The notes beneath the pieces are model-generated. The model was given only the letters and a program-made list of their open reading frames with translations, was not told the origin of the DNA and ran no database searches. From Mytilisepta virgata (lineage: Eukaryota; Mollusca; Bivalvia; Mytilida; Mytilidae), in assembly GCA_028015205.1 (NCBI GenBank), contig CM051508.1, forward strand, positions 11,674,001 through 11,738,000: 64,000 nt of DNA. Direction: 5' to 3'. Below, piece by piece: positions 1 through 64,000 of this stretch; positions within the stretch are counted from its first letter, which is position 1; every line of letters starts with the position of its first letter. Made by a program: the position numbers and the translations under genes.

Positions 1-690
1 GGCAAGTTCTCAGTTTAATCAAATTTTGTTGTGTGTGTTCCTTTGCTGATTGAGTTGCCTATTCAGTCTGAAATGATCCAAGTTCCACCCCCCCCCCCCC
101 CCCCACCCCCTAAAGATGGAGGGTTTTCCTGAGTGTATTCAGTTCTTGAAATTGATGGAATATTAAAAGCTCCCTCTTTCCTAATTAACACCTTCCATCC
201 TATACATGTATTTATTTGGTCATAGAGAAATATTTCTGAAAATTTGTCTTCAGTGAGTATGAATAAGTCCCCACTTTATATCATAATATTCTTATATAAC
301 ATGTACATGTATATAAAACCACAATTTTTCAAAATATTGTCCTGAACTTATTTCTTGTCTAAATTTTAATGAAATAAAATTATTTACATTGTTGGACAGA
401 GAAATATGTATAATTTACACTGATATCAAAATATAACATTTTATTGTCTTTTAAAATCCCAAAATATTATTTTGAAATTTTGCATAACTTTATAAAGATA
501 CTGTTGAATATGCAATAATTGATAGTTTTTTTATAACCGCAAATATTTGTGGTCTTGTTATAGTGTTTATAGTTTTTAAGTCCGTTAGACGTTCGGCGTA
601 TGAATAAGTGAGCCAGTAAAAGAGTGCCATTTTAAACCGCTCATTTCTTTCTTATTTTGCCGAATTGTTTACATATAGTTATTATAGAAT
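1..690. other. no gene seen
   Basis: AT-rich sequence with a poly-C tract (88-104). Nothing else recognised. Confidence 0.5.
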
Positions 691-719
691 TATAAGTAAT
701 ATACTAATAAAAAGTGTTT

Positions 720-1110
720 GTCCCCGCTGCAATGCGTGTGGGGACATAGAAATGCAGGATGTCCGTTTGTACGTGCGTGCGTCCGTTCAACATTGTAAGC
801 GCTCACACGCCTTCATTTCTGAATGAATTTTTATAAAATTTATACCGTAGTTGTGATTTAGTATTATCTCGGTCAAGTTCGAATTTCAGTGCCGTACCAT
901 TATTTTTGTCGGAGTTATTGCCCTTTTAACTAAAAATTTTGTCAATATTTCTTGTAAGCGCTCTCACGCCTACAAACCTTAATGGATTTTATTTTAATTT
1001 ATATCATAGTTGTGATTTAGTATTATCTCGGTCAAATTCGAATTTTACTACCATTATTTTTTTGTTGGAGTTCTTGCCACGTGGCGGGGGACATTGGAAC
1101 GCTGTTCTTT
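720..1110 (+). repeat. hairpin-headed element, family 'GTCCCCGC', two core repeats
   Basis: Starts with a hairpin (GTCCCC at 720, GGGGAC at 740), then GTCCGT-rich sequence, then two tandem cores of about 158 bp starting GTAAGCGCTCACACGCC (796) and GTAAGCGCTCTCACGCC (954). Both cores hold GTGATTTAGTATTATCTCGG. The 91-codon + ORF is in the second core and not a gene. Confidence 0.6.
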
Positions 1111-1119
1111 TATTGTTTC

Positions 1120-2720
1120 AAATTTTTAGAAATGGTTGCTCAAGCAAAATGACAAAAACCAGCCTTGAACATCAAATTTCAAATTCTTTATTAGCACAAC
1201 TTACACCCAAATAGGGTCAAAGGCTACATACAAACAGTTTAATACATAAAAGATAAAATCAACTAATGAATCATGTGCCCCTGTCCTCAGTTCGAGGTCC
1301 TCAGTCAACATCCATATATCTCAGGTGGATTTTTTTTCTGTTTTATGAAAAATAAAACAACTGAACTTGGGAACTAAAGTAATTTGTGTTTACATGCAGG
1401 TTACACTCCACTAATTATCTTAGTTTCAGAGAAATGCACCCCCAGAATTTATTAATTATTAGAGTTGGTAAAGTTTGACTACATGATAGATAAATAATAA
1501 ATGTCTTAACCTCAAAATTGTAATATTGACCGAAATAGAATAGATTTTAGTTTAAAAAAATACGAAAACATTAACTGATTTTGCTTCTGACCAGTAATGG
1601 GAGGTCATAAACTGGGACTTGTGAATTGACATGTGTTGTGTAAAACTTTGACAGTGATAATCGGCACCTGCACTGGTAAGTTAAATTGCGAAAAAAAGAG
1701 CCGGAAAAGTAAACCTTTTTTTTCCCAAATATGTAATGGAATTTTATGCAGAATCTGAAAAATTAAGTCTCAATTGGATTGAAACGCTGCATCAGACCTC
1801 AATTTTAAGCCGAAGTGGAGTGAAATTTAACATTTTTAAAGCTTTTTTTATGACAATTTTTGAAATGTTGCTATGCCAACTAGGTTTCCATGGATATTTT
1901 TTATTTATTTTATCATGATTGAAACAATGCTAACATAATGGCCTTTCAGAATATATATATATATATGTATATGGGTATTATTTACTCTGAAGATGGCACA
2001 AGACCATGACATTTGTTAGCTCACTTCACATAGAAAATGGTACTTTTAATTTGTGGAGTGCAACCTGCAGACAGCGACGTCGTAAGTCAAATATGGCCGT
2101 TTTGACGCTTTTCGCAAGCTAGACACGCCGTTCAGGAGCTTATACAGAAAATAAACGAAGTCGGTAAGGTATGGTTAATAATTAATCATTCCACGGGGAA
2201 TTTCAAAATCTAAAACACATCATTTTTATAGCGAATTCCTTGGATGGAATCTTTTTTTAAACCTCCACTGGAAGTATGACCTTTACAAAATTGTTTGTGA
2301 ATCTTGTTATATTTTAAAAATCTAAACAAATTAAAAAGGTTTTTTTTTTTTCAAATTCTTAGAAATGGTTACTCAAGCAAAATGACAAAAAAACAAGCTT
2401 GAACACGATTCATACCATATATATCACCTGTTTTTTCATGTTTTATGAAAAATAAAACAACCGAACTTGAGAACTAAGTAAATGTTATTTGCCTTTACAT
2501 GTAAACACCGACGTTGTCAGTAAAATATGGCCGTACGTTTTGACGTTTTTTGCAAGGTAGACACGCCGTTCAGGATCTTATACAGAAAAAACGAAGTCAG
2601 TAAGGTATGGTAAATAATTAATCATTCGACGAGAAATTTCAACAGCTAGAACATATCATTTTTATAGTTAATTCCTTGGTCGCATTTTTTTAAACCTCCA
2701 TTTGAAGTATATTTACGGGG
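1120..2720. repeat. diverged tandem duplication
   Basis: Units at 1120-2270 and 2350-2720 share AGAAATGGTTGCTCAAGCAA, TTATGAAAAATAAAACAAC, TAGACACGCCGTTCAGGA and AATAATTAATCATTC in the same order. No coding potential seen; the 60-codon ORF at 1736 is AT-rich noise. Confidence 0.5.
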
Positions 2721-3327
2721 TTTTGGTGTAAATTTATACGTGATTTCTATGTTATTTTTGTCAGTTTACCCTATTTTTCAAAAGCCTCTATCTCCGAAAC
2801 TAAGTCGGTGAGGTATGTTTTTTTTTTCTGAAAGAGTTTGTCAAGTTAAATCTGTATGCAAGATTTTTAAAAATTCCTTAAAGTAGTCATTTACGAACCT
2901 GTTACATTTTGTACCTTAAAGAAAGAAGATCTGTTAAATGATCACGGGGTCGGACTAATAAATCATTTAAGAAATTTACTTTAAAATCATGTGTTTGAAT
3001 TGGATCCATGTTAACAAAAATTGGATAGAAAGCAGCGTATTTTATAAATTAAATTCTTTCTATTTTATGATATTGTTTATTTCAATTGTTACCCTGAATA
3101 TACAAATAATCTGACTGAATTATAAACATTAATTCATCAAAGATTAATAATTAAAAAAAAAAACCATTACAAAAAAACGAAAACTCGTCGACGAAAGGAA
3201 CCATGATATATTATATATATGGAAAGATCGAATTCTCCTTCACTTGACAAGGAAAAAAAAACTTCAAAAATCTGGAGTAATTAAAAGTTTAGAAAACATT
3301 CAACATACAATTTCCCAGCAACATTTA

Positions 3328-4263
3328 GTCCAGTCAAACTAAGTTTTAACCTCAAACTAATTGCAACAGAAAATGTTTTAGTTCTGATCTATAGCATTAA
3401 GCCCCAAATATACACAGAAAAAAGTCTCATAAAATCTAACTTGAGGAAAACTCAAAATCAGCATTTTTAATTTCCTATGGAAATTAACATTGGAAAGGGG
3501 AGATAACTCTGCAAAAATGAGTCTTTTTTAGTCAGTTTTTGGTTGATTTTTTTAAAATTCATGTAAAGTATGATATTTTGATATGGTTATAAGTTCGTAT
3601 TTGACTATATTATATAATCTTCTGCTCATGAAATGGACAAAACCGAAGTGTTATGGGTATTTTTATTTTTTTTTGCACCTTTTTCATTAAAGAAATTGCA
3701 AATTTGTGGCTTTGTGACCATTTTGAAAAAATAATGTGAAAATTTGGTATTGTTTATATCTGTAAATTATATTTGTTCAGCATCTACCTTGTTTAAAGAA
3801 ACTTTAAACCACAAAAAGAAGAATATGTGCTTAATCATTTTTATTAAATTTGAGATTCTTTACCTTGACATGTTGAAAAATTTAATAAATGGTTAACTAA
3901 TGAATTACGAAATCTTGGTTGTAGCTTGATAAAAGATATGAAAAAACCTTTAGAGTTGTTTTTTATACTCTAAATATGGATAAAATATCAAGAATCAATA
4001 CATTCTGCTGAATAGAAGCGGTAAAGTTAAATTTTGTATCAATTTTTATTGATATTTCTGCCTTTTTTGCAGTTATCTCCCATTTTCAATGCAAATCTCC
4101 GTAGGAATTTTCAAATTGTGATTTTTTAGTCTTCCTCAAGTTAGATTTTGTTAGACTTTTTTTCTGTGTATATTTGGGGTATAATGCTAAAGATTAAAAC
4201 TTAAAAATCTTCTTTTGCAATTACTTTAAGGTTGGGGTCAAATTTATGCTAGATTGACTGGAC
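3328..4263. mobile_element. foldback MITE, copy 1 (936 bp, ~200-bp TIRs)
   Basis: Left end GTCCAGTCAAACTAAG, right end GCTAGATTGACTGGAC, each flanked by TA (3326-3327, 4264-4265). The inverted arms cover about 200 bp each: for example CAAACTAATTGCAACAGAA left against TTCTTTTGCAATTACTTTAA right, and ATATACACAGAAAAAAGTCT left against AGACTTTTTTTCTGTGTATA right. No ORF; non-autonomous. Confidence 0.72.
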
Positions 4264-4269
4264 TAATTC

Positions 4270-4880
4270 ACTTGCATGTAAAGTCCGCGTACAAAAAGTA
4301 TAAGGTGCAAAATCGTTGATTTAACGAGTTTGAAAGTTGAAAATCTGTATCGATATAAAAAATTCGTTCGTCTACGTTATACCGTAGAAAGTCAAGTTCC
4401 GTAATATAGCGTTACTGATGTAAACAAGATGTCCACAGCTCCGACTGCAAGGGATTTCCCCCTGTTAATGAGAGTTTCCATACAGTATACAAGTATTTAA
4501 GGTATGTAACTTGTTTATTTATTTTTTTTTTTCTTTTTTATCAAGTTTAACAATTTGTTATGCATTTTTCGTATTTGAGCACTGTGACATTGTCCCGGTC
4601 GTCCCCGGGTGAGTTTACACCATTGAAGGTAATGAAGGGCGAGCTGGACTCGGTGACAACAGAAAATAAAAAAAAATGAAAATAAGTCACTGAGGCCAGT
4701 GCTGGACAAACCATTCATGTAGTATCCAAATTATTAATTCTCAACCAATCCTTGTGTTTGTCTATATGTAAAGCCTTTGTGGACACGAGTGTTTTATTAA
4801 ATGCAAATGAGTTCAGTTTAACTGCAATAATGTTAAATCATATTTAACTATTATGGCGTTTTCTACTAAGGGAGCAACCG
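4270..4880. other. no gene seen
   Basis: Between the MITE and the C-rich repeat. The 67-codon minus ORF ends in a Lys run from a T stretch and is not supported. Confidence 0.4.
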
Positions 4881-4884
4881 GAAA

Positions 4885-5215
4885 AAAGATCCCGCACCCA
4901 AACTTCGAAGAAAAAAAATATGCAGGATCAAGCATTTGATTCTATTTGATGTTTTGGGGATTTTCAGCATTTTTGGATAATTTCGGGTATGTAATTTTAG
5001 CTTTACTGGATATTTTCCTTTCACAAATTCGATATAACGTGGACAATATCGGGAAGGGGTTTCAAGATCTTCGACCTCCCCCCTCCCCCCACCCCCCCCC
5101 CCCCCGTCATAAAATGGTCAAGTTACCCCCTCCCCCCTTTATAACGTGGGCAATATCGGGTAGGGGTTTCCAGTTCATGGTCAAGTCCCCCCCGTTCCCC
5201 CCAAGTAAAATACAC
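4885..5215 (+). repeat. C-rich repeat, also present at 61.56-61.73 kb
   Basis: TTTTTGGATAATTTCGGGTA, GTAATTTTAGCTTTACTGGA and CAAATTCGATATA followed by long C runs match 61561-61730 in reverse complement. The block ATAACGTGG-ACAATATCGGG is repeated once inside (5033 and 5142). The 111-codon Pro-rich + ORF spans the C runs and is an artefact of them. Confidence 0.55.
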
Positions 5216-5219
5216 ACAC

Positions 5220-7008
5220 ACTCACGGACTGACCATAGCATGATAGTATTGCTATTGCTGCGCTCGCATCATTGGCCGTAAGAAAACGTATTATTATGTA
5301 CTATGTGTGTGGGTAATTCGGCGCAGCGTTTAATTAGGCGCATTCCAATCATTTTCATGTTGTACATATTCAGGTGAAATTTTTATTGAATCTAGAGTTC
5401 GCAGACGATCCTCTCATCGATTTATTGCACTATTCTTTGTAAAATTTTGTGACAGAATACCTTAATGAAATAACTTTTCAAAGTTTTGATAGTTTTATCA
5501 AATTCTCTTAGGGACGAGATCAAAAGTTAATTATTTGGGAGGGTAAAAATCGCTGCAAGTTTTGTTATCCGACATCGATTTTCGGATTGAAAAATACGGA
5601 TTCAAGTGATGTCCAAGTCAATATACAGAATAAACATGTATTGTTGAGGAAAACAGGACCCAGGTACAAAAAGTATACTCTCAAAGCATACGCCCATATT
5701 GGTGAATCAATTTTTCCCAAGTTAAGTTAAGAGGGGGGGTGGGGGGGGGGGGGGGGGGTCAGTGAAAAAACTATGTGAATTAAGTTTTTTATCCTACATT
5801 GAACTTTTGATCTTGTCCCTTATCCGAAAAAAAAATAGTTAAAAAAAAATACCTGTACCCATTACACGACACTCCCTGTTTGCTCCGCGTTTTTAGTGTC
5901 CGCTCCGCCGCCCCCGGTTACACGTGTTTGAATACCCTGTGTGTTTAAGCCTTAAGGCATAGCCTTCTCATATTATATATTATATATAATGCCTTCAAAA
6001 AGTTTGAAGTGAATTACCAAACAGTAAAGACTTACTGTACTCATCTCTTCTCCTTTTTGGAAATCAGCAGACGACAAGCATGTTTCTTAATCCCATGATG
6101 CAATACCTTATAGTTCCGCTATCTGGTTACCAAAAGTCACTTGAAAAAAAAAAAAGGACAAATATACCTAAGGAGCAATAAAAAAAAACGTAATCCATTG
6201 GACAGACAAACCCGGGAAGACAAACGAACAACCACAAGCACAACAAATAAACACAGAAAACTAAAAACAATGAACAACACGAACTCCTATAAAAACCAGG
6301 AGTGAACCCAGGTGCTCCGAAAATAGTTCCCATATTTACATTATTTTATGCTGCAGATTTAAGACAGGTGTGACCCGCAAAGTGAGCTAATAAAATTTCT
6401 TCACGATACCATAGAAATAGTTAAATGTGTAACAGGGGGATCTGTGTGCTATCAAGCATCACTCTATAAAACAATATCAAGGTCATATGAGAATCATAAG
6501 ATATTGTGAATTTGATCATTGAAATAAAGCGACGAAAAACATTTTCAACTAAAAAATATTTTCAACAAAAACATTTTAAGCAAGATTATTTTTTTTTCTG
6601 TCTGGCCGCTACGACGAATGTAGCTTGGATTACCATAATGCAACGACAGCAGCGGCGTAAGCTTTTTTTAAACCCTTTACTTTGCAAAATTAATATCTAA
6701 ATTTAAAATCTTTGGTCCACAGACCTCATTGTTCCTATTATATAACGTTCCGGGCGAAAAACAAGTTCCACTGGAACTTTTTGACTAGTTAATTTATTCC
6801 GGTTATAGTTATAAAGTTCCACCAGAATAAAATAAGTAGTTCAAACGTTTCTCTGGAACATACTAGTATTATAAGCAGCTAACACATTCCATTTTCTGTA
6901 AACTATATTAACTATTCATAACATTTTAACTAATTATAACATTCCTATTATTAATATAACCTTAATATTTAACAATAAAACCATGGGTGATATTAGCGAT
7001 AGGTTTTA
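5220..7008. other. no gene seen apart from the UTR repeat at 6155-6335
   Basis: Holds a poly-G tract at 5730-5758, TA-rich palindromes near 5972-5990 and AT-rich sequence. No exon-like segment found. Confidence 0.4.
6155..6335 (-). mobile_element. 3' UTR fragment of the same retroelement
   Basis: Shares GGACAAATATACCTAAGGAG, GTAATCCATTGGACAG, CCACAAGCACAACAAA and CCAGGTGCTCCG with 28740-29030 and 50205-50400. 5'-truncated; the minus-strand 68-codon ORF is UTR. Confidence 0.6.
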
Positions 7009-7400
7009 AGCTCACCTGGCCCAAAGGGCCATGTGAGCTACATGTATTGTCATCACTTTGTCGTCGTCCGTTGTCGTCGTAGATCTTCTCCTCTGAAATC
7101 ACTGAACCAATTGAAACAACTAGGGAGCAATGATCCTTAGTGGTTCTCTTGCAGAATTATATATCCATTGACCTCGACCATCCGAGATGGCCAGCAGACC
7201 TGAACATAGTTTAACATAGGAACTTATGGAAAAATTGACTTTAAAATCTTCTTGTCAGTAATCAGTAAGCCAATCGAGACCAAAACTTAGCAGCAATGGT
7301 CCTTGGGTGGTCCTTTATCAGAAATATATCTGGTGATGCGGACCGCCATCCAACATGGCCGCCATAGGCAAACTTAATTTAACATAAGACCCTACTGGAA
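7009..7400 (+). repeat. hairpin-headed element, family 'AGCTCACCTG', two cores
   Basis: Begins AGCTCACCTGGCCCAAAGGG with its inverted partner CCATGTGAGCT, then GTCGTCGTCCGTTGTCGTCG, then two ~165-bp cores (GAGCAATGATCCTTAG at 7123 and CAGCAATGGTCCTTGG at 7288), each followed by a GATGGCC-type motif. Its 3' part is interrupted by the LINE relic at 7415. Confidence 0.6.
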
Positions 7401-7414
7401 ACTCACTTTCAAAT

Positions 7415-9310
7415 TCGAATTCTTTTATTAACTTTAAGCAGCACTGCCTATCAGTACAAGTAGAAAAATAAGAGAGAAAAAAAGTACAAAAGTGACAGTT
7501 AAGATCAAGAAGCATAAACGAATTATGGAACTCACAACAATAGATCAGATCTTAATTTGAAGGCATGGTACGGAAATTTACACATTTTTTTCCAATTCCT
7601 TTAGACTGACTGTACACAGTAGTTGCAAAAATTTATAAGACGATGGTCTACTATTAGTAATATGGTTTGATAAACTGCTGTCGTAAATCACCATATGTAA
7701 TACACTCAAGAACAAAGTGAAACTTATCTTCAGTCACGTTAGAAGTACAAATAATAACAATTTCTGACAATACAGTTACTCGAGAACAAAATCTCAGACC
7801 AGTACTTCACAATATTGAACGTTCACAAGTATCTTAAGGATGTTCGCTGCTCAGTTTCAAAATAACAAGCTTTTCATAACACTGGTAAATATTGATAGTG
7901 GTTTAATAAAGGAACTAAAGAGCGAACAAAATTATAGGTCCGTGTGCTTTTTTTCGAGCCATTGACAATTTGGCTTGAAAATATCTCTCTTGATTTTACA
8001 TAGCTTTATCGTTGAAAAGTTTTATTTCTCAAAAACCATTAAATAATAACAAGGATTTTATAAGATTTTTACAAATGGCTTATTATTCTGCATGGAAAAG
8101 ATCTGTGAAAAGAAAAATCCATTAGTGGTACATTGCTTCATAACAAGAAGATTTTTACAAAAATCTCAATGAAATTTCTTAACATTTGGCACTTTGTGAA
8201 AGCCCCTAATTTCACTACCATAAAATAAAATACTACTAAAATAAGAGTCAAATAAGCTAAGGTACAAATGTAAGTAAAAGTATTCAAATATAATGATGAT
8301 ACCTTCGACTTCAATGCAAATACAGACTTCCTACCCTAGTCAGCTACATGCTTCTGTGTTTTGAGAAATTTACAATTATATTCTAATAACAATCCTAGAT
8401 AGAAAAACTCATCTACAACTTCAATTGCATTGTCATTGTAATACTATTTTTCATTGGCTGATATGTTACCACCATTTCTAAATACTATAATTTTGGTTTT
8501 TGAAATATTAACAGTTAAACCCAATTTTCTTGTATACAATGATCGTCTATTAAGCGTGTCTTGCAAACCTATGATAGACTCAGAAATTAAAATCATATCG
8601 TCTGCATACATAAGCTGGAAAAGAGACAATTCTTATACTACAAACGGAACATTATCTTTGTTCAAAAACTCCATTTCGAAATCATTGACATATAGTGAAA
8701 AAAGTATTGGATACAGAAATTCTGCTTGCATTAAACCATTATGAACTCGAACACATAATTTCACAGTGCTAATTTGATTTCAAAACAGTCAACAATTTAC
8801 CAGGGACACCTAGTTTTGACATTCAGTCTCGAAACGGGAACGAAAACTTGTTTATAATCAACGAAACAGCAGTACATGTTGTACAAACGTTTTCTATCGG
8901 AAAGCGTTTTCTGTATCATTGTCGTAAGGCAGAACACCGCATCAACGGTACCCCATCCGGATCTTAGTGAAAAGTATGCCTCTGGTATAACATCGTTATC
9001 ACTTGACCATTTCAAAGGTCTCTCATTCAGGACGGCAGTAAACAGTTTCTAATTAAACTGATTCCATGGTAATTTGCAGAAACACAAGGATCACTTTTCT
9101 TAAACACGGGCACAAAAACCGCAATGGCCCAAGACTTCGGAAAAAAATGGGAAAATTCATTTAGAAGATCTTCTTGTTTAAAACCAGTGAGCAATTTGGC
9201 AAGACCAGTGTGCCAGTTAAAACTTGCCAGCAATGTTTCTTCATACTGCCCGCTATGAAGGACATAGTCAAATAATTTAGTCTGCTTGAATTCTCCAAAT
9301 GCTTTCCAGG
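7415..9310 (-). pseudogene. decayed LINE (non-LTR retrotransposon) reverse transcriptase
   Basis: Read from 9310 downward: FPKSWAIAVFVPVFKKSDP and NYHGISLI (RT motifs 1-2), AYFSLRSGWGTVDAVF then MYCCFVDYKQVF (the F-R-x-G-x-G-T-x-D and F-V-D-Y-x-x-A-F-D region, with D lost), then QLMYADDMILISES (YADD catalytic box) and LTVNISKTKIIVF. The pieces are in three frames with stops between. No endonuclease domain is seen upstream; a 5'-truncated copy. The 3' end appears to lie near 7415 inside a hairpin-headed repeat. Confidence 0.7.
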
Positions 9311-9834
9311 TGAGTGATATAGCCTTATGGGAGCCTCTGGATAACTTTTTAGTTTAAAATTTAAGATTTTTATTCTTCCAATACAGGATAAAATTGAAAA
9401 TGTGAGAAAAAGATAAATAAATTATGAATAATAGAGTATTTGATACTAAATTATTGCTTTCAACTCACAATACACGTGAGTTAGTTCCAGTGGAGAATTT
9501 CTTTTAAGTAAACAGGTGAGTTGTTTTCATATCATTATAAAGTTACAAGTTTGAGTATTGGATAACAAAGAGTATTATAAAATATCTTCTATATCTCAAT
9601 TAAAAAAAGTGAATTTGGACAGTGATAGAAATTTTTCGCGGGTAAGTTAATGCTGTTTTATCAATGGGGAAGTACATCTTCCTAAACTCGTGAATTATTT
9701 AGCATGGCTTGACGACGTTATCAGCGTCTTCGACTTCAGAAGTGTTAAAATACATGGAGTCATTTATTGATGGGCAGTTTTTTGTGTTGGTATTGATTTA
9801 TTAGCATTTTATTTATCATCACTGGTTCAAAAGT

Positions 9835-10733
9835 AAGTATATAAAATTTGACCTCAAACTAATTGCAACAGAAGATATTTTGAATCTAAATTGCTTAAGT
9901 ATATTCTAAAAATACACAAAAAAAAGTCCATTAAATTCGGACCACTGGAAACTTCAAAATTCAAAGCTCCTATGGAATTTTCAATGGAACAAGGGAGGTA
10001 ACTCTTGCTAAAAGTAGGTTTTTGTCTTTTTTTAACAATTTTCTTCCTCTGCTTGTTAAGAAAGATACTTCCATGGACTAGATTAGCTTAATTTGACTAA
10101 TTATATATTCTGCTTTTTATAAGACAAGAATATTCATAATTTTATTTGTAGTTTGATTTTATTGACATATTATTTAATATCGCAGAAAATGATTACGTTG
10201 AACTGTTGGGCGATTTTGAAAAAAATAATTCAAATATTTGCTGATGATTATCCGTTTTTAATATATATCAATAATTTCTAATTGGTTAAAAGAATTTTTA
10301 AAACCACAAAAAGTGTAAGTACTACTTATATTTTCATCAAAATTTGACATCATTAACTTGAAATCCTAATTTATTTTGGGAAATGAGGGATCTTAGGAAG
10401 TAAATATCTAATTCAAAACTTGAATTAAAAGTTCAAAACTCTGTTACAATAATTGGTTTAACCCTTTTTTTTAATGCTGAAACTGTACTTTGGTAAAACA
10501 TTTTGTACAAGAAAAACAGTAATTATTATTTTGTTGTGGTTTTGGCCAAATTTCAAGCAGTTTTACAGAGTTATCTCCCTTATTCAATGCAATTTCAGAT
10601 GTAATTTTATCTGCTTGCATACATTTCATTTGGGTTTTTTTCTTGGTTAATCCTTGTATATTTCCTGACACAAACAAAGATTAATTTCTTCTATTGCAAT
10701 TAGTTTGAAGTTAGGGTCCATTTTTGACTGGAC
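9835..10733. mobile_element. foldback MITE, copy 2
   Basis: Same family as 3328-4263: TGACCTCAAACTAATTGCAA on the left and GCAATTAGTTTGAAGTTAGG with the terminus TTGACTGGAC on the right, followed by TA (10734). The extreme left terminus is lost or diverged, so its start is approximate. The minus ORF at 10471-10677 is within the right arm. Confidence 0.65.
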
Positions 10734-10849
10734 TACATTCTATTTCTCTTTTGTACCATAATTGGCAGGAGATTTCCATAGGCTATTTATAATCTAGAGA
10801 ATCGCGCACTTGCACGAGATTTCAGATAATTAGCATATATTTACAAACT

Positions 10850-11216
10850 TTCGATTGAGCACAAAAGTTGGTGAAATATGATCCCAAGACAGGCAAGACC
10901 TTTATCATTCTTTTTGGGACACCAAAGTTTGGTTCAAATTGGCCTGAAAAACTCAGAAAAGATAAAAAAAAAATGTTAAAATTCCCATAGGGTCCTAGGT
11001 TAAACTATGTCCGACCGTGGCGGCCATATTGTATGGCGCCCATAAAACCGAACACAATTTTTAAAGGGGACTATCCAACGACCATTCAACTAAAGCTTGA
11101 TTTAATTTGGCTCAGCGGTTTCAGAGGAGTTGATGAAAATATGAAAAGTTTACGATGACGACGCACGCAAAGTGATGAGAATAGCTCACTTTGCCTTTTA
11201 GGCCAGGTGAGCTAAA
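10850..11216 (-). repeat. hairpin-headed element, family 'AGCTCACCTG', minus copy
   Basis: In reverse complement it begins AGCTCACCTGGCCTAAAAGG, pairing with AAAGTGAGCT, then CGTCGTCATCG, then cores with the GGCCGCC motif. About two cores are present. Confidence 0.55.
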
Positions 11217-11219
11217 AAA

Positions 11220-12610
11220 AACAAAAAAAAAACAAAAAAACAAAAAACCCAACATGTTGCACTTCTTTTTAGATAAAATAAGATGGCAGAATTTGATTCT
11301 GGAAGAATAACCTTTCTCCACATTTATAGGGAGTCAAGAGTATTAAACATGTTAAAGAGGGTTGAACTTTGACCATGGATCCTTTTTATGTGCCTTTTAA
11401 TTTATCTGCTTAATAGGACTTATTTTTTTGGCACCTTCTGTCAAAAGCTAGAAAATTTAAACTTAACTTTCTTTTAATTTTGCAGCCACCACGGTATCTT
11501 TTGGTAGGGGAGACAATTTAAGGAAATTTTTTGGAATCCTGGATTTTTTTATACTCTTTTTTCTTTCATAAACTTGCTGTTTTGTCATTGATAATTGGGA
11601 TTGTTATAATCAGTTCTTGTGAGGTATAAGAATTTAAAATAATATCCTATTTATTTGATCAAGACTGTCTTTAGGGATCAATTGGCCATAAATAGAATAC
11701 ACTATTTCATCATCCTTTTATTTGGAGTATATTTACATGTAGTTTAATTTTGCCATATATTTTAAGTGTAACTTGTTTTTAAATTGCCTATTTATGTACT
11801 ATGTCATCTTTTTTGTTTAGTAAATGTTTTATACAATGTATTTTAAAACTAAAAGATAAAATTTATGTAAAGTACATTTTTTTACTCTATATCAGAACAC
11901 ACTATTCTGGTTACTAGAATCAGGTATCAAGGTTGATTTATAATTGGTAACTTTTGAAGTTTTCAATTTAAGAAATGGTTATTGTCTAATGAAAATGCAT
12001 ATCACATCTAAAATCTGATTTTAAACGAAACATATGCATTTGTTGTATTGCTTCATGTCAGCCATTTCTTTTAAATCAATATTTTTTGTGTGTTGGAGGG
12101 GAGGGATGGTAAGGAGCTGAAGGAATAAGAGCATTAAACTAATAACGTTTATGTAGATTTTAAATTCTATCCTTGAAAAAATTTCAGTTCTACAAGAATT
12201 TTTTCGTGGCTCCTTACAGAATGCATGATATTGTAAACATTGAGTCTATAAAATTAAATGTTTAACGATGCATGGATACAAACTTTTTCAAAATATTACA
12301 TGACAGTTTTAAGTTTAAAGTAAATCATGTAGACATATGTTATTTTGTATTATTATGTTTAAACTTTTTGGTGAATTAAAAAAATATTAAAAAAAATTAG
12401 AAGTTACCTCACTTTTGAGTTTAACATAGGAAGCTGTTCATTTTTTAGAATTCCCCCAAAATAGCTCGTTAAAATTTAATATTATTTCTCAAAAAGCTCT
12501 AAAATATACCATATCATAGTTAATGTGAAAAAATTGTATTTTGTGTATTATAATGGTGAAATTGACATTTTTGGGGTTTGAGGTGTATTAAAATTCCTTA
12601 AACTTTACAG
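11220..12610. other. probable intronic or intergenic sequence
   Basis: AT-rich; contains only the weak 18-nt exon candidate at 11486-11503. The ORF at 11121-11321 is low-complexity. Confidence 0.4.
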
Positions 12611-12662
12611 TTATATGAAATCGGCCGTGTTGAAGCTACTGAATTGACTGCATCAAGTCACA
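12611..12662 (+). CDS. candidate internal exon, unknown gene
   Basis: Acceptor ACTTTACAG, donor GTAAGTAT, 52 nt. Open in the frame LYEIGRVEATELTASSH, starting in phase 0 and ending one base into a codon. The perfect donor and the composition (higher GC than around it) are exon-like. It joins in phase to 13574. A weaker 18-nt candidate (P-P-R-Y-L-L at 11486-11503, donor GTAGGG) could precede it. I do not recognise the protein; no other exon of it is identified. Confidence 0.45.
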
Positions 12663-13342
12663 GTAAGTATATATTATTTAGTTTTCTCATGAATGTAAGT
12701 AAGTGTAAGCTGCAAAGGACAACTGCACATACATATATATTTTCTGCACAAATACAGAGCCAAGAAAGACATTTCATAACTTTATGGAAGATTGGTTCAT
12801 GAAACATCCTTTCAGGTTCACAAGTATATAATTAGAAATTTTCTGTCTACTTTTGATATTTGCATTGCATTATTACAGACCAATAGACATACCTGTAGGT
12901 GGGAACAGCTCTCCCTTAAAATCATTTTGAAATCATATATGAAAACTAAAAGAACAAAATTGCTATAGCAATATCCCACATATTGGTCCTCCCACATGTA
13001 TGTATGTATCCTATACATTGCCAAATTTGTAGAATTTATTCTGTTGGAAACCTTATTAAAACGTCAACAAAAGTAACCACAAATTCAAAATTCAAACATT
13101 TTTTTGTCATTTTGTCTTAACTGGTCAGTAACAACTTGCAGGAAACATTCATACAGTCAGTGCATTATTCAGGCTTAAGGTACATGTATATTTACATGTA
13201 GCTGAATTAGCCCAAAAGTCTTATTCCTATGCTTAAACATTTGTCAAGCATTATATGTAGGTATTTTGTGTCAAGAATTCAGATTAGTTATATAATGTTG
13301 TGTATTAAATTTTTTTTGGTACATTCTAAGATTTTTTCTAAA

Positions 13343-13348
13343 GGGGGT

Positions 13349-13378
<30 letters not shown>
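13343..13378. repeat. poly-G tract (~34 nt)
   Basis: A GGGGGTG start followed by an unbroken G run. Similar tracts lie at 88-104 (C), 5085-5105 (C), 5730-5758 (G), 13984-14004 (G), 52121-52141 (C), 61564-61578 (G). Lengths in an assembly are unreliable. Confidence 0.75.
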
Positions 13379-13380
<2 letters not shown>

Positions 13381-13573
13381 GCAACACAACATGTAATATT
13401 CCAACTTCTTAAATTAATAAAAACAATATGGCTGACAGGCTGTGTACATAATAGCAGTGAACGTAGATTTATGCATCAATATTTCATGTATTTATAATAT
13501 TGCAAGACTAGAGGCACCTTTCCCTTATCAGTATTTCAATTTAATTTTTACTATTGATTTACATTCTTTACAG

Positions 13574-13686
13574 GATTGAATATAAAAATTATGTTGGTGA
13601 GTGAAGTTAATGAATCATCGACCACATTCAGAGAAAGAAATAACTCCAAAATTCTATTGTCACCAAACATTTGTGGGGGAAAATGA
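13574..13686 (+). CDS. candidate exon following 12611, in duplication unit A
   Basis: Acceptor ATTCTTTACAG, then RLNIKIMLVSEVNESSTTF and RERNNSKILLSPNICGGK to a TGA at 13684. It joins in phase to the 12611 exon. A strong donor (GAG/GTAAGAG) follows the stop at 13697. The G5 run at 13674-13678 lies just before the stop: with the frame shifted there the exon would stay open to that donor, so either this is the true C-terminus or the copy carries a frameshift. An internal donor (GTGAGT, 13597) is a third possibility. Unit B holds a second copy (16490-16602). Confidence 0.4.
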
Positions 13687-13953
13687 AAAGTTGAGGTAAG
13701 AGATGTGAATATTATTATGATGAAATTCCTTGTGATGGTTATTTTTGTTCATTTTGGAGGTCCAGTGGATGAAATGGAGAAATGGAGCTCATTCATTGTC
13801 AGTGACTATACAATATTCATGGAGTTATTGTATTAATGAGTTTTCAAATATATATCAAGCTTTTATGCTTTGTGGTTTCTTCAGTTATTAATGTGTGTTT
13901 TTGAAAATAAATTTCTCTCAACAGATTAAGAGATTTACATGATATTTAATTTA

Positions 13954-14236
13954 TGAACCGACCATTTAACATCAAGGGCGTGGAGGGGGGGGGGGGGGGG
14001 GGGGTATGGTTTTTTGTCCGAGTCTAAATTTTGTTTTTAGTTTTCAGCGCTATCAATCAAATTATTTTGTTTTTAAATTTAACACTATACGCTATGGGGA
14101 AAATCTTAATATTTTTTTTGTCATCTGCTTGACCACAATATTTTTTTCCATCAATTGGGGATCAGAATATTTGTTTAGGAAAGAACCATAGCACCTCCTC
14201 CCCCCCCCTCCCCCGAAGTTAAATGGTCGGTCCCTT
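13954..14236. mobile_element. poly-G-ended MITE (unit A copy)
   Basis: Left arm AACCGACCATTTAACATCAA followed by a 20+ G run, right arm a C run then GAAGTTAAATGGTCGGTCCC. The TIR (GACCGACCATTTAA) thus leads directly into homopolymer. The 60-codon + ORF inside is not a gene. It is duplicated with the surrounding segment at 16895-17165. Confidence 0.6.
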
Positions 14237-16489
14237 AGTTCTTTTAAGCATTACCTCGACCTTTTTGCCTGACGTACAGTAATGCAAATGTACAATGGCT
14301 CATTCGATATGTTTTCATATCCAATATGAAGCTGAGGGATGTTTTGTCAATAATTAATCCCCACTAATGGACTGATTGTCTAATAATGGCTGCCACCATT
14401 TAACAAAGACTTCTAAATCGTAGTGTAAATGACCCATATGCTCCTATAGCGTTCGCTGCGCTCGATATAACACTCACTGTCAATCTTGTTTGAAAAAAAA
14501 GAGAGCAGAAATCAAGTATCAAGTTTTTTGTTTTTCATATTTTATCGTTTCTATGATAGCAACATCCATAATTTTATAAGCATAGACAATGTTTCTTGTG
14601 TAAAGATTTACCCTTGCCTCTCCATCCAATCAGCAGAAACAGTATTTTTTAAAACAAAAAAACAAAAAAAACAGATACATAAATGATACGGTTACATGGG
14701 AAACATAAAGTGATAACATTTTGTAGAAACATGTATATCACATAGGGCAGACAAAAGAACTGTACAACAGGATGAAATAATTTCATAGGTAGTGAACACA
14801 TTTAATAACATTTAATAACAGAACCTATTTCACAAGGTGTAAAGAATGTTTAATAGATAACATATATACGGAACCATTTTCATACATTTTAAACAACATT
14901 TTGCTATAAAAAGGTTCTGCTAAACTTTATTAAATGAATATGTACCCAATACAAAAAGAAAAAGAAAAAAAGTACAATAATGCATTAATACAAGCAATTA
15001 CAGATATAGTACATTAATATTCATCTTTTAACGATATAATTTATTCATTTTTACATATATTGATGCACTTATTACTCTGTAATTAAATATTATTCTTGGT
15101 GTATTCCCACACTTCTCATCACAGTGGTTAAAAAGTATTTAATTCCCACAAATATTAAACAGTCTAGTGCAATTTCCCCCAACCGCTTTTCACGGGTTTT
15201 ACGTTTATAGGAACGACAAACTAGAAAAGTTTCGAAATGACGTCTCGGATGGAGAAATTCCATAACTCAATCGTATCTGAAGGAGAATCTATATCTATAT
15301 ATCTGTTCTATGACTTATTATTTTCTTAAATGTTGTTTACTTATCTATTTAGTATTTTTTTCACTTACAATTACATTTTAAATTTTTTCAGTCCATTTTA
15401 TTTTTTTCATTGTAAATCATTGTAGTATCTTTTCTGTATAGATCTGCGTTTTTTTCCGTTTTTATCTTTTTCTACTTTCTTAATCTATCCGTACGTAACA
15501 TTATTTCCTGGACACATAATTATGTTAAAATCAGTAAGCTTGGCGACATTGTTGACATGAATTTCATACATCTATTGTTTTGATCCCCCTTCTGACTTTA
15601 CTTTCATTTCATTTTCTGAATATTGGTAACTTTCCGTAAGTTATAAAAATACGTCGGAAACGCGACCTTAACAAAATGACTAGACACGGAAACTTTCATA
15701 TAAAATAAAGACGAAAAATAAAGTACATTCGGAAATATTTTGCACTTGTATAAATATTGATTGTAGGTCGCTTGGTATCGGAGAACTGAACTCGGACATT
15801 AAACATAACCTAAGTAAATGAAGCGCGAAAAGTACAGTTTGTAGTTCAGAGTCACATAGTTTTGGTGGGAGGCTGTGGTACTCCTCAAGATGCATCTTGA
15901 TATCAAGTAATATGACTGTAGGCCGCTTGGTATCGGAAAATACGTAAAACTTAACCTAAGTCAATGAAGCTTGATAAGTAGGTCAAACTGACCCTATTTT
16001 GATGGAAGACTGTGTTACTCCTTGAGATGCATCCTGACACCAAGTACTATGATTGTAGGTCGCTTGGTACCGAAGAAATGAACTCGGACGTAAAACATAA
16101 CCTAAGTCAATAAAGCGCAATAAATCCGTCAGAGTGAGGATTAATACCATATATTTTAACAAGAGTGGACACACTAAATGTTTCGCCTTGGTATACATGG
16201 ACACAGAATAATGAGTATCTGATACCCGACATTGCAATTCAAAGGAAAATGCATTAAAAGAAATAGTAATGGTCAGGTTATAACTTGTATGTAAAATCTC
16301 ATGCATGTCATTCAAGCCTAAAAACTGTGTCCAAGGCGAGCTGACACATCCCAGACTGGTATGTACCCACAAAAAAAATACCTATAGGCCAAAAATGGTG
16401 GGTCTATTTATAATATTGCAAGACAAGAGGCACCTTTCCCTTATCAGTATTTCAATTTAATTTTTTCTATTGATTTACATTCTTTACAG

Positions 16490-16602
16490 GATTGAATATA
16501 AAAATTATGTTGGTGAGGGAAGTTAATGAATCATTGACCACATTCAGAGAAAGAAATAACTTCAAAATTCTATTTTCACCAATCATTTGTGGGGGAAAAT
16601 GA
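16490..16602 (+). pseudogene. duplicated exon copy in unit B
   Basis: Same frame as 13574-13686 with several substitutions (S to R, S to L, S to F, L to F, N to I changes) and the same TGA. The downstream donor GGTAAGAG of unit A is GATATAAGAG here, so it cannot splice there. Its upstream partner exon is not duplicated. Probably non-functional. Confidence 0.45.
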
Positions 16603-16894
16603 AAAGTTGATATAAGAGATGTGAATATTATGATGAAATTCCTTGTGATGGTTATTTTTGTTCATTTTGGAGATACATTTGAAATTTGAATTGAAGCTAA
16701 AGAATCCAGTGGATGAAATGGAGAAATGGAGCTCATTCATTGTCAGTGACTATACAATATTCATGAAGATATTGTATTAATGAGTTTTCAAATATATATG
16801 AAGCTTTTATGCATTGTGGTTTCTTCAGTTATTAATGTGTGTTTTTGAAAATAAATTTCTCTCAACAGATTAAGAGATTTACATGATATTTAAT

Positions 16895-17165
16895 TTATGA
16901 ACCGACCATTTAACATCAAGGGCGTGGAGGGGGGGGGGGGTATGGTTTTTTGTCCGAGTCTAAATTTTGTTTTTAGTTTTCAGCGCTATCAATCAAATTA
17001 TTTTGTTTTTAAATTTAACACTATACGCTATGGGGAAAATCTTAATATTTTTTTTTGTCACCTGCTTGACCACAATATTTTTTCCCATCAATTGGGGATC
17101 AGAATATTTGTTTAGGAAAGAACCATAACACCTCCCCCCCTCCCCGAAGTTAAATGGTCGGTCCC
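16895..17165. mobile_element. poly-G-ended MITE (unit B copy)
   Basis: A paralogue of 13954-14236 created by the segmental duplication. The G run is shorter (about 12), showing homopolymer length change since duplication. Confidence 0.6.
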
Positions 17166-17626
17166 TTAGTTCTTTTAAGCATCACCTCGACCTTTTTGCC
17201 TGACGTTACAGTAATGCAAATGTACAATGGCTCATTCGATATGTTTTCATATCCAACATGAAGCTGAGGGATGTTTTGACAATAATCAATCCCCACTAAT
17301 GGACTGCTGATTGTCTAATAATGGCTGCCACCATTAAACAAAGACTTCTAAATCATAGTTTAAATGACCCATATGCTCCGATAGCGCTCGCTGCGCTCGA
17401 TATAACACTCACTGTCAATCTTGTTTGAAAAAAAAGAGAGCAGAAATCAAGTATCAAGTTTTTTTGTTTTTCATATTTTATCGTTTCTATGATAGCAACA
17501 TCCATAATTTTATAAGCATAGGCAATGTTTCTTGTGTAAAGATTTACCCTTGCCTGTCCATCCAATCAGCAGAAAAAAAAGAAAAAAAAACAGATCCCTA
17601 AATGATACGGTTACCTGGGAAACATA

Positions 17627-18112
17627 AATAAGGTACATAACAGTATTAACAAAACTCGCAAGTCCATAAGACGTGTGACAAAACTGGTATCACACCACTG
17701 GAAAGTTGCAACCGTAATGGTCCTGACTTGGTACAGGCATTTCAAAAGAAATGGTGGGTTGAATCTAGGTTTTACAGCGCGCCAAACCTCCCGCTTCCAT
17801 TACGGCATAAAAGTACCAGTGGTGGTAATCAACATAGATATGCTGATGTCAAAGTTGGTAAAGTAGAAACAAAACACCAAGATAAGTTATAAAAAACAAT
17901 CTTCAATGATAGTAGTAGAAGATACTGAATATTTTTCAACCAAATCTTGGTATTTGAAAAAGAATTTCGTAAGAGACCTTTTTAGACGCATTTCCTCGTA
18001 TTCCTGGCTAAGAAGTCTGTCACGCAGATGTTTATGGCGTTCAAGGAAATCAGAGTAGTTGGAACATGCTCTAGCGTAACGAATCAATTGAGAAATATAA
18101 ACACCATATGCA
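17627..18112 (-). pseudogene. RT C-terminal fragment inserted in duplication unit B
   Basis: The minus strand encodes A-Y-G-V-Y-I-S followed by QLIRYARACSNYSDFLERH and a KRSLTKFFFKYQDL segment, homologous to the 43.3-kb fragment but a different subfamily with a different 3' UTR. The corresponding site in unit A (about 14708) has no insertion, so this copy arrived after the duplication or was lost from A. The + ORF at 17675-17866 lies in its UTR. Confidence 0.6.
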
Positions 18113-18209
18113 GTGATAACATTTTATAGCAACATGTATATGACATAGGGCAGACAAAAGAACTGTACAACAGGATGAAATAATTTTATAGGTAGTGAAC
18201 ACATTTAAT

Positions 18210-18398
18210 AACATTTAATAATAATAATAATAATAATAATACTTTATTGCAAACAATACCCATTTGGGTCATAGCAATACAATACAAATGTCACATACAA
18301 AAAAAAAAAAAAACATATTTGAACATCAATTTATTATACATGTATAAACAGATAACTAATATAGTCAAGAGTCTCCTTTTCTCAGTTCTAATAACAAA
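18210..18398 (-). mobile_element. LINE/SINE 3'-end with (TTA)n tail inserted in unit B
   Basis: Read on the minus strand it ends GCAATAAAGTATTATTATTA. Unit A lacks it at the matching place (about 14818), and TAATAACA occurs on both sides in unit B, fitting a target duplication. Confidence 0.55.
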
Positions 18399-19082
18399 GA
18401 ACTTATTTCACAAGGTGTAAAGAATGTTTAATAGATAATATATATGGAACCATTGTCATACATTTTAAACAAAATTTTGCTATAAAAAAGGTTCTGCTTA
18501 ACTTTATTAAATGAATATGTACCCAATACAAAAAAAAAATAATAAAATAAAAGTACAAGAATACATTAAAACAAGCAATTACAAATAGAGTACATTAATA
18601 TTCATCTTTTTAACGATATAATTTATTCATTTTTACATATATTGATGCACTTATTACTCTGTAATTAAGTTAGTTTGTAGTTCAGAGTCACATAGTTTTG
18701 GTGGGAGGCTGTTGTACTCCTCAAGATACATCTTGATATCAAGTAATATGACTGTAGGCCGCTTGGTATCGGAAAATTGAACTAGGACGTAAAACTTAAG
18801 TCAATGAAGCTTGATAAGTAGGTCAAACTGACCCTATCTTGGTGGAAGACTGTGTTACTCCTTGAGATGCATCCTGACACCCAAGTACTATGATTGTAGG
18901 TCGCTTGGTACCGAAGAAATGAACTCGGACGTAAAACATAACCCAAGTCAATGAAGCGCAATAAATCCGTCAGAGTGAAGATTAATACCATATTTTAACA
19001 AGAGTGGACACGCTAAATGTTTCGCCTGGGTATGCATGGACACAGAATAATGAGTATCTGATACCCGACATTGCAATTCAAA

Positions 19083-20595
19083 GGAAAACATTTTGCTATA
19101 AAAAAGGTTCTACTTAACTTTATTAAATGAATATGTACCCAATACAAAAAAAAAGAAAAAAGTACAAGAATACATTAATACAAGCAATTACAAATAGAGT
19201 ACATTAAAATTCATCTTTTTAACGATATAATTTATTCATTTTTACATATATTGATGCGCTTATTACTCTGTAATTAAATATTATTCTTGGTGCATTCCCA
19301 CACTTCTCATCACAGTGGTTAAAAAGTATTTAATTCCCACAAATATTAAAAAGTCTAGTGCAATTTCCCCCAACCGCTATTTACGGATTTTACGTTTATC
19401 GGAAGGACAAACTAGAAAAGTTGCGAAATGACACTCACTCATATCTGAAGGAAAATCTATATCTCTATATCTGTTCTATGACTTATTATTTTCTAAAATG
19501 TTATTTACTTATCTATTCAGTATGTTTTTTCACTATCAATAACATTTTAATTTTTTTTAGTCCATTTTATTTTTTTCATTGTATATCATTGTAGTATCTT
19601 TTCTGTATAGATCTACGTTTTTTCCCGTTTTTATCTTTTTCTACTTTCTTAATCTATCCGTACGTAACATTATTTCCTAGACACATAATTATGTTAAAAT
19701 CTGTAAGCTTGGCGACATTGTTGACATGAATTTCATACATCTATTGTTTTGATCCCCCCTTTTGACTTTATTTTCATTTAATTTTCTGAATATTGATAAC
19801 TTTACGTAAGTTATAAAAATACGTCGGAAACGCGACCTGAACAAAATGACTAGACACGGAAACTTTTATATAAAATAAAGACGAAAAATAATTTGAATAA
19901 AGTACAATCGGTAATATTTTGCACTTGCATAAATATTGATTGTAGGTCCCTTGGTATCGGAGAACCTAACTCGGACATAAAACATAACATAAGTAAATGA
20001 AGCGCGAAAAGTACAGTTTGTAGGTCAGAGTCACATAATTTTGGTGGGAGGCTGTGGTACTCCTCACGATGCATTTTGATATCAAGTAATATGACTGTAG
20101 GCCGCTTGGTATCGGAAAATTGAACTAGACGTAAAACTTAACCTAAGTCAATGAAGCTTGATAAGTAGGTCAAACTGACCCTATTTTGGTGGAAGACTCC
20201 TTGAGATGCATCCTGACACCAAGTACTATGATTGTAGGTCGCTTGGTACCGAAGAAATGAACTCGGACGTAAACCATAACCTAAGTCAATGAAGCGCAAT
20301 AAATCCGTCAGAGTGAAGATTAATACCATATTTTAACAAGAGTGGACACACTAAATGTTTCGCCTGGGTATGCATGGACTCAGAATAATGAGTATCTGAT
20401 ACCCGACTTTGCAATTCAAAGGAAAATGCATTAAAAGAAATAGTAATGATCAGGTTATATCTTGTATGTAAAATCTCATGCATGTCATTCAAGCCTAAAA
20501 ACTGTGTCCAAGGCAGGCTGACACATCTCAGACTGGTATGTACCCACAAAAAAAAACTACCTATAGGCCAAAAATGGTGGGTCTATATAATACAT
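19083..20595. repeat. segmental tandem duplication, partial unit C
   Basis: Starts at the equivalent of A 14893 (AACATTTTGCTATAAAAAAG) and runs to the same GGTGGGTCTAT end. It keeps the block deleted from B, so C was not copied from present-day B. The minus ORFs of 63-87 codons are the frameshifted equivalents of the 129-codon A ORF. Confidence 0.75.
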
Positions 20596-20599
20596 TTAT

Positions 20600-21866
20600 A
20601 ACATCTGTTGATAAATGGACTTATTTGTAAAAATGGCATGTACCCAGAAATAGACCAAATACGGTGGGTCTAGGTTTTCTAGTTTCTGAGAAATTGACTT
20701 AATCACGAAAATGTGACGCAGATCACTCAGCAGAAAATTTAGGTCAAGGTCAAAATGCATGTGTCAGACTGACATCTACCCACCAAGAACTATATTTTGA
20801 ACAATGTAGATGGGCTTAAATAAAAGACATTTTGTTAGATATATCTGTCGCTACATGTGACTCTTAACTTGTGATATCACTAAGTTTCCAAAAGATTGAT
20901 GATGTATGAATTATTGTTAAACGTCCAGTGGCAACTAGGTGCATATCAGAACGAGGATATGTTGATATGATAATAAATATGATTCCTGCTTTGTTACTGT
21001 ACTAGACTGACACGCTGACTCGGATTTTGAACGTGCTAGGTCACGAGGTAACTGTCCACAGGAAGACATGTCACCCCACTCGGCCGACAAGAGTTTCCAA
21101 AAGAAAAATTCAAAATTCAAAACTGAAGAATTATAGCAACTAGCCTACCTAGTCACAAAAGAAAGAATTTATTGGAAGTATTCGACTTTTACATAACTGA
21201 AATATTATTTAATGTGCTTGTGCAATGTCAATATGTACTTATCCCCAAAAGTTTTCGTTCTTTACAGCAGGTGTTACACAAGGAACACGCCGATTTATCT
21301 TCAATCCGGGTGATAAAACAGAAAACCTTGAAAGGTGAAGGGAATTTCTCATTATATAGGATGTGCTGTCAATTTTATGAAGTTGGGATACATATGAACA
21401 TTTTCAATATCTTACATGTACATTCTGTACCAGTGAAAAAAAGCCCTAAGTTCTCGATTCCACAGTTAATATTGTTTGTAGGGAATTCCGTTTTTCATTC
21501 GAACTCCTTAATCTTTTACATTCACTTCTTGCGAAATGCCACGAGTGATCTAGAAATTACACCTGCTGTGAGGAACGATAACTCTGTCAAAAAAAGATAA
21601 AATACGTATGCACCCCGAGCTCCGCAAGTAGGGAACAGGCTATAAAAAGACAATAAATATACTACCAATTGCATTCAGAGATACAAAGATAATTAAAGAA
21701 CGTTTATAACCGCATATCTTAAATATTGTTAACATTTCATAAAATTTTCTCGATGTAACATTTTAGGAAGAAAGGAGGCTATTAATTTCTTCTTACATAA
21801 AGATCATATGCACAAGAAGGTCGACTTTCCTTTTTGCCAAATGTTTCTATTGAGAACGAATATTAA
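20600..21866. other. 3' flank / 3' UTR side of the receptor gene
   Basis: Starts with further diverged copies of the GTACCCA...GGTGGGTCTA segment, then the truncated SINE at 20890-21095. A 142-codon + ORF (21172-21600) has no recognisable domain and lies antisense to the probable receptor 3' UTR; I do not call it. A minus-strand AATAAA (complement TTTATT) occurs near 21167; no closer canonical signal was noted. Confidence 0.4.
20890..21095 (-). mobile_element. 5'-truncated SINE of the 54.7-kb family
   Basis: The reverse complement matches the 3' ~200 bp of the SINE at 54711-55070, including GACATGTCTTCCTGTGG, GTCTAGTACAGTAACAAAGC and TTGCCACTGGACGTTTAACA. The tRNA-like head is missing, as expected for incomplete target-primed reverse transcription. 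Confidence 0.65.
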
Positions 21867-22133
21867 TTATTCTGTAAGCATGTTTGCCTTTGATCTACGA
21901 TCTCTTTGTCTATAGTCAATCAATCCATCTACATACATGAAATCGTCTTCGTCGTCATCAGTTTCATCGTCGTTTTCGTCGTTGGAATTATCTTCTATAG
22001 GTTTCAAGACTGCAGTTGCATTAAAGTCAATGTCGGAGTATATTGTTTTGTCATTTATTCCTATTATTCTGTTGCTAGGCTTTCCAGATTTAAACTCAAT
22101 TTCTACATAATTTAGTTCTTGTCCAACTGGTTT
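21867..22133 (-). CDS. IgSF receptor exon 12: ITIM-like and ITSM-like motifs, acidic tail, stop
   Basis: The terminal coding exon, 88 codons plus TAA, begins after a TATTTCAG acceptor. ELNYVEIEF fits the ITIM consensus (I/V/L/S)xYxx(I/V/L). KTIYSDIDF, with its Tyr 23 residues later, fits the ITSM consensus TxYxx(V/I). The Tyr-Tyr spacing is close to that of ITIM-ITSM pairs in vertebrate PD-1 and Siglecs (established) and too wide for an ITAM. An acidic run rich in Asp/Glu/Asn follows, then FMYVDGLIDYRQRDRR with two more tyrosines outside the consensus. The predicted role, recruiting SH2-domain phosphatases, is inference from the motifs. The + strand ORF across this exon is a shadow. Confidence 0.78.
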   Translation of the reverse strand, partial: KPVGQELNYVEIEFKSGKPSNRIIGINDKTIYSDIDFNATAVLKPIEDNSNDENDDETDDDEDDFMYVDGLIDYRQRDRRSKANMLTE

Positions 22134-22189
22134 CTGAAATAATATAATGCTAAAATTACTATGATATGAAGATGATGTCGGGTATACGT

Positions 22190-22906
22190 CAATCTAATTG
22201 GTTCCGTTGTTATATACAGCCGCGCGTGGAAATCTAACTACAGCCACTTGAGGATCATGTCTAGGGTAAAATTTGCTGAACTTTGACCAACCAATCAGCA
22301 TCTAGAAAGTCATTTACAATTTACCAATCAACGATGCGCTCTCATACATTGTCGGGGTTCAACTTCAGTTTTTGTTTGAAGAGTTTTTTTCTATCCACTC
22401 TTCCGTTGCCAAAATGTCAATGTTTATGAACGACAATTCAAACAATACACAACTGTTTGTTCTCATAAATATTTTTCTCAGTCAGTCAGTGTTAATAATT
22501 CACATGAGGCCATTGGAACTCGTTGGTAGACTTAAAAACAATAACTTTTAACGATTCAGATTATGAAATAAAAATCGCATGGAGGCTGCCATACTTGTTA
22601 TTTTACAAATCAAATATATTTATTAAAGAAAGCTCATTATATGAACATATTCAAAATACAGTGTCTCAGAAGCATACATTTGTAGGAGAGTAGTACATAC
22701 ACATAAACACTTTATACATAAATCCAAAATAATTCATAATTACTCTAGACGCTGCAACAATTTCTATGCCAGTTCAATACGCTAAGATTGTATAGCCGCA
22801 TTGCTGATTGGCTACAGCAATTTGACCCTAGACATGACCCTCAAGCAGCCACGCGTGACATATAAACAATAAAGCGCAACTGCACAGACTGATTTTACTT
22901 AGATTG
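22190..22906. mobile_element. 717-bp foldback element with 9-bp target duplication in the last receptor intron
   Basis: GGTATACGT is present exactly at 22181-22189 and again at 22907-22915. Between them the ends are CAATCTAA and TTAGATTG. The terminal regions form long imperfect inverted repeats over roughly 110 bp; for example CTTGAGGATCATGTCTAGGG near the left end and its complement with one change near the right end. A 9-bp duplication plus long TIRs is the hallmark of Mutator-like elements (established). No transposase is visible. Confidence 0.7.
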
Positions 22907-23349
22907 GGTATACGTGAGTGAGAAAACTTCTTAATAAATTTATCTTAGTACAGTTGAAAATGAAATAATAATAAAATTGTTTTTTTAACGGGATTTGAAA
23001 TATTACTGTGATTAATAATAACTTTTTGTCACAAACGTTATTATATTGTTAGGTAAAATACATGTATATTCCATTGTGTTGTGGAGTAGTTATTGGTGTA
23101 TTTATTCATTGTAACAATAACATGCATTCGAGCACATCATCGTTATAGGATGGCATTTCGCATCCTTCTATTTAACGCAAGGTGTCGTGTAGTTTATACA
23201 AAGTTGCAATGTCATCTTAAATTTCGTTTGATTTATGTGTGTTTTATTTATTTTATTTCTTGATTTTTAAGTTAACTATTGATGAAATGGTCCAATATGC
23301 TTTTAACTGATTAACAATCTCCATATAAAGTTCAAGTGAAAGACTTGTT

Positions 23350-23858
23350 GTAGATTGTTGTTTGCTTAACATCCAGTGGCAAATATTTCATATCAATGAT
23401 TATATCTAATGTTTACCGTTGCATTTTTTTACCTTAATATTGACTTGAACAGCTAAAATATAGAATTCTGAACCCAAATATATATAGTTGCTAGGGACTT
23501 TTTCATCGGTTGCTATGGACTTTTTCAGGCCAGGTCAGCTAACAATTTATCAAACAATTCAAATAGGGTTGGGAAGAAATATAAATGGGAACCAATTTTG
23601 ACTGCCACTGTAAATGGGTGGATGGTTTGGTAGGATCTGATAATTTAGCCTTCTGTAGTGGCCATTAGCATAGTCTTTCCCAAAAACAAAAACTACAGAA
23701 GTGGTCTTTAGCGTGAACCTAAAATTCCCCAAACACATCAATCACTATGGTCCGTGGTCAGGCTTTCTGTAATTATAACCTCACCACCCCTCCCCCCAAC
23801 GAGAGGGTCTCCCCTATCCGCCACCTCCTGGGGACGCACTAGTGCAAAGGTGCCTAGT
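23350..23858 (-). mobile_element. second copy of the 30.0-kb element, with internal extra sequence
   Basis: It shares AACATCCAGTGGCAAATATT at its 3' end (minus-strand reading of the tail), GGAACCAATTTTGACTGCCA in the middle, and CGAGAGGGTCTCC / TATCCGCCACCT near its 5' end with 30050-30425. About 150 bp around 23390-23545 has no counterpart in the other copy. It lies in the last receptor intron, about 130 bp from microexon 11. Confidence 0.55.
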
Positions 23859-23970
23859 TCAGTGAAAGGATATTAAAATCTAAATGAATTTTTACGAAAC
23901 AAATTTCGTGCACGTGTATACTAATTCCTTCAAACGTTTTCTCAAATGATTTTATAGAGTTGTTTCTTAC

Positions 23971-23990
23971 CTGTATATCCATTTCATTTC
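23971..23990 (-). CDS. IgSF receptor exon 11: 20-nt microexon
   Basis: A very short exon between a TTTATAG acceptor and a GTAAGA donor, encoding G-N-E-M-D-I-Q. It starts in phase 1 and ends in phase 0. This is what is needed to bring the phase-1 chain into the phase-0 terminal exon: without it the reading frame of the last exon is lost. That frame logic is the main support. Microexons in receptor tails are commonly skipped under regulation; skipping here would change the frame and remove the ITIM/ITSM segment. Confidence 0.55.
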
Positions 23991-24594
23991 CTATAAACAT
24001 AACTGGTTCGTTTGGATGCAATAAACCTTGAAAAGAAGCTAATTATAAGAATGAGTAATAAAATACAAACGGAGGAATTGTCTTTGCAAAGTAAAAGCCG
24101 ACATTCTAGTGTATAAGATTAAAATATTTTTTTATAAACAGCGCTACAATACGTTAATTCAATCTTAAGGTTAACTTTTGTTCTTAACTACTACAACGAA
24201 TTTGTAGGTTTAACTTTATTTTCATATATAGGAATATCAATAATCGTACAATCTAATTGAAACAGGTCCATATTTGACATCTTGTTTGTGAAACAGTTGG
24301 AAATAATACAATTAATCCGTCTCAAGTGGAATAACTCGACGATTTTTCTCATATTTTTCATCAAGTCTGTTTTAAATTTTTAATTGTAGATGTTTATACC
24401 ACAATAGATCAACAACAGATAAACACAGTTTGTTTTTTTTTGTTATTATTGTATTCGGAAAAAAGGCCTTAAACTTAAGAAATTTGTTTTCAAAAATTTT
24501 ATTACACAATCTCAGGTAAAATATTTTGTATAGTATTCTACAATGTTCGGTTATCTTGAAGAATTGACTTCATGTAATTTTCTAAATTTCCTTC

Positions 24595-24625
<31 letters not shown>

Positions 24626-25101
24626 CCTAAAAAAAATACCGTAAACAAATGAACCTGTTTAAGAATGATCGGTGGTCTAATAGGAAATAAATAGGATTTG
24701 AAATAGGTGTTTTAGTTTGAGAGAACATATGAATAGTAAACAAATAAGCAAGAAAAATATAGATTCATGTGCTCATTTTAGAGCTATAAAGCCTTGAAAA
24801 TTTGCAGGAAATAGGTTTTCTCTGGGTTTTTCATTGTCTTTGCATTGGCAACTTCAGTCTCTCAGAAATGTATGAAAAAATAAAAAAGGATTTCATAAAA
24901 TTATGTCAAATACCATTTTAAGGTATATATGATTGAATTATATAAGAAAAAGTAGGGGTTCGTGGGCAAAAATTTTAATGTTTAAAAAATGGATAAAACC
25001 CGAGGATTCAGAAAATCTGACAAAAAGACCAAAACATGACCAGCGATCATCCGTAATGGTCCTGCATGTGTGCATATCTTATTCCTCAATATGTATCTCA
25101 C

Positions 25102-25447
25102 AGATGGACGGATAAATTATTGTTTAACGTCCAATAGCAACCATTTAAGTGCATATCAGTGAGAGAAAATGTTGATATGAATATGAACCCTGCCTTGTAC
25201 TAGACCAAAATGCCGAGCCGAATTTTTATCGTGCTAGCTCAGGAGGTCCGCAGGAAGACATATCTTCCCAACCGGACACATTATTCTGACTCAGAGCCAA
25301 CCAGTCGTTTGCTCTTACTCCTAGATGGTACGTGCTTGGAGGAGAAGTTTTTTTATGTTTTCGTTGGAACAAGTCGAGGATTTAACCAGCGACATCCTGC
25401 ACTCGAGGCGAGCACGCTACCACGAGACCATCGAGGCGGTACTATAT
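25102..25447 (-). mobile_element. tRNA-headed SINE, near full length
   Basis: The reverse complement aligns end to end with 54711-55070. The head (near 25400-25445) has the tRNA-like pol III A-box region GTGGTCTCGTGGTAGCGTGC and a degenerate B box. The body shares the ATGTCTTCCTGCGG block, and the 3' end shares the TTGCTATTGGACGTTAAACA tail. It sits in the receptor intron between exons 10 and 11. Short ORFs on both strands here are SINE-derived. Confidence 0.7.
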
Positions 25448-25637
25448 ATATCTCTGAGTATCTATTATTATAGTAATTCGTTTTACAAATGTAAAGCAAA
25501 CATTGTAGATTGAAAACAAACAGTATATCCTGGAACTTGAACAAAAGTATCTATTCTTAACATAAATAAGGGAATGAGCATTGTTCACACGTTCATTTGA
25601 GGTTTCTCCACAACAAGCATACAAAACAATTCCTCAC

Positions 25638-25775
25638 CTTCCCGATTCACCATTCTCTGATCCGAACCAAGGCCACAACGAGTTCTCTCATTATTGATTT
25701 TTTTTCCATAATTCTTTTTATTCATAAGACAAGCACCTTGTGTCTGATATAACAGGTTATCTGCTGCAAGGTTTT
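25638..25775 (-). CDS. IgSF receptor exon 10: cytoplasmic tail, second YQTQ motif
   Basis: A phase 1-1 exon of 138 nt, acceptor ATCTTTTAG and donor GTGAGG. It encodes NLAADNLLYQTQ at its start, then a basic, Asn/Lys/Arg-rich stretch (MNKKNYGKKINNERTR). It is related to the previous exon over the first 12 residues. L-x-Y-x-x-x does not meet the full ITIM consensus because Gln replaces the +3 aliphatic residue. ORFs running across both ends of this exon are open by chance. Confidence 0.65.
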
Positions 25776-26222
25776 CTAAAAGATATGATAAGATATAATA
25801 TGCCTGTACATTTTTAACTAAACAGCATGTAGGAACAATATATGAAACTTCTTTCATTTAATGCAAAGAGAGTTTCTGTAACAGGCACTCCATCAAAAAG
25901 ACAACGCAGCTTTTACTTGCATTTTTTTAAAATCACATTCCGTCTAGTGTGCTAGTTGCTATTATTTTCCTATTGAAGATCAACATTAATGGAATTACAT
26001 ACTAAATATGACCACTAATTCTATTCTAACAGGAATTTACAATATACCTTATCTAACAGACATAACAAGGGACATAAGAAGAACCATAATCGTTTGAAAA
26101 TAAAGGTAGATTACTTAAATTATGGTAAGTAAAATAAAAGTCTGTGTTACGTTAACGTGAATAATCGCGAAAAATGTTTTTTTCTTTTACATGTATTAAA
26201 TGATCATAAATATTACTGCACT

Positions 26223-26595
26223 TCATGATTTACTTGGAAGGCTTCGTAAGGTTATTGATTTTAGCAGCCCAGCATGAAAGTTATTTAGACCTTTGTTCCT
26301 TGTAAGTAAAGTCAAGAAATACCAAAGGGATATTCGAAGGAGAGAAAAATCGTAACAACTGGCAAACTCCGGAGAACAACTAAGACGAGACCAAAACAAT
26401 ACATGCACTACAATTAAAAACTAAAAGCATATGAACAACATGGACCCCACCAAAAAACCTGGGGTAGACTCAGGTGCTCCGGAAGAGTAAGCAGTCTCTG
26501 CTTCCTGCAGGACACCCGCCATGGTGTCTATGTCAAATCCGATATGCGGAAGGGATAATATCTATGGAACAGGTCCATTTTCAATAACAATCCAA
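26223..26595 (-). mobile_element. variant 3' UTR repeat, copy 1
   Basis: Shares AAGTCAAGAAATACCAAAGG, GGATATTCGAAGGA, CAAACTCCGGAGAACAAC, ACATGGACCCCACCAAAAAA and CTCAGGTGCTCCGGAAGAGT with 61335-61530. The GTGCTCCGGAAG core is also in the 28.7-kb UTR repeat, so this is a related subfamily. It lies in the receptor intron between exons 9 and 10. Confidence 0.55.
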
Positions 26596-27815
26596 AGATA
26601 CTTATATTAGATATAGTAAATTTATACTATGCTGTATACGACACATTTCAAGGAGTTACCTCTCATCAGCAGCATTAAAACCGAAACATTTGGAAGACCA
26701 AAAACCAAACTTATTTTAAACAAGAACTACTCATAACCAAAAATACCGAATTAGGAAGCCAAATTTCAGCTAAGGAGATCTACCATGTGCAATACAAGGA
26801 ATGAACCCTTAGTATTTCTATTGTTTTTTAATTTTTCTAAATACTGGTAATTTCTGTAACAAATCAATATGTATAGAATAAAATGTAAACCGTTATATAT
26901 TAATTTCTCCCTGATTTATTTAAAACGGTTTCAAATTTCCCTAATATTTTGTGTGTGGTCAACTAGTATTTGCAGTAACAACCTGGCATATCACATCATA
27001 TCTTAATTTAATTTCGGTCAATCGGCTAATTAAGAATTGCTGACATAGTAGTCAAACAGAGGCAGTTTGAAATTTATTTAGAGGAAACTCAGCGTGGTCG
27101 ACCACAACAATTTCCTGATCGATTAACATATCCTGAAATGGTGTCTTTGTACGCTATGGACAAGCCATCTTCATGTGAAATTCACATCACAAATTTCATG
27201 TGAAATTTAAATATCTTCATCAAACCAGGGAAAATGCATTATTTTCAATCACTACTCGCAATGTAAAAGTATTTTTTTCACCATTTCAAAAGACATTTTC
27301 ACGTTAAATTCTCATACAATTATGTGGAAATTCATAATGAATTTCAGATGAAAGATAATGCAGGTCATTTTTACTACATGTAACTACATGGCCAATGCAC
27401 ATAATTTTAACGTTAAATTTCACATGTTGGCCAGATGAAATTGAAGGTAGGAAAAATGTACATTATGTATTTGTTCACGTTATGTGTTGCCTTTACATGT
27501 ATCTGTTTCAATGGCCTATCTATGACTGTTTTTTAGACCAAAAGATTTTTGCTCAAGAGAATGTGGAATTCACGTGAAAATAAGATAATTTCTGTTCATA
27601 AAGTAAGTTTCTGTTTGAAACTTCTCGTATTCTCACTGTAACTTGTTTACGTCGATTCTACAAAAAGCGATAGAGAACAAAAACTCAAACGAGGATTACA
27701 TAAGTTTTGTCCATAATATCATGTTTATCTGAAAGCCGAAAACATCAAAAGAATGAGAGAAATCTTTGTATATTTGTTATGTATATATGCTTTTAAAAAC
27801 AAATTTAATAATTTT

Positions 27816-27960
27816 AATGCATAAATGTGCACATTTCGTCGATTTACGACTCATCAGTTGTGTTAAACGCCAAAAGGTTGTCAACCAAAACGATATTCCA
27901 AATCGATGAAGTGCAAACAATGGCCAAAAGGGTAAAGCCAAAACCATCTAAGGACACAAT
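27816..27960. repeat. interspersed repeat, 'tgtgcacatttcgt' family, copy 1
   Basis: Shares TGTGCACATTTCGTC, GACTCATCAGTT and a following stretch rich in CCAAAA with 33390-33560. Both copies are in the same orientation and both lie in introns of the receptor gene. The second half decays into AAAA/CCAAAA-rich low-complexity sequence. I cannot assign a class. Confidence 0.55.
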
Positions 27961-28152
27961 CTCCGAAACAGAGGCTCTTGTATCTCCTACGTAGGAAAGT
28001 ATCAATGTCGAGCCGTTATCGAAACACTAGCAACATATCCGTATAAATTGCACTTATATTTTAACTGAAATTAAGTGAACTTATTTTAATACTAAATATT
28101 GTGAAGTTCTTTATATAGCGATTTGTAATATATGAAAGAGATTTTAAATTAC

Positions 28153-28269
28153 CATGATTTTGTTCTTCTCTGCCTGTTCTTATGCTGGGAAAGGTGGGGG
28201 TTTGCAGTAGTCCTATTTGAGAGTTATCAGGCTGTGATTGGTAGATATCATTTTCTACTGCAATTCTAT
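28153..28269 (-). CDS. IgSF receptor exon 9: cytoplasmic tail, first YQSQ motif
   Basis: A phase 1-1 exon of 117 nt, acceptor CATTCTAG and donor GTAATT. It encodes RIAVENDIYQSQ followed by a Pro/Ser/Thr-rich linker (LLQTPTFPSIR) and a polar end. The R-I-A-V-E-N-x-x-Y-Q-S-Q block matches N-L-A-A-D-N-x-x-Y-Q-T-Q in the next exon, so the two look like duplicated tail exons. The tyrosine is preceded by acidic residues, as in many kinase substrates. Placement rests on splice phase and on the shared motif. Confidence 0.65.
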
Positions 28270-28739
28270 CTAGAATGGTAAAAAAAAACAATCAGATAAA
28301 AAATATGACTCAATGTTTATTAAATTATGTTAAGCTTTTTACTTTAGATAAAATAGATATCACGAAAAAGACCCTTAAAACATTCGTAGAATAAAATAAC
28401 ACAATTTACTAGAAAATAGTACCTATTCCTGTTCTCACTTAATTCAAACTTGTTGATCTTTATTGTTCGTTATAAGACCAATAATAAACCCGGTGATCAT
28501 TCAAATACCAGCCACGGATATAAAACACAATCGTCTGACTTGAATAATTACTTCCGTTAGAAATTGAATATCATTGAAGTGATGTAATTGTATAATCATT
28601 TTGAACTTGTATCTCATTGAGGCGTAGTGCAAGCATACATCAAACAAATATTGTACGTTACTCTGTAAACATGATAAAGAAAACAATAACACTTCTTGTG
28701 ACTTTATATAAGTTCATATATTAAACAAAATAAATTCTT

Positions 28740-29030
28740 TATATAAAAAGCCCAAACATACCTAAGGAGCAATAAAAAAAACGTAATCCATTGGACAGAA
28801 AAACCATGGAAATGAACAACCACAAGCACAACAAACAAACACAGAAAACTAAAAAACAATGAACAACACGAACTCCTATAAAAACCAGGAGTAAACCCAG
28901 GTGCTCCGGAAGGGTAAGCAGTTCCTGCTCCGTATACGGCACCCGTCGTGAAGTTCAACAGAATCAATCCTGGGGAAGTCACAAATCGATTGAGGCACAT
29001 GAAAGGTTACGACAGTGGGAACAGGTCCAA
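28740..29030 (-). mobile_element. 3' UTR fragment of an RT-bearing retroelement
   Basis: It matches, in reverse complement, the segment that follows the RT C-terminal ORF at 43620-43830: GTTCCCACTGTCGTAACCTT, TTTGTTGTGCTTGTGGTTGT, AATGGATTACG and the end GCTCCTTAGGTATGTTTG. It lies in the receptor intron between exons 8 and 9. The minus ORFs of 67-98 codons here are in this UTR. Confidence 0.6.
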
Positions 29031-29064
29031 CATTAATTTGTAATTCATCCTAAAAAGTACTTAC

Positions 29065-29096
29065 CTTGTATTTCATTCATTGCAATTCTTGAATTA
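29065..29096 (-). other. possible alternative or decayed tail exon (32 nt)
   Basis: A sequence between an ATTTGTAG acceptor and a strong donor (AAG/GTAAGT), lying between exons 8 and 9. In one frame it reads N-S-R-I-A-M-N-E-I-Q, resembling the R-I-A-V-E-N-x-I-Y-Q start of exon 9. Spliced from the phase-1 end of exon 8 it would instead reach TGA after six codons, giving a receptor with almost no tail. It is therefore either a fossil duplicate exon or a poison exon. Not included in the main model. Confidence 0.35.
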
Positions 29097-30020
29097 CTAC
29101 AAATACATAAACGTTGTTGTATGTTTACATATATTACAGATATAAAAGATAGAGGCAGTTAAGATATCATAACCCTGGTTATTGAGACTTATTTAGTGTG
29201 TATCAGGTCACACTATCTGACACTTTGTTCGGTTTGTATTTTTTCACTTCATGCCATCGTCAATTGGATGTTAAGTTTTTAAGATAACTTTAGTTTATTA
29301 GCAAAAAAAATGGTTAGGCTACACAAAATATGCGAGATGCATTGATGTTCACCTTCCATGGGATCAATTAATTTGAATTATCAGAACTAAAAGGCGTTAT
29401 TTTATGTAACAAAACTCAACTACTGAATTTATAAAACGTCGTTGAATTTTTCTTGCTTGTACTAATTCTTGTTAAGATTATTTTCTAAAATTGACACCAT
29501 AGTATGTAAATTTGTAAAAAGTTCTATGTCATGAATGAATTTAGGATAAGTGCTTATAATGGTTAAAGTTAAAAATAACAAAACATTGTGAACCCTAATG
29601 GATGGTGATTCCCATGAAAATATCGTTGGACTGATAAAATAGACATGAATATCTACATGTGCATACAAAGAGCAATTCAAACATGACAAGTAAAAAACTG
29701 GAAATATAAATGAAACACAAAAATGTCCTAAAGCTAGAAACCATGAACTTTAGGATTTCTTCATAAACTTGGATTGAACCCAATATTTGAACATCAAGTA
29801 GTTCGTCCTGCGTGTTTTATTGCATATGGCATTCTTCGTATTGATAAACAGTCCGTTAGGTGAGAGGAAAAGCATTATAATACATCAGGAACCCATGGAC
29901 AACTACGTACTGCGTATTTGATGGGCTAAGAAACGTCAAGCGCAACGAATTGCTTAGAGGTTGACAAACAAGAAATGAATACATTTTTTGCATAATGATC
30001 CTGCAGTTGATTTATATTCT

Positions 30021-30027
30021 CAAAAAC

Positions 30028-30065
<38 letters not shown>

Positions 30066-30425
30066 AACGTCCAGTGGCAAATATTTCATGCTTCTTCAGG
30101 ACGAGAACCAGTTCACATAATATTCACAATTTAAATAGGAGTGGGACAGGACCAAAGGGGAACCAATTTTGACTGCCACTCTAAAGCGAGGATGGTTGGG
30201 TAAGGTCGGGTAATTTAGCCTTCTGTAGCGGCAATAGCCTACTTTTTTTCAAAAACTACAGAAGGGTTCTTTAGAATACAGGGAGTGTGGCATTCTCAAA
30301 ACACGTTACCCGTATTATGACCTGACAGCCCCCCCAAACGAGAGGGTCTCCTCTATCCGCCACCTGGGGACGCGCTAGACAGCTCTATGGGTTGAGTCCC
30401 CGTGATCCATCACAGGTGCCTAGAA
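30021..30425 (-). mobile_element. SINE/LINE-tail-like element with (CAAT)n 3' tail
   Basis: Read on the minus strand the element ends TTTGCCACTGGACGTTAAT followed by about eight CAAT units (30031-30064 on +). It contains CGGATAGAGGAGACCCTCTC and GGCAGTCAAAATTGG, shared with the copy at 23350-23858. A short simple-repeat tail is usual for elements moved by L2/CR1/RTE-type machinery (established). It is inside the receptor intron between exons 8 and 9. Confidence 0.6.
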
Positions 30426-30436
30426 ATAATATTGAA

Positions 30437-30442
<6 letters not shown>

Positions 30443-30492
<50 letters not shown>

Positions 30493-30506
30493 AGATAGAT
30501 AGATAG
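30443..30506. repeat. compound microsatellite (AT)n(AG)n(ATAG)n
   Basis: Three simple repeats in series just upstream (gene direction) of the (CAAT)-tailed element. The minus ORF ending in L-S-L-S/Y-I-Y-I is the translation of it. Confidence 0.8.
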
Positions 30507-31884
30507 CCATTTAAAGAATGTACATGTCATATAAGTCAAGGGGAAATAGGACAAAAATGCAGATGTTATCAGATGAAAATTAGTCTTTGATGTGCAATGT
30601 ATGAAGACATGCATTGTAAAACAACAATCGTGCATTCAAAGTATATATGAAAAATGTGTAATTATAACTTCAATATGGCTAAGGTACCTTGTATATATGA
30701 AAGTGTTTTTGAGACAAGATCATAATTAAAGGTTGGAAAGTATTGCAAAAATGTTTGAATTGAATTTGTATTTGAATACCTAACTTCACAACGGAGAAGA
30801 CAAATGACATCAGGTTCGTGTTTTACTAAAGGTCGTAAGAGCTACGATGAGTCGTAACTTGTATATATGTAAAGGATTTACGACCTTGCAGATTACAATT
30901 ATTCTAGAAATAGCATGTCAACGATTAGGGAATATGAAAGAAAATATTAAAAAAATAAAGGTAAGTCACAATGAAAGATCAAAATGTTAAACAACAAAGT
31001 TTTATAGACATATAAATTATTTTGTTGGAATGATGTTATCAATAGTGTTTACCAGGAAATGTCTGTTTTGATGAATTTTCCTGTAATTTAAAAAGGTTTA
31101 TATGCAACATTGTAACAACTATACCCTCTTTGCATATTTTGTACCTTAAGATTGTCGCCAGATAAATTAATATCTTAATATCATTTTACAATATTGAGGA
31201 AAATGAAAGCAAAATTGTCTGAAAAGACACTCTGTAACTTAAAAAAATACTCATATTAAATTTTTTCATAGGAATATCAAATCAATTATTCGGCAATGTT
31301 TGAAAATCGATAAAATTATCCAACTAAATGGTAATTTAACAGGTAATTTAAGAACCATGTCAATATTGCACACCACACAAATCGAGAAGGGTCTTGGTAT
31401 TCCTTGGCTTACCTTAGATTATTGAACAAATTGTGCAAAATTAAATACTTGGAATTGAGGGTAATTTTAGGTAAAAAACACAAATTTTTAAAATATCACA
31501 AATAAAGATGATGATATGAAAATTCTTGAAAAGAATGATTTGGAATCAAATGTATCATGATTTAAATTTCTCACCAGTTCGGTATTTTTGTAAAATTTGG
31601 ATAGCCATTTGAATTTCAATTTATATGTGAAATACCTAATAAAGTGTTAAGTTTCTTTGTTTTGACGAAGTATACTAATTTTTATTCTTTATTTATAATA
31701 ACCATACAAGAAATCTGCATACAACAACGTAAGGTGTTTACCAACAAAACCGGCTGTTTGAATGAATATAGTTTTTTTGCTTTTTGCCAGTTTTGTAACT
31801 GGTACTGGTGAATCATACAAAGGAGGGAGCATGGTGCGAATTAGCAGTATGTTGCTGGGATTACAACAAACTTATTTAGCTTAC

Positions 31885-31989
31885 CTTTCTTAACAAATAG
31901 AACTCCAAATACAACACAACATAATACGAACAGACAACTGCTTACGATTCCTATTATCATTGCAAAAGTATATTGATCTGAAGGAAGCT
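31885..31989 (-). CDS. IgSF receptor exon 8: transmembrane helix
   Basis: A phase 1-1 exon of 105 nt, acceptor TTTTTACAG, donor GTAAGC. After a short juxtamembrane stretch (LPSDQYTF) comes a hydrophobic run of about 23 residues starting AMIIGIVSSCLFVL and ending VVFGVLFV, then a basic KK stop-transfer signal. There is no charged residue within the helix, so it would not recruit an ITAM adaptor by the usual salt-bridge route. This fits a receptor that signals through its own tail. Confidence 0.82.
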
Positions 31990-32936
31990 CTGTAAAAATA
32001 AAAGCAAACATTTCGTAACACGATTTAAACATCTATTTAATTTAGTAGAAGAGAGATATTTTCTATATTAACGCAATATAAAATTCGTGATTATATATAT
32101 ACAGGCAATGTACTTGTATTTGCCTGTATTAGACATTTCCAGTTTCGAATCCGAAACCGAAACCAACTGTTAACTACATATACATTTCTGTTTAAATTCT
32201 TATATATTAATTATAGTTAAACCAAATTTATATCAGCATGATGAAGTTTACAAAGCAGCTTAATAAAAGTTGTTGAAACAATAAACAAATACTTCATTAC
32301 TGTAATATACATGTGGTTTAAGAATTATTGAAATAAACAATTTAAACAGAAATATATATATGTAGTTACCAGTTGGTTTCTATTTCGGATTTGGTTTCGA
32401 TTTCGGTTTCAGTTTCGGCGAAAATACTGGAAATGTGTATTATTTGTTCTTTGAAAAAAACCACAAGTCATGTAAATGTGTGTTATTCTAAATCGGAATG
32501 AGAATTTCGATACTTTCCAGGGGACGGCCAAGTCCAATGTTTGAACTATTCTAAGATAGCAACAAACTACAAAACGAACAAAGCCAAAGCCCCCAAAGTA
32601 CCACAGTAAAATGCTTATAATTTTATGCACTTCCTATCTAGAACAGGGTCATCATTTATTACATAGATCACGTCTCCTTATACTTAATATACAGCAATTA
32701 ATGTCGTGATCAGGGTCTAGGTTTGAAGTGGCAGTTGGCACAGAGACGCCAGAATTAAATTCAAACAAAAACCATAATTGAATTCGGAAGGATAATTATG
32801 TAATGTTCTTGAAAGTAATTCCACTTTATCTTTATAGTTTTTGAGAACCGTTATTAGACTAATTGTTTTAATTTTACAGAAACAACTAAGTTGTCAGAGA
32901 ATACACACATTGGGAGAATGCATATGTTAAACTTAC

Positions 32937-33227
32937 GTAATGTTCTGATCGTAAATGGATCGGTCTTGTTACTACTTCCAACCGAATTGTTTGAATAAAC
33001 ACGTATTACATAATTGGTGTCTGGTTTTAACTGCTTCAGCGTATGAGTAAACATCAGTGTGTGATCATCCGGAAATGGGCCATGTAATTTCCACAACTTG
33101 TCTGTTAGTGTTTTGATCTCCACAAAAAAATATTGATCGAAACCCCCATTGAAATTCCTTTTCCAACTGACTACGATTGTATCTTCTTCCGATTCAACCT
33201 TTACGTTTTTTGGTACTTCTGGCACAT
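32937..33227 (-). CDS. IgSF receptor exon 7: fibronectin type III domain
   Basis: A phase 1-1 exon of 291 nt ending at donor GTAAGT. It shows the canonical FN3 signature: VPEVPKNVKVES at the start, IVVSWKRNFNGG with the core Trp of strand B, a Y-F-V-E-I strand C, LKPDTNYVIRVYSNNSVGSS for the L-x-P-x-T-x-Y-x-x-R-V-x-x-x-N-x-x-G-x-S motif, and FTIRTL at the end. A single FN3 between the Ig block and the membrane is the nephrin/adhesion-receptor layout. The ORF continues past 32937 into the intron by chance. Confidence 0.87.
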
Positions 33228-33389
33228 CTTAATAAGACAAATCAACAAAACAACATATCATTTTTAAGATAAGAATGAAATAGAATATTGAATTATTTAC
33301 TACAAAAGCGACGTTAGCTTAATGGTCAAGAAGTATATACAAATACATCTGTACATTTATGGTGAATATACTTAATAAAGATCTTTGAT

Positions 33390-33560
33390 GCAAATTTTAA
33401 TGCACAAGATGTGCACATTTCGTCAATTTAAGACTCATCAGTTTCGCTCAAGGCCTAAAAGGCTGAAAACCAAAACAACAATCCAAAAGTTGAAGAGCAA
33501 ATTCAAAAATTCCAAAATGACCAAAAAGGATAAAACGATACTTCAGGTAGCGAATTCCGA
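33390..33560. repeat. interspersed repeat, 'tgtgcacatttcgt' family, copy 2
   Basis: The second copy of the family at 27816, just upstream (in gene direction) of the FN3 exon. The 67-residue, Lys-rich + strand ORF across it is a product of the repeat's A-rich composition, not a gene. Confidence 0.55.
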
Positions 33561-34337
33561 ACAGAAATCCATTCAAAATAATGTGTGAGTGGATTTTGTG
33601 AAATATTTAACACACAAGACGTCATATTCATCATTGTTAATCGTTATTCTATTCAGATGAGGTCTATTTCATCTGTAATGCAGTTCAATACTCAATAAAT
33701 TTCTATGGCACACATCACACTTTTCCAACAAACTGTCTCAATCTGATAATTCTGTCCATATCTTTTGTACTGTTTTTCATTGATTATTGTTAATTCTATT
33801 TTTGTCTTTAAAATTGTGTTTGCTCGTATGGAAAATTTCTTTCAAACCAGTGATAAACTATGTAAAAGAATGAATCAGAATCAAGAGATCCAAGGCAACA
33901 TAATCCTTACAACTCCATACCTTGAAAAAAACAGAAAGCAACAAAAAGATCACAGAAATGACATGTGGTGCATTCAAGCTTTGTCAAAATCTCTTAATTG
34001 AGACTTTAGATAAACAACAAGGTCAACAATGACATACCAATGAATCAAATCTACACAAAAGGTAGATCTCGGACAAAACGAAACATAATACAGCAGAGCA
34101 CAAAACACAAACATAAATGCAAAAGAGAATCAGGACAGTCTGACACTGAACAGTGGTGGATTAAACCGGTTTTATTTGTACGCAAACCTCCCCAATCTGG
34201 TATATAAAACATACCGTTTAAGCCAGTGCAGAATGATTACAGTGAGAGTGACCGCTGACTAGAAGTGCAAAAATTTGTCGGACGGTACATAATGTAGATA
34301 TCAGGGTTAGACTTTGTCGTTGTAATTAGATACTTAC

Positions 34338-34676
34338 TGGCCGATTTAAGTTCTACAGTAAAGTTTGCAGTACCGTGGTTATTCTGCAACTGAAATTCAT
34401 AGAAGCCGAAATCTTCTTCTTTGATGTCACTGCGAAAAAAGGTGATTTCATATCCTTCCATTAAAACTTCAACACCAAAGATTTCATCTTCAACTTGTGT
34501 TGGAGTATAAGTAAGTAGATCGGCTTTTGATTGTTTCAAGTCCAAGTCTATGCCATTTTTTGAAACACTGATTTTTTCAAACAATGGATAACTATATGCA
34601 TTCAGAATAATTGTTGCATTTTGCTGGTATCTTCCAAATTGCGTCTTCTTATTCTTTGAAACAAAACTAGGCCTGT
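34338..34676 (-). CDS. IgSF receptor exon 6: Ig5, membrane-proximal, lacks both core cysteines
   Basis: A phase 1-1 exon of 339 nt with a perfect donor (GTAAGTAT) and a TTTTTAG acceptor. The fold is still readable: NATIILNAYSYP occupies the first-cysteine strand with Asn where Cys is expected, and EEDFGFYEFQLQNNHG matches D-x-G-x-Y-x-C-x-x-x-N-x-x-G with Phe instead of Cys. NFTVEL forms the last strand. Loss of both cysteines together is typical of Ig-like domains that drop the disulfide, not of random decay, since the frame, phase and sequons are kept. It could alternatively be a diverged FN3-like sandwich, but the Y-x-F-x-x-x-N-x-x-G pattern favours Ig. Confidence 0.75.
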
Positions 34677-35619
34677 CTAAAAATTAAAAAATAGTTGCTT
34701 ATGTATAAATATTTTATTATACGCATTTAAAAGCCAAAAAACTAAACATGTTTACAATCATTTGTGTTCATGAAGTAATATTGTAAAAGCCGTAACTATA
34801 TCACAGAGTATCATATTTATATGATATATATGGTAATCAAAATCATGAAAATCTGGATTATTATTGCGCACAACACGGGGATATGAATCTGTCTCTCAAT
34901 CATGTTGATGATGCCTTATCATCATGTTTAAGGGATAATATTCATACATGGAAAATATAAAACATATGTATTTCATTTTAAAAATGTCTTTAAAAATAAC
35001 CGTAAAAGATCGAAAAATTACTGTATATTCGTGAAAGTGACATTTTCATTTGTTCATTTAGTCCTGCCTATATTGTATCACATTAGCCTTGATCAAAATG
35101 TAGGTGAAATCGAAAGCAGGCAATGCATTTTTAAATTCAACACACTGTCATGACTGTCAGGCAAATTACTATCCTGACTCTCTGTTGTGTCCATGTTTTT
35201 TTTTTTTTTTTGTACTCTTTTATGTTATTTTTTGTCCGGCGTTGATTGATTGGTATATTATTGTTGACCTTTTGCTGATTATTTACATTACTGTTTAGTT
35301 TCTAACTAAGACAGAGTACCTTGATTCGCTATTGCCTCGGTGTTTGTCTTTTGTGATCTTTTATGTTAATTCATCTGACATCATGTCGTTTAGATGTCGT
35401 TAATTCACAGGTTTTTACTTTCGAACTGTCCTGTTATTTATTTTCTTATTTACATATGAATTTCTTTAAGACTGGTCTGCTCGGAATCAGTATAATGTGT
35501 CTGAATGGGGTAGTGTGTCCCGAAAAATAAACATTAAGAGCAACCAAATACTAAAGATGTTGTGTTTTGTTGTCATCAACAATAGTCTTTATCGCTACTA
35601 TATATCATCAAATTGTTAC

Positions 35620-35910
35620 CTTTAAACTGAACAGTCATGTTTCCTGCCATAATCTTATTTCCTGTTCTGTCTGAGATGCCGTTTTCGGCATTGCAAATGT
35701 AAACTCCATTGAATTTGTAATATGAACCATTGTAATAATTGGCCTTGAATTGAATGCTTGAAGAATTGTTTAATACTCGTAACGGACTCCCAGAGTTGGA
35801 CAGGTGAATCCAGGAATGAAATGTATACATTTCTGGTCTTCCTCGTGGGATACATTCCAAAACAAAAATGTCATTTATGATCTTTTTATCAATTTGTATC
35901 ACTGGCGGAT
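35620..35910 (-). CDS. IgSF receptor exon 5: Ig4
   Basis: A phase 1-1 exon of 291 nt, acceptor TTTTTAG, donor GTAACA. Core cysteines are in FVLECIPRGRP and GVYICNAENG; a tryptophan (HSWIHL) lies between them at about the right distance. The N-A-E-N-G-I stretch after the second cysteine matches I-set usage. Sequons: NNSS, NGS, NMT. Reading continues past 35620 into intron sequence only by chance. Confidence 0.8.
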
Positions 35911-36406
35911 CTAAAAAGAAAACGAGATAGATATGGTGATTTTTTTTTCATTAGACGAATATTGCTAGTTTATAATACTATTTTCCAATTAATAATACTA
36001 TATTTATTGTGTGAAAAACATGTAAACAACACGTATAAAATTATCAAAAGCTTAATCACATTTTGATAGAAAATATTTGTATGTATATTTTCATTCGATA
36101 AATGTCATGTGATACTATTATATCTCAGTTGGTTGTTATTTCAGCTTTGACTGTTTTTGGATCGTTTGATTATGTTGTTCATATCAATTTGCCAATGTTC
36201 ACCTTTTCAGAGCCTTCGGTCATTTGCGTAATTGACTAAGACTAAGACATGCGCGTCACTGCGGCTGTTTGAAGTACAGAAGTGAAAGTGATGTCCCAAG
36301 CGCATGTGTAGTTTTCTTTGTAAAGAATTTATTGAATTTTACAACTATATCGTAGTATTGATTTTAAATCTTGTGATTTAACATTGTTAAGTACATAAAT
36401 TCTTAC

Positions 36407-36670
36407 ACTGAACAGTGATGTTTACATAGCTTGAACTTCCTCCCAAAATATTTTCTGCCTTGCAATAATAGGCGCCAGCATCAGTTCTATTGATGTTCAC
36501 AATGCTAATAATTAATAAAGACGCTTTCGAGGTACTTTTCAGGAGCATACTGTCTTTAATTATAGTAATATTTGCTGCAACTGGGTTTGCGTCAACAGAG
36601 CAGCGTAATGATATGCTTCCTCCTTCTCTGACTGATGTAATATTTGCATCAAATTTTAAATATGGTCTGT
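36407..36670 (-). CDS. IgSF receptor exon 4: Ig3, I/C2-type
   Basis: A phase 1-1 exon of 264 nt, acceptor ATTTCAG and donor GTAAGA. It reads SVREGGSISLRCSV for the first cysteine strand and NINRTDAGAYYCKAEN for the D-x-G-x-Y-x-C strand, followed by the A-x-N-x-x-G turn of I-set domains. The usual core Trp is replaced (NITIIKDS). It has four sequons (two NIT in the first half, NRT, NIT at the end). It has no early ATG and is easily missed in ORF scans; the opposite-strand ORF covering it is a shadow. Confidence 0.83.
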
Positions 36671-37619
36671 CTGAAATGATAATAGAAATAGATGGAGATA
36701 AATTATAAAGACTGTGTTAAATCTTATTAATGGAAAAAAGGAAAGCATTACTTTCTCATTTCATAAATTAGTATCTTATTATAAAAAAACAAAAACATTA
36801 TTTACACTGAACATGAAACATTAGTAAAACAAAGACCTTTAGTATTTGGACTCGTTTATTTATTCCAATACGTCTACACATTTATATGGTTCATTATTTT
36901 GGTTCTTTTTTGTGATGATTCCTTACACATGTAACAATTTTATTGCAACGATTAATGATAATATCAAAAAGATCTATGTTTAAGGAAAAGGAAAAAGTTT
37001 TAGGTAAACACATGCATACCCTAAAACGCGCCATAAATAAAACTGATAACATGCATGGATGAATATTGAATAACGAATAGAAAACGACGAAAAATCAATA
37101 TTTACATGTACAAAGTTGTTGGTTTGTCAGCCATTTATTTATGCAATTTCTATTGACTTTTAGACAAATCGAAAATAATTTTGCAGTAGTTGATGTATTT
37201 ATTATTCTTTAGGTGTTTTCAGGATTTCAAATCTGTTGAGGGAAAAAAATGTCAAAAGCTCAAATGTTGATGGTTGAACTATCTGGAATGTAGAAAATCT
37301 ATAGATTACTTTGTTAACTGCAAGTCACTAAAGATACCATCTATAAGATTGGTTGTAAAAAGCCTTGTTTTTAAAATTTATGTTCATTCGACAATAACCA
37401 TCTTATCTATGAAGTTTGTTTGACAATTTCGATTATTTTCCAATATTCATACATCGGTTAAAAGAAAAACATATTAGATCCGTATAGAACCGCCAAAAAA
37501 GTCCTTCACGTTTAATGACCTTTAATTCTTCAATAATATTTTAAGTGTCTTATGATGTATAAGAGGAAGCCCATTGATCGGCAAATTCCGCTTACAAGTG
37601 CTAATACATTTAAACGTAC

Positions 37620-37898
37620 ACATAATGTCTAAAGTAACATTTTTCCGTAGCGGTTTCTGCAATGCACAACTTCGTACTTCACACATATATTGCTCTTGAT
37701 GGTTCAGCTTATGTGGCAAAATTGTAATATTCAAGTGTCCTGGTCCACCGGACCCCAGCATAGATGACCTATTGTACCAAGTAATTTCTTCCGGTGGAAT
37801 TCCACTTGTAACACTACAAACCAATGGAAGACTATGGTTCTCTACGCCAATCAAACTATCTTCAGTAGATTTCATGACTGTTATATCTTTTGGTTCAA
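37620..37898 (-). CDS. IgSF receptor exon 3: Ig2, C2-type
   Basis: A phase 1-1 exon of 279 nt after a TTTCTTTAG acceptor, ending at donor GTACGT. The Ig2 pattern is LPLVCSV, then GIPPEEITWYNRS (P-x-x-x-I-T-W is common in C2-type domains of Kirre/nephrin and CD80-like proteins), then QYMCEV for the second cysteine. Three sequons are visible (NRS, NIT, NVT). An open reading frame continues past the donor into the intron, but the donor match, phase and loss of domain pattern there argue that translation stops following it at 37620. Confidence 0.82.
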
Positions 37899-38193
37899 CT
37901 AAAGAAAAAACTCTTAGTTGTGAGAAAATAAAATAAAAAAATATTTCAGTTATTCAAACATTTATTTGTGCTCATGGTTTTGAAACAGTACAAATTCCCC
38001 AATGCATTCGATTTTATTTTTGGACAATTTATACCTCGCTACTGGGGTATGGTCGAAGGAGTATTGCTTACAATCCACTTCAAGTTTGTATTATAAATGT
38101 TTATTTTTAATTGTTAAATTGTTTATATTGTTGTAAAACTTTGAAGAGTGTAAAAAAAAAAAAAACACTGGATTATATTTGTACGCCAAAATA

Positions 38194-39055
38194 CTGTGAA
38201 TTCATTATTATTCGTTTTATACTAATTTTCGTGCTTTTCGTGGGTCCTAGTAAACCACGAATTTAGATATCCAACGAAAAATAATACTTCTTCTTTAGCT
38301 TAAATGCACTGAAGTTTGAAACCACGGAGTTTTGATGTACCTATCCGAGACAACATTGAAGAATTGCGTTTTTACGTTTTTACAGCATGTATTTGGATAC
38401 TGACATATGATGAGTCAGTTATATCCATAGAGGATATAGTGTTTCATGTAATTTTGTCTTTGGTAACATATAAACGCTCAAATGATTTTCTTTAAAAATA
38501 TCTTGACTGTGTAAATTGTCGCGGAATTCACTTCCGTTTTTTTTTATTCAAACATTCAAAAAAATATTAATTCTAAGTAGGCCTAAACAATACATACTTT
38601 CTGATAAATTAAAGTAAAAACATCTTGTCAAAAGGTAATAAAGCAAAAATTATTGGTCGTAATCGGAATAAATATATATGTATATGCCTCGAGGTATTTG
38701 GTGACAAGTGATTGCAATTTTGTCAATACATATTTCACATCTGATTACCCTCACAAGTAAGTAATTATGGATTTTGTTAATCTTGTTAAATATATGACAA
38801 ATTTGAAGCATCTGTTTGTTAGACTCTTTTTTATAAGCGCTTAACATCAGTACTTTACTGTACAATATCAAAGTCTGATCGGCACGTTTTGTCGAAGTAT
38901 TTTCTTGATATCTGACGTGCCAAGCAACGAATTTCAGTATTTCAACAACTTTATATTTTTTCTAAGCCAGCAATCCACGAATTTACGTATCACACGAAAT
39001 TCCTTTTTTTTCTATCCACGAAAATTGGTATCCACGAAAATAAATGAATCCACAG
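38194..39055. mobile_element. 862-bp TIR element (MITE) in receptor intron 2
   Basis: The ends are inverted: the left begins CTGTGAATTCATTATTATTC, and the right, read in reverse complement, begins CTGTGGATTCATTTATTTTC. Both continue into a CGTGG-type segment repeated inside (CCACGAATTT). A TA dinucleotide flanks each end (38192-38193 and 39056-39057), the target duplication expected of Tc1/mariner-type insertions. No transposase ORF is visible, so it is non-autonomous. It lies about 165 bp downstream of the Ig1 donor. Confidence 0.65.
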
Positions 39056-39220
39056 TAGTCCGAAAATTACCATTTTTATTACATTTTATCCTCTTAATGA
39101 AAACTTTAGTAATGTGGAAAATCTTTCCATATCTTTAACTTTATATATATATATAGAACATGTATGAGCTAAAAAGTACACCTCATAAAAATTTCACGCG
39201 TCCAACACACATGTACTAAC

Positions 39221-39544
39221 CTTTTATTTTCAAATGAAACGAGGTTTCCTGTGGTGGCGTTGTCATGTCTTTTAATTGAAAGCAGCGATAAGTACCTTCT
39301 TCTGATAAAGATACATTGTTTATTTGAAGATTGTATTGCCCATGCTGCTTACTTCCAACAATTGAAAATTTATATCTGTTGTTAATTTTGTTGCTTATAA
39401 TGTTTCCATCCGCATATAATGTATTATTTGATACACTGTCTTCTCTCGGTCCATCCCAGGTACAAGCGCTAGTTGGGGAAACTGAACAATGTAATACTAC
39501 AGTTTCTCCATTCAAGGCATAGATCATCTTTTGTTGTGTGGTGT
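39221..39544 (-). CDS. IgSF receptor exon 2: Ig1, V-type, Kirre/NEPH-like
   Basis: A symmetrical phase 1-1 exon of 324 nt. It shows the V-type pattern: GETVVLHCSV with the first core cysteine, CTW with the core tryptophan, then RYKFSIVG, GQYNLQINNVSLSEEGTYRC with the second core cysteine and the D/E-G-x-Y-x-C signature. The S-I-V-G and G-x-Y-N-L-x-I pattern is like the first Ig domain of Kirre/NEPH/Syg adhesion proteins (established family knowledge; similarity judged by eye). An additional cysteine before the tryptophan could pair within the domain. The acceptor is TTCTTAG and the donor GTTAGT. A + strand ORF over the same bases is a shadow. Confidence 0.85.
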
Positions 39545-41218
39545 CTAAGAAAGCAAGATATAGTAAATATCAAAGGTACCGTCAAACACTCTCAGAATTA
39601 TAATAACCTTAACATAGCCATTTAAATCTTCGATGGAAGATAACTTTTCCATCCTTCATTTTTTTGTAATTTTCGTTGAATATTCATTGTCTATCGCATT
39701 AAAGTTACAATTACCCCTTTCTGAATTTACTTGAACTAAGTCATTGTTATATTGAATCTTTTAAAGATAGCAACACGTAGATTACTTTTTGTGTTCTTAA
39801 AAATTTAATGCACTTATTTTGTTTTTCTTTTTTTTTATCTTTGGTTGCCTTTAATATATTTTTTAAATTATAGATTAATAAATGTCCTGGTCCAATATGG
39901 GTCAAGGGATGATACCCCGTCCGATATGGATTAGGTCATATCTTAATCTGTTTATCCTTGACAGCTTAAGTACGTTTATTCTATTTTATTTTGAAAAAAT
40001 CGTTTTCTACTGGCTGATAAGTCTCCTCATGTCTGCCCTACACAACCCAATGAAATCGTACTCAAATCGTAAAAAAACTTACAATAAAATCATTTATATC
40101 CAATCAAAAAAGTTATAACAGCCTGCAGATTGTCAAAACAAAAATATTGTAACCATATTTGGATGACGCGTCCTGTCTGGGTGCAATACACATACACTAT
40201 ATTTGGAGAGGTCACCACACATCATTGATCCTTTTCACTCATATTTGTTACACGCCACATTAAAAAATCAATAAATCGTCGGAAAAATCTTCAATCAGAT
40301 TGAAAACACATATTTTATTCTAGGTTTGGATATTATGAGTTATGACCCTGTGTCTGTAGTATCATGGAAATTTAGACGGTGGACAAAATTGTTGTATAAA
40401 GGCGAGGCGTTGCACAATATGATTTGAAATAACAAAAATTTCATCGTACATGAAAATATTAACGTTTTGTTCTATTTCTTAATCAACAGTATCCATAAAT
40501 GGCACGCGTTTATAGTTTGAACGCAATGAGGGGGAGTGGGTGTCTCAAAACCTATCTCCTCAAAATCGAATCGAATCAAATTTTTGACATAATTATTATT
40601 GCACATTACTTAATTATACCCTGGCAGCCGATTTATGAATTTTGAATTGAGATATGGGCGTTTCAACCAATGTTCCCCTAGCAACCACATTGTGATGTGC
40701 ACAATTAGGTCATTGTGGAATATTTGTGTCCAAGTTTGATCAAATTCGGTCAATGCCAAGGGGTCGATTTGTTTCGGACAGGAAGACACACACAGCCAAT
40801 CAAACGCGGCAGACGATAAAAGCAACTTCAGTCGAACTGACAATAATTAGCTGGGGAGTGATTGTATATAAATAACTCAATATTTACAATGCAATATTTT
40901 ATTAATTCTTTTTGTACCTGTCAACCTTTATATATGAAATCCTGCCCTTAATTGGCGACTTTATATGACTTTAAATAATCTACCTACCAGCAATTTTGTA
41001 GTAATCGATGTCTTGTGGTTTGTGCCGTTTTTGTACAAAGCAGTATATGCAATGTAAAAGCAGGCTAATGCGTTTTACATAATATGTAAGGTTATATACA
41101 CTGCCTATCAACTAAATTTATATTTATCATTCTAATAAGGTACAACTCTAACCATACTTTTTCGTAAATGTTCTTTGTCGGATCGCATCATAACAACCAT
41201 AACCAGTACAACACTTAC
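39545..41218 (-). other. intron 1 of the IgSF receptor
   Basis: About 1.7 kb between the signal-peptide exon and the Ig1 exon. I see no repeat of the families described elsewhere and no additional open phase-1 exon. Several ORFs on both strands are AT-rich chance frames. Confidence 0.6.
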
Positions 41219-41298
41219 CGTTTACGATGCACTTACAGTGCCATGATGGGAACATCATACAAAAAACAACCAATCTAATAATTAAAACTCCCATTTAG
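41219..41298 (-). CDS. IgSF receptor exon 1: start codon and signal peptide
   Basis: The ATG is at 41294-41292. It encodes 25 residues with a hydrophobic core (begins MGVLIIRLVVFCMMF) typical of an ER signal peptide. The exon ends one base into a codon at a strong donor (GTAAGT, from 41218). A pyrimidine-rich acceptor ending in CAG sits four bases before the ATG, so a non-coding 5' UTR exon probably lies further up (above 41300). The triplet just before the ATG is an in-frame TAA, which fixes the start. The phase-1 end joins the phase-1 start of the first Ig exon, giving Asp at the junction. There is no obvious TATA box nearby; the promoter is expected upstream of the missing UTR exon and was not located. 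Confidence 0.75.
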
Positions 41299-41639
41299 CT
41301 GGAAAAGAATGAAAACTTAATGTTAAACTGAGATGTACAAAACTGTATGTATCTCCTATTGATAAGTCATGTTTTTTATCGAATTGGCTATGATACGTTA
41401 TATGCTTGTATAATCTGAATTTTGATGCACAATATTGATAAAGTTAAACCTGTGGACAAGTGTTAATGGACAAAATGGACTACACCCAAGAGTCGGAACG
41501 CCAGGTCTCTGATATGAGGTTTTATCAAAAGGTGATGTTAGATTCGACCATTGACGTTGCGCACAAGATAACTGCAAGCCTGTAGGACATTCATGAGAAA
41601 GGCTACATCGATAATTACTCTTCAAATACCTAAAACCTG

Positions 41640-42720
41640 AAAACCTAACGCTAGTCGATTGTATCTACTGACTAAAATCAACTAGAAAAATAACCCAGGA
41701 AGACCTATTGTGTCAGCAAACGGTCACTCAACATAAAGGATATCAGAATTAGTAGACTTCCATCTTCGGCCACTTGTTGAATCTTTACCATCCTACCTAC
41801 ACGATACCACCGATTAGCTAAAAAAGATGAGAGTCTTGAACCCTCTTCCTGACAACACTCTCATGGTCTCAGTGGACGTGACGTCCTTGTACACTAACAC
41901 ATCACACGATGACGGTATCCTAGCTTGTAAACAATTAGGGAAAAACAATCCATTTAAGAACCCCTCCCCCATTGAATGGTTAGTTAAGATTTTAACCTTG
42001 GTACTCAAACACAATATTTTCAATTTCAAGGAAGAACATTACTTACAGGTGAATGGAACAGCTATGGGAATATGGAAACGAAAATTGCTCCTTCGTATGC
42101 TAACATATTTATGGGGGATCTAGAAAAAAACAATTGTTGGAATATTTTGAAACACAGCCCCGGTCTTGGTACGTTTGTAGATGCATTGATGATGTCATGA
42201 ATTGGACAGATACCGACGTTAATCTCAAACCTACTGATAAAAACTTTTATCTGCCACCCAGCAGTTGTCTTCCCAAACACAACGACAGTATCCATATAGC
42301 CAGGTCCTCCGAGTTGAACGCATTTGTTCCTATGCAATAACAACAGCACAACGTCTTGATGAACTACTTTGTCATCTTAAAAATAGAGGGTATACACATC
42401 ACAGCATACAAGACGGTTTCAATAAGCTCACCGATTCCGTATGGACAATTTCCTAGAATATAAAGAAACCAACAGAATCCCGATTGTTACGACCTACCAC
42501 CCTAGCCTTTGCAATGTCTCAAAGACCATCAGCACACGCCGGAAAGAATTCCCCCAGATCCCCCAATAATGGCCTTCCGACGACCGTAAAGACATTCTTG
42601 TAAGAGCCGATATCACAAGAAAGGTTTCCTCATAAAAACCGACCAATTTCAGGCTTGTTCAGACAAAAGATGCAAGACTTGCTGCTAGACGTTAAATACA
42701 CATACCTTAACCTTTTAGCA
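41640..42720 (+). pseudogene. Penelope-like retroelement RT relic
   Basis: Decayed RT in several + frames: LMVSVDVTSLYTNTSHDDGI (RT motif with the D-V-x-S-L-Y-T-N signature), YLQVNGTAMGI, then WYVCRCIDDVMNW, where IDD replaces the (Y/F)xDD centre as is usual in Penelope-like elements (established). C-terminal LKNRGYTHHSIQDGFNKL and the CSDKRCKTC cysteine motif follow. The GIY-YIG endonuclease expected downstream is not found; sequence after 42720 is unrelated. There are several frameshifts, so it is inactive. Short minus-strand ORFs here are shadows. Confidence 0.7.
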
Positions 42721-43324
42721 TTTGCACAGTGTTTGACAAAATATCATGAACAATTAGGGTTGCACAACTGATCACACAGAAAAAAAAATATTTTCAAAGA
42801 TAAAAACATTAATATTTATTGTATACATTGTAAAAGTATAATACACTAGCTTTAATTTTTCAGATTTATTACTTGTTTGCCTTGATTACCGTTGCTATGG
42901 TAACACATCAAGCTTCACTTAAAACTAAAATTTTAACTATTTTTTAGCCAAAATCAAATATACTGAGGGTTCTTTTTTTGTTCAGAAGTACAAATAGTGT
43001 ATGTTCATGGTAAAATATTTTTAATCATAACCTGAACTTCATAAAACAATTGAACAGTTTTGGAAATTATGTGAGAAAGTTAGGTTATTTATTTTGCTAG
43101 GCAACCATGAGAATTTGCCAATAAATGGTTATTCCATATATTTTTCTAAAATTTTTATAGCATAACATGAAATTCCACCCTTAAATTAATTATTTATTTA
43201 CCTTAACTAATCCCTATATATTTTTGGAGAAAATGCCATATTTTTCCTTAGCAAACAATGACATTCCGTAGCAACCAACTATGAAACACCCTCTACTGAT
43301 ATATATTCAATGTAAAATGACAAT

Positions 43325-43835
43325 GAGGGACATCTGAAGACAAGACTTTATGACAAACGTGATGACTTTGACTCTCCTATTAACTTTCCCTTCTTGGGTA
43401 GCAATATACTAGCATCGCCTGCATATGGCGTCTACGTTTCTCAGCTTATCCGATATTCAAGGGCATGCGCGAGTTACCATGACTTTCAACAAAGAGGATT
43501 ACTGCCGTCACAAAAGCTTCTTAACCAAGGGTTTTTCAGGGATAAGTTGATGTCATCACTTAGGAAATTTTACGGTCGTCATCACGCATTGATTGACTGT
43601 TAGTGTTCAAATATCTATGATGATGTTAGACTTGTTCCCACTGTCGTAACATTTCATGTACCTCCACGGATTTGTGACTACCACTGGATTGAATTTGTTG
43701 ATTATTTTTTAGTTTTCAGTGTTTATTTGTTGTGCTTGTGGTTGTTCATTTGTCTTTCCGGGTTTTGTCTGTCTAATGGATTACGTTTTTTTGGATTGCT
43801 CCTTAGGTATATTTGTCCTCTTTCTGAAACACCAA
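43325..43835 (+). pseudogene. RT C-terminal fragment with its 3' UTR (reference copy)
   Basis: Coding from about 43328 to 43603: GHLKTRLYDKRDDFD, then SPAYGVYVSQLIRYSRACAS, then KLMSSLRKFYGRHHALI before the stop. This stretch is a widespread C-terminal segment of metazoan mobile-element reverse transcriptases (recognised from general knowledge). The 3' UTR runs to about 43830 and defines the UTR repeats at 6.2, 28.7 and 50.2 kb. 5'-truncated: no catalytic YxDD region is present. Confidence 0.6.
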
Positions 43836-44288
43836 TTTTATTCAAAAATCTAAAATCTTGAATAATGTTAAATATTCACAGGATAAGATATTTTCTACCT
43901 ACTAAAAATAGTGTGTAAATTTTACTTATTAAAATGCTACTAAGCAATCATGTTCATTGAGTCGCATTGGAAATTTTGTCAATTTCCAATTTTTTTAAGT
44001 TTTAACATCATGTTCCACCATCATCCCATTTATGATTTAAACCATAATAAATAGTACATACACGAGGAAATTCAAATATCTTTCCTTAGCAATCAAACTG
44101 ACCTGACCTCTTAGCAACCAAGAATGAAATACAGTTATTTAAACATACAGGTATACTAGGTCAAAGGTTTTTGCCCGCAGAAAAAGAAGAAAAAGTCAAC
44201 TGACAATCAAACTGTTTACACCAGAGGGGATGATAAACATTTACAGTTCTCTAAAATAGATATAAATCAACACATTCGTTCCATTTTT

Positions 44289-44760
44289 GTCGAGCCTGCG
44301 ACCTTTGTCGCGGAAGCGAGACATAGAGATCCTACATTCCGTCGTCGTCGTCGGCATCAATATTTACATTCACTCTGTGGTGAAAGTTTTTAAAACATTA
44401 ATAACTTTTTTACCTATCCTGGATTTTTACCAAACTTGGACAGAAGCTTGTTCATGATCAAAAGATAGTATCCAGAAGAAAATTTTGTAATAATTTTTTT
44501 CCCATTTTTACGTATTTTACTTCTATATGGACTTTTTCTCCCAGTTAACATTGCATACAGTCTGCAGTTAAAGTATTTAAAACATTAATTACTTTCTTAA
44601 ACCATCCTGGATTTCTACCAAACTTGGAAAGAAGCTTCTTCGTGATCAATAAATAACATGTGGAGAAAAATTATGTACATTCCACTATTACACTGAAAAC
44701 ATAGACAACAGCGAAATCAGGTGAGACACTGGGTTCCATGGAACCCGTACGAATTTTTTG
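44289..44760 (+). repeat. hairpin-headed element, family 'GTCGAGCC', two cores
   Basis: Imperfect hairpin GTCGAGCCTGCGAC with GTCGCGGAAGCGAGAC, then CCGTCGTCGTCGTCGG, then two ~187-bp cores sharing TTAAAACATTAAT, ATCCTGGATTT and ACCAAACTTGGA. Confidence 0.6.
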
Positions 44761-45023
44761 TGAATATTTATGTCTTGGCAATCATAGATGTAGCTTTCTA
44801 GCAAAGATTGTGTTGAGTTTTTGACTATAATCTTGAAAATTTGAGAATAATGAAGTGTAAATTTCACTCTGTTTTATGGCTGATTAAAATAGAACTTACA
44901 TTTTGTAGCATAATTTATTACTTCTACATGTATGCAGAAAACTCTTAAATAATATCTAAAAAAGATGCATGCACTGATAAGATTTAATTTATGTATAGAA
45001 TTACTATTCCTTTTTCACAGTTA

Positions 45024-45324
45024 GGGAGCAACCATTTGATTTTTAGGGGGTGTGGGTATTTCATTGAAAGTAGTATATCAAAAGTTTGATTTCTTTCGTC
45101 GAAATTTTGGTCCTGGATTTTTTACTCGCCCGCTATTGCAGCCTAGATTTTTATTTTCATTTAAACTCAAAAGTTTCCTGATTGACCTAGATCCTGCATT
45201 TTTTTCACACCAAAAGCGATCCTGTCTTTTTATTTTGCCAAAATCCTGGTCCTGCCATTTTATTTCAAATATATTCCTAACCCCCCCCCCCTAAACCCCT
45301 TTAAAAAATCAAATGGTTGCCCCC
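45024..45324. mobile_element. MITE with G-rich TIRs, related in plan to 13954
   Basis: Left GGGAGCAACCATTTGATTTT then TAGGGGG; right CCCCCCCTAAACCCC then AAAATCAAATGGTTGCCCCC. Inverted arms of about 30 bp; the interior contains short TCCTG/GATCCTG repeats. The 80-codon + ORF inside is not a gene. Confidence 0.6.
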
Positions 45325-47237
45325 TTACAACATATCTTGTCTTTAACCATTAAAGTTTATGTTGCAGTTTGAAAATTCCTTTTTTTTCGTCAATAAATAT
45401 ATTGGGTGGCTGAGTGGTCTATGTTGGTTGTCTATGTATAATCACTAAACCTGTTTGAAATGAATGTGTGAGTTTAATCTAGCTTGTGGTATGGTATGTT
45501 TGACTCCTATTTAAATTGTATTACTTCTTGCAAAACCACCATTTAATAAATTCTTCCACTTATGTCACATAAAACTGATCTTACCAAATATACCACAGAA
45601 TGGTTCCTTGTATGTGCTCAGTATATGTAACATTTAAGTGGGGGGGGGATCTGTCAAAATAAAAACAAAACAAAAAACATAACTTAAATATTTACATTAA
45701 AAAACAACAATTAACAAGTTTTATACTACATTGTAACTATGCCTATTTATTTATGTATTTGATATTTATGGAAGGGAAAGGAATATAAAAGGAAATAATG
45801 CTCCAAATTTCATTATTTGTATTAGAGAATTCAAGTTTTAGAATGCAAAGAAAAAATTCTGGATTAAAAATTACTTTGATATATATTTTGAAAAATACAA
45901 TCTTCAATCATATACAGGATCATAGATACTGCAAACAAAAATATGAAAAAAATCAAGGATCAATTTGCACATTCTTAATAAATAAATAATGATTGCTCCT
46001 ATAAAGTGTAAGTTGAATGATGTATACATATATCTTTTACTTGAAACATAATACAGAGCTCTCAGATTTTAGTCAAGTGTAAAATCAAGATATGGTAAGC
46101 ATCACAATAACCAACACTTGCATTCCTAGAAATACAGTATCCTGTATTATATAAATAACTTGTTTATGAATTGCATAAAGTATTCTTTTTCTATTACCAA
46201 TTTCTCCATCCTCCCTGACTTGAGAGGATGAAATTTCTCATGGTAAACAATAATATCTTTGTTTATAGTTAAAAAAAAAATATGGAGATATAATATGTAT
46301 TTTGTTACTTTTAAAAGTTTAGTTTGGTACCTGGAATTAAAATTTGATTCAGCATTATACTTCAGCGTTATATCTTCTTCACGTAATGTACATTTTCAAA
46401 GGACACTTTAGGGAGAAACTTTAGAATTTTAAAGGGGGAGGGGACAAGGAAGTGAATGTTTTTCATGGCATATATGATCCTACCTTTTTTAAATTTAAAA
46501 TACAATGTGTTATATGGAAAATCAGCGACGTCAAAGAATGAACGAATGCAATTTAAATCTAAACAAATATCAGAAGTTCTAAATTGATCAAAACAATGAA
46601 ATTTTTAAACTGGTTAAAATTTCCAAACAGGGGGTTCATTCCAAAAGACTGCAGCAAAGAGTAAAATAAACAAATGTAAAGCTTAAGTAATCCTTCCAGT
46701 GCAGTGGTTTTTTTTTACCTATTTTTATGTTCACTATTAACTACTTTTACATGTGCTTTAATTCCATAGTTTAAAATATTTTACTTCATATTTATAATTT
46801 TATTATTTTAGTGCTTATGAAATGTAGCACGGTTGAGATATATATCTGTATGTGATTTGGGAGATAACGCTTGATTTTGAATACAAGACAACATTTATCG
46901 ATGAGAGAAAATATACTTTTACCCATTATAAGAACTGGAACAAAATCATCATCTTCTCATTTTCTTTCTCCTCGTGATCGTTTATTTCGTGATTCAGCAA
47001 CAAATCAAGAGAGTCCTCTTACCCTTCATATAAAAGATATATCGTTTGCAATATTTACAGCCATTTTCACTTGGAAATTAATTAACTTCACTAGGTTAAT
47101 CGTACATTCTTGAGCGTAATTGTTGACACGCACATGCAAGTCGGTTCAAAAGTTGGCACGTCGAAATAATCTGAAAACCGATCTCCGGAAATTAAAGCTA
47201 TGTAACGGCAGAGCATGATTTGTCTCCAAAATTTACC

Positions 47238-47302
47238 TACCGCACCAACCGGGGATCGAACCTGGAACCTTTGGCTCTACCAACTGAGCTAAAGGTGTAC
47301 TC
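47238..47302 (-). mobile_element. tRNA-like sequence lacking the anticodon arm
   Basis: On the minus strand there is an A box (TAGCTCAGTTGG, at 47291-47280) and a perfect B box (GGTTCGATCCC, 47262-47252). Only about 17 nt separate them, against 30 or more in a real tRNA, so the anticodon stem-loop is missing. Most likely a tRNA-derived repeat head or pseudogene. Confidence 0.5.
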
Positions 47303-48296
47303 CACTAGCGCAGCTAATGGAGGGTGGTTATAAACCTGTTACGGTTTTATAACTTCTATATTAATCAAGGGAAGCCCGTTAAGTGTTGTGAAAAGCTTGT
47401 AAACTGGAGAAAAAAATATCGATTTAGATTTACCTATTTCGATTTGCAATTTTGAAAATTAGACGTAAATTGAACAGATAGAGAAAAACGAGGGAATTCC
47501 TCTGCATTAACAAGATTATTTCATCCGCAAACATGATTAATCTAGATCTTTTTAAGATATTTTATATCACAATTAAATATTTTTCTGCAATTTAGAATAT
47601 ACTTTTCATATTGTGAATTATTAAGGTGAGAGGTACGTAAATCAGCGCCTCTATCGCATTACGGGAAAATGTGCGCTCGTTGTTATGAGAGTTGTCTCCT
47701 TTACACCAGAAAAAATAATTTCACGATGTCGGGAGAGGATCCGCCTCGTGGAATAAACGGGCAGTACGGTGGAAAATTAATCAATGCAATTTAAAATTTA
47801 TCAAAAAGTAAAGTACTTGTCAATGAGATTTCATGTCCAAATGAAACAGCGCTTCCCACCCAAGAAATTAAAACAACTCAACATCGTCATATGGCGTGAT
47901 AGTCGGAGAGTGGTTGAGTTAACTGTCTGGACACCTCAGTGCATAAATTGATTTTTATAAATTTGAAAGAAAGAAATTCGTCTCCCAATGCGACCAAGAA
48001 CACAAACAGACACACTGTCGATAAAAAAGTGAGAATCACTTTTATATACTTGTTACAGATATTTTACGCTTAATATTCAAGCTAGATTATCACTTTTAAA
48101 CTTAAGTATTAACATTCAAAGTTTGTAAAGACAAAAAATCCGTTTATGGTGCTTTCTATCACGTCCGCAAAATGTTCTATAAATAGAAGTGAAGGGGATT
48201 TTTGTAAGTAATAAAGAGGCAAAGAACTTTCAAAAGGGACGCCGCGTGTTTAGCGAAGGAGCAGCAATTCCTAATTTACAAGCATTTAGTTTGACT

Positions 48297-48372
48297 CAGT
48301 CGGAGATCGAACCCACGACCGGCTCCCGCACTCAAGGCGTACACGTTATCACGAGACCACAGAGATGAGGCA
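48297..48372 (-). mobile_element. SINE head fragment (tRNA-like)
   Basis: In reverse complement it reads GTGGTCTCGTGATAACGTGT, then CGCCTTGAGTGCGG, then GTGGGTTCGATCTCC. It is the same tRNA-like head as the SINE at 54711, with pol III A and B box remnants, but the SINE body does not follow. It is not a functional tRNA: there is no cloverleaf acceptor pairing. Confidence 0.5.
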
Positions 48373-49289
48373 ACTACCAATAAACCCTAAATGACACAGG
48401 TGTGAACAATTTAGGCTTTCCGTAATTTTATTAGGTTTTTATGGCAATTCTTAATTTCTATATATAATTTATTCACATTTTTACTGCATTCAATTTAAAA
48501 CTTAACATATTTTATAGATTCATGTCTAGTGTTGAAAACTTAATGTTACCCTTAGCTCTTTTTTAGATATTTTTGTCGTTAAATTGTTGTTTCATTATAA
48601 ACCAAACCTCGCACTGATTGAAAAAAAATAAAATAAAAAGATCGAACTCCTCTATACGATCTTTCTCGTGTCTTGCCAAAAACATTCAAAATGGTTATAG
48701 TCATTTTGGACTGAATATGAAGATTTATTGTATCATTGAACTTCCGAAACAAAAATAAGAAAAACATATTAATAATTCTTACAAAAGAATGAATTAAAAA
48801 TACATGGAAATAAGTTCTTCCTATACAGACAGGCTTTCCTGTTATCCGTAGAATGTAATAAAGGTAATTTCTTTTCAGACAATATTTTAATTTCATATTG
48901 CTATAAAGTGCATTCGTGTCCAAGTATGCATAATAAAAAAATACCTCTATAACGTTAGTTTTGCTTCGACTGATTAATTATGTATGTGATATTAACTTGT
49001 AAGACGATAACTAGATGCAAAGAAAGACGTGACGTCGGGAAATCCATTCCATTGACGTTATGCAATTTCGACGTTTTTGTAGTCGGCAACTCCTTTTCAA
49101 CGGCTGATGTATAAAAAATAAGTTCGGTAACCCTATGCAAATAATACATCAAAAGAAAGCAAATTTTCATGATGGCAACATCTAATTTTTCTAGAAAAAT
49201 CGTAGGACTGGTTTTTATTATAGAATAAATTAAAAAGAAAATTTAAGATTTTTAGATAAATGTCGTGCAATTTCTATTAACTTTATAGT

Positions 49290-50162
49290 GTTTCCTGAAA
49301 TTTTCAAATGGCTGTAGCTCTGAAAGTAGATCGGTTACCCACTTATCTCCTGAAGTTGTAAATGTATACAGTTTCTTTAAAAAATCGCTGGACAAGCCAT
49401 TTACGTACCTATCTTAAACTAAGTCCGCCGATAGCAGCCATCTTGTACGACATATCAGCACCAAAGAAACACATGTTTGGCACCTTTAAACGATCACTCA
49501 TGGCATGTTTGGTTTTGATCCACTCGGCGGTTCTCTAGAAGAAGATTTTTGTTCCTATTTCCCTTAAACTTTTATGTTAATTTAAGACCATCACTGGCGG
49601 CCACCTTATATGATTGATCGGCATTTAAGTAACAGCACTTGGTCAGCACATCATAAATAGCATAGAATATGAAGAAATATGACGTCAGATCAAAAATAAT
49701 TTTTCACATAATTACCAATCAAAATGTAAAGTCAAAATAGTACTTCTAAAGAATAAACTGATCAAGGAAAATATCTCTAAAGTGTACTAAAGTAACAACA
49801 CTATTGGTGGTTACTTGAAAGACATATCTGTATTATGTTTGATTTCAATCCATGTAGTTTTTATAAAAAAAAATAGTTTTTATGCATTTCCCATATGGTC
49901 CTATGTAGTTTGGTATGTAGTTTCCATCGGGTCCTATGTTAAAACAAGTCCTCTGTTGGCGGTCATCTCGGATGACGGATCGGCATCAAAGTAACAACAC
50001 TTGGTCAGCACCTCATAAGGAGCATCTTGGACTAATTTGGTTTCATTCTGTTCATTGGTTCTCAAGAAGAAGACCATTAAGTGATAAGTGAACGACGACG
50101 TTGGACGACGGACGCCAAGTGGTGGCAAAAGGTCACATCACTTTTTTGGTCAGGTGAGCTTA
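49290..50162 (-). repeat. hairpin-headed element, family 'AGCTCACCTG', several cores
   Basis: In reverse complement: AAGCTCACCTGACC, then GGCGTCCGTCGTCCAACGTC, then cores holding CTTATGAGGTGCTGACCAAG (50020-50000), the motif that repeats in the 55.9-kb array, and further diverged cores to about 49290. The 64-codon minus ORF is core-derived. Confidence 0.6.
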
Positions 50163-50204
50163 AAGCAGAAAGTTAATGCACATGCTTTGAAGAATAAGCT
50201 TATA

Positions 50205-50622
50205 AAGAAGAGGGTCAAACCAAAATAACGCAATTCATTAGACAGACAAACCCGGGAATACAAATGAACAACCGCAAGCACAACAAATAACCACTGAAAA
50301 CTAAAAAAAAAAAAAAAACAATGAACAACACGAACTGCTTTAAAAACCAGTCAACTCAGGTAGTCCAGAAGGTTAAGCAGTATGCCTGATTAAACCCTGA
50401 TTAAGCAGCCTTTGTGACAGCAGTAATCCTCCCCGTTGAAAGACATGGTAACCCACTCATGATCTTGCTATCGGATAAGCTGAGAAACGTAGACGCATTA
50501 TGTAGGCGACGCTGGTATATTGCTATTGAGGAAGGGAAAATTAACAATAGGAAAGTTGAAGTCATCAGGTTGTCATAAAGTTTTGTCTTTAAATGTCCCT
50601 CGTTGTTTATCTCAAGAAACAA
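50205..50622 (-). pseudogene. RT C-terminal fragment plus 3' UTR, frameshifted
   Basis: The minus strand contains FLEINNEGHLKTKLYD, matching the G-H-L-K-T-R-L-Y-D-K-R-D-D segment of the + fragment at 43330, then loses the frame. It is followed (50205-50400) by the shared 3' UTR (ATTAGACAGACAAACCCGGG, CCGCAAGCACAACAAA). A decayed, 5'-truncated insertion. Confidence 0.55.
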
Positions 50623-51663
50623 ACCAAAATATGAAACGGACTTCGATGATTCTGTACTATATACATAATATCAAGCTCACTGGGGTAGATGAGATGCAGA
50701 AAGTCTTGGAATTGGTCGACCGTCATCTAACGACTACATACCACCCACATACAGATTTCAAATTGAAAAATTATAGCAAAGAATAACAAATCAAATTTAG
50801 CATACACACCTGATAAAATTAAAATGAGATATACATGTGTATGTTAACCTGGATAAGATTCTAGACTACATGCAAATATGTTGAGTCATCCAATGCAGAT
50901 GTTTCTATTGAGCTAATGTAAAAATTTCACAAAAATTAAAACAGTCATACATTTGAACCTCACTTTTTCTGTAGTAGGATAGAAAATACAACGTGTAACA
51001 ACTTTACTTCATCTGTTATCATAAAAAACGGCTATAATTTTAAAATCACGTGATATTTTGCCTTTTACCTCAATAGTCAAATTCTTACTGAGATCAAAAC
51101 AATGGTATTTTGTTGAAATATATTATATAAAGATAATGCATGGTCAAAGCTATTTCACATGTTATATCAACCAGAGTACCCAATATCACCCCGATGTTTT
51201 ATTCTCCATATAATTAAAACTTTTATTTATTTTATTTATTTTATTTTGTTTTGACGTTTTTTTTTAATTTTTAGTTAATTTATTATCGGTCCAACATCGA
51301 GTAAGTTCCAATATTGCTTATTACTTCAGACGTATATATACAAATGTATATAGTTGCCGTAGTGTCTCAACGGTGTGAGGTCGAGACCCGCCAACAGTGG
51401 AAAAAAATTTGACAGCATTAAAATCTGATTTTAACAATGTTGGATTAGTGTTCAGGACTACGCAGCTATGTTAAGGCAATGTTTTTTATTTTTGGTCACG
51501 GGGAGATAACTCCTGCTAATTACATGAATATTCATGAACATTGCGTGCTACGTCATGGACGTCAATGCCGGCGTTGTTTCCGTCATAAAAGATATTTATG
51601 TTAAAATTTCGGTTAATTTTTCGTTGAGATTGATGCGAATGATACAACAACGTATATCCTTAC

Positions 51664-51805
51664 GTTGTACATCGCAATGCGTGTCTATATTTGGAGAAAA
51701 AGGCTTTGATGTGGTAAAACTTGAGCCGTCCATCATCGTACGAAGGCGGGGTCTATTTTCCTTATATGGAAATCTTAATCTTTGAGAAGCTTGAAGAGTG
51801 GACAT
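51664..51805 (-). other. possible first coding exon, unknown gene
   Basis: Minus-strand ATG at 51805, MSTLQASQRLRFPYKENRPR and a Ser/Thr/Pro-rich continuation to a GTAAGG donor at 51663. The opposite strand is also open (83 codons), so the coding direction is not certain. Local composition is less AT-rich than the surroundings. Confidence 0.22.
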
Positions 51806-52402
51806 TTCACGTGTTATCAGCCGAGGAGAAGGAGCAACAATGATGCAGGCCTTGTAATTGACCAGACACTGATTATGCTGATCTTAAATATTAAGGTAAC
51901 GTATATCATTAACCTGACAACATTCATAACATGACCCACATGCATTTGTCCACAACACGAAGTGGTGTAACACCTGTTCACTGTTGACACTGACACTGTT
52001 GTTTGTCATTTTTCGTGAACCGTATTTAAAAAAAAATATTTGTGTGAGAATAGTACAAAATCCAATATCAGAACATGATAAGTCATAAAAGTATATGTTT
52101 TGTTTAAACATAACATTTACCACCCCCACCCCCCCCCCCCCAAAAAAAAAAACAAATCTCCCCAAACAAACTCTGGCTAAGTTTTTAGTTGTTAATAAAG
52201 CCTCTTTTTATTGTCACCAGGGGATTGTAGTTTACTTTGAAAGCCAAATAATAAATAGAATATAAGCGTTTTGTCCTGCTCTGATCTGACAATCGGCCCC
52301 AGGGTAAGGAATGGGGGATTTGTTTTTGTTTTTTTAGGTGGCTAGAGAAAATCTAAATGTTGGTGCTGGTGAAAAGTTTATTTATTTAGTTGGTGTTTTA
52401 CG

Positions 52403-52494
52403 TAATCCCTTTTGGGATTCAGTGTTCAGAGCTATTTTTCTGACTGGCCGCCAAGTCAGAAAAATAGCTCCGGACACAGAACCCCAAAAGGGAT
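52403..52494. repeat. perfect-type long hairpin (about 41-nt arms)
   Basis: AATCCCTTTTGGGATTCAGT-GTTCAGAGCTATTTTTCTGACT (52403-52444) pairs with AGTCAGAAAAATAGCTCCGG-ACACAGAACCCCAAAAGGGATT (52453-52494) with a few mismatches and an ~8-nt loop (GGCCGCCA). A 79-codon + ORF runs through it. Could be a small inverted-repeat element or a folded non-coding RNA. Confidence 0.6.
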
Positions 52495-53178
52495 TAGGGT
52501 TTTATGCTGTTTTCAGCACATTTTGGCTATTTCGTGGCATCCAGTTGTTTTTTCGTAGAGGAAGATTGAGAAAATGACAAAAATATTATCAGGTTCTCAG
52601 CAGATAAATATTTATAGTGACACCTTTAACCAGTGACTTAAAATTACAGTAATTCTTCTATAACTTAATTAAATAAAATACAGGGCAAATATATTGTTGT
52701 TAAGGTTATTATTTTTTCAGCAGCAACAAAACGTAGAGCTATGTATTTCTATGGAGAACAGGAAGCAGAAGTTTATATAAGGCCAATGCTCTGTATATCG
52801 GCCCTGTACAAGTGCTAGCTTTCAAGAACTTCCTGTTATATTAAACGGTCCATTTATATATACTGTATTTCAGGTCATTGATTACCGTTATAATGTAAAA
52901 TACAGCCGCTCATCACAATATGAAGCCATTGGCTCGTTGGCTATGCTCACTTGCCAAATAAGGCTTCATATAATGACTGCCAGCTGATATTTTACAAATC
53001 TGCAATAAACCTGGTAACATTATACATATTTTTTCATATAGACTGCAAAAAAAATATTACAGTCAATCTTTAAATAATTTAGAGAGCTATAGTTTTTGGG
53101 GTTGATTTAACATGTTTAATTGGATATTTAAAAAATAATATTTGATTGTCAGCATGATGCACAGCAACAAGATCTTTA

Positions 53179-53510
53179 TGCCCCGCCACAAATGTGGCTG
53201 GGGTATATAGATTTACCCTTGTCCGTCAGTCCGTACGTTTAAATTCGGTTAAGTTTTGCGTTTAGCTCCATTTCTGAGAAACCTATAGTAATATATCAAT
53301 GATATTTCACCACTACAGCCATCCTGTATAGCACAAGGCAGTTCAGCAACACTGGGTCGCTATGACCTACATTTCATGCTTCAGTGACTTTGGTTTAATT
53401 TTACTACATTAGGGTCAATAAATCAGAATCTTATGGTAATATATCAATGACCTTTCACCGCTACATTCCTCTTATATAGTACAACGCTATTCAGCAATAT
53501 TTGGGTAAGC
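53179..53510 (+). repeat. hairpin-headed element, family 'CCCCGCCACA', two cores
   Basis: Hairpin CCCCGCCACA with TGTGGCTGGGG, then GTCCGTCAGTCCGTACG, then two ~147-bp cores that share GTAATATATCAATGA (53289, 53436), TTTCACC and CTACA. Confidence 0.6.
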
Positions 53511-53900
53511 AAGTAAGTAAGTAATGTCTTTATTTAAAGAGGTAACACAGTTAGCATTAAAAAGCTTATCTTCCCGAAGGCCCTCAAATAAAATATAAAT
53601 TAATACAATGCACAGAATAAATTAATCTAACATTGATCCTATTTCTACAAAGATCCACACCATGTAGATCATCAATATAAATATCTACATATATATATAA
53701 TCAGTAAAATTATATGCATTTAATATAAACATTGAAGCAATAGAATATCTTGCCTTCAAATACTGTGACTTTAATTTAATAAAGTTAGAAAGCTGCACGG
53801 AGCTTTAAGTAATCTGTATAATTTCTTTTGAAGGTTTCTATATTTTTCTTTAACTTTAGGTCTGTTGGTAAAGAATTCCATAAAATAGTCACATTGACCT
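53500..53900 (-). mobile_element. LINE 3'-end fragment with (CTTA)n tail
   Basis: Read on the minus strand it ends TTTAAATAAAGACATTACTT followed by ACTTACTTAC. A short tandem tail after a unique 3' end is typical of CR1/L2-like retrotransposons (established). No ORF remains. Confidence 0.45.
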
Positions 53901-54710
53901 ACATTTCATTGTCGAATAACTTTGCTTAAGGTTTATGTTTAGGTCCATTTCCTCATATTTCTTACATTTGAATTTTTTTTTTTTTTTTTAAAATGCTCAT
54001 TCGAACATATAATAAAAGAAATCAAGTTGATACTGCCATAGCTCCATATCTTAGAAATCATGTTGTCAATGATACTTTAACAAAACAATTTTGGTCTTTT
54101 AAAGTACAACACAGTTCTGTACCATATATTTGCTCCATTATAAACTTCATTTTTCACTTTTATAACTGGATATAGACCTATATTGTTTTTAGGGCGGGAC
54201 GTGTCTTTTGGACACATTTTGTAGTTTTCTTAACTTTTGACAGAAAAATGAGTTTTTTTATTGGTATCGGGTAAAGATTATATTTTAATTACAAGTTGAT
54301 GTTATATGGCAAAAAAAAGATTAAAAAGGACAGGAAATTAAGTTACATTTACGCTTGTAAAAAAGTAATTCGATGTGAATAGTTAAATAAAATGGAATTG
54401 ATACTTGGAACACTACATCCAACCTTGAATCCATATCTAAGGGCCAATGCAAAAACCAACCAAGAGTATAAATTAAGTAATATGACTTTTGCCCCTTTGT
54501 ACTCTCACCTTGCCTTAAAAACATAAAGAATGATGATCACAAAAACTTTTACTTTACTAAAATTCTGACAAAAGTCATTATACCATTCTTGAATTAATTC
54601 TAAAATTTGCTGTTTTTTTTTGTGCTTAAGTGTTGTAAAACTTTACACCTATAATACAGGGTCTTGCATAGGGAAACATGAGGAAATAAAAATATCATTT
54701 ATGATGAAAA

Positions 54711-55070
54711 CCGCCTTTGTGGTCTCCTGGTAGCGTGCTCGCCTCGAGTGCAGAAGGTCGCAGGTTCGATCCCCGGCCGGGTCAAACCAAAGACATTAAA
54801 ATTGGTATTTGCTGCTTCTCCACCATGCACACGGCATATAGCCTACAATGTATAGGAGTAAGAGCAAAGGACTGGTAGTCAGTATAATGTGTCCGAGTGG
54901 GGTGATATGTCTTCCTGCGGATATTTACCTCGTGAGCTAGTTCGTTAAAAATCTGGCTCAGCCTGTCGGTCTAGTACAAAGCAGGGATCATATTCATATC
55001 ATATTAACATGTTCTCGTTCTGATATGCACCTGGTTGCCACTGGACGATAAATAATAATTCATCCATCCA
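54711..55070 (+). mobile_element. tRNA-headed SINE, full length
   Basis: The head reads GTGGTCTCCTGGTAGCGTGC (A-box region) and then AGGTTCGATCCCCGG (B box GGTTCGATCC), tRNA-like in spacing. A ~250-bp unrelated body follows, and the 3' end is TTGCCACTGGACGATAAATA then ATTC/ATCC short repeats. It matches the minus-strand copies at 25102-25447 and 20890-21095. Confidence 0.75.
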
Positions 55071-55864
55071 TCATTTATGATGAACAAAACATAACAATTT
55101 AACCTTCATGTAGTATTTTTATATAAGTTTGTTATAAACATCCTTCAACGAGAACTGCATGAAAATAACCATGTGCCTATATGTTCAATCTGATATTTTG
55201 AAAATAGGTGAAAATTTGAAATTTGAATAGGAATACATTGTACACAAACATTCATTGCAGTTCTAAACTCAAAGAGTCATATAGCATCGACTTAGAAAAA
55301 AGTACTTCATTGATATATTACATACATATATTCCCTATTTGCAGATATTGGAGTGGTCTCCTGTATGCATGAGTTATCTTTCCTTACATAATGAGCAAAA
55401 ATTTCTTTAACCTTTTCTGAAATATTGAATAGGAGAAAGCCTTCATCAGTTACAAAAATTTTGGAGAATAATGTGTATGGAACATATATATTCCTAAGAA
55501 AACAAATGACTATTTGTTCATTTAATGTGCACACAACAGTTTTCAGTTTCCTATAAAATGATGTCAGGAATTGATGGTGTCTGTTAATCAAGTTGGTAAC
55601 TGACCAATTTGTTGTATCTTAAACCCCTATATAAAAACAATATACAATGTATATCAAATAAAAGATTTTTTTTCAAACTTTTCCACCATGTGACATTTAT
55701 TTCTGATAAATTTCCACTGTGACATAAACGAGATAAAATACAGTCCCTCCCCCCTTACAAAATCCCAAATACATGTATTGGCTGATTCTAGACTAACAGA
55801 TTTAGGTGCGAAATTTAAAGGTGTATTATTATAGATATTTGAAAGGTTATATCAATCTGTTTTT

Positions 55865-58390
55865 AGCTCACCTGACCCAAAGGGTCAAGTGAGCTTTTCT
55901 CATCACTTGGCGTCCGTCGTCCGGCGTCGTCCGTCGTCGTCCGGCGTCGTCGTTAACATTTTACATTTTGAACTTCTTCTAGAGAACCACTGAATGGAAT
56001 GAAACCAAACATGGCATGAATGTTCCTTATGAGGTGCTGACCAAGTGTTGTTACTTTGTAGCCGATCCATCATCCAAGATGGCCGCCAGCGGGGAACTTA
56101 GTTTAACATAGGACCCTATGGGAAATGCATACAAATGACTTCTTTTAGAGAACCACTGAATGGAATGAAACTAAATCTGGCATGAATGTTCCTTATGAGG
56201 TGCTGACCAAGTGTTGTTACTTTGTAGCCGATCCATCATCCAAGATGGCCGCCAGAGGGGGACTTAGTTTAACATAGGACCCTATGGGAAATGCATACAA
56301 ATGACTTCTTTTAGAGAACCGTTGAATGGAATGAAACCAAACATGGCATGAATGTTCCTTATGAGGTGCTGACCAAGTGTTGTTACTTTGTAGCCGATCC
56401 ATAATCCAAGATGGCCGCCAGCGGGGGACTTAGTTTAACATAGAACCCTATGGGAAATGCATACAAATGACTTCTTTTAGAGAACCACTGAATGGAATGA
56501 AACTAAATCTGGCATGAATGTTCCTTATGAGGTGCTGACCAAGTGTTGTTACTTTGTAGCCGATCCATCATCCAAGATGGCCGCCAGCGGGGAACTTAGT
56601 TTAACATAGGACCCTATGGGAAATGCATACAAATGACTTCTTTTAGAGAACCACTGAATGGAATGAAACTAAATCTGGCATGAATGTTCCTTATGAGGTG
56701 CTGACCAAGTGTTGTTACTTTGTAGCCGATCCATCATCCAAGATGGCCGCCAGCGGAGGACTTAGTTTAACATAGAACCCTATGGGAAATGCATACAAAT
56801 GACTTCTTTTAGAGAACCACTGAATGGAATGAAACTAAATCTGGCATGAATGTTCCTTATGAGGTGCTGACCAAGTGTTGTTACTTTGTAGCCGATCCAT
56901 CATCCAAGATGGCCGCCAGCGGGGGACTAAGTTTAACATTGGACCCTAATGGGAAATGCATAGAAATGACTTCTTTTAGAGAACAACTGAATGGAATGAA
57001 ACTAAATCTGGCATGAATGTTCCTTATGAGGTGCTGACCAAGTGTTGTTAATTTGTAGCCGATCCATCATCCAAGATGGCCGCCAGAGGGGGACTTAGTT
57101 TAACATAGGACCCTATGGGAAATGCATACAAATGACTTCTTTTAGAGAACCGTTGAATGGAATGAAACCAAACATGGCATGAATGTTCCTTATGAGGTGC
57201 TGACCAAGTGTTGTTACTTTGTAGCCGATCCATAATCCAAGATGGCCGCCAGCGGGGAACTTAGTTTAACATAGAACCCTTTAGGGAAATGCATACAAAT
57301 GACTTCTTTTAGTGACCCACTTAATGGAATGAAACCAAACATGGCATGAATATTCCTTATGAAGTGCTGACCAAGTGTTGTTACTTTGTAGCTGATCCAC
57401 CATCCAAGATGGCCGCCAGCGGGGAACTTAGTTTAACATAGGACCCTATGGGAAATGCATACAAATGACTTCTTTTAGAGAACCACTGAATGGAATGAAA
57501 CTAAATCTGGCATGAATGTTCCTTATGAGGTGCTGACCAAGTGTTGTTACTTTGTAGCCGATCCATAATCCAAGATGGCCGCCAGCGGGAGACTAAGTTT
57601 AACATTGGACCCTATGGGAAATGCATACAAATGACTTCTTTTAGAGAACCACTGAATGGAATGTAACAAAACATAGCATGAATGTTCCTTATGAGGTGCT
57701 GACCAAGTGTTGTTACTTTGTAGCCGATCCATAATCCAAGATGGCCGCCAGCGGGGGACTTAGTTTAACATAGAACCCTATGGGAAATGCATACAAATGA
57801 CTTCTTCTAGTGACCCACTTAATGGAATGAAACCAAACATGGCATGAATATTCCTTATGAAGTGCTGACCAAGTGTTATTACTTTGTAGCTGATCCATCA
57901 TCCAAGATGGCCGCCAGCGGGGAACTTAGTTTAACATAGGACCCTATGGGAAATGCATACAAATGACTTCTTTTAGAGAACCACTGAATGGAATGAAACT
58001 AAATCTGGCATGAATGTTCCTTATGAGGTGCTGACCAAGCGTTGTTACTTTGTAGCCGATCCATCATCCAAGATTGCCGCCAGCGGGGGACTAAGTTTAA
58101 CATTGGACCCTATGGGAAATGCATACAAATGATTTCTTTTAGAGAACCACTGAATGGAATGTAACAAAACATAGCATGAATGTTCCTTATGAGGTGCTGA
58201 CCAAGTGTTGTTACTTTGTTGCCGATCCATCATCCAAGATGTTTAGAAGTCTATCAGAAAATTGTAAAAAAAATTCTGAATGGTCACAACTTGACCACAT
58301 ATTCAAAAATAATAATGATAAGATGTCTTCAGTAGCTATTGTAATCACATTAGATACAGGTGAGCGACACAGGCTCTTGAGAGCCTCTAG
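55865..58390 (+). repeat. hairpin-headed element expanded into a 14 x ~166-bp tandem array
   Basis: A 5' hairpin (AGCTCACCTGACCC ... GGGTCAAGTGAGCT) is followed by GTCCGTCGTC repeats. Fourteen tandem cores follow, beginning near 55981 and spaced 166 bp on average to 58143. Each has GAATGGAATGAAAC, CTTATGAGGTGCTGACCAAG and CATCCAAGATGGCCGCC. A unique tail of ~150 bp then ends in the hairpin AGGCTCTTGAGAGCCT (58371-58386) and CTAG. The 61-62-codon minus ORFs that recur here are the same core read backward; 166 is not a multiple of three, so they cannot join into one protein. Confidence 0.85.
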
Positions 58391-58835
58391 TTAAAACATA
58401 GTTTCAAGGTAAATTTTCTGGCTTCCAATAGAGTAATCTCCCCTTAGTTAATATTAAATTATATTATATGTTTTAAATTCACATTTCTGATCTTTTTATA
58501 CAACTAAAATAAAGTTTAAGTATAAAGTAAGATAATAAATCATAAAAATTCACTGTGCATTGATTAGCAAATTAGGCAATTTGCTTCCAGTTTTTTATTA
58601 TTTTGGGGAAAAGTCTATAGAATTTTATTCAAAACTGTTGTTTGCATCATGTGAAAGATGCCTCCAATAAGAACGTGGGAGACAACTCACATCTATCATG
58701 TCAATAAAAAGCACAATAAAAACAAGTAATTTGACCTAAATTAAGAATTGTTTTGAAAAAAATGTGTTTGTTGTTACACAATCTTACACTTATTACCCAT
58801 TTATTTAACATGTACCTTGTATTCTTATTTTACAG

Positions 58836-58911
58836 CCTCAAGCTTTGTCATGTGTAACCCTGAACAGGAAAAGGTTTATAACCCGAGAAATGTGATACGA
58901 CAAAATGCAAG
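58836..58911 (+). CDS. candidate internal exon, unknown gene
   Basis: Acceptor TTATTTTACAG and donor AAG/GTAACA, 76 nt. Only one frame is open: SSFVMCNPEQEKVYNPRNVI then RQNA, phase 1 in and phase 2 out. Not in any repeat I can see. The next exon is not certain: 60045 is in a different phase, so at least one exon between is missing or they belong to different genes. Confidence 0.35.
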
Positions 58912-60044
58912 GTAACATTATTTCTGGTATTTGGTATAATACTGCTTGATTTTGGTCACTGACCTACATTTAACGAATGAGTGACTGATAAAATTTTACA
59001 TTAAAGTTCTTTGTAACTAAATGTAAATAATGTAGCTTAGTAAATATGTAAGCAATATCACTTCGGATTTGTTAAACCTGTGCATAGTTGTTTCGGACTG
59101 AACGTAACTTTGATGGCCTGAAAATAATTCTCAAGCTTATCTTCCACTTTTCAATGTGTAAATGAAACTGATGTGCACGTTATCTGGGACTCTGTGTTGT
59201 ATTTTTGTTCACAGTGCTTATGAAGTCATGTTTTCCCTGTATTATTATCTTTGTAAAAAGGGGCTAGAAATGTGCCATTTTCATGACTTTTCCCAATTAA
59301 TAAAAAAAATTATCATTGCTGAATAAAAAAAGGTATTCTTTTAGGCCAGGCAAAATTTATTTTTGGTGAATAGTTTCAGTCTCAAAGAATTCTGTAAATG
59401 TAAAACAAATTCATTTCATTACAAAGTTAGATAAAAGGTTTGTTTCACTGGAAATTATTGAGTTTGTTTCATTCCTGATTCCATAAAATAAGCTATTTAA
59501 AAACATGGGGGAAGAAAGTTGCATGATATTATAACAGTTTCTAATAGACAGTCAGACAATTTAAAACAACATTAATAATTGCCACAAAACAAAACAGGAA
59601 ATTTATTTAATTTTCGTGCACACGTCTTTAAAGACAGGACATATTATGGTATACCGTTGATTCCGTCTGTCGTCCACACTTCGGACAACAACTCGAAAAC
59701 GCTTTCACCAATTTTAAAAACTAGTTGACTTATTTAAATCTATTGACGTAAGCTCCCTTTTGTTTTTTTTTTTTTTTCATCAATTCCGATATGACATGGA
59801 TCTTTATTCGTTGAAAAATTGTCGAAAACTGTCAATTTTTCACACTTTGGACGGTTATGGAATTTTATTCTTTCAAATTTCAGTGTTATGGAACTTTGTT
59901 CATTAAAAAAGGGGGGATTTTTCACATGTCATGCTGTATCTTAAGAACGCATTGTCATATTTACTTCAAACTTTAAACAGTTGTTTGTTGTGATAGTCTA
60001 AAGGTCTTTATACTTTTTGGTGAAGTTACAATTTTCTGTTCCAG

Positions 60045-60208
60045 AGTGGGATGCGACCTACCTGGTATTCATAAAAAATAAGCAACAAAATCAAAGAGTC
60101 TATATGTTAACCGGTGAAATTTTATTTCCTGGACGACAGGTGTATCATGCCCTCATGTTGCAGCAGTTTATTTATTTCTGCCTGGAAAAAAATTGCCCCC
60201 GAAGGTGA
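60045..60208 (+). CDS. candidate terminal exon, unknown gene
   Basis: Acceptor TTTTCTGTTCCAG, then WDATYLVFIKNKQQNQRVYM, LTGEILFPGRQVYHALMLQQ, FIYFCLEKNCPRR and TGA. Composition and residue mix look coding (balanced hydrophobic and charged residues, few low-complexity runs). Read upstream, the frame also crosses the putative acceptor. Family unknown. Confidence 0.35.
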
Positions 60209-61334
60209 AAACAGACCTGATCATGTTAGGAGAAACCAACAATCATTCTGTAAATTGTCAGAAAATATACATTTATTTTTAATTGCCAAATATGTTATAA
60301 ACTTCTACCTGTTTCTGACGCTCATATACTAATAAATTATATATATTTCCCAACAATTTACTTGTACTTGAACAAAAATGTTTTACTTTGTCAGTTACTG
60401 ATAAAAAAGTATATTCTAATTTGTACAGTCACAAGGATTTTATGTAGATGTATACTTAATATAAAATTTTCCGTTTTTATTAATAGGATGGTGATAGGTT
60501 ACAACCAAAGAGCCTGTTGAAAATTGAACATATTAAATGTAAAATTGTCAGTTGTGGAGTTGGACAAAGTTGAGCTGAAGAAAACTGAGTGTATTATACA
60601 TTGTACGGCAGTACATGTAGCAGTTTGAACAAGAGATTCAATTTTAATTTGACTAGATGAATTGAAAATTGAAATACACAATGACATTTCTGGAGTAATC
60701 CTGAAAAATTTTGATTTAAAAAGAAGTTTCTGAAATGTTCATCACACCATGAAAAAAAACCAATGGATTTATTTGAATTACGGAAAAAGATTAATCAGTT
60801 TTGGATAAATATATAACGCTAACTGAATGAAAGTTTCTATATTTAGTTTGAAAAATGTTCATTGAAATAGTTGTTTTTAATTCAGAATACAAAAAATCAG
60901 TAGATTTAATTTATATCTTTATTTTGTTTATATGTTTTGATGTTCTTTATCTAAAATCTAAAAGTAATTTTTGTCCTTTGTAAATTTATACAAGATACTT
61001 TTGGGGGAAGATAACTTATGCATATGGGAGACAACTTCAAATACAAGTAGGGAATGTGACATCTGGTTAACAAATGTAAAATAATAAATATAAACATTTA
61101 TTTTAGCAGTTTATTAGAAAATTTTTGTATGTTGAAAAAGGATTGTTAACATTTTTTTGTATTGAGTATTGACATACTATGTGATATTTATTATTAATAG
61201 ATTTATTAAAATCATGAGTCTTGAGTAATTTTTCAAGTTTTATTTTTAAAGATGAGGTGGCAAGAATTTGTATGAAATTTCTTGCTCTGTAGTAAGTGAA
61301 CTTGATATCTCTGCTTGAGGCTTTGATAAAACAT

Positions 61335-61535
61335 ACAAGTAAAGTCAAGAAATACCAAAGGGATATTCGAAGGAGGAGAAAATCGAAACAACTGACAAAC
61401 TCCGGAGAACAACGAAGACAAGACCAAAACAATACAAGCACTACAACTAAAAACTAATAACATGAACAACATGGACCCCACCAAAAAACGAGGGGTAGAC
61501 TCAGGTGCTCCGGAAGAGTAAGCAGTCTGTTGACA
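61335..61535 (-). mobile_element. variant 3' UTR repeat, copy 2
   Basis: The second copy of the 26.2-kb repeat, same orientation and same end (GGAAGAGTAAGCAGTCTG). The minus ORFs of 83 and 112 codons around it run through this UTR and are not genes. Confidence 0.55.
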
Positions 61536-61560
61536 AGAACCAACAATTGTGCAAGTATCA

Positions 61561-61735
61561 ATGGGGGGGGGGGGGGGGCTTTTTATGACCGTGGGGTGCG
61601 TCAGTGAACTGGAAACCCCTATCCGAAATTATCCATATATCGAATTTGTGACCCGAAAATATCCAGGAAAGCTAAAATTACATATCCGAAATTATCCAAA
61701 AATAAAGCCATGATGAGACATATTTAAAGGCAACC
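61561..61735 (-). repeat. second copy of the C/G-rich repeat
   Basis: Starts at a 15-nt G run and holds CCGAAATTATCCA and GCTAAAATTACATATCCGAA, the complement of the 4.9-kb copy. Confidence 0.55.
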
Positions 61736-62866
61736 TGAATTCTCCTTTGTGCTTTATAAAAATCTGCAGAAAATCCTGACCAAAAATCTCCACCAGTTTT
61801 GTAAAATCTTGACCGGAATTTGCAGCATGTCCTTTATCTAGTACCATTGAGTTACAGAGTTACACACACACACAACCCCCCCCCTCCCCCTTCCTCTCTC
61901 AGCATTGGGGATGATAAAAGGTCATGTTGATGGTAAGTGGTGCAGAATCTGCATGAATTGGCCCCTGTCATGATCATGCAGGGATCATATAATACTATAT
62001 ATACAGTTCCTGGATCATGTATTCCTGTAAATCCCTTGTATTATGTACACATTGACCCAGAACAGTTAATATGGCTCATACATTTAAAGGTAGAAGTTAC
62101 ATCTATTCCTAAGCAAAGAAGGTAATTTTTCTCACAAGTAGTGATTAATTACCGGTAGTCCACCATTTTAAAGCATGGAAAACTTTTGCATCCAGACTGG
62201 TTTCAGAAGCTATATGCAGTGAAATTTGGCAGTCTCTGCAGTAAAAAAATAATCTCTGAACTTTAAAATTTTAATTCCTTGCCAAATTTAGGGAGATTTC
62301 AATACATGAAAGCAAATATTTTATTCGAAAATGAAAATAAAAATTTATTTGTAACATTTTAGCATATGGTCCTACAGGATTGGTATAAATACATAAACGT
62401 GGGGTTTTGTAACATTTTGTTGGAGCCAAAATATTAAATCTGATCATTCTGAAACCTGGTGGTTTGTAATCCTGTGAAAAAATCTACTATACTGGTATGA
62501 TATGTGAAATACTGAATGTATAATTTATCCAGATCTCATTGTGCATCCCCCCTACTTTTCTTGTGTTGTGTTTCAGTAAACCTAAATTGAATGTAAATTG
62601 ATTTTTCCCAGAAAACCAAATAGAGTATTAATGTTTATTTATTTAATATGGTAACAATACAATATTAAAAATATGTTCATAATATTTGCGCTTCTAAAGT
62701 TTATATAACTGGTTGCCGACTACAAGATGGAAACAGTAATTCCGGATATCTTTTTGGTCATCGGTCCGCTCTTAGAAATCCATCGTCCTCGTTGCGCTTT
62801 AAATCCGGAGCGAAATGAGAGTAGAGTTGTTGAATAAAATAAAATCGAAAAGTGCATGGGCATACG

Positions 62867-63072
62867 TGTAATATCCTAACTTTAATTATCAATCTGGAAT
62901 TTATGTCTATTATTGTGATCCATAGATTACTTTGTAGAATGTGGTTGGTTATCTCCCTTGATTAAAGAATCAGAACAACAGCATGGTTTGCGTCTTTATA
63001 AACAAAGACATCTACCTTATAAAATGAACAAACACCCTTGTTAAACACACCATAGCCTCACGAATCGTTACA
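62867..63072 (+). repeat. putative 5' LTR of a Ty3/gypsy-type element
   Basis: A 206-bp segment starting TGTAATA and ending GTTACA, giving a TGTAA/TTACA inverted pair. It contains a TATAAA at about 62997 and lies just before a TGGCGACGAG stretch (63074) that would serve as primer binding site (PBS starts with TGG) and the gag ATG. The 3' LTR lies outside the window, so the ends are not confirmed by comparison. The PBS tRNA is not assigned. Confidence 0.6.
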
Positions 63073-63086
63073 GTGGCGACGAGAAA

Positions 63087-64000
63087 ATGGCAGGTGGTTT
63101 TATTCTACCCGTATTCCCGTCCTTTGATGTTGAAACGGACAAATCCAACGCAGGTCCACGTTGGGAAAAATGGGTTGAACGCCTGGAAAACCTCTTTATT
63201 GGTCTAAAAATAGACAATGCAGACAGAAAACGTGCCTTGCTATTACACTATGCTGGGGAAAGGGTCTATGACATATACGATGCCGAAAAAAAGCAAACGG
63301 AAGCCACGTATGATGCAACAAAGAAGGTCCTGAAAGACTATTTTGACCCCAAAAAGAATATACAAATGGAAATATACAAATTCCGTTGTTATAAACAATT
63401 AGATGGGCAATCACTGGACGAATTTGTCACAGAACTACGAAAATTGGCCAAGAATTGTCAATTTGCAAACACTGATAATGAAATTCTTACACAAGTCATT
63501 CAAAACTGCAAATCAAACAGGCTCAGACGAAGGGCTCTGAGGGAACCAGACAAGACACTTGATGACATATTGTCAACGGGAAGGGCACTTGAGATTGCAG
63601 ATTCTCAAGCTCTAACTATGGAACGCGAATCCGTAAATAAATTAAAATCTACAAAGCAAACCGTCCGAAGACAAACCCACAAGCACAGTGATGAAAAACG
63701 TGACACAAAGCCACAATATCGTAGCGAGAAACCAAAACAACACAAACTTACATGTCGTTACTGTGGTGGACAGTACCCGCATACAAATGAATGCCCAGCT
63801 AAAGGTAAAAAGTGCAACTATTGCAGTAAACTAAATCATTTTAGCAAAGTATGTAGACAGAGGCTCAAGACAAGACAAGAAAAGGTTAGAGAGGTTCAAG
63901 ATAACCCAGTAAACAATAACTTCGAATCAAGTAGTGATGAAGAATACACATATCATATTAAACATGAACATGTTAGTGTAGTTGGTTCGAAAACACCACA
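63087..64000 (+). CDS. gag-like ORF of a Ty3/gypsy-type LTR retrotransposon, partial at window edge
   Basis: 304 codons open from the ATG to the window end with no stop. The N-terminal part is a capsid-like retrotransposon gag (W-E-K-W-V-E-R-L-E-N near residue 26, LLLHYAGERVYDIYD, LKDYFDPKKN, LDEFVTELRKLAKNC). A basic linker follows, then two zinc knuckles near residues 222-255: CRYCGGQYPHTNEC (slightly non-canonical spacing) and CNYCSKLNHFSKVC (CX2CX4HX4C). Knuckle pairs of this form are usual in invertebrate Ty3/gypsy gag, where they bind the element RNA (established). Its base composition is less AT-rich than its surroundings. The intact frame suggests a young insertion. The opposite-strand ORF at 63196-63414 is a shadow. 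Confidence 0.85.
   Translation, partial: MAGGFILPVFPSFDVETDKSNAGPRWEKWVERLENLFIGLKIDNADRKRALLLHYAGERVYDIYDAEKKQTEATYDATKKVLKDYFDPKKNIQMEIYKFRCYKQLDGQSLDEFVTELRKLAKNCQFANTDNEILTQVIQNCKSNRLRRRALREPDKTLDDILSTGRALEIADSQALTMERESVNKLKSTKQTVRRQTHKHSDEKRDTKPQYRSEKPKQHKLTCRYCGGQYPHTNECPAKGKKCNYCSKLNHFSKVCRQRLKTRQEKVREVQDNPVNNNFESSSDEEYTYHIKHEHVSVVGSKTP

Follow-up and report, generated by a model that had tools for sequence, protein, structure and literature searches.

A clustered bivalve family of Ig/FN3 receptors appears to share a paired ITIM/ITSM tail

The oyster Crassostrea gigas provides the nearest described systems: CgIgIT and CgIgIT2 are likewise bivalve multi-Ig transmembrane receptors of the ITIM type. 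The titles cited for them describe CgIgIT2 as inhibitory for cytokine expression and IgIT-mediated signalling as inhibitory for haemocyte responses, while a review text labels the CgIgIT2 motif an ITAM, contrary to the title it cites. Another oyster Ig protein, CgSiglec-1, was reported in summary to inhibit apoptosis, phagocytosis and cytokine release. Given these precedents, ITIM-bearing Ig receptors are not a novel concept for molluscs. Ig-type germline receptors of allorecognition loci have also been described in Botryllus (fester co-receptors, whose tyrosine motifs include ITIM, hemITAM and others) and Hydractinia (Alr genes with ITAM/ITIM); these loci are reported to be polymorphic and tied to allorecognition. 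Nephrin-, contactin- and hemicentin-like IgSF genes have undergone expansion in Pinna and are numerous in the genomes of bivalves, with functions given as largely unknown; relatives of the gene studied here share such labels, and tails are undescribed in the parts of that account consulted (PMC13093298). Among titles and abstract openings, with few subscription journals covered, no paired ITIM/ITSM family was described in bivalves.

The window (the whole stretch of 64,000 nucleotides of Mytilisepta virgata that was analysed) contains a receptor gene of 12 minus-strand exons spread across 19 kb. All 11 introns are GT-AG, ten phase-1 junctions are followed by one of phase 0, and in-phase splicing gives 842 aa. 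The exons, phases and domain order of the initial annotation were reproduced; its length of 836 aa was corrected. The predicted order is signal peptide, V-set, four further Ig-like domains (two weak), FN3, transmembrane (TM) segment and tail. The features are listed below, with exons from the gene model, domains of exons 2 to 7 from Pfam as well, and P0001 denoting a Mytilus trossulus protein.

41237..41294, minus strand: exon 1, signal peptide with the start codon; 17 of 19 residues identical to each of two neighbouring paralogues
39221..39544, minus strand: exon 2, N-terminal V-set Ig domain
37620..37898, minus strand: exon 3, second Ig domain, slightly below the Pfam cut-off
36671..36860, minus strand: approximate mosaic junction, end of intron 3; the last continuous DNA similarity to two sisters ends at 36854-36860, with exon 4 beyond
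36407..36670, minus strand: exon 4, third Ig domain (Ig_2/I-set)
35620..35910, minus strand: exon 5, fourth Ig-like domain, Pfam weak, cysteine pair
34338..34676, minus strand: exon 6, fifth Ig-like domain, Pfam weak, cysteine-free
32937..33227, minus strand: exon 7, fibronectin type III domain
31885..31989, minus strand: exon 8, TM segment; hydrophobic stretch with zero charged residues
28153..28269, minus strand: exon 9, membrane-near tail
28235..28258, minus strand: VENDIYQS, NxxY-type tyrosine motif, Y660; similar in 9 of 11 other family regions and in P0001
25638..25775, minus strand: exon 10, tail
25741-25764, minus strand: ADNLLYQT, Y699, in exon 10 (from the sequence)
23971..24026, minus strand: exon 11, tail linker, phase-0 end
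21867..22133, minus strand: exon 12, final coding exon, with the tyrosine pair and the stop codon (also from the family alignment)
22098..22115, minus strand: LNYVEI, ITIM form, Y763 (motif counts, tail alignment)
22029..22046, minus strand: TIYSDI, ITSM form, Y786 (motif counts, tail alignment)
21924..21959, minus strand: acidic DDDEDDFMYVDG motif containing Y821, shared with P0001 and several paralogues

With the whole protein, V-set, Ig_3, Ig_2, I-set and fn3 scored above their own Pfam cut-offs. Exon by exon, V-set, Ig3 and FN3 cleared a cut-off and Ig2 (27.8 vs 30 bits), Ig4 (15.1 vs 30) and Ig5 (14.9 vs 23.7) fell below it. The earlier description of five Ig domains, FN3 and TM holds by position, but since Ig4 and Ig5 miss their cut-offs and Ig5 has no cysteine (Ig4 retains its pair), five is a fair count by position only, with two domains weak. 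Similar Ig/FN3 architecture serves adhesion. P0001, which is 35% identical, was collinear with the model over the V-set, onward past the TM and as far as the two tail motifs. The splicing of the window gene is thus supported by homology, with the TM-to-tail join predicted, and the collinearity speaks against a different frame for the tail exon, a doubt raised in the initial annotation. An AlphaFold prediction of P0001 (five sequences) had a mean pLDDT of 36.3 and was set aside.

The ectodomain matched PDB entries in the order titin, MAG/Siglec-4, FCRL5 and then SYG-2, all generic Ig matches; SYG-1 was matched at E 7e-5, and NCAM2, nectins and contactins also appeared. The ectodomain had been called Kirre/NEPH-like, a label that proved non-specific, since SYG-2 came only fourth and the receptor has an FN3 domain, which Kirre/NEPH proteins are not known to have. 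The closest named proteins were from Mytilus (about 35% identity), and relatives of the tail were found in Mya and Mactra. Source records label relatives of the window gene as NCAM, PVRL1, NEGR1, HMCN or nephrin-like, and no oyster protein was among the matches in homologue searches of the family. Orthology with Siglec or PD-1 was not supported: Mytilus proteins were the strongest matches, and vertebrate titin, NCAM-like and CD22-like proteins scored lower.

Vertebrate Siglec/CD22, PD-1 and SLAM-family receptors carry an ITIM and/or ITSM about 23-26 residues apart and likewise have the V-set first, although orthology was not supported. The bivalve module adds F past the first motif, an I[HR]G linker and D past the second motif, and an FN3 domain precedes the TM. 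CgSiglec-1, as summarised, has two I-set domains, in contrast to the V-set, four further Ig-like domains and FN3 of the window receptor. The ectodomains given for Botryllus FcoR (V, sushi, two C2) and Hydractinia Alr also differ from those of the window family. For CgIgIT and CgIgIT2, a paired ITIM and ITSM, clustering and a second tail class are not described in the accounts consulted.

The tail motifs fit their consensus forms. LNYVEI matches [SILVT]xYxx[ILV] in the tail of a single-pass Ig receptor, and TIYSDI matches TxYxx[VI], expected about 20-27 residues past an ITIM; their tyrosines are 23 residues apart. When the 194-residue cytoplasmic part was shuffled 20,000 times, 0.12% of the shuffles gave an ITIM form followed by a strict ITSM at 12-35 residues. 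Among the 186 stop-to-stop ORFs of at least 60 aa in the window, only the exon-12 ORF had the pair at 20-28 spacing. By these counts and the conservation described next, the pair is under constraint and not due to chance.

A similarity search with the tail exon located at least 43 tail-exon places in the genome. The tails of 36 were read, the window's included; L058, without a readable tail, and six others were left out, two of the latter (C1 17.188 and 17.225 Mb) having an in-frame TGA. The other-species set held 19 proteins: 11 with the module (10 used, as the P0036 tail duplicates that of P0035), four type-B (described below; P0002, P0006, P0009, P0026) and four ending before the module (P0005, P0007, P0011, P0021). 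Because the search for paralogue tails started from a tail that has the motifs, and the ten from other species were picked for the module, motif retention is subject to ascertainment in both the former (ITIM form in 35 of 36, strict ITSM after it in 29) and the latter (ITIM form 10/10, ITSM 10/10). A looser second motif, [TSA]xYxx[VI], was present in 32 of the 36 tails, and tyrosine spacing was 22-27 in 32. Four tails were off consensus, three with V at -2 of the second motif and one with an S-N-Y..M first motif; in three further tails, position -2 of the second motif was A or S. Across 39 aligned tails, clams included, both tyrosines were invariant (entropy 0 bits), and the lowest-entropy columns also included L at -2 of the first motif and the linker Gly (0.17 bits) and, in the second motif, D+4 (0.56), T-2 (0.84) and I/V+3 (0.92). 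The pair proposed in the initial annotation was found again in P0001, in paralogues and in Mya and Mactra; its presence in P0001 speaks against one refutation suggested there, absence of the motifs from relatives. Judged from this alignment, the paired tyrosine tail is an old bivalve module.

Of 11 regions examined, 10 had ectodomain exons preceding the tail on its own strand. The receptor first seen as a single gene belongs to a large bivalve family of clustered single-pass Ig/FN3 receptors, in which at least two classes of tail occur and N-terminal exons have been exchanged. A second class, type B (YDEIG/YENxYQ), was interleaved with ITIM/ITSM tails in one 1.3-Mb cluster on C1 (11.1-12.45 Mb) and was present on C6 and C7 as well. 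A local type-B tail as query found 20 places in the genome, 7 with in-frame stops, and a M. californianus type-B tail gave no match in this genome. Type-B tails did not fit ITAM spacing; YDEIG and YENxYQ could form a YxN/YxxL docking tail. Between 12.20 and 12.43 Mb the tails seemed to fall into A-B-B units, but this was dropped as a statistical claim because a runs test found the classes mixed as by chance (12 runs among 22, shuffled mean 11.9).

Divergence differed sharply along the gene. Against two neighbours, exons 1-3 had dS of at most 0.35, whereas exons 4-7 and 12 were near saturation; against g1186, the values were 0-0.28 and 1.2-2.6, respectively. Continuous DNA similarity to two sister genes reached intron 3 only. 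By this profile, the window gene is a mosaic whose N-terminal exons were exchanged. Against two sisters, dN/dS was 0.91 and 0.67 in the V-set exon and 0.27 and 0.24 in the tail. This contrast failed for g1228 vs g1237 (tail 0.67, seven changes), and in g1137 vs g1128 exon 6 (0.70) exceeded the V-set (0.48). Some copies were recently duplicated: long stretches of g1186 and g1204 show about 97% identity.

Our main reading, with a probability of roughly 0.6, is a clustered receptor family whose tail pair docks a SHP-2-like phosphatase and sets a threshold on activation, with sister tails signalling otherwise. A ligand would be bound, probably via the N-terminal V-set/Ig2 part, and phosphorylation of the tyrosines in the ITIM form and the ITSM form by a Src-type kinase would follow. 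The phosphotyrosine pair would then dock both SH2 domains of the phosphatase side by side, setting a threshold on the activation of cells, most likely haemocytes. Sisters with type-B tails and homologous ectodomains (homology read in this genome only at FN3) may send a different, perhaps opposite, signal, and the cluster would therefore work like a paired-receptor locus. Two SHP-2-like tandem-SH2 loci, recognised by their SH2 pieces, were found in the genome, on C4; their N-SH2 and C-SH2 pieces show 71-82% and 54-80% identity, respectively, with human SHP-2. Phosphorylation, SHP-2 binding, the sign of the signal, inhibition, cell type, ligand and immune role are all what we infer. SHP-2 can act as a positive signaller, so the sign could go either way.

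Another possible, though unlikely, explanation is an adhesion family (nephrin/hemicentin/NCAM-like) for tissue or shell patterning, with the tyrosine pair recruiting SHP-2 as a positive signaller on Ras/ERK, or other SH2 proteins, and no immune role. The SYG-2, NCAM2, nectin and contactin matches and the adhesion-type names of family members are consistent with this, and vertebrate adhesion receptors with SHP-2 docking exist. However, tens of copies, some recent, N-terminal exon exchange, high V-set dN/dS in some pairs and two tail classes in one cluster would be unusual for patterning receptors. It is less probable still that this is an endocytic or scaffold tail whose NxxY and YxxL/V motifs serve as docking sites for PTB or AP-2 adaptors, the ITIM/ITSM likeness being secondary. 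Membrane-near NxxY motifs were present in 10 of 12 family regions, the window's included, clam relatives have NPLY/NPMY motifs, and a YxxV/L core suits AP-2. Yet AP-2 would not need conserved -2/+3 residues or narrow spacing, and Leu -2 of the first motif, Thr -2 and +3 of the second and the tyrosines are among the least variable positions, with narrow spacing. A fusion of two neighbouring genes, giving the receptor a foreign tail, is very improbable: the exons do span 19 kb, and exons 8-11 as genome queries matched only the window gene itself, but P0001 of another species is collinear to both motifs, in ten other regions ectodomain exons again precede the tail on a common strand, and every exon phase agrees.

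The preferred reading of a phosphatase-docking family has a wider meaning. A large clustered gene set labelled nephrin-, contactin- or hemicentin-like shares a conserved ITIM+ITSM module from mussels to clams, and a second tail class is interspersed among these genes. If the expansions in Pinna and others are the same family, what has been an expansion lacking an explanation would yield a signalling hypothesis that can be tested; alongside Hydractinia and Botryllus, it would add recognition receptors with phosphatase-type tails. Since there are dozens of related genes, some differently tailed, molluscs may have evolved a receptor system of their own with both brakes and accelerators. More tentatively, and with odds somewhat against it, the locus could be a germline, clustered, recombining paired-receptor complex of bivalves, with ITIM+ITSM and YDEIG/YENxYQ classes, shared V-set-led ectodomains and N-terminal exon exchange. 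Such a complex would be an independent analogue of the vertebrate leukocyte receptor/NK complexes, possibly policing self versus foreign cells (microbes or contagious cancers). Contagious cancers occur in Mytilus and Mya.

The initial annotation had joined twelve minus-strand exons in phase, and this was borne out: the exons run from 41294 to 21867 of the window (G000:C1:11674001-11738000, in an assembly of 1.03 Gb), all 11 introns are GT-AG, and the protein is 842 aa rather than 836 aa. With the whole protein as the query, V-set, several Ig models, and fn3 scored above the Pfam cut-off. Of the five Ig domains and FN3 proposed, the V-set, Ig3, and FN3 also passed exon by exon, but Ig2 was slightly below the cut-off and Ig4 and Ig5 were weak; Ig5 contains no cysteines. 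The proposed tail pair was likewise found, LNYVEI at Y763 and TIYSDI at Y786, spaced 23 residues apart, in a tail with seven tyrosines. When the cytoplasmic part was shuffled 20,000 times, an ordered pair at 12-35 spacing arose in 0.12% of the shuffles, and among 186 window ORFs of at least 60 aa, a pair at 20-28 spacing was present only in that of the window gene. Immediately upstream of exon 1 (41818-42603, plus strand) are ORF fragments that resemble a reverse transcriptase. Two other features were recorded in the window:

55972-58241: tandem array of a 166-bp unit, 13.7 copies, 93% matches
63045-63998, plus strand: long open frame with CCHC zinc knuckles, reaching the window end and resembling a retrotransposon gag in sequence

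Genome searches, whose counts are lower bounds, matched 16 places with the window tail exon and 38 rows with a paralogue tail; in all, at least 43 distinct tail-exon places were counted by hand. Among the 36 of 43 tails that were read, 35 had the ITIM form, 29 had a strict ITSM after it, and 32 had [TSA]xYxx[VI], with a tyrosine spacing of 22-27 (mode 25) in those 32. Three C6 tails carry VSYxEI, and a C13 tail (L040), scored as a miss for both motifs, reads SNYIEM and then TPYADI. Since the query that retrieved these tails was itself an exon with the motifs, the counts are ascertained, and positional conservation is the stronger evidence. In an alignment of 39 tails (29 mussel tails less than 90% alike, plus 10 that were picked from other species because they carry the module), both tyrosines had zero entropy. 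The L at -2 of the first motif and a linker Gly had 0.17 bits, and a linker I 0.68; in the second motif, D+4 had 0.56, T-2 0.84, and I/V+3 0.92, and many other columns had 2-3.5 bits.

At least one family Ig/FN3 exon lies upstream of the tail on the same strand in 10 of the 11 other regions examined, the C13 region having tails only. Four of the 11 have matches to each of exons 2-7, exon 3 being represented in one by a 23-residue piece only. Counting the window, 10 of 12 regions carry ENxIYQS-type NxxY motifs. Two near-alike ITIM/ITSM tail exons (L002, L003, L021; G000:C1:12042827-12043078 and 12043869-12044114) follow a single ectodomain at a distance of 1 kb from each other; they may serve as alternative last exons or reflect duplication of the exon.

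In other species, a single-sequence search with the window protein matched only P0001, a Mytilus trossulus protein annotated "NCAM2-like", with 35% identity across 96% of the query. The two are collinear from the V-set through to ENxIYQSQ, LHYVEV, TIYADI, and DDFMYIDGIIDY. When six family members were combined into a profile, 27 proteins matched with E-values of 1e-20 or better, the top nine from M. trossulus and M. coruscus. Below these, Mya arenaria proteins had E-values in the range of a titin and of NCAM- and CD22-like proteins from vertebrates, and one further M. coruscus protein and one from M. californianus lay among them; kinship of the Mya proteins is therefore marked by the tail and not by the ectodomain score. 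A Mya tail as the query matched 11 proteins including itself (8 Mya and 3 Mactra, annotated for example as nephrin-like or hemicentin-like). Such a search had been proposed for the tyrosine motifs, and the module was present in every one of the eight tails read out of these 11, roughly as LIYADLxF ... IHGxDxMTDYAxVDLTKKAEPLPESDD in Mya, which indicates that it is common to mussels and heterodont clams. At the sensitivity of the profile and Mya-tail searches, no oyster or gastropod protein was among the matches. Relatives within this one family (P0001 to P0009, P0011, and P0026) are publicly annotated under unrelated names (NCAM2-like, MAG, HMCN, PVRL1, NEGR1), and P0002, P0006, and P0009 have the appearance of fused neighboring genes.

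A second tail class (type B) accompanies the ITIM/ITSM class (type A). The FN3 query gave 39 genome matches, and the 16 on C1 (11.28-12.43 Mb) outnumber the ten ITIM tails there (11.15-12.37 Mb). Downstream of one FN3 exon, L064, a single exon encodes a TM, HYDEIGTINYNMI, GDGYENPYQPLQ, and NDGYEHLYQPLQ, resembling the tails of M. coruscus P0002, P0006, and P0009 and M. californianus P0026. Type-B tails occupy 20 distinct places: 12 on C1 (11.23-12.43 Mb), two in or beside the C6 cluster, and six on C7. All five that were read have YENxYQ, and four have YDEIG, the remaining one having NYAEIRT. The tail order on C1, ABBBABBAAABAAABBABBABB, shows the degree of mixing expected at random (12 runs, against a mean of 11.9 in shuffles). 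In-frame stops fall within the matched stretch at 7 of the 20 places: five of six closely alike copies at C1 12.23-12.43 Mb have one TGA each, and three stops interrupt the one at 11.98 Mb. One of these copies was among the tails read. The stops at 12.25-12.43 and 11.98 Mb could mean that these tails are naturally shorter, or else that the genes have decayed.

In the source genome, a type-B ectodomain was read at FN3 only. The first 600 residues of P0002, which include a type-B receptor TM, share 29% identity with the window protein across 593 aligned positions. Comparing V-sets, type-B P0026 has 54% identity with type-A P0003 and 60% with type-A P0004, whereas type-A P0001 reaches only 47% and 54% with the same two; P0003 and P0004 share 70%. 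After its two sisters, g1186 and g1204, the next three matches of the window V-set (37-42%) each have a type-B tail downstream on their strand, an assignment based on position only. The tyrosine module and the two tail classes are well supported at the sequence level.

Compared with the sister genes, the window DNA is about 76-89% alike from exon 1 into intron 3, introns included; past intron 3, only short pieces (about 100 bases of exon 7; 71 of exon 12 in g1204) and dispersed repeats align. Over exons 1-7 and 12, dS was 0-0.28 (g1186) and 0.17-0.35 (g1204) for exons 1-3, exon 1 contributing 19 codons, versus 1.2-2.6 and 1.4-2.2 for exons 4-7 and 12. This difference indicates a fairly recent exchange of signal peptide, V-set, and Ig2 onto an older backbone. 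Pairwise Nei-Gojobori dN/dS, which is not a test of positive selection, was 0.91 and 0.67 for the V-set exon against g1186 and g1204, 0.28 and 0.26 for Ig2, and 0.27 and 0.24 for the tail. Between paralogues g1137 and g1128 it was 0.48 (V-set), 0.70 (exon 6), and 0.21 (tail); for g1228 and g1237 the tail gave 0.67 on seven changes, and g1186 and g1204 had too few changes for an estimate.

Most likely, the receptor would be ligand-gated, its paired tail phosphotyrosines would dock a tandem-SH2 phosphatase and restrain a kinase pathway, and sister receptors whose docking tail is of another kind would act alongside; its binding, signal sign, cell type, and ligand are what we infer. Precedents are oyster CgIgIT, CgIgIT2, and CgSiglec-1, and Botryllus FcoR and Hydractinia Alr receptors, which belong to allorecognition loci, are described as bearing tyrosine motifs that include ITIMs. 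The Pinna genome paper (PMC13093298) describes hemicentin-like Ig genes as abundant in bivalves, with functions largely unknown. The titles and abstract openings from a literature search describe no paired ITIM/ITSM family in bivalves.

A query of the human SHP-2 tandem-SH2 region matched two neighboring SHP-2-like loci on C4 (18.956-18.964 and 19.040-19.051 Mb):

G000:C4:18955933-18963805: SHP-2-like tandem-SH2 locus, from SH2 matches
G000:C4:19039643-19050574: SHP-2-like tandem-SH2 locus, from SH2 matches

Each has four pieces spanning both SH2 domains, with 71-82% identity to human SHP-2 for N-SH2 and 54-80% for C-SH2. In two of the pieces the match continues into a TAA stop, taken here as the exon end. 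The proximity of the loci suggests that the putative phosphatase gene was duplicated locally.
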